This document shows, one piece after another, positions 1 to 64,000 of a stretch of DNA of 64,000 nt (its first letter is position 1; every line of letters starts with the position of its first letter). The notes beneath the pieces are model-generated. The model ran no database searches, was not told the DNA's origin, and saw only the letters and a list, made by a program, of their open reading frames with translations. This DNA is from Owenia fusiformis (lineage: Eukaryota; Annelida; Polychaeta; Sabellida; Oweniidae): positions 10,104,650 to 10,168,649 of the forward strand of contig CAIIXF020000002.1 of NCBI GenBank assembly GCA_903813345.2, read 5' to 3'. The position numbers and the translations under genes are program-made.

Positions 1-331
1 AATAGTATATGAGGCAAGACACTTTGATTTCGATTTGTTTTTACAATTTGAGAAACTTTTATTATGGGTGTAGACCAGCTGCAGGGTGACGTAGTGAAGT
101 CTTTTCTGCATGCACCACAAACAGCAGGGCGACCATACATGTTCATCCCAAATGACATTAACGGCATTCAATCATGCATCAGAAAAGACCTTTTAAAGAT
201 TTCAAATTTCAAGAGAGACTTTTTCATTTAAAATCTGTTACATCTACTTGATTGTACGTAATCAATTGAAAGAAATAAGAATGATATTGCTGACTTTTTA
301 AGTCTGACGTAGCCAAAGCATGAAAATTATC

Positions 332-425
332 TGGACTGCATCCTCCTAAGCAGGTATTCAGAATACGTAAGAAAGAATATATTCTGAATTAATTTTGAAG
401 CCCTTTGATCGGAGGATGCTGGACT
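332..425. repeat. Small hairpin repeat, GCATCCTCC termini
   Basis: The ends are inverted copies: GGACTGCATCCTCC at 333-346 and its near complement ending about 424. A second partial copy of the left end, with the same CATCCTCCTAAGCAGGT core followed by CAGAAT, occurs near 8301-8350. This is consistent with a short non-autonomous DNA transposon (MITE). Confidence 0.5.
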
Positions 426-2108
426 GTGAATATGAAATTTTTCTTTTGGTCTGCGGAGCGCTTCCTCGATGCCCCGATCTCATCACAAGGACATTTTTAT
501 GGCAACTGAAAACGTTCTTATTGTTGTGTTTTGCTTCATTCGAGCTGAGCTAAGTCGGCAGTCCTAGAACGAATTTTTTCTCAGACTCGATACTTTTTCA
601 ACGGTTTCTGATATCACATCACATAACTCTAAGCATAAACTCAATTCTTTCCTGTTTTCTGGAAGTTTAATGTTCAGTGCAATGCGTTGCCCCGGTTTTG
701 TTTGAGAGAAAGAGAACCTTGAAAGAATTAATCTCGCTTTGTTGCCTCCATTCTCGAAGCGTGCATTTTGTGTTTCCTATTTCTTTTTGTTGTCGGTTGG
801 CGATATATTTCAAAGAGGAGTGTATTTTTGCATTGCTTGCCTTACATTTTCTTTTCCAACGAATTGCGTTTTGCGAAGGCATATTAAATATTACAGATCA
901 TATACAGATCGTGCAAATGGAATTGAAATAAAAATTAATTATAACACAAAAACATCGTTGAAAAGCATTAATCGTTCATATAACTTAACTAGGGGTTTCG
1001 GTTTATGCTGTTTTCCATTAATAATGATTGCATCCATTGAAAAGAAATCAGAATGCAAACATTAAGGGACTTTATGATTGATTTCAGCGATCCCCGGGAA
1101 TACACTGAACGAAACGTTATTTACTGAGGGTCAACTATTTTGGGCTTTAATGGTCTTCATATTACATTTTTTGTTATGACTTTTCCGATAAATTATGCTT
1201 ACGGAATTCCCAAATAACTTGTCATTTGCTTGCATGTTACATATTATTGTAAAGACGTATAAAATGTAAAAAGCACATTTACAAAAGGGCAAATTCGTTA
1301 GCCGTTATCGTTTCCTTGTCTATGAGTTGAGTTTTATGCGTAATTACTGAATAACTGTTCAACATGTGTTTTAAGAATATGGGTCATCATATAGAATTAA
1401 ACCAATCCATCTGGGATTTATAAAAATGGCGTATTACTGCTTTGAGTTCAATGCTATAACCGTGACGTTTTTCACGCGTGACGTTTGTCAACAAGCAAAA
1501 CGGTGATTTTTCAGAATTTTTCAGATCATGCTCATTATCATTCAATCACAACTATTATCACGATTTGTAACACAATGGTCTGATAAACTGAACTGAAGAC
1601 TTGATAACCACGGACATCTCGAGTTTACCTTCTGCCGTCTGGGCCTGTTTTAACGACCGTGACGTTTTTCACAGAATACATTTTACATTTACTATAATGG
1701 GTACATATAATCGGTAGTAGGTGAGAAGCAAATATACTGCTGTCAACACACTCTGACTGAATGTGTTCTATGCCAACAGAACCAAAATGAAAAGATGTGA
1801 CCATTTATAAGTGAGATATGACATGTTTTCACGGGCGTGTTGTCCCGTTACATCAACAAAATTCACTAAATTCACAACTTATTCGCGAGTTATCAAAGTT
1901 ATTTACAACCGGAATAATCAATAAGTATGCTGACCGAATCTAGATAAAGGCATATTATTTTAAAATACATAAAACAATGAGAAAAAATCATTTTAGTTCT
2001 AGCTATTTTCAATTACATGAAAAATACTCATTTTTAACATTTATTGGTTTTGAATGTTCAATCAAATCGTAACAGAGCGCCCAAAATTTTAAAACAGTTT
2101 AAAATTTT

Positions 2109-2424
2109 TTGGCGCTCTTGCCGACTATCCCGCTTTACTCCGAGCTTTTCGACGACCTATTACTACCCCGACGGTTTAATCAAGCTTTGTTACGCTTTGG
2201 TACCGCTTTACAAGCCGTTTTAAAGCGCCATCAAAGCGCCGTTGGTGCGAACGTAGCTTGAACAGTTTACATTTTTAGTGCTCTTGCCGAATATCCCGCT
2301 TAACTCCGAGCTGTTCTACTACCTATTACGACCCCGACGCTTTAATCAAACTTTGTTACGCTTTGGTGCCGCTTTACAAGCCGCTTTGAAGCGCCATCAA
2401 AGCGCCATTGGTGTGAACGTAGCT
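2109..2424. repeat. Two-copy tandem repeat, about 164 bp period
   Basis: Two adjacent units, about 2109-2260 and 2273-2424, share most bases, including CTCTTGCCGA, CTTTGTTACGCTTTGG and AAGCGCCATCAAAGCGCC. The unit is richer in G+C than its surroundings. It lies 260 bp upstream of the first receptor promoter. An open frame over the second unit has no recognisable content and is not called as a gene. Confidence 0.8.
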
Positions 2425-2684
2425 TTATACAAAAATGTTAGATATCACATTTTCAGAAAACAGTTGCCCCGGGTATTGTGATGTCGTGATACTATAGTAA
2501 CCACAACTCTACCCGCATTTCATTATTTTTTCTGAAACTATACAATTTTAGTTGCAATACTTCAAAGTACAATTTGTGAAATTTGAAGACACTCAAAATT
2601 GGCAAAATGCCAGCACCCGTCCTGTTACTTTTGGAACACCCTGTAAGATACCAATACGTTCTATGGCACGTAGAATGCTGCAAC

Positions 2685-2723
2685 ACTTTAAAAAGAGTAT
2701 CATATAGTTGATATAGAAGAGAC
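2685..2723 (+). promoter_or_regulatory. Core promoter block of receptor 1
   Basis: A degenerate TATA-like box, TTTAAAAAGAG (about 2687-2697), is followed by TAGTTGATATAGAAGAGAC (about 2705-2723). The same two blocks in the same order precede the other two receptors. The box lies about 70 bp upstream of the conserved ATG at 2757, so the 5' UTR would be only a few tens of bases. This copy has TTTAAAAAG where the other two have TATAAAAAG and may be weaker. Confidence 0.5.
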
Positions 2724-2756
2724 TTATCAAACTTAACGGTGCATATAAAATACATT

Positions 2757-3965
2757 ATGAATTCTACAACATCAAAATACTCTGTGAATACCGTCATTAC
2801 CTCAACAGAAAGTGTTCTAAGCACGGTCAGAAATGGCGGAAATACTAACAAGAACCTTTTGTTCTCGAATGTCACAGGTCCTCTTCTTGAAACATCAGGA
2901 ATTGAAGAGTTTAAAACAGAAAGCACTACAGTCATTTTAGGTCTTGTGTTCACCTCGACAAGTTATACGGCATTCTACGAGAAGGTAATGTTTTGGATTA
3001 TTGGAACGCTTGGATTTTTTGGAAATTCACTCGTGATTTTTGTTTTCCTCAGGTCGCCTGCCTTACGACATAAAATCACAAACACGTTGATATTAAACCA
3101 AAGCGTGATTGACCTTTTTGCATCTATCTTCCTTGCACTCAACAGTGAATTCGATGACATGGGATGGATAAAGGAACCAGGACATTTGGCGTATTATTTC
3201 TGCAAACTTTGGCTATCTAAGTACTCGATATGGGGAACGGTGGTAGTTTCCACGTTCAATCTTGTAGCGTTGACTATTGAGAGATATTTCGCCCTCATTT
3301 ACCCAATGTCATACAAGCGCTACTTTACAAGGACGGGGCTTCGTGTAACCATTGGTATTGTTTGGACCACTGGCCTCGCTTTCATGAGTTTCGTCGTTTG
3401 GACCACAGAGTTGAAGGGAACAGTATGTTCAACATGGACAGAATGGCCGAGTCAGATGTTCCAAAATGTTTTCGGAGTTGTCATCGTTTTTATTGAGTTC
3501 ATCATTCCTATTTGCATCATGACATATTGTTATGGCAGAATAGCTCTGATGATACATAGAGAAGCCAAGATGGCAGACGCTTCTCAGCACAGAGAGCAGC
3601 AGATGTTGAAAGCAAGATTCAACGTGATTCGAACGCTTCTCTTAGTGTCAATATGTTTTTTCATTTGCTGGGTGGGGAATATGATATTTTATCTCCTCTT
3701 CAGCTTTGGAATAATTCCTGTCACCAGTTTTACTAGCCCGATATACCAGTTCAGCGTTGTCGCCGGTTTCGCCAATTGTAGCGTCAATCCCTTTATTTAT
3801 GCGTTCAGCTTTAAAGCGTTCCAAAAGTGCGTGAAACCAGCGTTCTGTTGTAAAGGGAGAGAGGAGGGCCAGTCTCTGTCTGGGATTGGGAACTCACGGA
3901 TGGGTAGCTCCGCTACAGTTATTTCTGATGACAATGTAAAAACAATGGCTGTTGCTAAAATTTAA
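2757..3965 (+). CDS. Rhodopsin-class orphan GPCR, copy 1
   Basis: Predicted seven-transmembrane plasma-membrane receptor of 402 residues in a single exon. The frame is open further upstream from a GTG, but the first ATG (2757) begins MNSTT, as in copy 2. The N-terminus has N-glycosylation sites and no signal peptide. Class A landmarks are visible: GNSLV in helix 1, an Asp in helix 2 (SVIDL), Cys at the top of helix 3 (YYFCKLW) and in loop 2 (GTVCSTW), ERY for DRY at the end of helix 3, CW in helix 6 followed by V-G rather than x-P, NPFIYAF in helix 7, and a juxtamembrane CC for palmitoylation. The ligand cannot be read; peptide receptors are the nearest general resemblance. Lineage-specific expansions of intronless receptors of this kind are known in sea urchin. 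A variant poly(A) signal ATTAAA lies near 4182. Confidence 0.9.
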   Translation: MNSTTSKYSVNTVITSTESVLSTVRNGGNTNKNLLFSNVTGPLLETSGIEEFKTESTTVILGLVFTSTSYTAFYEKVMFWIIGTLGFFGNSLVIFVFLRSPALRHKITNTLILNQSVIDLFASIFLALNSEFDDMGWIKEPGHLAYYFCKLWLSKYSIWGTVVVSTFNLVALTIERYFALIYPMSYKRYFTRTGLRVTIGIVWTTGLAFMSFVVWTTELKGTVCSTWTEWPSQMFQNVFGVVIVFIEFIIPICIMTYCYGRIALMIHREAKMADASQHREQQMLKARFNVIRTLLLVSICFFICWVGNMIFYLLFSFGIIPVTSFTSPIYQFSVVAGFANCSVNPFIYAFSFKAFQKCVKPAFCCKGREEGQSLSGIGNSRMGSSATVISDDNVKTMAVAKI

Positions 3966-4866
3966 TAATACGTGATAGTCGAATACATGGTCATTAACAT
4001 AGGCCTAAATATCTCCCGCTTCCGGTAACAGATTCGGAGACGTCACGCTAAAACATCTCACGATTATCGTCAGTTTCGAAAAGTATTCGCTAAAACGCTT
4101 TGTAGGTTGTCATAAGGACATGTATATTTTTATTGATAGTATGCATATTCCTATGAAAGTTCATGCTTTTCAACCTTTTCTATTAAAATTACCAGCTGAA
4201 CGAAAGCCGACAAATCATTGACCATTGACTGACCATGTTTGAATTTTTGCGCTATTTGCACAAAAAAGTATTTGAGCGCCGTCACCATTTCAAATTAATT
4301 TAAGCAAGAAAAGTTTAGTTTAGGCAGTTTTTTTCAATATTTCGTAAGTATACTTTAAACTGAGTGAGTTGTGGTAGATATTTTTCTTCACACTATACTT
4401 TTTGTCGATCCAATATCGGATCTTTGAAAAAATGCATTACCTCTAGGAAAAACACACCTAGAGATGATAAAATAATTTCAACTTTGAGACAGGGAAGATG
4501 CAAAAGTCGAAATTATCTGATCATCTCTAGGAGTGCTTTTTCTGGAGGTAATGGATTGGTCTAACGTATGCACCTATTTAAATCCTCAGAAATTAGCCTA
4601 AATCCAAAATATAACTGTCCGAAATCTGTTGCGATGCTTTCCCTCCTCCTTTGCGTCATTTAAACTTTCAAAACAACCGAGAGTGATTATTTTATTGGTC
4701 ATCCTAACCATACCCTTGAAAGTGACTATGCTTGTCAGGAATACGTACAATGGTAGGTCAACTGTACATGTTGCTTGCAATCGTGTCACCCCCTAGATCT
4801 GATTCTGCCTTTAAGAAAATTATGTGGATTAAATAATAAGGTATATGGTTCAAATACATACCTTAC
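3966..4866. other. Intergenic between receptor 1 and minus-strand exon
   Basis: Contains the receptor 1 3' region and a foldback (4435-4553). No open frame here has recognisable coding content; the minus-strand frame at 4598-4789 has no family motif and no supporting splice signal. Confidence 0.5.
4435..4553. repeat. 119-bp imperfect hairpin (foldback/MITE)
   Basis: The left arm, starting CATTACCTCTAGGAAAAA, and the right arm, ending TTTTTCTGGAGGTAATG, are inverted copies over about 60 bases with a handful of mismatches, leaving almost no loop. Internal matches include CCTAGAGATGAT with ATCATCTCTAGG and ATAATTTC with GAAATTAT. It could be a tiny DNA transposon; its length would also fit a small-RNA precursor, although nothing shows transcription. 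Confidence 0.75.
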
Positions 4867-5049
4867 CTTAAGTTGACAACATTCCTTATTTCTACATTTA
4901 AATGTATTGTAAGGGCAGTCCTTCTTTTCAGTACACTCCTTGGATCCGGGATATTTTAATCGACCATTTTTACATTTTAATGATTTAGCAACCAGCAACA
5001 TCATTGAAAACCATAATATGTAAAACGCCAATTGATACGTTATTGTCAT
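4867..5049 (-). CDS. Secreted Cys-rich peptide, first exon (partial)
   Basis: The minus-strand exon encodes a signal peptide (MTITYQLAFYILWFSMMLL) followed by a cysteine-rich segment with spacing C-x2-G-x8-C-x5-C-x6-C-x4-CC, resembling an EB-like module. The frame runs into a good splice donor, AAG/GTAAGG, at 4867/4866, so the open frame beyond it is intronic. Translation could also begin 14 codons upstream at 5091, but the second Met (5049) places a clean hydrophobic signal at the N-terminus. Downstream exons were not found, so the gene may be partial or dead. A decayed copy of the signal-peptide part lies at 13110-13169 next to receptor 3. Confidence 0.5.
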
Positions 5050-5099
5050 TGTATTTGGCTCACATGTGTATAATTCCAATTCCTGCTTCAAAATGAACG

Positions 5100-6540
5100 T
5101 GATGTATATTATATTAGTACATGTATAGCAATTGTTTGTTCAGATGTAGATATAAAGTAGTAATTATGTATCATATATTGCTCTAATATTGTTATTTAAA
5201 CATATATATGCGATAAATCAATTAAATTAGAAATACAAGTACACATGCACATGTATGCACATTTAAGCCAACAGGAAATAAACCCTTTCAAATCAAGTTG
5301 CACATGGAAGGAAATCTAATCGTGGTAACACAATAGTCCTTGTTATTATGTCTATCCTGAATTTAAATAAAATATGAAAATGATTCAGTTCAGATTCAGT
5401 TCTTTTGATTAAATGTATTTTATCTTTTGTGGAATAATATAAACGTAGAGAGTTATATTATGATGCTCGGAAAATTGATATTTATCTTCCTTCAAGACTG
5501 TGAACCCCTCCCCGACACTATCTACTTCACCAACATAACCTGCACGTTGTATAAGTAGATATGGGGTCCAGGGTTTTGAACCAAGGCTAGATTGACATAC
5601 TTGTATCTCTTATCCATTTAATATCATTATCATATCATCATAATTGACTTTTCAATTGAATTATGAGAACATTTTTGATCATTTTTTTCTTTTTAATATC
5701 TTTGATTAAGAGGTTGACAGATCCTTCGACAAGTCTAAGTTTTTATATTTGATGCCTTTTCTGGCGAATTCATATTTTAGAGACACGTGTGGGTACTTTT
5801 GAGGATTGATCCACTGTCGAGATACAGATTCATTTACCCCAGATTTATTGTGCTTCCTGTAGCATTTCTTATGATGATGCTTTTGTATAAGTGGTACCCC
5901 TTCCTTAATCCAAAGAATTTTCTCTTTGAGGAATTTCCCATAGTATTCCAATGGTATAGTTTCAAGCAGATTTTGAAATAACAGGAAAGATAATCACTAA
6001 TACACACCTTATTGGTGTGTACTAGTTACTTTGGTTAATATCACAATATTTATGTATCGTATATTATTTCCCTGTCATCAGCTAATTAAGCTAAGTGTGA
6101 GATCAAAGCACTAGTTTATAGATCCTTAAATACTAGTAAACTGATATCATGCATTACGATAATTTAAGACACTCAAACGCAACCATACTTTTACATCTGC
6201 TTCTACAGGGTGTCCATTTTTAAGAAGTTTAGTTTTGAAAATAATTTTTTTGACTTTTGAATTTCAAGCCATTTCAATAATTAAGTCAAATTCATATTTT
6301 ATAACCCGCTTCATTTTGGAAATTACAGGAAAGTAAATGCTTTGTGTCTTCGGTAGGCCATCTGTTGTCAGTGATTCCAGTGAAAACATGAAACTCTCTT
6401 TCCTACTCAACAAAGATTTAATGCGTTATTAGATTAATATATTGAAACCTAAACATGCGTCGTTAATAATTAAACACTTAAAACATATGTCAGACTAGAC
6501 GTCGTGTTTCGTGTGCAGAAATACCTTAAAAATACAAAAA
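5100..6540. other. Intergenic, part of a segmental duplication
   Basis: Bases about 6060-6300 match about 14430-14790 (shared blocks include CTAATTA, GATCAAAGCA, AATAGATCCT-like, AATCTGCTT and TTTTTAAGAAGTT), so this is one arm of the duplication that carries receptors 1 and 3. A minus-strand frame of 81 codons (5706-5951) has fairly protein-like composition, but I do not recognise it and see no splice or promoter support. Confidence 0.5.
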
Positions 6541-6564
6541 AACTCTTGAAACGAAGCAACTTGA

Positions 6565-6759
6565 ATGAACGCGAACAGCAAAAATACATGTAATTCAACA
6601 ACGACAAAAGTATCCATGAATACTGTCAATACCACAAAAAGCACCTCTCTAAAAACGATCAAAGATGACGGAATTGCAAACAAAAACTTATTAAAAATGG
6701 ATGATTTCTCAAATGTCACAGATTTCAACCCTTTTAGTATGACATGTGAAGAGTTCTAA
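6565..6759 (+). pseudogene. N-terminal relic of a fourth GPCR copy
   Basis: A 64-codon frame starts with ATG and encodes only the extracellular N-terminus of this receptor family. Its DDGIANKNLL-KMDDFSNVTD matches DEEIATKKSLFMDAFSNVTD of receptor 3. It stops just before helix 1 would begin and is followed within 10 bp by the TATA box of receptor 2. It is best read as a truncated duplicate left by unequal exchange. It could alternatively lie in the 5' region of a longer receptor 2 transcript. Confidence 0.65.
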
Positions 6760-6762
6760 CAA

Positions 6763-6802
6763 TATAAAAAGAGAGTTACATAGTTGATATCGAGCAGTCT
6801 CA
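6763..6802 (+). promoter_or_regulatory. Core promoter block of receptor 2
   Basis: TATAAAAAG at 6763-6771 is followed by TAGTTGATATCGAGCAGTCTC at about 6781-6801. The TATA box begins 65 bp before the conserved ATG, exactly as in receptor 3. Transcription would be expected to start in or just after the GATATCGA(G/A)CAGTCTC block, some 25-30 bp from the TATA box. Confidence 0.65.
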
Positions 6803-6827
6803 TTAATCGTCACAAAACATGCACATT

Positions 6828-8063
6828 ATGAATTCAACAACATTGAAACCATTCGAGAATGCTGTCCATACGGAAACAGGCAGTGATATAAGCACGGTCG
6901 GGAATGGCGGAAATACAACTGAAAACGTTCTGTTAACGAATGCTTTCTCAAATGTCAAAGGTCCTACTCTTGGCACATCAGGCGTAGATTGGTTTTTAAC
7001 AGAAAACGCATCAGTCATTTCAGTTCTTGCGTTCACCTCGACAAGTTACACAGCATACTACGAGAAGGTAATGCTCTGGATAATCGGAATGCTTGGATTT
7101 TTAGGAAATTCACTCGTGATTTTTGTTTTCCTTAGGTCGCCTGCCTTACGACATAAAATCACAAACATGTTGATCTTAAACCAAAGCGTTATTGACCTTT
7201 TGGCATCTATCTTTCTTGCACTCAACAGCGAATTCGATGACATTGGATGGATAAAGGAACCAGGCCATTTGGCGTATTATTTTTGCAAACTTTGGCTATC
7301 GAAGTACTTAATATGGGGCACAGTTGTAGTTTCCACGTTCAATCTCGTTGCGTTGACTTTTGAGAGATATTTCGCGCTTATTTACCCGATGTCATACAAG
7401 CGATTCTTTACGAGGACAGGGCTTCGTATTACTATTTGTATTGTTTGGACCACTGGCCTCGCTTTTATGAGTTTCGTTGTTTGGACCACCGAGTTGAAAG
7501 GAACAGTATGTTCAACATGGAGCCAATGGCCAAGCCAGATGTTCCAAAATGTTTTCGGAGTTGTCATCGTGTTCATTGAGTTCATCATTCCTATTTGCAT
7601 CATGACATATTGTTATGGTAGAATAGCTCTGATGATACATAGAGAAGCCAAGATGGCAGACGCTTCTCAGCAGCGAGAGCAGCAGATGTTGAAAGCAAGA
7701 TCCAACGTGATTCGAACACTTTTCTTAGTGTCAATATGTTTTTTCATTTGCTGGGTGTGGAATATGATCTTTTGTCTCCTCTTCAGCTTTGGAATAATTC
7801 CTGTCACCAGTTTTGCTAGCCCGATATACCAGTTCAGCGTTGTTGCTGGTTTCGCCAATTGTTGCGTCAATCCCTTTATTTATGCGTTTAGCTTCAAAGC
7901 GTTCCAAAAGTGCGTGAAACCAGCGTTCTGTTGTGTCGTCAGAGGGAGAGAGGAGAGCCAGTGTTTGTCTGAGATTGGGAACTCACGAATGAGTACCTCT
8001 GCTTCAGTTATTTCGGATCACGACGTAAAAATAATTCCTAAAACCGAATCGCATCAAATCTGA
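6828..8063 (+). CDS. Rhodopsin-class orphan GPCR, copy 2
   Basis: Intronless receptor of 411 residues from the ATG aligned with receptor 1; an in-frame ATG three codons upstream (6819) would give 414. Helices 1-7 carry the same landmarks as copy 1 (GNSLV, ERY, NPFIYAF, CC) and most of the core is identical to it, while the N-terminus and the last 30 residues differ. Helix 6 reads FICWVWNMIF, again without the usual Pro after CW. The tail has an extra VVRGR segment after the palmitoylation cysteines that is shared with copy 3 but missing from copy 1, suggesting that copies 2 and 3 shared this end or exchanged it by gene conversion. Confidence 0.9.
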   Translation: MNSTTLKPFENAVHTETGSDISTVGNGGNTTENVLLTNAFSNVKGPTLGTSGVDWFLTENASVISVLAFTSTSYTAYYEKVMLWIIGMLGFLGNSLVIFVFLRSPALRHKITNMLILNQSVIDLLASIFLALNSEFDDIGWIKEPGHLAYYFCKLWLSKYLIWGTVVVSTFNLVALTFERYFALIYPMSYKRFFTRTGLRITICIVWTTGLAFMSFVVWTTELKGTVCSTWSQWPSQMFQNVFGVVIVFIEFIIPICIMTYCYGRIALMIHREAKMADASQQREQQMLKARSNVIRTLFLVSICFFICWVWNMIFCLLFSFGIIPVTSFASPIYQFSVVAGFANCCVNPFIYAFSFKAFQKCVKPAFCCVVRGREESQCLSEIGNSRMSTSASVISDHDVKIIPKTESHQI

Positions 8064-9211
8064 AGGATAGTATACCATGAGCGCTAAAACTAACTTAACA
8101 ATAAACAGTACACATGTACGTGTATATCTTTATATTAGAATACGTTCTGTTATGGTGTATTTTGCATCTTTCTTACACAAACAATACACAATATACAAAC
8201 AGAACCATCTATGTGTCAAAGAAGAAGAGATGCCCAATGTTTGCCTTAGGCTAGGAACTCAAAATTAGTTCCTCTGCTACAGTATTTTGGATCACGATAT
8301 ACAGGGTGACCAGAAAAAAGCATCCTCCTAAGCAGGTGTACAGAATCCGTACCTCCTTCTTCCCCCTGCTATAACCAATTTGGAAGCGCCCGATTTAACT
8401 GAATCACGTGCGCAATGACTAATACATGATTTCTGTCGCAGAGTTGCAATGTATATAGGTCAATGTATGACATTATGTAAAAGTGTAAAATGTCTATCTT
8501 CTACCATTTTTATTTGATGATTATTTCAGAACATGCCCCATATGTGCTCCCTGGCACTAAAAACAAAGGAGTGGTATCGATATGGTAAACTTTTTGAACA
8601 CGCGTTTCTCCTAAACCAGTCATCAAACAATCTGAAATGTTTACACATCGTCAATTTAATGGTAATCTTTTGGATGGTAACATAATAATTTGATATATAT
8701 TTATATAGTTATATATCCTTTTCTCTATATTGTTTTAGAAAACGCATCAGACACTCCTTTTGTAATTGGTATCATATGTTTTTAATGAAACATCTATCCA
8801 AACCTCATTGGAACAAAACGACATAAACACAATGTGTTTAGGTCTCTCAATACTGTAATTGTACAAAGGAAAGTTTGGTTGATTTTAAAAAAGTATCTTG
8901 TTAATGATATAAAAGGTTTATCTTATAATTTTTATCTATTTGGGGGGGGGGTATTTTAAGTTTTTGCATATTTTTTGTTCAATCAATGAGTGCTCAATTA
9001 GCGTTAAAATGCCATGAGTACTGATTTAATCACACTATTTTTGCCACACTTTGCGAGAGAGTACAATTTCACAACACGAGTTTACGGTCATCGAACGTAA
9101 CTTGCCAAATTCTAAGGAAAGTGGGGATAAGGCCATTACGATACAAGCGACCTGGTAGATAATGATGAAGATTTAGATATATCGAGGGAAGAGAGAACTC
9201 CACTAAAATAG

Positions 9212-9339
9212 AATGAATTATTGCCACGTCTTTTTAAAGAAAGGCCATATCTCTACGAACAAACAAATTTACATTTCAAGAGTAGACAAAAGAATGATGA
9301 TGAAATAGGAGATTTTGCTAATAGTATTGGATGGACCGG
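9212..9339 (+). pseudogene. MADF-like domain fragment
   Basis: After an in-frame TAG (9209-9211) the frame reads NELLPRLFKERPYLYEQTN and continues through FKSRQKNDDEIGDFANSIGW, then meets a possible donor, G/GTATGC. The pattern L-F-x-E-R-P-x-L-Y followed by a basic-aromatic turn and I-x-x-F-A-x-x-I-G-W resembles the first half of MADF domains, which occur in transcription regulators and in many DNA-transposon accessory proteins. No upstream or downstream partner exon is obvious. It is probably a transposon relic. Confidence 0.3.
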
Positions 9340-10224
9340 TATGCATAGTTATTTTTAAAAATAAAAAAATAAATTAATTTGGAATCTGTATCTATCTTTA
9401 ATGAAAATATTACAATAAATCAAATTATATGATAATTTTCAATAAATTAATATGAAGTTCAACATCATAATGTTATAAAATGTGGTTTTTATGCCTGTTA
9501 TTTTCGCAGATAAGTGATACTTTCGATAAACTACATTCATAAAATATTGAATTAGTTTTGAAATATTCAAAGTTATGTACCTTGTTTCTAATACTGTAGA
9601 AAATGCAAAGTAATCATGATTGCTCTGTTTGGTAAATAATCATTGAACAGATTTAATAAAAAAAACGAGCCACTATAGACTTTTTCATGCATTTTAAAAG
9701 TAAGCTACAATTTCGCCAAATATTCGTGAATCGCATTCTCTTTACGAGATAAAACAGTTCTTTCTACTACTTGAAAAATACCTTTAGTTTTTGTGCATGT
9801 TCCGTAATGCTTATACAGCATTTATCTATTTTCTAAATCACTAATTGTTCTTGGTAGTACTTCTTGGAATATGAATGTCAAAGACAAAAACAACTTAAAA
9901 TTGTTGATTATTCGATAAAGCGTAAATAAATCAGATGATATGATTATTTTCAATAAATTAATATGAAGTTCAACATCATAATGTTATAAAATGTGTATAT
10001 GTACAGCTCATATAAAGACATGTCTATAGTCAATGCAGAATGATTGATTTTGGTAACTGAAATGAAACAACAACTTTAAATCCTGAATCAGAAACGTGAT
10101 TTAAAATACACTGTTACTTGTATGTATACATGTATAGCTATAGAGGCTCCATGTGTCCTGTAGATCGACCGATGTCCTAGCGGGTGGCGTATGGTCATCG
10201 GCAGATAGTCTTGCGTAATGACTG

Positions 10225-10347
10225 GGTCATACTTGGTCCGATTCATCGGCCGGCCGATTGAGTATATTTTTTCGAAAGTTGTATTCAGATTTGAACAAAA
10301 TACTCAATTGGCCCGGCGCCAGCCGATGAATCAGAGCAAATGTGACA
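10225..10347. mobile_element. MITE with GATTCATCGG inverted ends, copy 1
   Basis: Inverted arms of about 45-50 bp contain GATTCATCGG, GGCGCC-type GC blocks and ATTGAGTAT, separated by a short AT-rich centre. The two arms pair almost end to end. A second copy with the same arms lies at 35968-36104 in intron 16 of the large receptor gene. No coding capacity. Confidence 0.75.
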
Positions 10348-11243
10348 CATTTCCATTTCTTGTTTGGTGTTTTTTGATAACTACCCCGAAACCTTAAGCA
10401 ATATGAAACCTTAAGCAATATAACTCTTAGATTAATTGCAACACCTAAGATCATAATTAAATGATGTTATCTAGCTAAAAGGTGAATAGCAATTATTTCT
10501 TAGACCGAAAATGGAGATCTGATTAAATGAATATATTCAATATAATAAAAGTGGGTGTCAACCTCGGTCAGGCTTTAAGAATGTTAAAATTCATGAGAAA
10601 TCATCTTATTATAATGCCAATGTATCTTAACTATGAAAGAAGCATGCTAAATCTGCAATATGAGCATATTTAAACACATTTTTAAAAATAAACTAGACAA
10701 CAGCAACGCCAAAGCGTAGAAAATCCCACCGAATAGCCATGGCTGTCATTTTTACAAACAAAGTATATAGCAAAATGGCAGGCAATTTTTCAAAATGGCC
10801 ACCTTCTACCAAAAGTGTTATTAGACAATGTGCAATGCTTATAGTATTCACATACCAAATATGAACAAAATCGCTCCACTACTTTTTGAGTTACAGCAAA
10901 AATCGTAAAATAACGAGTAAAGGCCGCCATTTTTCAAGATGGCTGCCATGTGCTTCTTTAATATCTACATTTCTAACTTTATTAATGTCCTATATAATTT
11001 TCTTACATTTAAAAAATATTGCAATTACAGTTTTACATATTGCAGCTAAATTACTGTAAAATCGGCACTAAAATGGCTTCCATTTTTAAATGAGCGGCCA
11101 TTTTGAAAATCGGCTTTTGAGCAGAACTTCTACCCCAATAGGGTATATGTGTACAAAATATGAACAAAATCGGGCCAACGGCATTTGAGTTACCTATGAA
11201 AGAAGCATGCTAAATCTGCAATATGAGCATATTTAAACACATT

Positions 11244-11284
11244 GAATGCCCCCTCCAACCAGGATTTGGTGGGAGGGGGCATTT
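11244..11284. repeat. Short GC-rich stem-loop
   Basis: AATGCCCCCTCC pairs with GGGAGGGGGCATT around a 14-base loop. It begins immediately after the second copy of a 50-bp direct repeat, so it may mark the end of a small inserted element. Confidence 0.6.
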
Positions 11285-11464
11285 GTAATAATTTTTTGTC
11301 ATTCTAGTGGACTAAAAAACTGTCTCGTGCTCTTAAATCAAAGATCAATGTATATGGAAGATATATGGAAAGTTTCACGCTTCGTTCCATGAATGAACTA
11401 TTGCACTGTTTATTTGCACTATGGATCTCGCTATATCATACAAACCCTTTAATATATTTAACAT

Positions 11465-11504
11465 TATAAAAAGATAGCTACCTAGTTGATATCGAACAGT
11501 CTCG
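11465..11504 (+). promoter_or_regulatory. Core promoter block of receptor 3
   Basis: TATAAAAAG at 11465-11473 is followed by TAGTTGATATCGAACAGTCTC at about 11483-11503. The box starts 65 bp before the ancestral ATG at 11530, identical in spacing to receptor 2. Retention of the promoter suggests the copy may still be transcribed even though its original start codon now leads to an early stop. Confidence 0.65.
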
Positions 11505-11529
11505 TCGAACCTAACAACACATGTACATT

Positions 11530-11607
11530 ATGAATTCAATAACATCAAAACCATTCGTAAATGTTGTCACTACCGCAACAGATAGTGTTCTTAGCACGGT
11601 AATATAA
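11530..11607 (+). other. Upstream ORF from ancestral receptor start
   Basis: The ATG homologous to the starts of receptors 1 and 2 (MNS-T, then SVLSTV as in receptor 1) is preserved but ends after 25 codons at TAA (11605-11607). That stop overlaps the ATG of the remaining receptor frame as TAATG. Comparison with copy 1 shows the frame was lost by small deletions just after STV. Translation of receptor 3 now needs leaky scanning or reinitiation at the overlap. Confidence 0.7.
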
Positions 11608-12773
11608 TGGATGAGGAAATTGCAACCAAAAAATCATTATTTATGGATGCTTTTTCAAATGTAACAGATCATGGTCTAGGCACATCGGATGTTGATGGAT
11701 TTGTTACAGAAAACACATCAGTCATTTTAACTATTGTGTTCACCTCAACAAGTTATACGGCATTCTACGAGAAGGTAATGTTTTGGATAATTGGAACGCT
11801 TGGATTTTTCGGAAATTTGCTCGTGATTTTTGTTTTCCTCAGGTCGCCTGCCTTACGACATAAAATCACAAACATGTTGATCTTAAACCAAAGCGTTATT
11901 GACCTTTTGGCATCTATCTGTCTTGCACTAAACAGCCAATTCGATGACATTGGATGGATAAAGGAACCAGGACATTTGGCATATTATTTTTGCAAACTTT
12001 GGCTATCTAAGTACTCGATATGGGGCACGGTTGTTGTTTCCACGTTCAATCTCGTCGCCTTGACCTTTGAAAGATATTTGGCGCTCATTTACCCCATATC
12101 ATATAAGCGATACTTTACTAAGACAGTGGCTCGTGTTGCCATTTGTATTGTTTGGATCACGGGTCTCGCTTTTATGAGTTTCGTCGTTTGGACCACAGAG
12201 TTAAAAGGAACAGTATGTTTAACATGGAGCCAATGGCCAAGTCAGATGTTCCAAAATGTTTTCGGAGTTATCACCGTGTTCATTCAGTTCGTCATTCCTA
12301 TTTGCATCATGAGCTACTGTTACTGCAGAATAGCTCTGATGATACATAGAGAAGCCAAGATGGCGGACGCTTCTCAGCAGCGGGAGCAACAAATGCTGAA
12401 GGCAAGATTCAACGTGATTCGAACCCTCCTCTTGGTGTCAATATGTTTTTTTACGTGCTGGGTGTGGGCTGCCACATATTACCTTCTCTTCAACCTCGGT
12501 ATTCCCGTCAGCAGTTTCACAAGCCCGATATACCAGTTCAGCGTTGTGGCCTGTTTTGCAAATTGTTGTGTCAATCCCTTTATTTATGCGTTTAGCTATA
12601 AAGCGTTCCAAAGGTGCGTGAAACCAGCGTTCTGTTGTGTCGTCAGAGGGAGAGAGGAGAGTCAGTCTTTGTCTGGGATTGGGAACTCACGAATGGGTAC
12701 CTCCTCTACAGCTATTTCGGATGACAATGTACAAACAACAGCTGTGGCTAAAACTGAATCGCATCAGATTTAA
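11607..12773 (+). CDS. Rhodopsin-class orphan GPCR, copy 3
   Basis: Intronless 388-residue receptor with a shortened N-terminus (MDEEIATKKSLF, then FSNVTD). The transmembrane core is intact, with GNLLV in helix 1, ERY at the end of helix 3, the helix-3 and loop-2 cysteines, NPFIYAFSYKAF in helix 7, and CC in the tail. Helix 6 reads FTCWVWAATYYLLF, the most divergent of the three and also lacking the CWxP proline. The tail ends TESHQI like copy 2. A canonical AATAAA lies about 170 bp after the stop (12946-12951). The start is the first ATG in this frame, but it overlaps the stop of an upstream ORF, so expression may be reduced. Confidence 0.85.
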   Translation: MDEEIATKKSLFMDAFSNVTDHGLGTSDVDGFVTENTSVILTIVFTSTSYTAFYEKVMFWIIGTLGFFGNLLVIFVFLRSPALRHKITNMLILNQSVIDLLASICLALNSQFDDIGWIKEPGHLAYYFCKLWLSKYSIWGTVVVSTFNLVALTFERYLALIYPISYKRYFTKTVARVAICIVWITGLAFMSFVVWTTELKGTVCLTWSQWPSQMFQNVFGVITVFIQFVIPICIMSYCYCRIALMIHREAKMADASQQREQQMLKARFNVIRTLLLVSICFFTCWVWAATYYLLFNLGIPVSSFTSPIYQFSVVACFANCCVNPFIYAFSYKAFQRCVKPAFCCVVRGREESQSLSGIGNSRMGTSSTAISDDNVQTTAVAKTESHQI

Positions 12774-13109
12774 AAGGGTGAAATACTCTACCGAGCCCGG
12801 AACCACTTTTGTTTAAATTCTCAAAAATGTGAAAAATAAGAAGTCATTACTTTTTCAAACTCCAATTATCGAAAACGATTTCACATACCAGCTAATGCAG
12901 TTCGTAATATCTGGAAATGGAGGATTTCAACAGTTCGAAAAATTCAATAAAAAAATTCGATTCAAGTCTATGTGTTAATATGGAATGGGTCGAATCATGA
13001 TTCTACCCATCCGTAACGGACTAGCATCGAGGTTTTAACTGTTGAAATCGTTTATTTGGAGATATAACGAACCATATTGACATGTTGAAATTGATAAGAG
13101 CTATGATAT

Positions 13110-13169
13110 ATAGCAGAGACATCATTGAAAACATGAAATATAAAACGCAAATTGATACTTTATTGTCAT
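13110..13169 (-). pseudogene. Dead copy of secreted-peptide signal exon
   Basis: Minus-strand reading from 13169 gives MTIKYQFAFYISCFQ and then a stop, matching MTITYQLAFYI of the intact exon at 4867-5049. DNA upstream of both copies is also similar, including TAGCAATTGTTTGTTCAGAT. The cysteine-rich half is missing here. The pair shows that the duplicated block included more than the receptor. Confidence 0.65.
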
Positions 13170-14621
13170 TTCATTTGACGATATGTGTATAATACTCTGC
13201 TTCGTCATAAACATTTTATCATAATTTATATAGCAATTGTTTGTTCAGATGTTAACATAAAGTATTTTGAAAAAAAAATCATTCAAGATACATTTCGTAA
13301 AAGTCTAGTGGTCATTTTTTCACAATATCCTTAGTTATGTCAATCCATGATTCCGTGCATCGTTTGTTCTAGTTATTATTAAGAGGCAGTGTCTGATATG
13401 ACCGCAATCAAAGTACCCCTTGATATTTGTGTTTTGGAAGGTGTAAAACGGGTTCGTCCATCTATTTGCTTAATGCCAACTGATTGTACGCAAATATGAC
13501 TTATTAACTAGATGGAAATAAACAAGAAAATGCAGCAAACTCATAGTGAAGATCTCCCAAGTTAAAAAGTTGCCTAGCCCAGGCCCCGATTCACCGGTTG
13601 CTAATCCCAATTGTTTATGACAATTGATTTACTCACGGACCTGAAGAATATATGAAAGGAATAGTGGCAGGTACTATTCATATTTAAATGAGTTTCTCAT
13701 GAAATAGTATAAATAGTATATCAATCCGGTGGCTAACAGCCGAAAGTTACATTCGCAAATACGAACTAAGCTTGTATTCGCAAATGCAACTAATGGCAAG
13801 TGCTCGAGGCTACCGGATTAACTTAATATTTTATGGCCACAACTCATTTAAATATGAATAGAACCTGGCACTATTCCATTCATATTAAAATGAGTCGCCC
13901 ATAAAATTGGCAGGCGTTAGTTGCATTGGAGAATACAACTGCTGACTACCGACTGCCGGCGAGACCTCCAACTCATAGGCACTTTGCATTACAACATTAA
14001 AAGCACAAATGGGGACATCGTGAATGCAAATAACGCCTGTCGGTCATCTGATTAACCCAATATTTTATGGGCAACTCATTTACTTATGAATGGAATATTG
14101 GGAGGTTATATTCATATTTAAATGAGTTACTTAAAATAGTAATTTAATCCGGTAGCCGCTAGCCGTTCGTTGCCCCAAACACAAGCTTAAATATGTTATT
14201 TGATCTGGGGGTTATATATACACGATTTAGCTTTACGTTTTGCGTCTTCATATTTTATATAAACTATTTCATGGTACTTTCAAAAATAAAGTTTGGCCAA
14301 TGAATAAAAAGTTTGCTCAATTTTGAATTTGTGATGCATATAAATCACAACTTCTGCTTCCAAGAACAGTAAAACAAAACCATTAAAAAATCTATACTCA
14401 TCTTCGGAGCCTGTGTTAGTTTTCTGTCATTAGCTAATTATAAAATAAAATATTAATGACAGAGATGTTAGATCAAAGCATGTGTTAATAGATCCTGGAC
14501 CATTAATAACTGATGCCCTACATCACTATAATTTAGGCCACTTGAAAGCAACCGTACCTCTAAATCTGCTTATACATGTTGTCCACGAATTCAGGTGCTT
14601 TGCGTTTTTAAGAAGTTAAAT

Positions 14622-14730
14622 CACAGGCCCAGGAAGAAGATTTAACCCCCCCCCCCATACTCACTGTGTAATGAAATGTTCATACAATACACAGTGAGGG
14701 GGGATTTAAATCCTCTTCCTGGTCCTGTGA
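14622..14730. mobile_element. Hairpin MITE, CACAGG(A/C)CCAGGAAGA ends
   Basis: The left arm, CACAGGCCCAGGAAGAAGA followed by a C-tract and CTCACTGTGTA, pairs with a right arm ending AGGTCCTGTGAG-like. It interrupts a block that is otherwise continuous with the homologous region near 6230-6300, so insertion came after the segmental duplication. Confidence 0.75.
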
Positions 14731-14811
14731 GTAAAATTTTCAAAATAATTGTTTGACTTAAGTTTTTTCAATCGTTGTAATAACAATGTGGAATTCAGAT
14801 TTACAGGTCGT

Positions 14812-14905
14812 CTTATACTCAGATACACTTAAGCGTATCTGAGTATAAGAGTATATATTGAGTATATACACAGATAGCTTACACTTAAGTGTATCTGAGT
14901 ATAAG
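14812..14905. repeat. Nested palindromes, CTTATACTCAGATACAC
   Basis: Bases 14812-14849 form an almost perfect palindrome around ACTTAAG (CTTATACTCAGATAC and its complement). A further copy of one arm, ACACTTAAGTGTATCTGAG, follows at 14881-14899. No coding content. Confidence 0.75.
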
Positions 14906-14915
14906 TATTTTTTAT

Positions 14916-15205
14916 TAAAATAAAACACATGTGATCTAAAACTGTAAAGACCAGATATGGTAAAAGGCCATCATTTATAAGATATGTACGCACAAGAGCC
15001 AAAAATAGGAAGGACGAAAGATTAGGGGACATCACCTCTATAGGTTGTGTTCCCAGTGTCTTAGAGGCCGTTAACGGTGTGAGGGTAACTGAATATTTAA
15101 GTGATATCTTTAATGTGATGTAATTGTTTTATACATATATTTATGATATATAACCCATGTCATTTTGATAAAACTCTTTAATACAATACAATACAATACA
15201 ATGAC
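14916..15205 (+). mobile_element. Possible LINE 3' end with AATAC tail
   Basis: A non-repetitive stretch ends in about four repeats of AATAC at 15181-15202, the kind of short tandem tail left by target-primed reverse transcription. No reverse-transcriptase motif remains. Assignment rests only on the tail. Confidence 0.3.
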
Positions 15206-16353
15206 AAAAAAAAATATTCATGATTAATCACAATAAACAGGATACATTGACAGGCCATCGTATGTCATCTGAGTTTCAGACAGATTCAACCAACACGTTT
15301 TCATAAATCATTAAATTAAGTGATTACTGCAAGTTTATAACAAAGGAGGCTTTGGCAGTCTGGCCCAAACAAAATGAAGAATGACAAGGGTGACATATTT
15401 TATGTCAGCTTTATTCAGCTATTTAGAAACTATACTATTGGAGATGAGTTTGATGGGAGATTGAACTAGCAGACATTTAATATAAAAGTGTTACTTTAAG
15501 AGCTACATGGACACCACGTATAAAAACGACATACACATTGGTTAATATAATTCCAGAATTTAAAGTAAAAAGCATGGTTTTACATGAGACCATTTTAATA
15601 GAAAAACAAACCACCGCGAGTTGTATGTAAAATGAATTTGGGGATTTTTCATGATTTTTTGCTTATCCGTTGCTTTATAATATCTTCAAAATTCTATGAA
15701 AAGTTTTATTGACAATAAGGTTGCACCATATAGTTCAAAAATAGAAATATATGTTCATGTTCAAGGATTATCATAATTAGGCGTTGTTTTCTAAAATTAA
15801 CGCTTGATGCAAGCATCTCGTGCATACTTTGACAAGCAACCAGCTGAAGCAACACCTTCAAAGAACGGTCATTCCACATTGCACAGAGCACAGGGCTCAA
15901 ATCCTTAAATAAATGTTAAACATACGTATGAATGTTCGAAAAATCATAAACATTATGTGCTTCTAACCATTGTGCATTTGTCTATCTTTGTAGTTTATGT
16001 TTAAATTTTAAATGCTTCAATTTAGTAAATAATGCGCTGCTCTTTAGTATGAATTATACACATGCAATATGTGTGGTGAATAACGAAAATGGTGACAACA
16101 GAATATATACAGCCTAAATTACAACAAGCAGGTTACCGCCTGAAATCGAAATCCAATTTGACAAGCAATCAATAATTCATATCACCAAAATAGTACTCTA
16201 AGCTTGGAATCATATCTAGAAAAGTTTTGTCACAACTGATATTGATTTCAGCCTAGGAGTTTGGATAGAATTTATATTATTTGCATGCGATTTGTAAACC
16301 TGTCGTCAAGTGTCAACCTAACGGAATACATTCGTTTTCATGACACGATAACC

Positions 16354-16374
16354 ATGGAAACCGAGACAAATTGA
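16354..16374 (+). promoter_or_regulatory. Short uORF before the giant receptor
   Basis: ATG in a strong context (ACCATGG) opens a six-codon frame, METETN, that stops 19 bases before the receptor ATG and is in a different frame. If it lies in the 5' UTR it would be expected to lower translation of the receptor. The transcription start is not known. Confidence 0.35.
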
Positions 16375-16393
16375 AATTGACGGAGGAGAGACA

Positions 16394-16475
16394 ATGAGGT
16401 GTTTAATTTTAATCATCTCGGTTGGGCTAGTTTGTCTCAAAGCAGAAGTCAACAATTGGATGTACATTAAGGAAG
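16394..16475 (+). CDS. Receptor exon 1: signal peptide
   Basis: MRCLILIISVGLVCLKAEV is a classic signal peptide with cleavage expected after KA or AE. The context GACAATGA has A at -3. The donor used, AAG/GTCCGT, is weaker than GTAAGA four bases on, but only the former keeps the next exon open (phase 1). Confidence 0.7.
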
Positions 16476-19400
16476 GTCCGTAAGATTTATTGGATTTTAC
16501 GATAATAATTTGTTATTTATAAAAATCATTCTAACATAAAATTAAGGTGATTTAGACGTTGCAAATTATAAAAAAATAGAAAAAATAGAAAAATGTTTCA
16601 AAACTACTACATGATTTTATTATGGTATCAAACTTTTTATTTTATTAGGATCTTGAACAATGAGATTTCACCTAAATACCAATACGTCGTTAGGTATACA
16701 AATAATTCTGATTCTTGTTGATTAAACTACTTTACAGTTTGCCCACACTCCCTTGGTTATGTTAAGCCATTTACACAGGCACAGGGGCATTGGTGCAATG
16801 TGTTGGTCAACTTTAAAGCTCCCTGCATGGGTACGGTTGTAGCCTGGGAATACTACGCTATGTATAACCCCTCTGACCTTTCTGGATTCTTTAATCTCGT
16901 TGTTTTAACACCAATTGCTGGAACAACATCTTCATATACAGTCAGGTCAATTACCAGATTTCCAGAGAGTCCGCTAGGCTACAACGTGTATGTAAAGAAC
17001 ATAACGGTGAGTCATTATAACATATCATAATAACATTTAAACTGATGAGTATGTGCTTTTAAACGTGTGTTGGAAACATATATTGAAAATTGACAAAAAT
17101 AATCTACAATATGCAAATACAGGGTGAGCCAAAAAAGTTAATCCAAAAAAATCTTAATAACTCTGTCACTCAGGCTTTGTATAAAAAACCTCCTACCTCA
17201 TACCCACCTACCCACGTACGTGGGACATAATACAGTCCTTGAAGGGTTCAATTTTAAAAATTATTAAATCTTAGTTGATGTTGAATTTTAGATGAATTAA
17301 TGCACCCATATGCCTTTATCTATGGATCTGTCAACTGTCTAGTCATAAAATATAACCAGAATTGAAAAAATATTTAATGAGGAATTCTGAGGGAGGTACA
17401 GGTGACAAACCATTACTTCTTGGACGAGATACACATACATACAAGCAACTATATACAACAAAAAAACATTTCGAGAAATCAAAAGCAGACATGAAATCAA
17501 AATAGCTCAAATTATTAACATTTCTGCAATTCCGGCTTTATTTTATGACATGACCGATCCATAAATAAAGGCATATGGGTGCATTAATTCATCTATAATT
17601 CTTCATAAACTAAAATTCAATACTTTTTAAAATTGAACCCTTCAAGGACTGTATCATGTCCCACGTAATGTCATCCTACCAAGTTTCAGTGGTCATTCTA
17701 AATAGTTAAAATCTGGTGGGATTTATGTCTAGTCAGTGAGGCACATTTCGACATTTTGAGCATGTTTCGTAAATTACCATAAAATCGTGACTATTAGGGA
17801 TAAAAAATTACAGTTAGTAGAATGAAATAATATTGAACAAGGTTTAATTGTGCCAAATATGATTTGAAACCCATGCTGAATGACATACAGTAGTTATTTT
17901 CATACATTTGCTTGGGTTGCCTTTTTTGGCTTACCCTGTACCACAAAGGACTTCATAAGAATAAATTAACCGACAAACGTATGGGCGGGGGAGTAGTGGA
18001 AAATCATGGAATTTGACACCGAAATGTAAAAAAACAGTATTTTAACTGCTCAGTGTAGCTGTAGAGCAATGGCTTTATGTATTTTTCTGAAATAAAAAGT
18101 AAATGAATTTTTTATCTCAAAGATGATGGAAGGTGATGTAATTGGTTTTATGGCCGATTCGAACCAACCTTCCCAAATGGGGATTGCACAAGAGGTGCTA
18201 GGGGAACAGCCTACGTACGCAACCGACTTGTACTACGACTTTCAAGGGAGTGGTGAAATATTTGCAGATACTACATCTGTTGGTGATTCAGTTACATTGT
18301 CAGCAACTAATGTAAATGGGAGGGCCTACCCTATAAAAGCGCTGTATACATACAGTATGTTGCATCAATTGTACATGTACATGTATCTATCAAATATAAA
18401 TAGTTCAGATTATTAACAAAGGATTTTTTAATGAAATATTTCATCAAATAACTTATGCTCAACATTCCATTTGCCCTCCTACCCTCATTTTTTGATTTTT
18501 ACACCTGAAAGTCATTTATCTATTGCTCAAGCTCGAAAAATAAAGGAGGCAAAAAATCGAAGGGATGTAGATATAAAGCTGGCACATAATAAAGTATACA
18601 CTCCCCTCCATAAGTTTGGCAACCTTACCTCCCTATTGAAATTGAGAAAAATGGAGATATTGGAAATGAAGTCAAATAACATTTCCATCAATATTAAACG
18701 TATTTTCCTCGCAGGCTATTAACACGGCTTTATCACGTAGTTAAACGACGAAGCCAAGGTTGCCAAACTTATGGAGGGGAGTGTATTTCAGCCACAAAGT
18801 ACTTAGTATTTGGTCAAATCTTTTTCACGTGCAATTGTATTTTTTAAATTAACTTTAGGAGGATTGGCTACCAGGATCGACAGTCGATATTTTCAAACAA
18901 TGAAAACGTCAAAATGTCGTTATTTTCTGAAATTAATAACGACTATAAATTCAAAATAAACAGTCCAAAAGATTCGAACCAATATCTCGATCATTTCTTG
19001 TGAGTTTTAGAATTTTTTGTTTACGAATAAGACCAAAAATGCACGATTCAAATGTTGAAGTGAACAAAATGTCGGCTCAAATTTTGAATCACGACATTTC
19101 CATATATCGGACAGAATATCGATGTGAACTCTATGATCCAATCCTCCTTGAAAATAACTGGTTGACAAGAAAGTGACATAGAATCCCTTGCGATGTTATG
19201 TATAAAAACTAATTTTAAGTTTACACGACCACGTGTTATATTACAGAGTATATAAACATGGGTTGCTGGGCGGATACGGCGACAAGGGCCATGACATCTC
19301 TGGAAGGTGCAGCCGTACTTGATGGCGCTTATGGAGAACGACAGGACGCTATCAATAAATGCTTCATCGCAGCTAGAAACAAGGGCTATGAGTACTTTGC

Positions 19401-22400
19401 TCTGCAAGGGGGTTCTTGCTGGGGATCAGCATTTGGAGATGACACTTCTTATGCTCAGTACGGAGAAAGTGAATCTTGCGAGAAAAATGGAAAAGGAGGG
19501 ACATTGAAAAATAATGTGTATAGGATAACATTAGGTAAATGTATTTACGTTTTATATATAGTGCATAGCAGGCCCGTAGCCATGGGGCTGGGGAGCCAGA
19601 AAAAAGATGGGACCGGAAACTCATCCTCCCTCCCACATAACCAGAAATGCTTTCAAAATCATGCAGGTTTTTACCATTCTGAGCACTTTTTTGATGATGA
19701 CGATTTTTTAGCCAAAACCAAAAGCTCTCCATTTGGTAAACGCTAGAAACGAGCAAGCATATATATAGCGTTTGCAATAAGTCATAAAAACGTTTGAAGA
19801 ATGATGCAATTCAATTTATGAAAGAGGAAAACACGTTTGATATCCACAATTTGTATGAATTAAATATTTGTTTTGACTATAGAGTGTTGTTTGGAGTGAA
19901 TGTCAAGTAAAAAGCATGATATCCACAACTTGGCACGTGGCAAACCAATCTTAGAATATCAACTCGGAAATATATGATCGCACACCTTCAAAAATGAGAT
20001 GTGTAATTCACTTTTAAAATGATTTTTAAAGAATTGTGATTCGTTATTGCCTGACTCTAAAAAACTATATTTGAAGAAAGCTTATTCTAAATTCAATTCT
20101 CTGAAATCATATGAAATAGGAATATGAAATATCGCAATAATTATAGGATTATAATTTGAATGATTATAGGATATCGAAGTATAGGCAAGTGTTATAGGAC
20201 ACCACATAATGGACTAAATTCTCTGGAGGGTACAGATACCATCCTTGATGATAACCATACTCTGAGAGATGATGCTATTGGGTAATGTACATTTTTGTTT
20301 TTACATATTTCACAATAAAGGGAGTATATATATATAAACTCTGTTTTTCTTCAATGTTGTTCCTCAATTATATAACCTCATCTGTTTATGACGAATCTGT
20401 TCAAATCAGCCAAGCATGAATGGGCTTTAACCCCAATGTCTGGAACCTTTTTTAATAACACTAAGTCGCAAGTGTAGGGGGGTCATTTGAACCATGTAAC
20501 TGTCTATATTTTATGAATTTCATTTTAATTTGCAACTTTATTTTTAATTAGGAAATGTTATACCGTGTCACTGAACAATGGCTACAAATATTTCGGACTT
20601 GTGGATGGCGGGTTATGTTTCGCTGGGTCAACGTTCGATTATTCTGCAATTCCTTTGGATATAGCTGAATGTGGAGCAGAGGGAGACGGTGGACCGACGT
20701 CGTACATGATCTATGAAATTATGAATGGTACTTAACATGTTTTTTTGTTTTTCATAGATTTCACGTTCTTTTATTTGAGGCGGTTATCGTGTCGTGCCTT
20801 ACAGCATGTACAGGGCCTTTTGTGCCCAAAAGGCCCGTGTTTTGGCTCCATTTTTGTTCTGGGCCAATCCAAGAGGGAGCTGCCCCAAGAACCACCAGTG
20901 TTGAGGATTGATTTTTTATTTCCTCTTGTAGTGTGTTTTGTGCGTTTTTGATATCCAACATTGCATCATAAGTATCACCGCGCGATTGAAAATAGTTTGA
21001 ATTCCTAATTTCTTTGTATATACACCTATTTTGTATCATTGCCACTGAATATGTTATAGCAATCAGGAACACATGAACGTTTTTGAAAAACGCAGTCCGA
21101 AACTGAAAAAACATAACTTTTCCCGAATCGCAGTATACCAATAGAAGCCCCGTGACAGAAAATACATTTGAATTATTTAGTGAAATAAGTCTGTGAATAA
21201 TCAATGTCAATGCGTTTGGCATTTATCTCTGTAAGGATGCCATGTTGTCATCGATTCATCTCGTTGAAGGTTTTTAGGATTCATGAATTATTTCACGAGT
21301 TAGAGATTCGTGAATACACATTCATTTCCGCGATTCTTTAATTACGGAAAGCTATAGGGGACATGCGCATAATTCAAAATCGAATGGAGTTTTAACATGG
21401 GAGTGATATCACACACCGCGGCCCAGTCAGATAGATTTCATCGCGCACTGAATGAATTACAGGGGCCGCGTTTTGCAAAGTTAATTAAAATAAAGTGCGC
21501 AGAAATTCCGGCATTCAGTGCGCGATGAAAAAATGATTATCTGTGAATAAATAACGAATAAAAATTCGTAGCACCACGAATTTGATTTTTTTCGAAAGAC
21601 TGCGCAGTGAACCAGCGAAATGACAATTTTGGATAATATTGATGGCTCTAACGAGGAGAACTTTGAGATTTCCTGATTCTAGCGCGCAGCACATCCAGGA
21701 CCATGATGCGCACTTTTATCAGATTCGATTCTAATATGGTTTCAAAGATAATGTTCATTAAAAGAGGGCGTATGCATACAGATTACAAGTGGCGTTATGT
21801 TGAAGTGACCCTTGCACTTGGGTTCCATTGAAAATATATTATTTTGGGCCATTTCATATCTTTTAATTGATATTGTATAAAATATTTTCAATGTTTGAAA
21901 ATTATAATCTTATAAATAACATTTTATGTAATAAAACTGTAACAAAATGGTAAATACGGAATATGATGCAATACAATGCAGTGCAATATGATGTTATACA
22001 ATGCAGTGCAATATGATGCAATACAATGTGGTACAAAATGATGTAATACAATGCGGTGCAATATGATGCAATACAATGCAGAGCAATATGATGCAATACA
22101 ACGCAGTGCAATATGATGCAATACAATGTAGTGTAATATGATGCAATACAAAGCAGTGTTATCTGATGCAAAAAATGCAGTGCAATATGATACAATACAA
22201 TGTAGTGCAATATAATACAATAAAATGCAGTGCAATACGATGCAATGCAATACAGTGCAATATAATGCAATACAATGCAGTGCAATGCAATACAGTGCAA
22301 AACAATGCCGTGCAGTGCAATACAATGTAGTTCATTTCAATACAATGCACTGCAATACAATGTGGTACAGTGAAATACAATGCAGTGCAATACAATACAT

Positions 22401-25400
22401 CGCAGTTCAATACAGTGCAACACAATGTGGTACAGTGCAATACAATGCAGTGCAATACAATACATCGCAGTTCAATACAGTGCAATACAATGTATTGCAA
22501 TGCAGTGCAATAAAATACAATACAGTTACAATGTAGTTCATTTCAATACAATACAGTACAGTGCAATACAATGCAGTGCAATACAATACAGTGCAATATA
22601 ATACAATGCAGTGCATTGCAATGCAGTGCAATACAATATGGTACAGTGCAATATATTGCTGTGCAATACAAAACAATGCAGTGTAATACAATACAGTGCA
22701 ACACAATGTGCTACAATGCAATACAATGCAGTGCAATACAATACATCGCAGTTCAATACAGTGCAGTGCAATACAATACAGTGCAATACAATACATCGCA
22801 GTTCAGTGCAGTACAATACAATACAGTGCAATACAATACATCGCAGTTCAATACAGTGCAATACAATGTAGTGCAATGCAGTGCAATAAAATACAATACA
22901 GTGCAATTCAATACAATGCAATACAATACAGTGCAATACAAAACAATGCTGTGCAATAGAATACAGTACACTGCAGTACAATACAATGCAGTGCAATAAA
23001 ATACAATGCAGTGTAATAAAATGCAGTGTAATTCAAGACAATGCAATACAATACTGTGCAATACAATACAGTGCAATATAAAAAAATGCAGTGCACTGCA
23101 ATGCAATGCAATACAATATGGTGCAGTGCAATATATTGCAGTGCAATTCAAAACAATGCAGTGTAATACAATGCAGTGCAACACAATGTGGTACAGTGCA
23201 ATACATTATAATGCAGTGCAATACAATACAATGCAGCGCAATACAATGTATTACACTGCAGTACAATACAATACAGTGCAATAAAGTACAATGCAGTGCA
23301 ATATAATATAAAACAGTGCAATGCAGTACAATACAATGCAATAGAATACAATGCAGTGCAATACAATACAATGCAGTGCAATACAATAAAATGCAGTACA
23401 ATACAATACAATGATGTGCTATACAATACAATACAATGCAATGAAATGCAATTCAATGCTATGAATGTACACTTTCTACAGTCAAATAAACACAGATAAA
23501 ATTGTAATAGTATGTTAGTGTATGGAGTTTGAAGTGGGTGGGGGATACAATTACCAGTCTGCTGATTGATGACTTAATAACTTAGAAAAGATCTCCTAGC
23601 TTTTAACAGGTGGCACTTATGTCTACCTTATGTTCTTGAACAATCTTGTCTAAGAATACAGACCCGTATCCTGGATTAACCTTGGGGAGTGGTTTTACCA
23701 AGGGGGAGATTTTGCCAAGAGGGGGAGCTTTTTGACAGTTATGGCAAAAAAATCATGCGAAAAGTGCTAAGAATGGTGAAAAACTGCATGATTTTGAACG
23801 AATATTTGGCAAGGGGGAGGGGGGTGAGGCCCCCTGGCTACGGCCATGGAATACATATAGGAACTTTCCTTCTCCCAGAAGAAATGGTATACAGGTATTA
23901 CATCAATCATTCTGGTATTTTGTATACGAAGGTCTGTAGTGCACACTTTATTGAAAGATGGCAGTGTACACTGTGTAGGCCTACTACCATTTTGAGGTCA
24001 GTTTGACTTTATAATTCTGCGCACTATAATCTGTAATTCTCATAGATATCCTCTCTAGAGGCATCACTGTGATCCAAAATTACAATTTCGCAGGTCAAGT
24101 CTGCAGTCTTTCGAAAAAAGTTGAATTCGTTGTGCTACCCTTTCTTGTTGGGCATTAATTAACAGAAAACTATATTTACATCGCGCCAGCATATACAAGC
24201 TTCAGCGCGATATTTTGAGTGTGTTAATAAATAAAGTGCGCAGAAATCGATCTTACTGGGCCGCGGTGTGCGATATCACTCATAAACAATTTTTAATTGC
24301 GCACTGAATGAATTACAGGGGGCGCGTTGTGCAAAGTGAATTAAATAAATAAAGTGCGCAGAAATATATCTGACTGGGCCGCGGTGTGTGATATCACTCC
24401 CATGTTAAAACTCCATTGAATTTTAAATTCTGCGGTATATCCCCTTTCGCTTTCCGTATTTAATAGCACAACACTATGCGAAATTGATTTTGTATTTACC
24501 AAAAGGCATGCGCGGTATGACATTTAGGGAGACGAACTAAAGTCTCGTTCTAACAGTTTAAAATAGTAAATAAACCAACCATCAATTGCAAAACAAAGGG
24601 CATCAGAAACTAATATTCACAAGATAACCAAGGAGGATTGGCTCCCAGGATCGAAACTCGATATATTCCAACAACAAAAACGTCTAAATTTTCTGAATTA
24701 TAACCGACTTTTAATTCAAAACAAACAGTTCAACGGTTATCTAAATCATTTCTTGTGTATTTTGGAATTTTTCATTAGAAAATAAGACAAAATTCACGCT
24801 TCAAATGTTGGATTGGACAAAATGGCGGCTGTTTGGATTCGAATTTTGCAGCATGACATGCCCATATATGGGACATAAAACCGATGCTAGACTCTGGGAG
24901 CCAATCCTTGGAAGATAATCGAGATATTTACATAACCGCCATTTTTAAAACCGTCTTTTTATTTTTAATTAGTATTAAGCAGGGGGGTGATCTCCAAATG
25001 TCAACCTTCGTATACGATCACGTGGTACCCATGTGCTAAATACATATACATGTAAATCTTACATGACCATATAAGAATCCAACTGACCTTTGTCCGCCAT
25101 TTTGAATATCATGTGATAGATCCATATAAGGCTTGTATGACCATACGGGATGGTTAAGGGGAATCCACGAATACGAAAGAATATGATAGTATTATGGGAG
25201 CTACACCCTCTGAATCTCATGGTAAGTATAGCTTACACATCGGAACAGGCCGGCCGCCTACCGTTCCTTGATACGCTGGTTTATATACGTGAAGATGCCC
25301 TTTTGTTCACAACTAATCAATACAATAAATCTACTCATAGCAACCACTATCTTGAATTTTGTACACAATTTCAACTTCATTCTAATATATATCATTTGAA

Positions 25401-28400
25401 TCTTTAACATTTTAGACAACGTCGCACTCGGAAAGACAACTTCCCAGTCGTCGATCCTACCATACCGTGGCGACACAGTTGCATCAGAGCGAGCTATTCT
25501 CACTACTTCAGATGGAACGTGTATCGCTAGCCTAACAAACTACGAGCAAACACCTTATTGGAGACTTGATCTTGGACTTAATTTGAATATTTCGAAGCTT
25601 GTGATACACCCTGTAATAGGTAAGTACCCACGCCTAACCATCGCGTAAGCAGGCGTCACCGTACAGCGTCAAAAAATACAGTAGTACAAATTTTTGTACG
25701 GTGACGAAAATTAACTGAGGTGAAGTAAAAACTGTAATGAGTTTTTAAAAAAATTAATTAGATGAAAATAAAGACGATTTCGGTTGTAATAAAAACAGCA
25801 TTCTCTTAGAAATGGTTTCAACTTTCTAATTATAATAAAAGTTTTTCGAGCACTGCTTGGATTTTTTCTGACTGGATCGGCCCACATAGTCGACTCAAAA
25901 GAAAAATGTTGTTTTTCTCACTTTTTGTTTGGTTATTTTTTTCCCTGTCGTCTGAGAGTATGGATAATTTTTATGAGAATATGTATTTGTTATCTACACA
26001 CTTTGAAACAGATGAAGATTCGGCAAATATTCATTCACTGTATATATTTAAAAAAGATCAGATCTGTACGGTGACGCATCTGCTGTACGGTGACGTTTCC
26101 TTAGAATTTATGAAGTGTAATATATGAGCTCATTAACGTAAGATTCCATAAGTTTTTGTGTGGAAATTCAAATGTTGTATCCCATTTAACACTAACAAAT
26201 TAATAAACGCACGGAGCACACCGCGTCTCGAACTCCCCCTCGTGGTTACGGCACCCAATCGCCTAGCCTGAACGTGCCTGGCGCCTAAGCCCTCTCAAGC
26301 AACTCGACAACCCCAAAAAGGTTGTTTTTGTTAGTCGATCTGACTAGGGGCAGCTGATGTTAACGCTCAAACACACCAGAGAAAGCACAACTGACATTCC
26401 GTACCCTTTCCATTAGCCACCCTTCCATTTGGCATTTGTGCTTATATTCCTACACATACACACGTTGATCAACTGTCCTTAAGAGCCCAGAGCGGGTTAA
26501 TACCTCTGCAACTGAAAGCTCAGACAGTGGTCATAAATGAATAAACGCACGGAGCACACCGCGTCTCGAACTCGCAACCTCGTGGTTACGGCACCCAATC
26601 GCCTAGCCTAGAGCCATCTTCACCCCATGCATGCAAGATATTGCATCTTTCATCCTAAAAAGTCACACGTGCAAGATGAGATTTAGTTGTGACATCACTT
26701 GTTTAAAAGCATCAATAACATAGCAACAAATATACTGAGTTTTTGGTTTCATGATCCTTACCATATCATACATTTCCATTAACCTTCCATTAAGCGTTGG
26801 AAGATATCGTTGAACTACATGCAGCGCCCATGCACTATATCAGTGATCAGATAAGCTTAGTCTCTTTTAGTTCATCAAAGCATAACGCCAACGAAGAAGT
26901 TAACTCAGTGAAATTGTCTCTTCCTGTCTGCCATCTTAGATGCAAAAGTGACCGCAGTATCGTCTCTTGATACTGATCAGTTTGACAACATTTGAACTTC
27001 CACACCAAAACGTATACGATTTGAAGTAAATAATAATGAGTTCTTTATATTACTTTTCACAAATTATAATGAATCGTCACCGTACAGCTGATGCGTCACC
27101 GCACAAATCTGATCTTTTTTAAATACACACAATGAATGGTTATTTGCTGAATCTTCGCCCGTTCTAAAATGTGTAAGTAACAAATACATATTCTCATAAA
27201 AATAATCCATACTCTCAGACGGTAGGAAAAATAATAACCAAACGAAATGTGAAAAAATCAACTTTTTTTACTTGGGTCGATTATGTGGGCCGATTCACTC
27301 AGAAAAAATCCGGACAGTGCTCGTAAAACGTTTATCATATTTAAAAAGTTTAAACCATTTTTAAGAGAATGCTGTTTTTATTTCACATGAAATCGTATTT
27401 GTTTTCATCAAATTAATTTTTTTTAAAACCCTTGCCATAGTTTTTGCTTCAAAGCAGTCAATTTGCGTCACCGTACAGAAAACTGTACTCCGCTATTTTT
27501 TGACGCTGTATTGAGACGATGGTTAGGCGTGGTACTGGAAAAAGTGGAGTTTGCGTCCCATCTTTCAAACAAAAAAACTTCGTCGGTGTATTCATGTATG
27601 GATCGATTCTTTGTGAATGTGTTTTACTTTGGATCACCGTGATGAGATTATAATGTGATTAAAACCATTATAAATACCAATAGTAAAATCGGTTATATTT
27701 TTATATTCTATTTACACATGCTAGAATATATCGATTTATTGGAATTCAATTGACATTTTCCTAGTTTCTTGTATTGTTTTCAATTTTTTGTGAGTTTGAT
27801 ATGTTGTGAGAAGAATACAGTTAGGGTAAGTGCTATCATCGATTATTTAGTCAAATTTTGTCCATTTTTGAACTACAATCGTTTTTTTTAGTTAGTTAGT
27901 TACATACTTTATTGTCAAACTATGATACATAAATTATACATCAACTGACACTTTAACAAGTGTATGAAGTTGTTTTAGTGACAAAAATGAAAATTCAATA
28001 ATAACTATACATATTGATAGCATATGTATGCATCTAACTTATGGCTAGCGGTGGGGTGGGTTGTGGCTGCCAATGTGTGTTAACTCTATTTCGGTTTAGG
28101 AAAATGTATTCATTCGTGTACTGTTTTTTATCTTTAGATGCCCAATGGATACACAACCCAGCAAGAATAACCAGTTGCATACCTGGAAATAATATTGCTA
28201 GAGAAGATCTCCCATTAACACAGGACTTCGAGCAGTGCAAAGTGATCTGTCTTAACTCTCTAAATTGCCTATCATTTGACTTTCAACATACAAGTGAAAT
28301 CAGGCGCTGCCAAATTAGTGGCAAACACTCCTTGACGATGCCCATATCAGAGCCATGCCATTTGGATGACTATAAGTACTATGAATACTTTAAACCAGGT

Positions 28401-31400
28401 AATAATCGTATGCTATTATATTCAATAATTAATGATCTAAAATGACAGAAAATGGGAAGTTCACAATGAGTTGATACTTGTTATTTTACAAACAATCCAC
28501 CGTAACTTGTCTTTTTTCTAGTCCAGTTTAAAAATGAGCATTTTTGTACTGAAATGTTTTCACGTCCTACTAAGTTCAAACTATCTTTTTTCTTGTTTTT
28601 TTTTATGTGATTGTCTTAACATATCTGTATATGTTGTTCCATTAAAGATCTAAACAATTTTGGCATTTACATTGGACAAGACAGTATAAACATCGACGAC
28701 CCAAATCAATACGACGTATGTTTCGAACAAACCTCTATTATGTCAGGCCCACACGAAGTCAGATGCTATACTGACTTGAGGGGGAGGTATGTTATGATTC
28801 AGAAAAACGACCAATCTGAATCATCACAACTGGGAATTTGTCAAGTGGAAGTTTATGTAGAACGTATATGTAAGTACTCACGACTTACCATTTGTAATAT
28901 CACTGAGAATACGAATGATGTATGGAATCAATTATAGAAATGATTGCTCAAAATGGAATTTCATATCAAAAATACTAAAATGAAAAGTGTGTGTATCAGA
29001 TTATTCCCTTTAAATGTCTGTACAATAATTGAAATAAAGACTAATTTAAATGAAAAAATCTCTCTGGTACATTCCACGCAAACAAGTTTTAATTAGCACC
29101 TGCTACTTAAAACTATACGAGTTTTTCTTGTCAATCCAAGGGCGAACGTAATACACAGAACGTTCGCAAATTGGCGTTCGGTTTTTTACCGCATCCGATT
29201 TAAATTAGCCAATTAAAAAAACAGGCCCCGGATGTCGTGTCGTTTCTCGTTTCATTTGGTACGGGGGTGTCGACTTTTGGCTTGCAACCGAAGAAACCTC
29301 AAGAAAATCCGGAGATTGCCGAAGATTTTCTTTGCAAACGAAGTTGGCCGAGGGTACCACTAATGTGAAGAGGACGTCTCTAATTGGTCAAAAAGAGAGG
29401 CTCGGCATTCTCCGTCAGATTGAATCGGCAAAATTCGGTTGTATGGCTTTCCTTCGGTTGTATGGCTTACCTTCGGCTGCATGGCCCAACCTCGATTGAA
29501 TTGAAAAGATGCTGTCCCCACTTGGTACACAACTAGCCCAGGGTATTAAATAAGCCCTTGTTAAATCTTCTCCAGATTGTTCAGAAGTGTCTGTTAATCC
29601 TCATACGAGACTTGTGAGATTTGATGGGCGGCAAGAAGGAGATGTAGCGATATTTGAGTGTCTCCCCGGGAATAACATGTTAAGTGGTGAATACCGTGTC
29701 ACATGCCTTGCGAATGGAGAATGGAGTGATTCATCACTTGTTTGTTCAGGTAATTATGTTCATATCTCAATTATTTTCTCTCACAAATCAAATCATGAAC
29801 GGACATCGTTTATATATAACGGTGCTGATTGGACAAAGAACGGTCTTTAGTCTATCCATACTTTGTAATGTATATACTTTCATCATAAGTACACGTATCT
29901 AATCTCTTTTGACCAGCGTTGTCACGAAATTTCTGAGAAGTTGTAGATGATTTAAAAAAAAAATTGTCAATTTGAAGCAAGTTGAAAAAATATCTTTTTG
30001 ACTCTGAGAAGGTCGTCAAATCTCAAATCTTAAGTCAGATTTGAACTTCTGAGAAGTTGTAGATGATCTTGAAAAATAAATTGGTCAATTTGAAGCAAAA
30101 TGAATAAAGACCTTGTTGACCTTTAGAAGGTCATTTTTTACCTTGAGATTGAGAACATCATTGAAGGTCAAATCTATAGCCAGATTAGAACGTTTGAGAA
30201 CTTGTAGATGATTTTGAAAAAAGGAATTGGTAAATTTGAAGCAAGTTGAAAAATACCTTCTTGACCTTTTTTACCTTGAGAAGGTCATTGAAGGTCAAAT
30301 CTCAAATCTAAAGTAAGATTTGAACTTCTGATAACCTGAAGATGATTTTGAAAAAATTGGTCAATTTGAAGCAAGTTGAAAAATACTTCTTTGACTTTTA
30401 TACCCTTTTTTGACCTTGGAAATGTCATTGAAGGTCAAATAAATCTTAAATATACATTGCCATTCTCAAATCATAATAATTAAGTGCTGATTTGGGTATT
30501 TTACTATTGTTAAGTATATTGTATTGATCTCCTCTCAGGTTGTTGTGATTTGACAAAGAATAATGCAACGCTGCTTTTACATAACTACAATGCCCTACCT
30601 CTCGGCCAGTTACCTGGAATGATTGATGCGTTGACTATGGATAGGAACACACAGTTTGGAGAGTTTGAGTACGCAGAGTTCCATCACACAAGCATCGTTG
30701 TTGATCAAGCCACATTCAGAGGCATTAAGCTCTCTCCGGGAGATTCCATCTTCACTAACAGTAGTATTGTCCATTCTAATGATGTGCACTACGAGAATAT
30801 TTCATTGGAGATTTGGATGGATCTAGATTTAATGTTAGGGTACACAGTCATTACCTCGAATACATTTGGCTTGACATTTCGGAATGGAACTGTTGCTGCC
30901 ACATTTGTGGGAATTGAGGATACCATTACAATTAGTTACACTATTAATGATGTAATACTTCAGCACTCAAATATCGTTTATGTCGTGTTAACAAAAACTA
31001 TGACAGCATTTGATCTCTATATGAATGCTATATTGGTTGCACATCTGACAACGTGTATTGTCGAAACTAATATTGAAGGAAATCATCACTTTTACATGGA
31101 CTCTGATGTGGCAGGGGTCATATATTCATTTCACTTTAGTACAGCATGGCCCGATGTATATAAAACATTCAAAGCAGGTAATTTAGTCAATGGGTACTTG
31201 ATGCATTGTCAATCAGGTCAGATTTTGACGTTATTGTGTTTTTTCTGATTCTCTAAATCCAATCACGTCACAGTAAAAGATCTACGAGAGGTGATCAATC
31301 ATTTCGAATCCGAATGATTAATTTATGATTTTTCAATACATAGTCGATCTCGTTGTCTCTGTAAGCCTTACATGAAAAAACAAGTCGTTGTTTATTATGA

Positions 31401-34400
31401 ATATGAGAAAACTAACGGTAAGTCATCTTAAATTCTCTTGGAAAGGATTAACAAACATGAATGCCCCTGGGAAACTTATATATCATATATTATATATATT
31501 TCATGAATCTCAAATTATTTGTTACAGCTCAGTATGATAGAAGAGCAGTTGGCTGTGAAACGGAAGATATGCGCTTTGTTACCGCGTGCCCAAGTGGCAG
31601 TGTATGGGTTCCCTGGATGAAAGTAGGGCAACCAATTGCAAGCCAAGAGAATGGAATGTTATACCCGTGTGACTTCGCATTTCAAACTGGCTGTTCGTTG
31701 ACCACATATTCCGAGGCAGTAGTGCAGGAACTGTTCGAAGAGAACGCGTGTACAGATAAGAGTTATTGCAATATTAGTTACAGCGAGTATAGCAACATGA
31801 GAGAAGATAGTTGTCCACAGGAGGAAAAGGTTACGGTAATTGCAAGGTTCGACTGTAAAACACCGGGTAAGACCATTTTTAATACTCCAACAAAGTATAA
31901 AGTCTGGAGAATATATTGAAAATAAGCTGTCACAAAATGTAAATTGTTGATATTATAAACGATTGCAGTTGTCTCTAGCCAAATTACTTGGCTAGAGACA
32001 ATGCTAGAAGACATCGCAAGTGGACCACCGTGCACTAGTGATAAAGTTTATTCTGAAGAAAAATAAATTTAGATGTTATTTTAAAAATCGTAATGAGAAT
32101 ATTTCATCAATTAAAATTTAAACGGACATTGTGCTTTGAGAGATATTGTTTACTTTCGTCTAAAATTAAATTAACGGCTTCAAGAAAAATGGCAGATGTT
32201 CAACGACAACAACAAAAACTGGACGAAAATGTCGTCAATGTATGGCATTATATCTGGTCGAAAATTCAAAGTAGCGATCTAAAAGACTTGAACTAATACA
32301 CTGATCACTTCCTGTGTGTTTTGAAAGTTTCTGTGCGACCAAAACTCGCAATTCAAATTGTGAAGGGAAAAAATGGCGGCTGGTTGATTTCAAATTTTAT
32401 GATCACGACATGCCTCTTATCAGGCAGAACAAAACACACGGGGATTAATGCTTGGCGTAAGGTTGCAATAAAATGGAAGCCTTAGATGAAGGTAAGATTT
32501 CAGAGTTAAAGTTGTAGTGTCTCTAATAAATGTATAAATTATATGATTCCGCCATTATTTGGTTTTTAAATACTGATTGATACGCCTTATTATCCGATGG
32601 ATACTAAATATATATAAGAACACAAGATAATTTTTGTATGCGCCACTAAAATCGTATCCGATCCATATGACATTATATTCAATGGTAACCGCTGAACACT
32701 ATTTAAAATATTTTGAGAAAATTAAAACGGATTTTTTTCTGAAAATTTGTGAAAAAGGTTTTTAAAAAAATTGAAAAAAATTGAAAACAGAAAATAAAAT
32801 GAAAACATTTGAAAAGAATTAGGTGATATTACAATATACAAAAATAGCGACCATAGGATAAATATGATATCCTATGATTTTCTCGGCTATCATTTTTATC
32901 CACTCGGCGCTCACTCGGGGAGACGGGCGATATTCACTAATGGATAAAAATGGTAGCCCTAAAAAATCATAGGATATCCTCTATACATCACTGATAAAAT
33001 TGCAATCAATCCGTGTTGTACTGTTTCAAATTTAAATACTAATATGATCGTAATAATCCGATTTTACACCATACTGATTTAAATGCGAATGAATCGAGCG
33101 AATATTTGACCATTGGTGTGATGCGTAACCCGTTTATTTTAGAATCAGCCGAGTTGGAGGTCGTGGAGGAAAATGAGATCACAGATGCTGACCCATTTGC
33201 TACATGTATAACATTGGGCCCATCGCTAACAAAACAAAGCCTACAGCTTAAGATTGGACAAGCAGCAGACATCGGGGACATCATTGTCAACATTGGTGTC
33301 AAATATGGTGATAATGCAGAAGATTATAGGATATCCTATGATTTTGAGGAATATCATTTTTATCTACCAGGTGATATTGATATATACGAGTGCATATTCT
33401 CAATATCACCGAGTAGATTAAAATGAATGATATTCTGAAAAAAATTCATAGGATGTTCTTATTATCCTACACTTACAAGGAGTGTACTAAATGTATAATA
33501 TCATTGCAAAATGAATTTCATGCCAGATAGAGTCAATTTGGCGGGAAATCAACAAGCTGAGTATATCGTTACAATATCCTCCAGTTATTCAATTTGCCAA
33601 TAAATATCAAATTTATTTTTTAATGTTATTATACATTTAGGACAGTAAGTGTAGGATAATCATAAATAAGTGTAACCTAAAGATAAAGAATGTGTTATTA
33701 TGTAATCAAGAAGTGGTGATACATGTATATTCTTATAGCAACCATGTTTATGACCTGAGTTTGACGTTACGCTTTATTAGTATCGTAAATAAGTTCTACC
33801 TGCAGTCGACGGTCAGCGTTCGAAGACTGGTGAGAATATTACATTTTATCCCATACTTGGACGTGTTACAGGTACATAAAGCCGGTTTGTAAAAACTTAT
33901 ATTTTCATCAGCGGGCAGATATAGCTTTACGTCCCGCTCCGAGCGGGCAGATATAGTATATCTGCCCGCTACGTCATAATCGCCGTTCCCATATTGGTTC
34001 ATTCTTTGTAACGTTCGCATACCGTAAACGACAATGGAGAAAAACGCAGACAATCGCGATCTGTTTGATGCTTTAAAGAAGGGAAGGAGCAGTATGTCCT
34101 GTTCATAATCAAAGATTCGTACAGGAAAATCCGGCTACGGACTAGAATACAAAACTGGACATGAATATTCTAAAATAATTCCACGGTTGGTTGCAAAGTT
34201 TCTGAACTGTGGCCAATTGAACGATGTGAACCAAATGACCAAGATTGGTATGGGATAAACAGATCATCCTATAGTCGGTTCAGGATATTGGGATTATCCC
34301 TTGGCCAATATAATATATCTACCCTCGGGACCTACGGCCCTCGGGCAGATATATTATATTGGCCTCGGGATAATCCCAATATCCTGAACCTCATATAGGA

Positions 34401-37400
34401 TAATCTCTATGTATTTTTCCATTAACTTTTTCATGTTATACTCTTGTATCTCTTGTTACAGGTGAACCGAGCCATTTAGTTCATGACGTTCAAGACCATC
34501 AGTTAACTGCATCGTCTTCGTATAGTGCTGCACACGATCCAAACTTTTCAAGATTAAATACAATAAGGTAGGCATGTTAAGAGATGGAATGGATAAATAA
34601 GGGTTATGTACTGGGAGGTTTTGGATATGGGGTTTATCCAGAGGGAGATATCCATATCTACCTGAGGGACCGTAGGGACCGAAGGTAGATGTGCATATCT
34701 CACGAGGGATGAACCAAATTTCCAAACCGACCGTACATAACTGCTTTATCCTAAACCAAGTAGAGTTGTCAGGGGCATATTGCCATTTCAATAGTACAAG
34801 GTGTAAAAATAAACAAATCATTCATATTATGCAAAGTCATTTTATTGCATTTCTACTACTTACCGGAAGCGGGAAGATATGCACTGAAGCGGGAAGATAT
34901 GCACCGAAGCGGGAGATATGGCGGGAGATATGGAGGTTCAGGATATGGAAACCTCAAAATCAGGATACGGGATATATCTTACCAACTTATCTCCCTAAAA
35001 CTCTACTTGGCATAGGATAAGACATTATATTTTAACTTGAAAGATAATAATTATAGTTAGATACACTAATCGCATTACCGCGATTCATCCAAAACAGGTG
35101 CAAGTAACAGCATTCTTTCTAAATCTACAAATGATATGCAAACACTACCCAAGGAAGAAAACAATAAAAAAGAAAATGCAAATTGAAATAAAAAGAAAAT
35201 ATTCCCATTCAATAAAATGAATGCAACCGACACTTCAAAACGTTAATTATTCAAATAGTACGAGTGGACAATGTGGATGTTGGGCTGCCGCTGTCAACGA
35301 TCAAAACCAATGGATTCAAGTTGATTTCGAGACTGTTGTTCATGTCAGTGGCGTCATAACGCAGGGACGTTCAGATTATTCACAATGGGTCACTAGCTAT
35401 ACTGTTTCGCACAGCTTAGATGCTATCAACTTCATTAACCATACATTAGTGAATGGTACAATAAGGGTAAGTGAGAAGAAAACACAAATACTAACAAGTA
35501 AAAAGTATTATTTTTTAAAAAAAACTAGCAATCTAGCGTTAGATGTCATTGTTTACAGAAAAATCACAATTTTTATATTTATTTATTTCATGATAAAAAA
35601 ATTGGATTTTTCTGTAAACAATGGAATGAATTCAATATTAAATCAAATATGCATATTGTGCTTTAATTCCACAGTCAATGTGCATGATATTTTAAAGGTA
35701 TTTACTGGGAATATTGATCAGAATAGTACAGTAGCCCATCAGTTCGGACCAGAATTCAATGCTAGAATTGTCAGAATCCATCCCAGGGAATATTACGTGC
35801 ATATGTCGATGAGATTTGACATTTTGGGTAAGTAAACCTAATAGGTTTTTTCATGTTCAGAGTGTGTGTGAAGTTTTGTTTATAAAAAGTAGAACAAGTT
35901 TTTGGTATTGTTGTGATTACATATCACTACGTCATCTCGGCTAGGATTGTAATGTCTAGCTCACGTGGTCTGGCTCACATTTGTTCGATTCATCGGTCGG
36001 CGCCCGGCCGATTGAGTATTGCTTTCAAAATTGTATTCAGTTTTCTACAAAATACTCAATCGCCCGGGCGCCGGGCAATGAATCGGAGTAAATGAGACCC
36101 AGGCATTACTAACTCATGTTTCAGGCGACAAACTACCAGAAATGGAACTCATTGATGCTATGAATGTTCCAGATGACCATTTTAGCGTATCATCTACTCA
36201 TAGTCACAGTACACCTCTAGGAGCCAGAGCCAGACTTAACTATGATGACCCTGGGTACGTGTTTCTTATAGTTAGTTGAATCTGATATTTTTCAAATATT
36301 GCCTTACGGAGATGAAGTAAAAGTATTCCTGATTTTGTCAGTGCATTGACCGTTCATTTTAATGAATTGCTGAAAATATTACAGCGGATGTAGGTCATGG
36401 TGCGCAGGATCAAATGATGCAAACCAATACATTGAGGTGGATCTTGGGAGAGCTGTATTCGTTAGTGGCATTGTGACTCAAGGACGACATGATTATGACC
36501 AATGGGTCAAATCGTACAAGCTGAAATATAAAGCCGCTGAAGTGGAGCCCTTTGTAGGATATACAGAAGATGGTATAGACAAGGTACAGCATTGGCAAGC
36601 GCGTACATCTTAAAATAAATAATGATTTGCACTTATTAAATATCCAGAATCAACATTATTTTAATATCCATGTAAACAGTTTCTGATTCCGGATTTGTTT
36701 ATATAAGGGTCGTGAATTAATTATTCTAGTTTCTGACATTTTTAAAACGTAGAATTGTTTATTTCGCCCTTTCAAGCCTAAGAAGCTGCTTTGTGTTTTA
36801 CCATGACAACACTTCGCGTATTTATTTTATACACAATAATTTCTTGCTTTTGGTTTGATTGATATGACATTCCATTTATACAGTGCGTATCAAAATAAAC
36901 GCAACAGATTGTTATCTTGGAAAAGCACAAAACCAGTGATAACAGCATTGATTTCATTCAATGCACCATAAAACCATGTGTCTCCTCTTTAGTATAGTAG
37001 GAACAAGGGGTTCCCATGCACCCATAAGGTGTGAATAAGTTACATACATTTTTGTAATCCCTAGGGTGTCTATTTAATGAATTCATTTGTTAACATTGCC
37101 AACTAATGTCCCATAGTACTTTTATGGCGGCATTCAGTTACCATGGTTACGCATCTTTAGACATCTTACCTTGGTATCTTAAATCATTTGTAGCTCTGTC
37201 ATTATTTGGTCTATAGAAATGATATTGGTACCAAATTAAACCTCGTTAAATTTCCAATAAATTTATCGTATTGAATTATGCAAATTATCTAATTTGCATA
37301 AATTATGACGTCATCAATCTATTTTTGGTTCAGAATTTCCAACTATAGCAACGTATCTATTAGAACTGAGGCCGTATGGCAAAATTTCTGAAAGGTTTTG

Positions 37401-40400
37401 TCCTTTATTCTATTAGTAGAAGGTATAAGCAACATAAAAGTGAAAACAGATTCAAAATTGAATCAGTACTACGAAAGTTATGTAACTTTCGAGGCAGCTA
37501 TCGTGAATGTCATTATTTGACAATAATATACATACGTCTTACCTTGGAGTCTTGAATCAATGTAGCTTCGCCATTATTTGGTCTATAGAGATGATATTGG
37601 TATCTGATTAAACTTTATTAAATTTACTATATGGTTACAATAGTCAGTTATGCAAATTAGCTAATTTGCATTAATTGTGACGTCATCAATCCATTTTTGG
37701 TTCAGAATATCCTGGTATAGCAACATATCTATTAAAACTGAGGCCGTGTGACAGAATGTGTGCATAGTTTTGTCCCTTATTTGATGAGTGGAAGATATAA
37801 GCAACATTAAAGAGACAACAAATCTTCAAAATTGGATCAGAATTAACAAAATTATCCAGCTTTGGAGGCGGCTACTGTGAACGTCATTGTTTGACAATTA
37901 TAAAAAGAATATTAAATTAACAAAAAAAGTAACAACCAAAGTTGTTTCAATCTTATTGAGTAAAAATGTGCATGTATTGAACTGAACTAATAAGTATGTG
38001 GAAAGGTTACATGTTTTTTGACTATCATTCACAGGGGTCAAAACGGTTATCTCGACGCTGTATATTAAAGATCCAATTTTATAATTTACCATGCACTTTC
38101 AATGATTCATATAAATAGTATACATATAGTCTGATTTTCATCATATTCATCATATTCTTCATATTCTTGATTCTTAAAGCATCTGAAGTATAAAGCATGA
38201 TTAGAAGTGAAGATGATTCATCATATGGTTTATGTAATATTTCTAACATTTCAGATGCTATGGTAACATCACTTGATAATGAGGTTTTTACATTTCACGT
38301 TCTTAATGAGTTAAAAGAAAGTTATTCTTCCTTTGCTTTAGAGATAAATAGTCACATGAATTTGTTTAAAAAAATTATAACTTAATTTAACCCCCTCCTG
38401 ACAGCCCCCATATTTGAAGATTTTGGTGAAACCTGGCAAAATACATTAATTATTAGGTTCCAGAAGCCCCCAGAAGCTATATGATGGCCCCCAGTGGCCC
38501 CAAGAATCTATACAGGGGCCCCAAGTGGCCCCCAGAAGGTATACGATGGCCCCCAGAAGCTATACAAGGGCCCACAGAAACTATACTGTGGTCTCCAGAA
38601 GCTATATGGTGACCCCCAGTGGCCCTCAGAAGCTATATGATGGCCCCCAGAAGCTAATTAGTGGACCCCAGGAGCTATACGGTGGCACCCAGAAGCTATA
38701 CAGGGAACCCTAGTGGCCCCAAGAAGCTATACGATGGCCCCCAGAAGCTATACAGCAGCCCCCAGAAGCTACACGATGGCCCCCAGAATCTATATGATGG
38801 CCCCCAATGGCTCCCAGAAGCTATACAGGGCCCCCAGTAGCCCCTAGAAGCTATACGGTGGCCCCCAAAGCTATATGGTGGCCCATTGGGGGACACTGTA
38901 TAGCTTCTGGAGGCCATTGTATAGCTTATGGGGGCTACCATATAGTTTCTGCGGGCCCTTGCATAGCTTCTGGGGGCCATCGTATAGCTTCTGGGAGCCA
39001 CTGGGGGCCCCTGTATAGCTTCTGGGGGCTACAGTACAGTTTCTGCAGGCCCTTGTATAGCTTCTGTGGGCCATCGTATAGCTTCTGGGAGCCACTGTGG
39101 GCCCCTTTAAAGCTTCTGGGGGCCACTATATAGCTTTTGGGGCCACTGGGGGCCACCGTATAGCTTCTAGGGGCTACTGGGGGGCCCTTTATAGCTTCTG
39201 GGAGCCATTTGGGGCCACCACATAGATTCTGGGGGCCATTGTGTAGCTTCTGGGAACCACCATATAGTTCCTGAGGGTCACTATTTAGCTTCTGGGGGCC
39301 ATCATATAGCCTATGAGGGCCACCGTATAGCTTCTAGGGGCTACTGGGGGCCCTTCACATCTTCTGGGAGTCATTGGGGGCCATCATATAGATTCTGGGA
39401 GCCATCATGTAGCTTTTTGGGGCTCCTGTATAGCTTCTAGGGGCCATCGTTTAGCTTCTTGGGGCCACTGGGGTCCCCTGTATAGCTTGTGGGAGCCACA
39501 GTATAGCTCCTGGGGGCCACTAATTAGCTTCTGGAGGCCATCATATAGCTTCCGAGGGCCACTGGGGGCCACCAAATAGCTTCTGGAAACCATAGTATAG
39601 TTTCTGGGGGCCCTTGTATAGCTTCTGGGGGCCATCGTATAGCTTCTGGGGGCCCCCGTAAAGCTTCTGGGGGCCACCGTATAGCTTTTTGGGGCCACTG
39701 GGGGGCCCTGTATAGCTTCTGGGCGCCACTGTATAGCTCCTGGGGGCCACAGGGTTTCCTGTATAGCTTCTGGGAGCCACCGTATAGCTCCTGGGGGCCA
39801 CTATTCAGCTTCTGGGGGCCAACATATAGCTTCTGGGGAGCACAGTATAGCTTCTGGGGGCCACTTGGGGCCCCTGTATAGATTCTTTGGGACACTGGGG
39901 GCCATCATATAGCTTCTGGGGGCTTCTGGAACCTAATAATTAATGTATTTTGCCAGGTTTCACCAAAATCTTCATATATAGGGCTGTCAGGGGGGGGGGT
40001 TAAATTAATTAAGTTATAATTTTTCTAAACAAATTCATGCGACTATTTATCTCTAAAGCAAAGGGAGAATAACTTCCTTTTAACTCATTAAGAACGTGAA
40101 ATGTAAAAACCTCATTATCAAGTGATGTTACCATAGCATCTGAAATATTAGAAATATTACATAAACCATATGATGAATCATCTTCACTTCTAATCATGCT
40201 ATATACTTCAGATGCTTTAAGAATCAAGAATATGAAGAATATGATGAAAAGCAGACTATATGTATACTATTTATATGAATCATTGAAAGTGCATGGTAAA
40301 TTATAAGATTGAATCTTTAATATACAGCGTCGAGATAACCGTTTTGACCCCTGTGAATGATAGTCAAAAAACATGTAACCTTTCCACATACTTATTAGTT

Positions 40401-43400
40401 CAGTTCAATACATGCACATTTTCACTCAATAAGATGGAAACAACTATGGTTGTTACTTTTTTGTTAATTTAATATTCTTTTTATAATTGTCAAACAATGA
40501 CGTTCACAGAAGCTGCCTCCAAAGCTGGATAATTTTGTTAATTCTGATCCAATTTTGAAGATTTGTTGTCTCTTTAATGTTGCTTATATCTTCCACTCAT
40601 CAAATAAGGGACAAAACTATGCACACATTCTGTCATACGGCCTCAGTTCTAATAGATATGTTGCTATACTAGGATATTCTGAACCAAAAATGGATTGATG
40701 ACGTCACAATTAATGCAAATTAGCTAATTTGCATAACTGAATATTGTAACCATATAGTAAATTTAATAAGGTTTAATCAGATACCAATATCATCTCTATA
40801 GACCAAATAATGGCGAAGCTACATTGATTCAAGACTCCAAGGTAAGATGTATGTATATTATTGTCAAATAATGACATTCACGATAGCTGCCTCGAAAGTT
40901 ACATAACTTTCGTAGTACTGATTCAATTTTGAATCTGTTTTCACTTTTATGTTGCTTATACCTTCTACTAATAGAATAAAGGACAAAACCTTTCAGAAAT
41001 TATGCCATACGGCCTCAGTTCTAATAGATACGTTGCTATAGTTGGAAATTCTGAACCAAAAATAGATTGATGACGTCATAATTTATGCAAATTAATAATT
41101 TGCATAATTCAATACGATAAATTTATTGGAAATTTAACGAGGTTTAATTTGGTACCAATATCATTTCTATAGACCAAATAATGACAGAGCTACAAATGAT
41201 TTAAGATACCAAGGTAAGATGTCTAAAGATGCGTAACCATGGTAACTGAATGCCGCCATAAAAGTACTATGGGACATTAGTTGGCAATGTTAACAAATGA
41301 ATTCATTAAATAGACACCCTAGGGATTACAAAAATGTATGTAACTTATTCACACCTTATGGGTGCATGGGAACCCCTTGTTCCTACTATACTACTTTACA
41401 ATGATATCATTCATTGATATTTGGTCATGGTTGGGCGAGTAATCATTCCATTTGCAAAGTGGGCCAAAATTAACTTCGGGACAAGTTATAAACATTGCAA
41501 AAGTCAGTGTACGGAGCCCGATGCAATATTGGAAGAAAACATAAAACCAATGCTGACTGCAATCTTTTTAATTCAATGAACCAAAAGCCAAATTACTCCT
41601 CTTTGTAATGGAATATCATTCATTCACAGGGAGTCATCTCTGGCAGAATAATCATTAACTTTGCAAAGTGGGGCAAATTTCAGCTCGGACCCTAGTTTAA
41701 AACATTGCAAAAGTCAGTACAAGGGACATAGGGCCTATTGGAAGAAGGTGTGACAGGTATGGCAAAGACAGTAAAGTGTTTATACTCATACTCTTGCAAG
41801 AAAACACCCTATACCCCTCCAAATTGCCACCACTTCCTTGCACATAAAGATGCGCTCATCTATCCACGTCATGCATGGTTCAGCCCTGAATTAATCATGT
41901 GTGGGTTAAAGCAAAGAAAAGCAGCCCATGGGCAAATCTTTCTCGTGGTTTTGCAATATCTGGTGGAGGAATTGTGAGCACAGATGCTCCTGAGATAGCT
42001 CCAAAAGAAAAAGTCACAACAATTCAAGTCAGGGGAACTTCCATTGGCACTTAGCCCTTCCACTGATTTTTTCAATATCTAAAACTTGGTGCAGAGCCGA
42101 TTTTGACCCACTGTGCAAATGGAAGGATTTCTCACCCAACCATTACCACATGTGAATGAATGACATAGGCCTAAGTACACAGTTATATCCCTCCGCTATA
42201 TGGAGGGGACAAAAAATCTGTATTCAAAACTGGGAATATAGTCTCCGAAAGTACTCTGTAGCAGCGCCATCTTGAGTGAAAATGTGGCAGTGATGCATGT
42301 TGAATTGTTGACATGTTAGGTATGTACTATGATAAAAACAATTGTTAAAAATAAGCATGTAATAAAAATATTTGAACTTGATCACATGTACTGTTTGACC
42401 AGATTCATACGCCAAATTCTAAGAAATTTGAATAGATGGCGGGAAAAACAGGTTAGAAGTTTTGATTTTTATGACTAAATCTTTTTTCACATTTTTATCA
42501 CTGGTAGGGGACATATTGTTCAACAACATGGTATATGTCATTAACTTTCTGAAATCTTGGTTTAAGAGATATGTCAGTAAAGGTTATAATGGTGACCAAA
42601 AGTGTGCACTTCCCACATAGCATTGCAAAGAGGAGAGTCGTGGCTTTATGGTACATTAAATGAAATTGATGTAGTCATCACTAGTTTTGTGATTTTACGA
42701 GATAACTACTTGGTGCTTTTTTGATACGCCCTGTAGTATATGAATGAATATTGTAGCAGGAAACAATTGAGTATGAAGAACAAGTGTATATTGTACGATG
42801 ACACAGCAATTCATTAAGGCATTCGTAAGCAGAATTATTTATGCAATATGCATTATAACCATACTTTTTCAATACATGAGGAATGAAGATTTAGATCCTA
42901 TGATTTAAGGTATTAAAGATGACTGAATATTATACAGATATTTATTTTTAAGCGTTTTAGGGTCCTTCACGGTCATTCCAGAAAATTCTGGGGTCATATA
43001 TTTACCATAATCAAATCATAGAATCAAGGTCTTTGTAGCATTATAAAACACAATATGAGAATAGATATCTAAGACATCTATGTACATATATGTAAATTTC
43101 CAATATTAAACACCGTGTTACGCGGTAAACACGATACAAAAATATGTCATAATCCGCAACGAATATGACATATTCACTTGCGGTGTATGGCATACACACT
43201 TACCAATGAGTATGCGATATGGAAGTACGCAATTGTCAATTGCATCGATTGAACGAACAAGTAAAACGTTATAAATTATTATAATGAATTTCGAATCAAC
43301 AGTGCTGTGTATCGAATATACTAACTTAGCAGAAGTATCAAAAATCTCGCGTAATAAACTTTCTCAATCAATCAAGGATTCATATATAAGTACTCGACGC

Positions 43401-46400
43401 ACTAACTATATTGGTAATCCAGCGTAGTTTAACATTTAGAGTCGATTCTCGCAACCAATCAAATCAAGGCTTTCTGTATCACATTTTCACCTGCGGTATA
43501 TGTCATATTCACCTGCGGTATATGGCATATTCCGTAAACGAGTATGACATATTCCGCAGGTGAGTATCGGGTATTCACTTAAATCAATGTATCGCATATT
43601 CACTGCGGAATACCGCATACTCACCTGCAGAATATGCCATATACCGCAGGTGAGTATGGCATATTCACCAGTATCACAAATACCGTGCAACCATGAATGA
43701 ATGATATATACCGCGTAACACACCGAATCAAAAATATCCGTTGGCATGACTATGACATAATGGATTCTGGGAATGGTCTGTGGGACTTACACTTAGATAC
43801 AGGATGAGCCAAAAATGGTAACCCAAACCTAAACAAATGTCAATAACTCAGTTATCCAGTATTAGTTTTACCTCATGTTTGGCACAATTGATCCTCGTTT
43901 GATTTTGATGACAATTTCACTGGTTTATTCCAAATACTGAAGTCGTGATTGTATGGCCATTTATCGTATGATCTGTAAAATGAAGCCTTCTGATTGGTCA
44001 GTTCTTGTGCTGTACCAATCTGTATTGCTACTGAGATTGTCCCCGTTGATCAACTCCGTCGCAATACAGAAAATATTGGTACGGAGAGGACAATCTCAGT
44101 AGCAATACAGAGGATCACACGATAAAAACGTTATTGAATGATTTGAAGTTCAATACAGGATATATTCTGTCTCGATATTCTGTATTGGCACTCGACTACG
44201 TCTCGTTCCAATACGGAATTTCTCGAGCAGAATATATCCTGTATTGCACTACAAATCATTCAATAACTTATATTACAAAACATGCACCAAATATGAACCC
44301 CTGGAATTTATAATTTGGGTCTATTTCGAAGAAAATAGGGAGTTTAAGCTTACACACTGTGGCTAGTCGATCTATGTGGATGTAGTCAGGCACATGTAAT
44401 GTTTCGTGAGTACCCGCCTCTGTACTTTTCAATGGAAGAATTTTGCACTTCTGTTTAAATAATCTATATTTACTCATCCGTGTATATCATACTTCATTGA
44501 TTTACAAAACCAAAGCTACGCTATAAACACACATTCTCTGATATTTTTACGGAGAATAGATAACTCAAACGAGTTCACTCGACCAGTTTTATCATCTCGC
44601 TCATAGCTGTGAGAAGGTATGTATAATTTGCCATAGGTTTACCTTGTAATGGGGAATAAAAAATTCAAGTAATATAATTATTTCACATACACAAATATGT
44701 CTGTGTGAAGTAAAATACAAATACAATGCGTTCTATAATATTTTTGGGGCTATGTTATGAAATATCCGCTTTAAAAAAGCAATTTAATTATGATGTATCA
44801 TGTGGATTAATAGACGTTCTGATTGGATTCATTGAACAGACTGGCTAGGTTTCAATTGAATCATTTTGAATGTGTGTATTTTTAATATTTTAATCCACAG
44901 TGTCCAAAAACAATAATAATGCTATATTGGTAATTGGAAAGATTCCACTTACCACGATTTCAAAAAATTGTAAATAGATAATATTATTCTTGAATTATGG
45001 TCATTTGTTTCAAGGAATCTGGAGGCTCGTTCAGCTGAGCTGACAAAATCATCAATATTTACGGATGGTCCATCTGTTGGCTGCTCATTGTCACTTTCAA
45101 GGAATGTTAATGGCTCTGAAACGTGTAGCCTTGCCCAAGTCGGTATTTATTTACTTATCTGATCTTGAATTATTACCACCTTTTACAATCCAATGCATCA
45201 TCGCTGATATTATGCTAAGTTACTCAGCGGTTCCGAGATTCCCATAATACCTAGGCTACCTAAAGGTATCGCAAAACCATATTGATTGACAATATGGACA
45301 TGGACACAACGTGTGACTTCAGGCTGATTGACCAATCAAAACGTTATCAGGTTGACCTGCATTAAAAAAGCAAACTACCCGTCTAGGACTTGAAATTCAA
45401 TGATCTGATCGAGTGTTTCTTGAGAGTTACAATATATTATGTTATTAAATGTACGCAGTCATTAATACTCGTCTAAATGAAATCATGCAATTCAATGTTG
45501 ATTCAAATCAAAACTGAATTCACGATGGAAATGCACGAAGACCTAGTCCGACAATGTAGGGCCGTCGTTGATTTGTCAAATTTTACAGACAAAAACATTG
45601 GGTTGGTAAAGAACGTGACTTTCTTTTAGGTACAAGGAGGTCATAATAGAAATCAAGATAAGTAAAAGAGACCGACTTGGGCAAGGCTATGAAACTTGAT
45701 TTGTGGGTATTCCAGTGGGTCGATGGGTCTTTTGCTCTGAATTCACTTCATTGGCGTACCTAATTTCAACATTTTCATTGTCATCATGTTATGGACCCGT
45801 TTTTCAAATGAACATTATTAGCGATAAAACCATAGTTTTTTAGCCTATGGGATCGACCAGGCGTCCGTCCGTTTGTCCGTCCGTCCGTCCGTTGGTCCGT
45901 CCGTTGGTCCGTCCGTTGGTCCGTCCGTCTGTCAACATTGGCTGCACAAATTAAAACTGCTATCTGGATTGAGTCATTTCCACATTCATTTTATGCATTT
46001 CCATAATGTCTATTTGACCTATCATTGCCATTTCCCAAGTTCGGCCGGTTTCAAAGAAATTGCTGATTTTTTAATTTCGAGAAAAATCGATCTGATGATA
46101 GCCTTATAGAAAGTCAAGAGAAGTGAAGAAAAGATTGAAAAAATACCAGTCCAGTCCAGGTCCAGGTCAAAGTCAAGGTCCAGTTCAGGCCCAAGTCCAG
46201 ATCTAGGTGTAATCAGGTTTAATCTAGGTCAAAGGTCAAGAACTAGGTCAAATCCAGTACTTTGTCATTTTTGTTTAATCATGATCCTTGGAAAAAAGCT
46301 AATCCCTACAGGCAAGTTGTTTTGATCACTTTTACCGTTTTTGAGATATGGCATCCGGAAAGTAGGTCACAATAAAAAAAGTTCTTGGAATTCAATGTAT

Positions 46401-49400
46401 GAGTTATGAAATATGTGAAGAATTGTCCAAGGAATCCGAATCTGCAAACCAGATTTTGATCCGACTTCCGGTTCGGAAGTTATGGCATTTTGAAATCTCA
46501 AAAATCGCTATTTTGGTATCCCATGTTAAGTCAATGGGGCTTGAGAAAATTATCAATTGTAACATCACAACACTAGATACAGCTTGGATGCAGCCAACTT
46601 AATAAAAATCTACAATAGAAGCCTTCCTCAAAATCTACTTTCCTTCAAAATTTGGACACTAAAAGGCCTAGGTCAAAATCTAGGTCAAATTCATAGTTTT
46701 TTCTTTGACTACAACAAATCATATCTGAACCAACAACAAAGGACTCATCTTTTATTGATCTCATATTTACCAATACTTTTGTTTGAAAATCAGGATATAC
46801 ATTCCTCTGAAGGTTCTACACTGCGTGAGCACAGGACCGTGGGTCCTTTTTATCATCTGTAATGGCATTTTGCAGTTGATGGGTTTATATATAGTATTTT
46901 CAATTTTTCATGAGGGTGTCTTTAGACTACTTCTAATGGGCTGGCTAATTACTTTACTGAATGAGGAATGTTTATCCAAACAATGGATACAAAGAAAATC
47001 TGGCCAGTTGTCCATCAGTAAATAAATCATCATGATAAAAGTATAATTTATTAAAGCATCCATTTGTTACCGTTCTGAATCCAAATGATACATAGGTGCA
47101 TCCATTTTATACATATATGTTGACGTTTACGAAATGTTTTTCAAATATCTTCCCTATAACAGGAATATGGAAGCTGAAACTTTCACACATTGTCATACTA
47201 TGTATATTGAATATGTATGCAAGATTTCAAGTCACGATGTTAAGTAGAAACTCTGAGATCACTTACCTCGATTTGCTGTCATATTTTTGCAATGATCCCA
47301 TTTCCTATAATGTACGCGTGCACCCACAATACATTACATATAAATGGCTGCATCCACATAGATCGACTAGCCACAGTGTTACACATAAAATCAAAACGCC
47401 AACCTAAACGTACACTCCCCTCTATAAGTTTGGCAACCTTAGCTCCCCAATTGAACTGCGTGTTAAAGCCTCTTTACGTTTGAATTTTTATTTACTTAAT
47501 CTGCAATGAAAATACTTATAATATTGATGGAAGCGTAACTTGACTTTATTTCTAATACCTCCAAATTTTCTCAATTTTTTTCCTCAATGACAATAGGTCG
47601 AAAATTAATGAAAAAGTTGATGAATTTTTGAAAATCGACATTCCCATATTAACCAATGAGAAATGGTAAGTTTGCCGTAAGTCATATGACAGAATATCCG
47701 TCCATCCGAGTCCTTGCAAAAATACAAATTAAGTAGGCAATTGAATTTACTAAGTTTATTTAACAAATAAGTGATACGTTTCTTCAGGTTCAACAAAGTT
47801 ATAGGTCTTTAAAGTCAAAATTGTTTTTCAAAAACCTTTCCCATTGAAATAACACAGGAGGCGAAAAATGATTTTCTAAAATGACTTTGAAGCTCTTTAA
47901 CTTTAGTATTCATCAAATAAACTAAACACTTAGTGTACAAAAAAGTTAGACAATTCAATTTTCTATATCAAAATATTTTTTGCTGAATCTTTTACTCAAT
48001 AGATATCATGATTTCTGATTTAACCCGAACCCACCATTTCTCAATGGTTTACGTTGGAATGACGATTTTCAAAAATTCATCAAATTTATCATCAAATTTC
48101 GACCTATTGTAATTGAGGAAAAAAATTGGGAAAATGTTGAGGTATTGGAAATAAAGTCAAGTTACGTTTCCATCAATATTCTGAGTTACTTCATCGAAGG
48201 TTAAGTAAAGTAAAAATGCAAACGTAAAGAGGCTTTAACACTAGGGTGGTCCAAAATATGGCGAAAACCCAACTTTGTTTCAGATCATCTTCCTCATTTC
48301 ACTTACTGTTGTCCATGACACCTGCACACCAAATTTTAAGACCCAAATCACATGGGAAATTTACCCACGCTTCGACTGTTATTTCATGATTTTTTGCTAT
48401 TTTCGATAAATTGTCATCTCCCTTTTCCTGGTGTAATATGTTTCTATTTTTTCATAATAAACATTTTTGTAGGACTCTTTATTACTTCATAATACTAGGA
48501 ACCCATACATCAAATGTTGAGACCCAAATCCCATGGGAAATTTACCCACGTTCGACTGAAAAATTCGGTTATTTCATTTTTTTGCAATTTTCGATAAATT
48601 GCCATCTCCATTTTCCTGGTATAAAATGGTAGATGTCTTTTCATAATAAATATTTTTGGATGACTCTTTATTACTTCATAATACTTAGGAACCCATACAT
48701 CAAATTTTGAGACCCAAATCCCATGGGAAATTTACCCACGCTTCGACTGAAAAATTGGGTTATTTCATATACAATACAATACAATACATCTCTATTTTCC
48801 TGGTATTATATGTTTCTATTTTTTATAATAAATATTTTGGGAGGACTCTTTATTACTTCATAATACGAGGAACCCATACCCCAAATATGCACCAAATTTT
48901 GAGACCCTGGCCCCATGAGAAATTAATTCATGCTTCAACCAAAAATTTGTGATTTTCTGCGAATTTTCTCCTATTTTCAATAGATCAACATTAATCTTAT
49001 ATTTAGTTTTTAAACATTTTAGGAGGACATTAATACATTCTTAATACTAGGAACCCATACATTTAATATGTACCAAATGTTTAGACCTGAACCCCATGGG
49101 AAATTCACATTTGCTTTGATCATATACTTTTGATTTTTGTCGTTTAGAGCACCATATCATTGTTGTGTGATGTGCAATTTGTAATAAATTGTATTACACG
49201 TTGTCTTAATTATCCTGTTTGGCCTTACATACGTTAATAACGTTACATCGTGAAAGATGGTTATATAGTACTTTAAGGTAATTCCTTATTTTCAGTTTTA
49301 ATGGCTTCCTAATTGGAGCCCCGTGTTTTTTCAGGAACACATAACGCATTCCATTCAGATGCACAAACAGTGTATAAACATAGCACATAGTACATTATAG

Positions 49401-52400
49401 AAAATTACTAACCATCAACTAATAATCTAAATACATATTTGAACTCAGTGTAAAATTGAAAGAGCTGAAATTGAAAGTATGGAATGAGTTCAAGAAATAA
49501 CATTGGACTCCACTTAAAATTTCTGAACATACAGAATTCCCTTAAGTGTTTCTCATTGCTCTTCCTATCTTCTTCATTGTGTTCTTTCAGGGCATGAACA
49601 TTTTCAGAGAAATGACAAAGCTCAGTGGAAGCTCGAATCCCTTGAAGATTTGGTACAGGCTTACTGGTTACAACAGAGAACAAGCCATTGATACATTGAT
49701 CAATCAAAAACTCATTTCTCCAAAGAAAATCAGATTTGATATTTGACCTTACCCTGCAAAGATGTGAGAAAGAATATGACATCTCACACAAATCCAAACA
49801 AAGTCCTGTGATGTATCCCTACTGAAACCAACAAACCAAATCTTCAAGGCATTTGAGTTGCTGTCGAGTCATCACTTCTTAATATTAACCACAGTATATA
49901 AATGTACAAGTAAAAGATCCTAAATTTTCCCCAAACTACTGAATTTGTCGCCTTTCAATAAGACTTAGAGTCTTGATATTTAGGTGTTTCTTTGGATTAA
50001 GAAGAATTACCATAATGTTTATTAACATATTATGCCCCTAAAACAGACATCATAAGCTATCATAAGCACCAGTTTTCAGTCAAAGCATGGGTAACGTTCT
50101 CATTGGATTTGGGTCTCAAAATTTGGTGGATATTTGGTGTATGGGTTTTTAGTATTATGAAGTAATAAAGAGTCCTCAAAAATGTTTATTATAAAAACAT
50201 ATCGTACCAGGAAAATGGAGACAGCAAAATCGGAAAAAATGTGAAAAACACAATTTTTCAGTCAAACCATGGGTAAATTTCCCATGGGATTTGGGTCTCA
50301 AAATTTGGTGTATGGGTTCCTAGTATTATGAAGTAATAAAGAGTCATCAAAAATATTTATTATGAAAAAATAGAAACATATTATACCAGGAAAATGGAGA
50401 CAGTAATCTATTGAAAATCGGACAAAACTGTGAAAATCACAATTTTTCAGTCAAAGCATGGGTAAATTTCACATGGGATTTGGGTCTCAAAATTTGGTGT
50501 TTGGGCTCCTAGTATTATTAAGTAATAAAGAGTCCTACAAAAATGTTTATTATGAAAAAATAGAAACATTTTATACCAGGAAAAAGGAGATGGCAATTTA
50601 TCGAAAATAGCAAAAAATCATGAAATAACCGAATTTTTCAGTCGAAGCGTGGGTAAATTTCCCATGGGATTTGGGGCTCAAAATTTGGTGTGCAGGTGTT
50701 TTAGGTCATGGACAACAGTAAGTCAAATGAGGAAGATGATCCGAAAGAAAGTTGGTTTTTCGCCATATTTTGGACCACCCTATTTAACACGTAGTTCAAT
50801 GGGGAGCTAAGGTTGCCAAACTTATGGAGGGGAGTGTATGACCAATCGCCCATACAAATGTATCGCTTGAATATTTTACGTTCACGTTTAGGTTGTGAAA
50901 AACATTGCAAGCTTAAACTCCCTATTGTTTACACTAACAACCCTAGATGCATCAGAGGGTAGAAACAATAGGTTAGAAGGAAAATGAGAACCATTTCACA
51001 AGGTATCTGTGAGTGAGTATTTAAAGCATCGCCTGATGCGTTCAAGTTCTCTCCAGAAACGAGGCGGGCATTTTAGCATGTTTTGTAAAGTGGTCACAAA
51101 ATCGTGTCTATTTGGGACAAACCAATGAAACTTAAATGAAAGACCATTGAACAAGATTTAATCGTGACAAATACGGCGTTAAAACCACGCTGGATGACTG
51201 AGTTATTAACATTTGTTAGGGTTACCTTTATTGGCTCACCCTGTACGTTTTCACTTTCTAACACTGAGTGCATCAAGATGGATAAATCTATTTTGTATAC
51301 TTTTGTATACTTTTGATTTCAGATATTCAACGCAAACACTGATAGAGACACCATCGTGCAAAGTACTCTGAAAATAGGCGGTGTTTTTGCCAGATACATC
51401 CGCATACATCCAGTTACATGGGCCAATCACATCAGTATGAGGATGGGCATTCTTGGATATCCGTATGGTACAGTATAGCCTAATCCAATGTAACCTGAAT
51501 CCTATGATACGACGTCAGATACTGTACATCGCGGCATTTTACTGCATTTTTAATGCGTACTTACTTTTAAAACCGCAATATCTCGACAGCAAAATCATAT
51601 TTTTCTACAATTTTTCGTCATCAGTTGAACACGTATGTCCATGAAATATTTTGCCTATCAGAATTCCAAATAACTGATTTGGGACTTTTTAAATGAGAAT
51701 CACGCAAGCCGTATTATGCGACTTTCTATGCTAAAACCGGGTGTCGACTGTAACATTTTGAAGAAAAGTGATTTTAATTTTAAACGAAAAATGAAGATAA
51801 CTTTTTCATTTCCCAACGGATCTTTCTCAAATTCTCACAACATTTAAATTCACCATTTTGGAAAAGACAAACAGATTCTGTGTGATGACGTCATAATATA
51901 ACAATGCTAACTTAACGCTTATATTTATGCAAAAAAGTGTCGACAGGCAGAATTTCGTACCAACAACAAGATATATATCATTTGATCAATTAAACATTAA
52001 ATCGTTTGAAAGGTGAATTATTCTTTTTTGATTCCTGAAAGGCATATCATATTCTATATTTTTATCAAAAAACTATATCATTTCGATTAAAATTCAGTCT
52101 GTAAGAAGTATAAATTGAAAGAAATATGAAGTGAAGCCATGTGGGAAATTCACAAAATTACGTTTCATTTTTTGAGTTCAAATATTTTTAATTAAGGGAC
52201 AAACATTCAAAACTTTCCAATGTTTCAGCATGTTCTTTTAAATATACCCCTTACTACATACAATTAATTTCATTTAATTTGAACGAGTATATATTGAGAT
52301 AGACATCGTTTTATCACCGCAACCCCAAGTGAAGCCTTTACAAAATAAGACGTTACGCCGTTAGCGTTTTATATGTTCTCCTTTATTATTCATTGCTTTA

Positions 52401-55400
52401 AATAAATAAAACTAAATATTCGAGTTAAAATAAATTACAAATAATGCATTTAACAATCCTTAATATCTTCCCGTCTGTGTTTATCAGTTGAATATGACAA
52501 GGGGCATTGTGAAAGAGTCTAGAAAGACGGTGCGACAACGAGAGCGCAGGGCCGAAAAGCGCGACAAAGAAGAAAACGGGTAGGGTTTGAAATGTCTACT
52601 TTCTGGTTATTCTAATTCTGTATATCGTGACACAACCTTTTTGAATATAGAATTGTATTGAAGCGCACATTAATCTGAACAAAACTTGAAGTTTTTAAGA
52701 AAATTCCACGAATATTAAAACGTTTGCAATTACTTGGAGGAGCATTGCGCATATTTATCGCGTAAATCTTTGCATTTTGTCGGTAAAATGAACAATTACA
52801 CTGTTACGCCGTGATGTACAGTATCTGACGTCGTATCTATACCCTTGTTGTCATTTCGTTCAGTTAAATTTTATACCATAAACCTCGGCTGTCATTTCGT
52901 CCAGTGTACTTTTATATATTTATATAATCAATAGATTTCCATTCAGATAACACGGTTACATCAGTGAAGACCTGATGGTGAGGAGTATGAACCGTCAATA
53001 ATATAATAAATATCCTATTCTGTTTTCGGTAAATACCCCCGGACTCGGACTTCGGGAAACATAATTGCCTGTGAAAGATATACAGCTGGGACATAGCTAG
53101 TCACTTCAATAGAACGAAATATTTGTATATCATTTCATGCCGGGTTTAAAGTGGCAACAAATAATAGAGTGTGTGAAATGTTGCAAGCAGACTTCTAAAA
53201 GCATACAGATATTTCCCTCCTTTGTGTTACAGATTATTTTATTTGAAAAAAAGTAGAGGGAATACAAGGGGTGATCAATAAGTAACGGACGCAGGAGATC
53301 TTGTTTATTTTGTATTTTCAGGACTATATGTAACCAATAGTAACAAACGGAAAACAGTCTTTATTTTCTATCTTTATTGCATATTAAAATAAAAAAAACT
53401 GTAACATACACAAATAAAAAGAGTTACAATTCAGATGTATGACTTTCAAAAATGACAAGATTGTATGAATAAATGAAATACATGTCTTTAGAAAAATATG
53501 TTAACTGTACACTGTTATAGACTGGTAGTGACATCTTTCATGTCTTTTACACACCTAGCTAAATCGTAATACATATATGGTCATCTCACACTATATAGCA
53601 CCAAACATGTCAAACAGATCCTAGCTTACAAAACCTACCCAGACACTTCTGTAGACCACGGGGCTGATAGAACATCTATAGAACAGCTGGTCCTTAACAA
53701 CACTAGAATGAAATAAATGAGTTCAAAATAAGTCTTACAGACATTCTTAAATCATGTAAACCTCACAGAGTCAATGCAAATTGAAGGTGATCTTTCCAAA
53801 AAGAAATGACAAAAACTATAAAATCCTAAGAAATCTCACATGTTTCAAGAAATGTTAAAGTACACGCAATCTAATCTATTTTGCACAACGTTGAGTTTGA
53901 TATATAATAAATGCAACCGTACTTGACTTAACTAAGGGTCTTTCTACCTAAACCTAGGTTTAATGATGTAAAAACGAGTCAATTTCTACAAGAAATTCAG
54001 AAAAGCAAATTTGAGAACATGCCGTTTTTCCAAGATGGCCGACTTCCACTTTCTTTTCGGACCAGAGATAACTGTTATTGTAGACAGTTATATAATTGAA
54101 CATGAGTAGGTTCAGAATATATTCATGTTATATAAATTACCTTGATATTTTAGCATATGATACAATAGTCAGTCTCAAACACAACATTTACACAAGTGAG
54201 TCGACATCTGCAGCAGAGAAAATACCATGCACTGGTATCATCGACACACCAATAGAGGGCAATATGTTCTATATATTCAAATGTGGGTCAAGGTCAACGC
54301 AGCACAAGATTGTGGAAATTGAACTCATGCCGGGCTTCTTAGGAGAAACTGTTGATGTTTGCGATATTGCTATATATAGAAAGGAATTGGGTAAGATTTG
54401 AAGTGTATTTAATTTAGGGAGAATGTTTGCTAAATCTTAGCACTCTTCAAACTAGTTTCCGTTTCGGTAACAAAATGTCGGAATCTCGGGGGTACGTTTT
54501 TTCTTATTTCACGAATTGTACGCAGAATTTCCACGATGTTTTTATTACAAATGTTTGTCAGTATTATGTGACAAGAGTGAGATTTTATATCGATGATTGT
54601 ATATTTTGAAATATTTGTTCGCAGACGTCTAGATTTTCTTAAACATATGATACTGACCACACACGTCGTGAAAATTCTGCTTACAACTCGTGAAATAAAG
54701 AAAAAAAATAGTACCTTGAAGGAGGTTCAGTCATTTTGTTACAGAACGGATCCGTTTCGGTAACTTGTTTAAAGAGTGCAGAACCAATGTAAATATCGTT
54801 TAAGACAATTTGTTTGATTGTTGCATTCTCAGTTGGAAATTAGTTTGTAATGAGAAAGTGTTATGATGGTGTGTGTAAAGCGATCTTTTGAAAATTCATG
54901 CTAGTCTTATCCTTACAAGTAACAGTACTAATTTCTTTTAAATCAGAATGCCTGACCAAATTTATGGAAGATTTAGGATGAAAAAATGTCCAAATTCTTT
55001 AGAATTGAGAAGGGGACACCCACTTTTACTTTTTGGTCAGATAACCTTACATATCTGGGGATTATTTTGAAATAAAGTCAGAACTATTGGACCTTTTACA
55101 AAACAGACTTTGAATTAACGTGTAAAGTGTACACCTGGTATTTAAATATTTAGGTTGTCCCCCGGAGACTGAATCTATCGAAAATGGGCGTGCATCTACG
55201 ACATTTGCGAACAGGCAACCAATGGGTACAATCATTGAATATGAATGTGATACTGGTTATGAGACCAACAGTTCAGTCATCATCTGTCAGAAAAATGGAA
55301 CATGGAGTGAAGCTAACTGCACAAATGTATCTTGTGATATGGCCCCGCAAGAATTACAAGGAGGGACCCTTGAGGAGAAATGCATTGGAACCAATGGATA

Positions 55401-58400
55401 TTACAAGGACAACTGCACGTATTCTTGCAACATAGGATACACCATGAATGGCTCAAATGTGATACAATGTATGGAAGATAGGAACTGGACTGCCATCCCT
55501 GAATGTATTATAAAAGATTGTGGTGAGCCTGGCTCAGTTGAAAAAGGAACCTTAAGATATAATTCAACTGTTTTCAATTCAACTGCCACTGTTAATTGTG
55601 ACATCGGACACGAGTTATCATCCGAGAGTAATATGGATGGTATTATCAGATGTAATGCATCTGGATTATGGGATGGGTATCCCATTGGATGCAGCATAAA
55701 GGATTGTGGCAAACCTGAATCAGCTCAAAATGGAGATTTTTCATATAATTCAACTGTCTTCAATTCCACTGCCACAGTTGACTGTGACATCGGACACGAG
55801 TTGTCATCCGAGAGTAATATGGATGGTATTATCAGATGTAATGAATCCGGATTATGGGATGGGTATCCCATTGGATGCAGCATGAAGGATTGTGGCAAAC
55901 CTGAACCAGTTGAAAGTGGAGATCTTTCATATAATTCAACTGTCTTCAATTCCACTGCCACAGTTAATTGTGACATTGGATATGAATTATCATTGGAGAG
56001 TAATGTGGATGGAATTATCAGATGTAATGAATCCGGATCATGGGATGGATACCCTATTGGATGCTCCTTAAAGGATTGTGACACACCTGAATCAGCTCAA
56101 AATGGAGATTTTTCATATAATTCAACTGTTTTCAATTCCACTGCTATTATATCCTGTGACATCGGACACGAGTTGTCATCAGAGAGTAATATGGATGGTA
56201 TTATCAGATGTAATGAATCCGGATTATGGGATGGGTATCCCATTGGATGCAGCATAAAGGATTGTGGCAAACCTGAACCAGTTGAGAGTGGAGATTTTTC
56301 ATATAATTCAACTGTCTTCAATTCCACTGCCAAAGTTAATTGTGACATCGGATATGAGTTATCGTCAGAGAGTAATGAGGAAGGAATGATCAGATGTAAT
56401 GAATCCGGGTTGTGGGATGGGTATCCTATTGGATGTACCAAAAAGGATTGTGGCAAACCTGGATTAGTTGAAAGGGGAAATTTTACGTATAATTCAACTG
56501 TTTTTAATTCCACTGCTATTATATCCTGTGACATTGGATATGAGTTATCGTTGGAGAGTAATGCGGAAGGGATTATAAGATGTAATGAATCTGGGTTGTG
56601 GGATGGGTTTCCTATTGAGTGCATTATTAAAGATTGCGGCGAAGCACCATTGATTACAAATGGCGCTGGTGATGGTTTAGGCACCACATATGAAGAAACG
56701 TGGCATTACGTATGCGATCCTGGATTTGATCTTATTGGAGAAAAGAACATCACGTGTCTTGAAACTGCAACATGGACAGATGCACCTAATTGTACAATAA
56801 AGAATTGTAGCTTCATTCCTATTTGGCAAAATGGACATGTAGTTGCATCTGATGGTCTGACATACGGTAGCACAATTGATTTTCTATGCGACCATGGGTA
56901 CACACATGAAGGTGAAACTCGCATAGAATGTTTGGAGACTGGTCTTTGGTCAGAATTAGGTGAATGCAAACGTGTGTATTGTGCACCACATCCAACAATC
57001 AACCATGCTTTTATCTTGCACATTACTGATGATAATGGCTCTGAAAAACTAGATGAATATATCGGTTCAGGGATTTTTAATGCAACCGTTGACACAATGA
57101 TAGAATACAGATGTGATCTTGGATACAACATGTCTGGTAATTCAACAATAACATGCCTTCAATCAGGAAACTGGACATCTCCAGCAGAGTGTAATATTGT
57201 CCAATGTGGACCACCTGATGACATCATCAATAGCACAGTCCAATATAACCAAACCTTTTACAACAGCACTACGGTATATGATTGTGCTGTCGGAAATATC
57301 CTGATAGGTGATAATACTTCGAGGTGCCTTGAAGATTCTACCTGGACAAGCCCACCATTCTGTTTGTTCATAGACTGCCATGACCCACCATATGTATCTC
57401 ACAGTACAACTGGGTACACTGACAACAGAACAACAGTTTATGCCAAAGTAGACTATGAATGTGATATAGGATACGACATGGTAGGAAACAGTACAGCTTC
57501 CTGTAGTGTTACTGGAAATTGGAGTGACATACCTGTTTGTGTCATTGCAGACTGTGGGGAACCTCCAAATGTCCCTTTCTCAACATGGGACCAAAACACC
57601 ACAACCACCTACGATAGTGTGCTGACATACACATGCTTCGAAGGGTATAAAATGATTCAAATGGAACCAAATACTTCGAGTTATGCCTCATGTTCTGCAA
57701 ATGGCTGTTATGATGATACTATCGCATGTTCTAAAAACATGAGTTGTGATAATGGGCTATCGGCTAATAGTTCATTCCAATGTCCAACAAACAGAAGCTG
57801 TTATGAGTTTTTTGATAGAGCTAGTACAGTTCGCTGCCTACCGATTGGGAATTGGAACACTACACCAGTATGTGAACCCAAGGACTGTGGCTTGCTGAAT
57901 ATAAGCAATGGCAGCATGGTATACTTTGATAACTCCACAACATATGGCTCGAATGTTAGCATGTCGTGTGACGAAGCATACTATCTCAATGGAGACTCGA
58001 CATTACAATGCAATGCTGATGGACAATGGTCAAATATAAGTGAATGTGTGGCAATAGATTGTTTCAACATCCCATCTGTCGACAACAGTGTATTTCTAAA
58101 TCCATCAAACAACACCTTGTATGGGAGTGTGGTGAATTATACATGTGATATTGGGTATTTCATGACTGGCAATGACTCCATAACCTGTATGAACAATGGG
58201 TCCTGGTCATCCCCTCCAGAATGTACAATTCATGATTGCGGAGAAATGCCTAATATAAGTAATGGTATAGGAAGATTAACACATAAAACCCTCTTGAATA
58301 TGACCACAGTCAACAATACACATCTTGACACATTAAATAAAACAATTACACAGATGCCTCATATACATGATATAACTAAAGCCGCACTTATTGATGCGCT

Positions 58401-60068
58401 TAATGGTTCGATGGATCCCCGAATTGCTATGGAAAATACTACACACGGGCCTAATATGACTATCACTGAATTCCAGAATGATGACGATGTAAATGCAAAC
58501 AAGACAACGTCTAATGATACAAACGTTGATGGTTCCATGATGAATAACGATACCGATATACGCAATGTTTCGAATGTACATTTGATAACATCAAATGATG
58601 TAAGGCATAACCCGGGAGAGACGTTATATAGTACAACGTATCTTTCTATGGGAGAGTACACCTGCGATGATGGCTTCAATATGTACGGGGATCCAAAGAC
58701 CATCTGTTTGGCTGACGGAACCTGGTCACAAGCTCCAGTTTGCAGTCTTTATGACTGTGGTGACCTGCCAGTAGTTCACAACGCTAATGTAGCTGTTAAT
58801 CTCGACAGCACGAACGATAAGATTATAGCCACCTTTACATGTGTAACTGGTTACTTTCTCGTTGGGAATGAGTCGATCGAATGTGAAGCTGGTTCCTCGT
58901 GGACTACTGACACCCCTAAATGTGAGATTGTGAATTGCGGAATGCCACGAAAAGTTGCCAGAGCAGTACGGGAGGTTACAGATATTACATATGGAAGCAT
59001 GGTGAAGTATACTTGCGAGAAAGGAAATATTTTACATGGTAGTTCAACAGCTGAATGCAAGGAAGATGGTTCTTGGAGTCCTTATCCAGAATGTTCCTTA
59101 GTGGATTGCGGGCCTTTACCTAGAGTTCAAAATGCAATAGGTCATTTAAGAGGTACCACGACAACCTATGGGAGAAGCGCATACTACACATGTGCATGGG
59201 GTCATAGGGCTTATGGTGATACAAATATACATTGTCAAGCAGATGGCCTATGGTCCTTTCCTTGTGTTTGTAGTCCTCTAGATTGTGGAGACATCCCTTT
59301 AGTGTTGAATTCCAGTGCAGCAGTAAGGCTATCACAGAGCATTGCTCTGCAAATTAACTACCAGTGCGATCCGGGATATAAACTAATTGGTCACCCACAG
59401 GTTACATGTATGCAAATTGAAGAGTGGTCGGCAATTCCAAGTTGTAATTTAATTACTACCACACCATTGCCTACCTCTCCAGCCACTACCACAACTTCAA
59501 CAACGCAATCGACCACTGCATTACAATCAACCTTGTTTGATACTTCGACCAAACAATCCACGACTGCTGTCCGTACAACACCACTGGCTACAACAGAATT
59601 GTATACAACGCCTTATATTGTTGCCACTGAGCCTCCTAAGGCGGTTTACAAGAGGGTGAAAAAGATGGAGATCCCTCCAGAGGAAGCGAAGCATGCTCAG
59701 GTATAGCAACAGACCGTGTAATAAATTAAACGGAAGGTTATACAAATTTAATTAAAAGTATATCTTATTATTTGTCAAGGGTGACCACATATATCATTAA
59801 TTCTTGCGATTTGAAAAATAACTATGGATTCTCTTAAATCCAAAAGTCACCCATTGTATTGGTATAACATTTGATTCACTATACTATGTTGTGTATGTTA
59901 TTTCAGGTCGTAAGTATGCCTGTAGCTGTATTTCCTGCTATATTCCTCGGAGTTTTATTACTCACAGATCTACCAAAGATTATTGTAGATTGCAGACAAG
60001 GATTTAGAAACATGATGCACGGACTTCGGCAGTATATTAAATCAAGAAACAGAATTGCAACTGTGTGA
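16394..60068 (+). CDS. Giant lectin/discoidin/sushi type I membrane receptor (22 exons)
   Basis: Predicted cell-surface protein of about 3008 residues. Domain order (rough residues): signal peptide 1-18; beta-rich GDVIG-motif domain 28-194; WSC-like domains 195-290 and 291-386; F-type lectin first half 387-454; PAN/apple 455-541; F-lectin second half 542-615; sushi 616-673; LamG-like 674-886; SUEL-like lectin 887-999; F-lectin-like first half 1000-1054; discoidin 1055-1202 and 1203-1360; F-lectin-like second half 1361-1439; 21 sushi 1440 to about 2850; Thr/Ser stalk; membrane segment and tail 2956-3008. Support: every splice phase agrees across 21 junctions, the exon sum is 9027 bases (3 x 3009), and no in-frame stop was met. 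Split domains are rejoined correctly by the model. Such domains bind sugars or proteins, so adhesion, recognition or complement-like roles are reasonable, but none is shown. The region could instead be several genes or isoforms; consistent phase argues against that. Confidence 0.75.
16738..17006 (+). CDS. Receptor exon 2: beta-rich domain, first half
   Basis: Acceptor TTTACAG, donor ACG/GTGAGT, phase 1 in and phase 0 out. It encodes VCPHSLGYVKPF, then W-C-N-V-L-V-N-F, GTVVAWEYYA and a series of alternating hydrophobic strands ending VYVKNIT. I know this G-x-V-x-x-W-x-Y-Y pattern only as an unnamed beta-sandwich-like region in secreted invertebrate proteins; no function is assigned. Confidence 0.7.
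17120..17938. mobile_element. Mariner-like MITE, CAGGGTGAGCCAAAAA ends
   Basis: It starts CAGGGTGAGCCAAAAAAG and ends with the complement of CAGGGTAAGCCAAAAAAGG, flanked on both sides by TA, the target duplication typical of Tc1/mariner elements. Inside, two arms near 17215-17335 and 17545-17665 are inverted copies (for example GCATATGGGTGCATTAATTC). It lies in intron 2. The right end matches the right end of the 7.4-kb element at 43800-51243. Confidence 0.85.
18123..18354 (+). CDS. Receptor exon 3: beta-rich domain, second half
   Basis: Begins MMEGDVIGFMADS at phase 0; the GDVIG turn completes the exon 2 domain. It ends ALYTY at donor CA/GTATGT, phase 1. The acceptor is ATCTCAAAG. No intervening stop. 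Confidence 0.7.
18599..18783. mobile_element. MITE with CACTCCCCTCCATAAG ends, short copy
   Basis: 185 bp flanked by TA. The ends are inverted copies of CACTCCCCTCCATAAGTTTG plus GCAACCTT. The interior shares a GAAATGAAGTCAA and TTCCATCAATATT block with the larger relative at 47413-50836. It lies in intron 3. Confidence 0.85.
18855..19148. mobile_element. MITE with AGGAGGATTGGCT ends, copy 1
   Basis: About 290 bp, from AGGAGGATTGGCTACCAGGA to ATCCAATCCTCCTTG. It aligns along its length with 24627-24918 (GATTGGCTCCCAGGATCGA to AGCCAATCCTTGGAAG). A more diverged relative of the inner part, including the AAAATGGCGGCTG and CACGACATGCC blocks, lies at about 32250-32460. All are in introns of the receptor gene. 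Confidence 0.75.
19247..19534 (+). CDS. Receptor exon 4: WSC-like domain 1
   Basis: Encodes YINMGCWADTATRAMTSLEG through AINKCFIAARNKGYEYFALQ, then GGSCWGSAF, YGESESCE and VYRITL. The cysteine and Gly-Tyr-x-Tyr-Phe pattern matches the WSC-like modules common in secreted marine-invertebrate proteins. Phase 1 at both ends, so a mobile single-exon module. Confidence 0.75.
19580..19745. repeat. Dispersed repeat, inverted copy at 23690-23850
   Basis: Read on the opposite strand, this block matches 23690-23850 (AAAAAATCRT, AAGTGCT-AGAATGGT, CTGCATGATTTT and a purine-rich end near GGCTACGG-CCATG). It follows exon 4 within intron 4 and has no protein resemblance. Confidence 0.6.
20170..20281 (+). 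CDS. Receptor exon 5: WSC-like domain 2, first part
   Basis: Begins YRSIGKCYRTPHNGLNSLEG and ends LRDDAI, with donor GG/GTAATG, phase 1 in and phase 2 out. It aligns with the first half of exon 4, but here the module is split by an intron. The acceptor AG at 20168-20169 is supported by the phase match rather than by a strong pyrimidine tract. Confidence 0.65.
20552..20727 (+). CDS. Receptor exon 6: WSC-like domain 2, second part
   Basis: Begins KCYTVSLNNGYKYFGLVDGG, then LCFAGSTFDY and AECGAEGDGG, ending YMIYEIMN at donor G/GTACTT, phase 1. It aligns with KCFIAARNKGYEYFAL of exon 4. The acceptor is TTTTTAATTAG. Confidence 0.75.
21341..24460. mobile_element. Inverted-repeat element enclosing pentamer satellite
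   Basis: About 100 bp at 21341-21439 is the inverted copy of 24361-24460 (ATGGAGTTTTAACATGGGAG, TGATATCACACACCGCGG and CCCAGTCAGAT are shared). A further inner pair is GTAGCACCACGAATT near 21570 and its complement near 24130. The intervening 2.5 kb is mostly satellite. The whole is in intron 6, which is 4.7 kb long. Confidence 0.65.
21959..23470. repeat. Pentamer satellite (AATAC/AATGC/AGTGC), 1.5 kb
   Basis: An array of five-base units, chiefly AATAC, AATGC and AGTGC in shifting order, with occasional ATCGC or AGTTC units (CATCGCAGTTCAA blocks near 22390, 22465 and later). Because three pentamers make five codons and the common units lack stop triplets in several frames, long spurious open frames appear on both strands. 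None is a gene. Direction changes little along the array. Confidence 0.95.
24627..24918. mobile_element. MITE with GGAGGATTGGCT ends, copy 2
   Basis: Aligned with 18855-19148 over its whole length in the same orientation; ends CCAAGGAGGATTGGCTCCCA and GGGAGCCAATCCTTGG form inverted termini. It sits in intron 6 downstream of the satellite element. Confidence 0.75.
25416..25619 (+). CDS. Receptor exon 7: F-type lectin, first half
   Basis: Begins DNVALGKTTSQSS, then ASERAILTTSDGTCIASLTN, PYWRLDLG and ISKLVIHPVI. NVALGK-x-T-x-Q-S-S and W-R-x-D-L-G are hallmarks of the fucolectin/F-type lectin fold. The exon stops where family members continue into the R-x-D-C-C-x-x-R sugar-contact loop. Donor ATAG/GTAAGT, phase 1 on both sides. 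Confidence 0.85.
26202..26269 (-). mobile_element. SINE-like tRNA-related unit, copy 1
   Basis: On the minus strand it reads TAGGCGATTGGGTGCCGTAA, CCACGAGG, then GAGTTCGAGACGCGGTG, a plausible degenerate pair of RNA polymerase III A and B boxes like those of tRNA-derived SINEs. A second copy follows at 26540-26609. A cloverleaf cannot be closed convincingly, so it is not a tRNA gene. Confidence 0.5.
26540..26609 (-). mobile_element. SINE-like tRNA-related unit, copy 2
   Basis: Almost identical to 26202-26269 and in the same orientation; here the minus strand reads ACGAGGTTGCGAGTTCGAG, closer to a B box. The two units are about 340 bp apart inside the foldback core. Confidence 0.5.
28138..28398 (+). 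CDS. Receptor exon 8: PAN/apple domain
   Basis: Encodes about 87 residues with six cysteines: TSCIPGNN, FEQCKVICLNSLNCLSFDFQ, RRCQISGKHS and EPCHL, then YKYYEYFKP. The C-x3-C-x5-C-x-S-F core is that of PAN/apple modules. Phase 1 at both ends, so it can be skipped or included without changing frame; it sits between the two halves of an F-type lectin domain. Confidence 0.8.
28648..28869 (+). CDS. Receptor exon 9: F-type lectin, second half
   Basis: DLNNFGIYIGQDSINID, VCFEQTS, then VRCYTDLRGRYVMIQKND and LGICQVEVYVE. C-x5-GRYV-x-I followed by L-x-x-C-x-V-E-V-Y is the standard C-terminal half of F-type lectins, which pairs with exon 7. Phase 1 both ends; donor TAT/GTAAGT. Confidence 0.85.
29576..29749 (+). 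CDS. Receptor exon 10: sushi/CCP domain
   Basis: Single-exon 58-residue sushi domain: YCSEVSVNPH, GDVAIFECLPGNNM, YRVTCLANGEWSDSSLVC. Four cysteines and the invariant Trp before the last Cys are present. Phase 1 both ends. The acceptor CTTCTCCAG is strong. Confidence 0.85.
29928..30445. repeat. Tandem repeat, four units of about 130 bp
   Basis: Units share GAGAAGTTGTAGATGAT, GGTCAATTTGAAGCAAGTTG, AAAAATAC-TTGAC and TGAAGGTCAAATC. Spacing varies from about 115 to 140 bp. It fills most of intron 10. The ACCTTGA/TCAAGGT-type words make it partly self-complementary. Confidence 0.85.
30539..31177 (+). CDS. Receptor exon 11: LamG-like (concanavalin-fold) domain
   Basis: One 213-residue exon. After GCCDLTKNN, a run of beta strands includes SIFTNSSIVHSN, ISLEIWMDLDLMLGYTVITS, FGLTFRNGTVAATF, VYVVLTKT, FDLYMNAILVAH and HHFYMDSD, the usual layout of LamG/pentraxin-like jellyroll domains. 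It lacks an obvious metal-binding signature. Phase 1 both ends. Identification is by fold pattern rather than by a diagnostic motif. Confidence 0.65.
31528..31866 (+). CDS. Receptor exon 12: SUEL-like lectin domain
   Basis: Cysteine spacing and the end ACTDKSYCNISYSEYSNMRE, then SCPQEEKVTVIARFDC, match the C-terminal part of SUEL/galactose-binding lectin domains (C-x3-C-x-I ... CP-x3-K-x-x-V-x-x-x-Y/F-x-C). The N-terminal part (VGCETEDMRFVTACPSGSVW) keeps the early C-P-G signature. Phase 1 both ends, donor GG/GTAAGA. Confidence 0.7.
32110..32480. repeat. Diverged relative of GGAGGATTGGCT MITE
   Basis: The inner blocks AAAATGGC, TGATCACTTCCTGTGTGTTTT and AAAAAATGGCGGCTGGTTGA followed by CACGACATGCC align with the middle of 24627-24918, but the terminal inverted repeats are not recognisable. 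Confidence 0.45.
32856..32990. repeat. Foldback, ATAGGATATCCTATGATTTT family
   Basis: GATATCCTATGATTTTCTCG and its inverted form ending AAATCATAGGATATCC flank a centre with CTCGGCGCTCACTCGG. A partial copy overlaps the end of exon 13 (33327-33365) and another lies near 33440. Confidence 0.6.
33143..33307 (+). CDS. Receptor exon 13: F-lectin-like domain, first half
   Basis: ESAELEVVEENEITDADPFA, TCITLGPSLTKQSLQLKIG, then IGDIIVNIGVKYG. ITDAD-x4-TC-x-T-L and the L-x-L-x-I-G strand correspond to the DG-x-x-T-C and WRLDLG region of exon 7. Donor ATG/GTGATA, phase 1; a second phase-1 donor at 33370 would add 21 residues, but that stretch overlaps a repeat. The matching second half is exon 20, after two discoidin domains. 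Confidence 0.6.
33902..33975. repeat. Palindrome, GCGGGCAGATATA
   Basis: GCGGGCAGATATAG occurs twice, and the complement TATATCTGCCCGC follows within 60 bases, giving an inverted repeat. It lies in intron 13. Confidence 0.6.
34266..34410. mobile_element. Hairpin MITE, GGTTCAGGATATTGGGAT arms
   Basis: The arms GGTTCAGGATATTGGGATTA and their complement pair across about 137 bp, with an inner palindrome CCCTCGGGACCTACGGCCCT. The outer words AGGATAATC and GATCATCCTATAG also pair. It ends about 50 bp before exon 14. A related palindromic block with GGTAGAT and CTACC arms runs from about 34610 to 34710 and through 34990 in intron 14. Confidence 0.75.
34462..34567 (+). CDS. Receptor exon 14: discoidin domain 1, first part
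   Basis: GEPSHLVHDVQDHQLTASSS, then YSAAHDPNFSRLNT. L-x-D-x-Q-L-x-A-S-S-S and the R-L-N turn are typical of F5/8 type C starts. Phase 1 in, phase 2 out, donor AAG/GTAGGC. Confidence 0.8.
35259..35466 (+). CDS. Receptor exon 15: discoidin domain 1, middle
   Basis: GQCGCWAAAVNDQNQWIQVD, then FETVVHVSGVITQGRSDYSQ and WVTSYTVSHS. The N-D-x-N-Q-W-I-Q-V-D and V-x-G-V-x-T-Q-G-R signatures are diagnostic of F5/8 type C domains. Phase 2 in, phase 0 out. Confidence 0.9.
35698..35827 (+). CDS. Receptor exon 16: discoidin domain 1, last part
   Basis: VFTGNIDQNSTVAHQFGPEF, NARIVRIHPREYYVHMSMRF and DILG complete the domain. The acceptor TTTTAAAG/GTA was chosen because it starts exactly at the conserved V-F-x-G-N-x-D; an alternative AG at about 35674 would insert 8 extra residues in frame. 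Phase 1 out. Confidence 0.85.
35968..36104. mobile_element. MITE with GATTCATCGG inverted ends, copy 2
   Basis: Arms TCGATTCATCGGTCGGCGCC and GGCGCCGGGCAATGAATCGG are inverted copies and continue through CGATTGAGTATT. It corresponds to 10225-10347. The outer flanks GGTCTGGCTCACATTT and AAATGAGACC also pair. The right end stops 21 bases before exon 17. Confidence 0.8.
36125..36254 (+). CDS. Receptor exon 17: discoidin domain 2, first part
   Basis: GDKLPEMELIDAMNVPDDHF, SVSSTHSHSTPLGARARLNY, DDPG. It aligns with exon 14 in position and phase (1 in, 2 out), including the A-R-L-N turn. Confidence 0.85.
36385..36583 (+). CDS. Receptor exon 18: discoidin domain 2, middle
   Basis: GCRSWCAGSNDANQYIEVDL, GRAVFVSGIVTQGRHDYDQW, VKSYKLKYKAAEVEPFVGYT. 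The W-C-A-x-x-N-D and V-T-Q-G-R signatures are intact. Donor AAG/GTACAG, phase 0, followed by a 14.7-kb intron. Confidence 0.9.
36991..41393. repeat. Giant foldback with minisatellite centre, 4.4 kb
   Basis: 36991-38395 and about 39990-41393 are near-identical inverted arms. Each arm contains two diverged direct units of about 380 bp (starting TACCTTGG near 37167 and 37549, both with GACGTCATCAATC and TTTTTGGTTCAGAAT). Both arms also hold the same 62-codon frame (38197-38385 plus, 40009-40227 minus) reading SEDDSSYGLCNISNISDAMV. The centre is a minisatellite that itself inverts near 38880. Its cruciform or hairpin potential is extreme. Confidence 0.9.
38455..39930. repeat. Minisatellite, GCCCCCAGAAGCTATACGATG units
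   Basis: Units of about 21-29 bp built on CCCCCAGAAGCTATA run in plus orientation to about 38882, then in inverted orientation (TATAGCTTCTGGGGGCC) to 39930. It generates spurious repetitive frames (MAPRSYT-type) on both strands. The inversion point lies at GGCCCATTGGGGG near 38880, well left of centre. Confidence 0.95.
41869..42415 (-). pseudogene. Decayed Tc1/mariner-type DDE transposase
   Basis: Minus-strand fragments in the right order for a transposase C-terminal half: IFTQDGAATEYFRRLYSQF ends near 42224, and SPDLNCCDFFFWSYLRS lies near 41990-42050. QDGA(P)xH-like and SPDLN-x-x-D-F-F-x-W-x-Y-L-(K/R)-S are the catalytic-region motifs of the IS630/Tc1/mariner superfamily. The pieces are in different frames with stops between them, so the gene is dead. 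Its orientation fits the right-hand terminal repeat as the promoter end. Confidence 0.8.
43480..43690. repeat. Palindromic tandem repeat, CACCTGCGGTATATG
   Basis: CACCTGCGGTATATGKCATA and its complement recur seven or so times in both orientations between 43487 and 43680. Single related units (TATGCGATA, ACTTGCGGTGTATGGCATA) occur from about 43120. It lies between the two large elements of intron 18. Confidence 0.8.
44019..44112. repeat. Hairpin, TCTGTATTGCTACTGAGATT arms
   Basis: TCTGTATTGCTACTGAGATT with GTCC pairs with GGACAATCTCAGTAGCAATA and CAGA. An internal palindrome ACCAATCTGTATT/AATACAGAAAATATTGGT surrounds the loop. Confidence 0.75.
44133..44270. repeat. Hairpin, TTATTGAATGATTTG arms
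   Basis: TTATTGAATGATTTGAAGTT, CAATACAGGATATATTCTG and their complement CAGAATATATCCTGTATTG, CACTACAAATCATTCAATAA enclose a second pair ATATTCTGTATTGG/CCAATACGGAATTT. The arms match over nearly 40 bases. Confidence 0.8.
45858..45935. repeat. GTCCGTCC / GTTGGTCCGTCC simple repeat
   Basis: Tetramer-derived array GTCCGTCCGTCC interspersed with three GTTGGTCCGTCC units. It is followed at 46145-46260 by a looser run of CCAGGTC/AAGGTC words. No gene. Confidence 0.9.
48244..50780. mobile_element. Foldback transposon, GGGTGGTCCAAAATATGGCG ends
   Basis: Ends GGGTGGTCCAAAATATGGCG and its exact complement, TA on both sides. The arms are long and built from tandem units of about 190-200 bp (GGAACCCATACATCAAAT, GAGACCCAAATCCCATGGGA, AATTTACCCACG, TTTTCCTGGTAT, GACTCTTTATTACTTCATAA): about five units on the left (48290-49130) and about three to four inverted on the right (50095-50710). 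A non-repeated core of about 950 bp lies between. Confidence 0.85.
49546..49746 (+). pseudogene. Exon-like fragment in transposon core
   Basis: After an acceptor-like TTCTTTCAG the frame encodes GMNIFREMTKLSGSSNPLKI, then WYRLTGYNREQAIDTLINQK, ending LISPKKIRFDI and a stop. It reads like the terminal exon of a real protein, yet it sits in the core of the foldback element. I do not recognise the family. It may be a captured host fragment or a remnant of the element's own gene. A minus-strand frame overlaps it (49408-49797). Confidence 0.3.
51323..51467 (+). CDS. Receptor exon 19: discoidin domain 2, last part
   Basis: IFNANTDRDTIVQSTLKIGG, VFARYIRIHPVTWANHISMR and MGILGYPYG complete the second discoidin domain begun 14.7 kb upstream. 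F-A-R-Y-I-R-I-H-P-x-x-W is the diagnostic end of F5/8 type C. The acceptor TTTTGATTTCAG is strong and phase 0 matches exon 18. Donor G/GTACAG, phase 1 out. Confidence 0.9.
51504..52841. mobile_element. TIR element, ATACGACGTCAGATACTGTAC ends (1.3 kb)
   Basis: ACGACGTCAGATACTGTACA near 51508 and its complement near 52835 are inverted copies over about 33 bp, extending to TCGCGGC/GCCGTGA. It lies in intron 19. A small basic frame inside (52495-52581, MTRGIVKESRKTVRQRERRA) is flanked by splice-like signals, but its phase does not fit the receptor gene. Confidence 0.6.
53270..54030. other. Intron 19 remainder
   Basis: A sequence GGGGTGATCAATAAGTAACG near 53270 resembles a mariner terminal repeat, but no matching opposite end is seen. 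Otherwise AT-rich without recognisable content. Confidence 0.3.
54154..54390 (+). CDS. Receptor exon 20: F-lectin-like domain, second half
   Basis: AYDTIVSLKHNIYTSESTSA, EKIPCTGIIDTPIEGNMFYI, FKCGSRSTQHKIVEIELMPG and TVDVCDIAIYRKEL. The three cysteines and the ending V-D-V-C-D-I-A-I-Y correspond to exon 9 (ICQVEVY), so this is the C-terminal half of an F-lectin-like fold whose first half is exon 13. Phase 1 both ends. Donor TGG/GTAAGA. Confidence 0.75.
55154..59700 (+). CDS. Receptor exon 21: 21 sushi/CCP domains and stalk
   Basis: One 4547-bp exon with 21 consecutive sushi domains (four Cys, W before the last Cys, usually linked by a CG-x-P start). Domains 3-8 are near-identical 62-residue copies. 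Domain 14 carries an inserted segment with extra cysteines. Domain 17 has an Asn/Thr-rich insertion of about 115 residues between its first two cysteines. Dozens of N-x-(S/T) sites predict heavy glycosylation. After the last domain comes a Thr/Ser/Pro stalk (TTTPLPTSPATTTTSTTQST onward), then VYKRVKKMEIPPEEAKHAQ. Sushi arrays occur in complement regulators and adhesion proteins. The donor CAG/GTATAG contains an in-frame stop, so reading through ends the protein one residue later. Confidence 0.9.
55519..56634 (+). repeat. Six tandem 186-bp sushi-coding repeats
   Basis: Six units of exactly 62 codons, each with CG-P or CD-P start, YNSTVFNSTA, CDIG-ELS-ESN and IIRCN-SG-WDG-PI-C. Units 1-5 are most alike; unit 6 has more changes at its ends. 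The length is constant (1116 bp), as expected from recent unequal exchange. Confidence 0.95.
59907..60068 (+). CDS. Receptor exon 22: membrane segment and short tail
   Basis: VVSMPVAVFPAIFLGVLLL is a membrane-spanning segment followed by TDLPKIIVDCRQGFRNMMHG, LRQYIKSRNRIATV and TGA. The tail of about 35 residues is basic and has no recognisable signalling motif; C after the membrane could be acylated. Acceptor TTATTTCAG, phase 0. Exon 22 is joined to exon 21 by phase and by the need for an anchor; it could be a separate isoform end. Confidence 0.7.
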   Translation, partial: VVSMPVAVFPAIFLGVLLLTDLPKIIVDCRQGFRNMMHGLRQYIKSRNRIATV

Positions 60069-62250
60069 CATACATTCAGTTAAATAATTCGTTATGTTGA
60101 CCCCAATGGACAGTAACTGATGGATTACTCCACAGATGTCGCTGTTGAAAAGGTAGAAAAGGATTGAAATCCAATTTTATCAGTGCAATCACCAGTAAAA
60201 ATGTACAGACTTTACATTTTATTTTGTTTATCTAGTGTGTATATAATTTCATAAAAAGTATTACGAAATTATTTGGTTCACTACAAATATTTGAATTTCT
60301 GTGACGGTGGTCTTGAGTTTGAAATCTGTTGAAAAGTGTTGAAAATTCGAATAGATGGCGGAAAAAGCGGTCAGATCTTTTGATTTTGGTCTTTTTCGAG
60401 AGACATGTGAGTTACAAGGGGGACATATGGAGGAGCTTTAACGTTGTATATGTGGTTTGGTAACTGAAATTTTGAAAATTTGCGTGTTTTTCAATTGATC
60501 ATTGTATGGGGCCATTTAATAGTTTACTTATCCCCATACATTCGACATATAAAGATGGTCATCATACTTTTTGAAGATTTTTTAATGTATTCCAGCTGTT
60601 TTGTTCTAGCAAAAGATGGCACTGTTGTTGTACTTTGGACTTTACTGTTGAAGATGTATTTATTACATCGAACTAAAAATAGATGGAAGTGCAGGCTGAT
60701 TAATAGTCTCCTAACCTTTAAATGCACATGGTATTTGCAACATACAATCCTTCTACATTTTGGCATCAAGGAGACTTCCAGATGTGATTTCAAAATACAA
60801 CGGATGAGATGTAATAGAATCACCATTGATACTGTTAAACACAAGGGAATGATCCTAGATATTATACATGTAGAATGCTAATTTCGTATGGAATTAAGTA
60901 ATGAAATGTTTGAACAGATAATCAACTGTATACCTGTTTATAAGTCATGTGAACTCATTGTCAGTGAAGAATACATGATTCTAGAATTCCTTCTTGGAGG
61001 ATGTGCTGATATCTAACATTTATTGATGATGCCACATCAATAATGTTACTTAACATATGTGCAATATACATTAATAGAATGATGTTCAAATTTACTAACC
61101 TCTAATAAAATGTCAAGTCCTTAATTTACAGGAAAATTACATGCATTGTACAGTTGCTCATATAAAGAGTTGGTCAAATATGTTTCATAAATATTTTCCC
61201 TAAATTTCAATGAAAATTAAATAACAACAGACACTTGCCATCGTCATGGTAACAGATATAAATAATAAGTTTATAACAATATACTTGTTTTTAGTATTAA
61301 GAAACATCTGTGATTTGAATTAAATGTGTTTTCTATGCTGTAATACTTTACTCCATATGTGTTATTTTTCATAAGTGTTCATTTAAAATTATTTTCTGAT
61401 GTGTCCATTTATTCTTTACATTTATTAAAAAGTATTGGATTTACTTCTTAAGTTGCAAATTACAGCCATGAAAACAAGTTGCTTTTTAGCGCACAACGGC
61501 ATAGTTAATTTTTTAATCAGTATAAACTATTTTAGATGAAAAAAAGTGGAAAACGTTGAGATGCTGTATCACTATAGTTATAAGTAATACTGATCATTTT
61601 AGTAAATTATACTATAAAAAATTGTTTTCAAAGTTTAAAATAGTTTATTTAAGTGACACTGATCTTGTAAATTACACAATATAAAATATATAATAATAAA
61701 CATTTTATAAGATCATCAGCCGGTATCGACTGATGACACTATGAGTAAAAGCGAGCATTAAGAGAGCAACACTAAGTCCATATAGTTCAAACATTTTCTT
61801 TCTTATGGTACATTTTTTGTGGTTGGAATGGTACATTTCATCATCTTGAATGGATTTCTCTATACGGTATTTAAACTGTAAGAATTCTTTCATTGTATTG
61901 TATCATACTTGAAATGTCTTTCAACTCAAAATACAAGAGGTCATTAATGTAGGAACTCCATTTATTGAAAAATTCCTGAAACCCTGGGAATATTGACGTC
62001 ATAGTAAGCACTCTTACATTATGAAACATAATATAACATTGAACTTGTTCTCATACCTTCATCATAATTTGATTATATAGAATTATTAAAATTACAGCTT
62101 ATTAAAAAATCATGTCACATTATATAAATATTGTACTCAGCCGAGGTGAATTCCTTTCACAATTGATATACTTAAGAAACCGTAAGGGAATGCGAAATCA
62201 CTTCGAGGAAATATCAGAGGTGACCGTGTTAAACAAAATAGAAAGAATTA
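60069..62250 (+). other. Probable 3' UTR and downstream intergenic
   Basis: The first AATAAA after the receptor stop is at about 61104-61109, which would give a 3' UTR of about 1 kb. A 133-codon frame inside (60480-60881) has no family motif. Bases about 60335-60470 share a dispersed block with 42415-42560 (AATAGATGGCGG-AAAA, TTTTGATTTT). Otherwise no gene seen. Confidence 0.4.
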
Positions 62251-62499
62251 TTTGTTTCATTGTTTTTGGGGTATAATTAAGCGATATCCTCCCCTAACCC
62301 CAATATACTGTATGTACCTTAGTGTACCAAGCATTTGCAAATTCTTAAGTACGGATACTATCCCTAGATATTGCCCGCAATGTATGGCTTGTTACCCAGT
62401 GAAGCCGCTAAAAGTCGTTCATATTTCTTTTCATTAGAATCATATTCACTTCCGGTTTGTTGTTGAACGTAATATTTTATGCAATCGGGGTGTCAACAT

Positions 62500-63175
62500 T
62501 GATCAACATTGATAAAGATCAAAATTTGTCACTAAATCAAAACAATTGGAAGAAGATAAATATACTTAACAAACTGAGTAACTTTGAACCTAAGTTATCA
62601 TCTTTCACTTACAAAGTCCTTCATGGATTTTTAGCAACTGATACATACTTAAAAATGTGTGGACTCATAGAGTCAAACATTTGCACTTTTTGTAAAGCAA
62701 ATCCTGAAACAATTTGCCATCTTCTGTATGAATGTACTATTGTGAGTGCCTTATTAAATGACAAATTTAAATAGCTCCCTTTAAAGCTCACAGTGTTATG
62801 TACTAAACAAAATGTATTGATAGGACCTGAGTGTATTAATGAAAAACCGATCATCCTAAATAGTATGCTATGTATTTTTAAAAGGTATGTTTATTTGTGC
62901 AAATATTCTATGCTAAAACCAACACTTAAAGGTTTTATAAGTAATGTGAAGGATTATTTTATTATGGACAAACGAGTTGGCAGATGTGATAAGTGGAAAA
63001 ATCGTGGAAGCAAAATTAAACAAATGACACTGATTTTTCCTTTAAATAAAAAAAATTGCCAAAGGTATAAAATTATTAAACACTAACGTGTAACCAATAC
63101 TGTATTGTAAAATGTACTTTTAACATGTAACTGTATTGTAATTGTTTTTTCTTCTCTGAAATAAAATAAATAAAA
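62500..63175 (+). mobile_element. 5'-truncated LINE 3' end with zf-RVT relic
   Basis: A continuous frame (62457-63086) broken only by one TAG (62772-62774) encodes the C-terminal part of a non-LTR reverse transcriptase protein: WKKINILNKLSNFEPKLSSF, then ICTFCKANPETICHLLYEC, the C-x-x-C ... H-x4-C zinc-binding end typical of these proteins, and a trailing region YVYLCKYSMLKPTLKGFISN. It finishes with an A-rich tail AAATAAAATAAATAAAATG near 63162-63180. The catalytic domain is missing, so it is a dead 5'-truncated insertion. Confidence 0.8.
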
Positions 63176-63289
63176 TGAAAAAGTTATCCTATTCTTAGTA
63201 GTGTTATAGCTAAATAACATGTGGGAATAAAATTGATGACCGGGAGATACATAGAGCATATCCTACGAATTTAGCAGAAGTACTCGAAG

Positions 63290-63600
63290 GCAAAAACCGC
63301 TTTTACAAACTGGCTTCTTACGTACTACAGAAGCCGGCTTCTGGAGTCACCAAGAAGCCGGCTTTCAAAAGCCGGCTTCTGAAGGACAACAGAAGCCGGC
63401 TTCTGGAGTCACCAAGAAGCCGGCTTTTACAAACTGGCTTCTTACGTACTACAGAAGCCGGCTTCTACAGTCAACAAGAAGCCGGCTTTTAAAAACCGGC
63501 TTCTGAAGGACAACAGAAGCCGGCTTCTGGAGTCACCAAGAAGCCGGCTTTTAAAACTGGCTTCTTACTTACTGACGTACTGCAGAAGATGGCTTTTGAA
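63290..63600. repeat. Palindromic AAGCCGGCTT tandem repeat
   Basis: About six half-units containing AGAAGCCGGCTTCT or AAGAAGCCGGCTTTT joined by GGAGTCACC, GAAGGACAAC or TACAAACTGGCTTCTTACGT. The higher-order period is about 130 bp. GCCGGC is self-complementary, so every unit can form a cruciform. Confidence 0.9.
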
Positions 63601-63746
63601 TATCGTTTATATTGTCATATGTTTGCAAAACTATACGGGTAAATTGAATTCTAAGCATGAATATCGATGAATTTGATCACGTTCATCAATTCCAAAAATA
63701 TTATGCATTGTATTTCTGTTTAATAAAAACGCACCGCTCATTTTTC

Positions 63747-63776
63747 AAAACTGGCTCCAATTTGGAGCCAGTTTTC
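63747..63776. repeat. Short perfect palindrome, AAAACTGGCTCC
   Basis: AAAACTGGCTCCAA and TTGGAGCCAGTTTT meet almost without loop. CTGGCT is shared with the adjacent GCCGGC satellite, suggesting a related element end. Confidence 0.75.
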
Positions 63777-64000
63777 AAATCAGCTCGCACCATTAAACAC
63801 AAGCTATGAACGGACAATCTAGCCACTGGGAATCACGAGATACTGTCTCCCGATCATTTTGATGTGGATTATGCATCTTATTCTCGTATAATCTGCATGA
63901 AAATAAGGAAAAACTGAAAAATATGTAAAATTATAACATAATTCAAGATTTTTTGCAAAAAGTCATTTCAAGTCAAAACTATGAGAGAAAATTGAAGTCT

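Follow-up and report, generated by a model that had tools for sequence, protein, structure and literature searches.

An array of exons in the annelid Owenia fusiformis raises two questions: do these exons make up a single gene, and if so, how are so many recognition modules fitted into one protein chain? The window, i.e. the whole 64,000-nucleotide stretch that was analysed, is C2:10104650-10168649 of a 498-Mb assembly in which the labels C1 to C11 denote contigs. With splice sites placed by hand, the gene comprises 22 exons on the plus strand, running from an ATG at window position 16394 to a TGA that ends at 60068, and all 21 junctions are GT/AG with matching phase, an agreement that chance comes nowhere near explaining. 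The exons, their order, the 21 phase joins, a signal peptide and a membrane segment had been proposed by a sequence-only reading, and all of them were found; the lengths given there, 9027 bases and about 3008 residues, are replaced here by 9,048 nt with the stop codon and 3,015 aa, a discrepancy that must come from exon edges, which that reading did not list. Hydropathy is the basis for calling the signal peptide, from an N-terminal peak of 1.94, and the membrane segment, from a maximum of 2.49 at residues 2963-2981. The protein contains 81 N-glycosylation sequons. We think it probable that this one gene encodes a giant type I single-pass mosaic lectin receptor in which domains are nested within other domains.

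A second copy of the gene speaks to the first question. With the big sushi exon as the query, a second intact copy was located on the same contig, 21 Mb away (C2 ~31.3797-31.4181 Mb), and 60 kb of this copy (plus strand) were aligned to the window, keeping rows longer than 60 nt and above 70% identity. Of the 43 rows obtained, 22 are collinear blocks with 71-89% DNA identity that correspond to the exons of the earlier reading; the others are repeats within the sushi exon or non-collinear matches, and the non-collinear matches of other window stretches to this region are taken as repeats. The paralogue has an intact 9,018-nt frame (3,005 aa), the same 22 exons and phases, and one stop, at the end. 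Over 2,992 aligned codons the two proteins are 76.5% identical, with Ka 0.132, Ks 0.429 and Ka/Ks 0.31, and the differences fall 390/372/721 on the first, second and third codon positions. The same exons and phases in a second copy, combined with this Ka/Ks, therefore indicate one gene under purifying selection. Among single exons, Ka/Ks is highest in exon 14 (1.89, a noisy value from 35 codons), followed by the signal peptide of exon 1 (0.72); it is 0.32 in exon 8 and 0.17-0.45 in exons 15-19, and the lowest value, 0.07, belongs to exon 22 with the membrane span and tail. Could this be a decaying gene whose frame has stayed open by chance since a duplication? Beside the paralogue there is indeed a broken third copy of the sushi and tail exons (C2:31424091-31427533), with two TAA codons in the sushi exon and one stop in the tail exon, but decay is extremely improbable given that the other two copies are both intact, with 3,015 and 3,005 codons, and that Ka/Ks is 0.31 at a Ks of 0.43.

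The paralogue was also used in settling exon edges. A donor for exon 11 at 31216 was rejected as it breaks the frame of the paralogue, and the donor at 31177 is matched there. The donor of exon 9 is ambiguous by 6 nt (GTATAT or GTAAGT, with equal phase), and the paralogue donor aligns to the first. Conserved blocks 1, 13, 17 and 18 start well upstream of the modelled exons, and for blocks 13, 17 and 18 the acceptors were set at an AG common to both copies.

Could the model have merged a lectin-discoidin gene with a separate sushi gene downstream of it? The 14,739-nt intron between exons 18 and 19, with long repeat arrays inside, would be the natural place for such a boundary, but in the paralogue this intron is only 1,574 nt long, and it splits a discoidin domain. 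The intron between exons 8 and 9 has the opposite disposition, 249 nt in the window versus 8,777 nt in the paralogue, and every intron is 2,142 nt or shorter in at least one of the two copies; long introns that are differently placed in the two copies argue against two adjoining genes. Additionally, the junction of exons 20 and 21 is phase-matched in both copies, and in two related loci, C9a and C1, the exon-20 domain is likewise close, within ~1.3 kb, to the stalk and the membrane segment. A merger of two genes is thus highly unlikely, and the earlier proposal of a single membrane receptor is supported by the intact paralogue, the phases and the intron lengths.

What does this receptor contain? 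Exon 1 (16394-16475) carries the start codon and the signal peptide, which is conserved in the paralogue and visible in the hydropathy profile. The two halves of an N-terminal domain follow in exons 2 (16738-17006) and 3 (18123-18354); no Pfam family scores over its cut-off here, and no PDB family could be assigned. A PDB profile search with this domain gave 39 local matches, the best of which covers 38 positions of an antibody heavy chain (E 5.9e-4); they were taken as chance because they are short stretches of unrelated proteins. The domain recurs in the genome at C11 13.35-13.63, 22.46-22.48 and 23.29 Mb, at C3:30.4856 Mb and at C1:16.146 Mb, and a PAN domain comes after it at the one C11 locus looked at. 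Two WSC domains come next, the first, WSC-like by its likeness to exon 6, in exon 4 (19220-19534) and the second in exons 5 (20170-20281, first part) and 6 (20552-20727, second part). Pfam detects WSC in two stretches by a narrow margin (28.9 bits, cut-off 27.8), the best at residues 327-385, in exon 6, and the other presumably in exon 4. A gene at C6:26.526 Mb has the exon-4 WSC twice and exons 5 and 6 once each, at 53-76% identity; elsewhere in the 30 kb fetched there, no further exons of the window gene were found.

The middle of the protein holds both of the split domains. Exons 7 (25416-25619) and 9 (28648-28863) encode the N- and C-terminal halves of an F-type lectin, and between them exon 8 (28138-28398) encodes a PAN domain. 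A single sushi domain occupies exon 10 (29576-29749; Pfam 21.0 bits, cut-off 20.7). The 213 residues of exon 11 (30539-31177) are possibly LamG/ConA-like, an unproven assignment: Pfam matches LamG weakly and in the paralogue only (E 0.059, below cut-off), and the structure predicted from seven sequences has a mean pLDDT of 36. Exon 12 (31528-31866) may be called SUEL-like, given eight cysteines invariant across eight family members and weak matches to the SUEL model by six of those eight (best E 0.0027), the window copy not among them. Against the Pfam cut-off of 31.4 bits, exon 12 of neither the window nor the paralogue has a match, a genome scan with the SUEL model at E 0.001 did not list this exon, and its predicted structure (eight sequences), with a mean pLDDT of 42, was set aside, as was that of exon 11. 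The two halves of what we call domain X, in exons 13 (33143-33307) and 20 (54154-54390), then enclose two discoidin domains, each in three parts, the first in exons 14 (34462-34567), 15 (35259-35466) and 16 (35698-35827), and the second in exons 17 (36125-36254), 18 (36385-36583) and, after the 14.7-kb intron, 19 (51323-51467). Pfam recognises both as F5/8C, well over the cut-off (159.9 bits, E 4.2e-47, two stretches).

The C-terminal side is dominated by exon 21 (55154-59700; 4,547 nt), with at least 21 sushi domains, a Ser/Thr-rich stalk and the juxtamembrane part of the membrane anchor; exon 22 (59907-60068) supplies the membrane segment, a cytoplasmic tail of ~30 residues and the stop. Pfam finds sushi in 21 stretches of exon 21 (E 7.2e-150) and in 20 of the paralogue. 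About six near-identical 186-nt sushi units lie in tandem within this exon (window 55557-56617, 5.7 copies), and the paralogue's own set, more uniform by eye, suggests local repeat turnover. The Pfam family crAss_CARG1 also scores over its cut-off in exon 21 (37.4 versus 27 bits); no single stretch passes and the paralogue has no match, and we take this score as a by-product of the repeats. From the domain list of the sequence-only reading, discoidin, F-type lectin, PAN and sushi (exon 10 and the 21 stretches of exon 21) were recovered, SUEL has weak support and LamG is unproven; the two WSC domains, the nesting, the N-terminal domain and the common anchor had been missed. Its claim of at least four lectin-type folds holds in part, for the two discoidin domains, by Pfam, and for the F-type lectin by descent, albeit with no fucose motif.

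The evidence that the F-type lectin is one domain split in two comes from rejoining it. Joined, exons 7 and 9 align end to end with the F-type lectin Sm-hPAF (E 3.8e-6, residues 1-138); the interrupted protein aligns to an F-type lectin at E 0.0064 and over the N half only. With the Pfam model F5_F8_type_C_2, the joined exons score 27.0 bits (cut-off 27.8), exon 7 alone scores 14.0 bits and exon 9 alone gives no match. When a joined profile of five members was searched against the PDB, all five sequences at E <=10 were F-type lectins, the best at 2.5e-12. On these sequence comparisons, exons 7 and 9 are certainly an F-type lectin by descent. The domain is not uninterrupted, however: in the window and in the paralogue the 261-nt PAN exon, of phase 1-1, stands between the halves. 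Exon 8 is a PAN domain, a kind that the earlier reading had listed, and on its own it scores 23.9 bits with PAN_1 against a cut-off of 21.4 (29.9 in the paralogue; 18.1, below cut-off, with a longer query).

The place of the insertion bears on the function of the lectin. In the profile alignment, the insertion point falls on the RGDCC loop of FBP32 and of 1k12, which we take to be eel agglutinin (PDB listing: LECTIN). It is partly in this loop that F-type lectins carry their fucose motif, HX24RXDX4(R/K) (PMC5712786), and the motif was not found in the loop of any of the five aligned members, the window gene included. A loosened version of the motif matched one member, C9a, in which the R-x-D sits in an earlier strand, outside the loop.

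How do relatives encode the same domain? In all three relatives with both lectin halves (C9a, C1 and C9e), there is no PAN between the halves, which have nothing between them but a phase-1 intron, 123, 316 and 469 nt long, respectively; within the stretches fetched, no F-type lectin was found in the relatives C9b, C9c and C9d. On C3, all five other F-type lectin N-half exons examined have a candidate phase-1 donor GT in the same loop, and R-x-D is still present in two of the five; these donors are read from sequence only, with the C halves mostly not located. The phase-1 introns of the relatives and the loop donors on C3 thus place the PAN exon in a seemingly existing intron. The intron of sea bass MsaFBP32 is at a different place in the lectin domain (PMC5712786), so the loop intron need not be ancient. 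The best other match to the PAN exon is at C9:36.52 Mb with 38% identity, and no donor gene was identified.

The second split has the same form. In the two C2 genes, an insert of 918 nt, again of phase 1-1, places two discoidin domains between the halves of domain X. Aligned with hhalign to the domain of five relatives, exons 13 and 20 of the two C2 genes give P 1e-6 over 113 columns, exon 13 alone gives P 2.3e-4 and exon 20 alone P 3.7e-4, and in each case none of 100 column shuffles scored as high; the joined profile scores 41.6 versus 21.1 and 24.2 for the single halves. No discoidin lies between the halves in any of the five relatives with both (C9a, C1, C9b, C9d and C9e), and the flanking sites are of phase 1. 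The halves in C9d have an array of exon-13 repeats between them, and in C9c no homologue of exon 20 was found within the stretch fetched. These two loci carry the exon-13 homologue in tandem approximately every 111 nt, with at least 26 matches in C9c (C9:11623393-11626422, to the end of the stretch) and nine in C9d (C9:21273-22271); the repeat contains a splice-donor-like sequence, and one matched unit per array has a stop. The arrays may be intronic or may represent an expansion of coding sequence.

Is nesting needed to account for these observations, or might exons 7 and 9 and exons 13 and 20 be independent small domains, strung like beads with the PAN domain between exons 7 and 9? In the window copy, Pfam matches neither exons 13 and 20 joined nor exon 20 by itself, and the PDB offers nothing credible for domain X, as would suit a string of separate small domains. 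Against this reading, exons 7 and 9 align to the first and second halves of the same F-type lectin structures, relatives encode the lectin halves with only an intron between them, and the joined profile of domain X outscores each half. We therefore consider independent domains improbable and read both pairs of exons as domains that have been split.

Which fold domain X belongs to is a separate matter. Its C half resembles the F-type lectin (P 2.9e-4, a score that none of 100 shuffles reached; P 0.23 and 0.19 in crossed controls), and it is from the C half only that domain X may be called F-type-lectin-like. Its N half is not supported as a lectin N half (P 0.13, a score equalled by 10 of 100 shuffles). 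Comparing the lectin profile with domain X of the C2 pair gives P 0.052, which 3 of 100 shuffles reach, and swapping the halves does not lower the score (25.9 versus 25.1). Of seven members of domain X, one has a weak match to a galactose-binding Pfam model (E 0.031); the PDB profile search brought up no relative, its one match (E 0.13) being taken as chance.

The source of the inserted discoidins was also considered. Five of six relatives have a discoidin upstream, ahead of the lone sushi (in C1 its first part only), and in the stretch fetched for C9d no discoidin was found. An unrooted tree puts the four C2 discoidins in one group (support 0.894) and those of five relatives outside it. The genome holds at least 145 discoidin-like matches, and that the C2 discoidins are the relatives' discoidin moved over was not established, as the relatives, of which the best reaches 61 bits, are outscored by some matches on C3 (92 bits) and C7 (77 bits).

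How might such a protein have come about? We envisage that phase-1 introns already lay within the two domains and that phase 1-1 modules, the PAN domain and the discoidin pair, would have landed in them by intron recombination. The N and C termini of PAN and discoidin domains are neighbouring, which would suit both for plugging of this kind. If the tree is rooted between the C2 pair and the other genes, one gain and one loss of the inserts fit equally, and the sole polariser is that, to our knowledge, F-type lectins are uninterrupted as a general rule. PMC2926785 attributes less than 10% of high-confidence animal domain gains to exon insertion in existing introns.

Functionally, a PAN domain where the fucose-binding loop should be suggests that the lectin fold is now probably a scaffold; binding would be done by the inserted and neighbouring modules, held off the cell by the sushi array and the stalk. 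The short tail has no signalling motif recognised by eye, so recognition or adhesion would be expected rather than direct signalling. Surface recognition or adhesion, with the glycocalyx, a microbe or a gamete as the partner, is a role that we judge from the sequence to stand about evenly between right and wrong.

Both inserts are multiples of three (261 and 918 nt) with phase 1-1, so skipping them would keep the frame and give uninterrupted domains, and exon skipping is a possible splice switch between plugged and uninterrupted domains. Taken further, exon 8 and exons 14-19 might be cassettes that the default mRNA skips and that are included only in some tissues. Symmetric phase follows from insertion alone, however, and the inserts are conserved in both copies; from this conservation we infer that exon 8 and exons 14-19 are probably part of the mRNA, and that default skipping is unlikely.

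In alpha-I-domain integrins, a binding domain inserted in a loop of another fold takes over ligand binding. The likeness to the window gene is that of an inserted binding domain in the loop of a host fold; the integrin host, unlike that of the window gene, is a beta-propeller, and the folds are unrelated. A second comparison is with the mosaic F-type lectins with sushi domains, i.e. Drosophila furrowed and CG9095 and sea urchin SpCRL. The sections of PMC5712786 on these lectins describe their domains as joined in one chain and mention no nesting there, and CG9095 has lost two basic-triad residues of the fucose site. These proteins have in common with the window gene the F-type lectin and sushi and, for the Drosophila proteins, a predicted membrane domain; in the window gene, unlike these, the lectin is split by PAN, and WSC, SUEL-like and discoidin domains and another anchor are present. 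Oyster bindin F-lectin genes resemble the window gene in having an intron in the middle of each F-type lectin domain as a place of recombination (PMC5712786); bindin recombines the same kind of domain, whereas the window gene has foreign modules at the intron. Within the genome itself, C9a, C1 and C9e have in common with the window gene the anchor and the F-type lectin, discoidin, sushi, SUEL-like, exon-11 and exon-13/20 modules. In contrast to the window gene, their lectin is without PAN, and their one discoidin stands between lectin and sushi instead of in domain X; the last ectodomain exon has three sushi domains in C9a and none in C1 (C9e was not scanned). A weak WSC-like stretch was seen by BLAST in these relatives, and Pfam reports no family in that of C9a. 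In the paper collection searched, we found no paper that pairs the F-type lectin with a PAN domain or with domain insertion. Two insertions within folded domains, together with insert-free relatives of the same genome that have phase-matched introns, amount to a clean natural experiment in how a new binding module plugs into an old binding loop.

The membrane anchor extends the question beyond this gene. The anchor module consists of the juxtamembrane part at the end of exon 21 plus the membrane span and tail of exon 22. As a query, the last exon gave 35 genome matches at E <=1, itself included; in all 20 matches fetched, which were chosen for matching, the module lies in an open frame that spans 91-421 codons of the stretch fetched, and in 16 of the 20 a long Ser/Thr-rich stretch, judged by eye, precedes it. 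An alignment of 22 sequences (18 of the 20 fetched, the two C2 genes, C9a and C1) defines the anchor family used here, with Y2, K6 and E14 invariant before the span and D40 and D47 after it. The resulting motif, Y-x-(R/P/A)-x-K in the juxtamembrane part, a Glu before the span, the span and two Asp, is present in the window gene. Across the family the juxtamembrane part reads Y-x-x-x-K ... E-A-K, and the tail D-x-x-K ... D. The anchor consensus matched the genome 56 times at E 0.01, a count that takes in the window gene, its paralogue and the broken third copy, and a reversed consensus, the control, matched 0 times. Many of the 56 lie beneath Ser/Thr-rich or sushi ectodomains. No credible family for the anchor emerged from Pfam (11 families, none with more than two of the 22 members matching and none better than E 0.015), from NCBIfam, a bacterial and archaeal library (two families, by one member, E 0.083 or worse), or from a PDB profile search, which gave no match.

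How often does the anchor accompany sushi arrays? Eleven other loci have sushi open frames of at least 500 codons, and at seven of these the anchor is matched on the strand of the frame, either within it or no more than ~1.9 kb past the last sushi match: C4:12.83, C5:2.90, C11:3.79, C2:10.55, C10:19.23, C10:21.26 and C10:32.40 Mb, those at C11:3.79 and C2:10.55 Mb only at E 0.008 and 0.009. The other four (C1:21.97 and C11:3.725, 3.749 and 3.763 Mb) have none. Some of the sushi frames in the genome are giant and uninterrupted, with 2,766 aa at C1:21.97 Mb, 1,978 at C4:12.82, 1,526 at C10:32.40, 1,442 at C10:21.25, 1,378 at C10:19.23, 1,216 at C5:2.90 and 1,127 at C2:10.55 Mb. We offer as a tentative proposal, and with more doubt than belief, that the anchor marks an undescribed family of ~50 mosaic receptors, that ectodomain shuffling plugs phase-1 modules into its members, and that splicing of the window gene switches between open and plugged forms. 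If this is true, a common C-terminal anchor would define a receptor repertoire whose ectodomains diversify via modules plugged into lectin binding loops. The anchor provides a handle for collecting the whole repertoire; no profile library searched recognises it.

The remainder of the window holds long tandem-repeat arrays at 21960-23459, 38466-39923 and 63299-63573, and a reverse-transcriptase zinc-finger fragment (Pfam zf-RVT) at 62412-62768. Just upstream of the receptor gene are three tandem rhodopsin-like GPCR genes on the plus strand (2754-3962, 6807-8060 and 11595-12770), each a single open frame that matches Pfam 7tm_1 over its full length at E 1.5e-37 to 4.8e-37.
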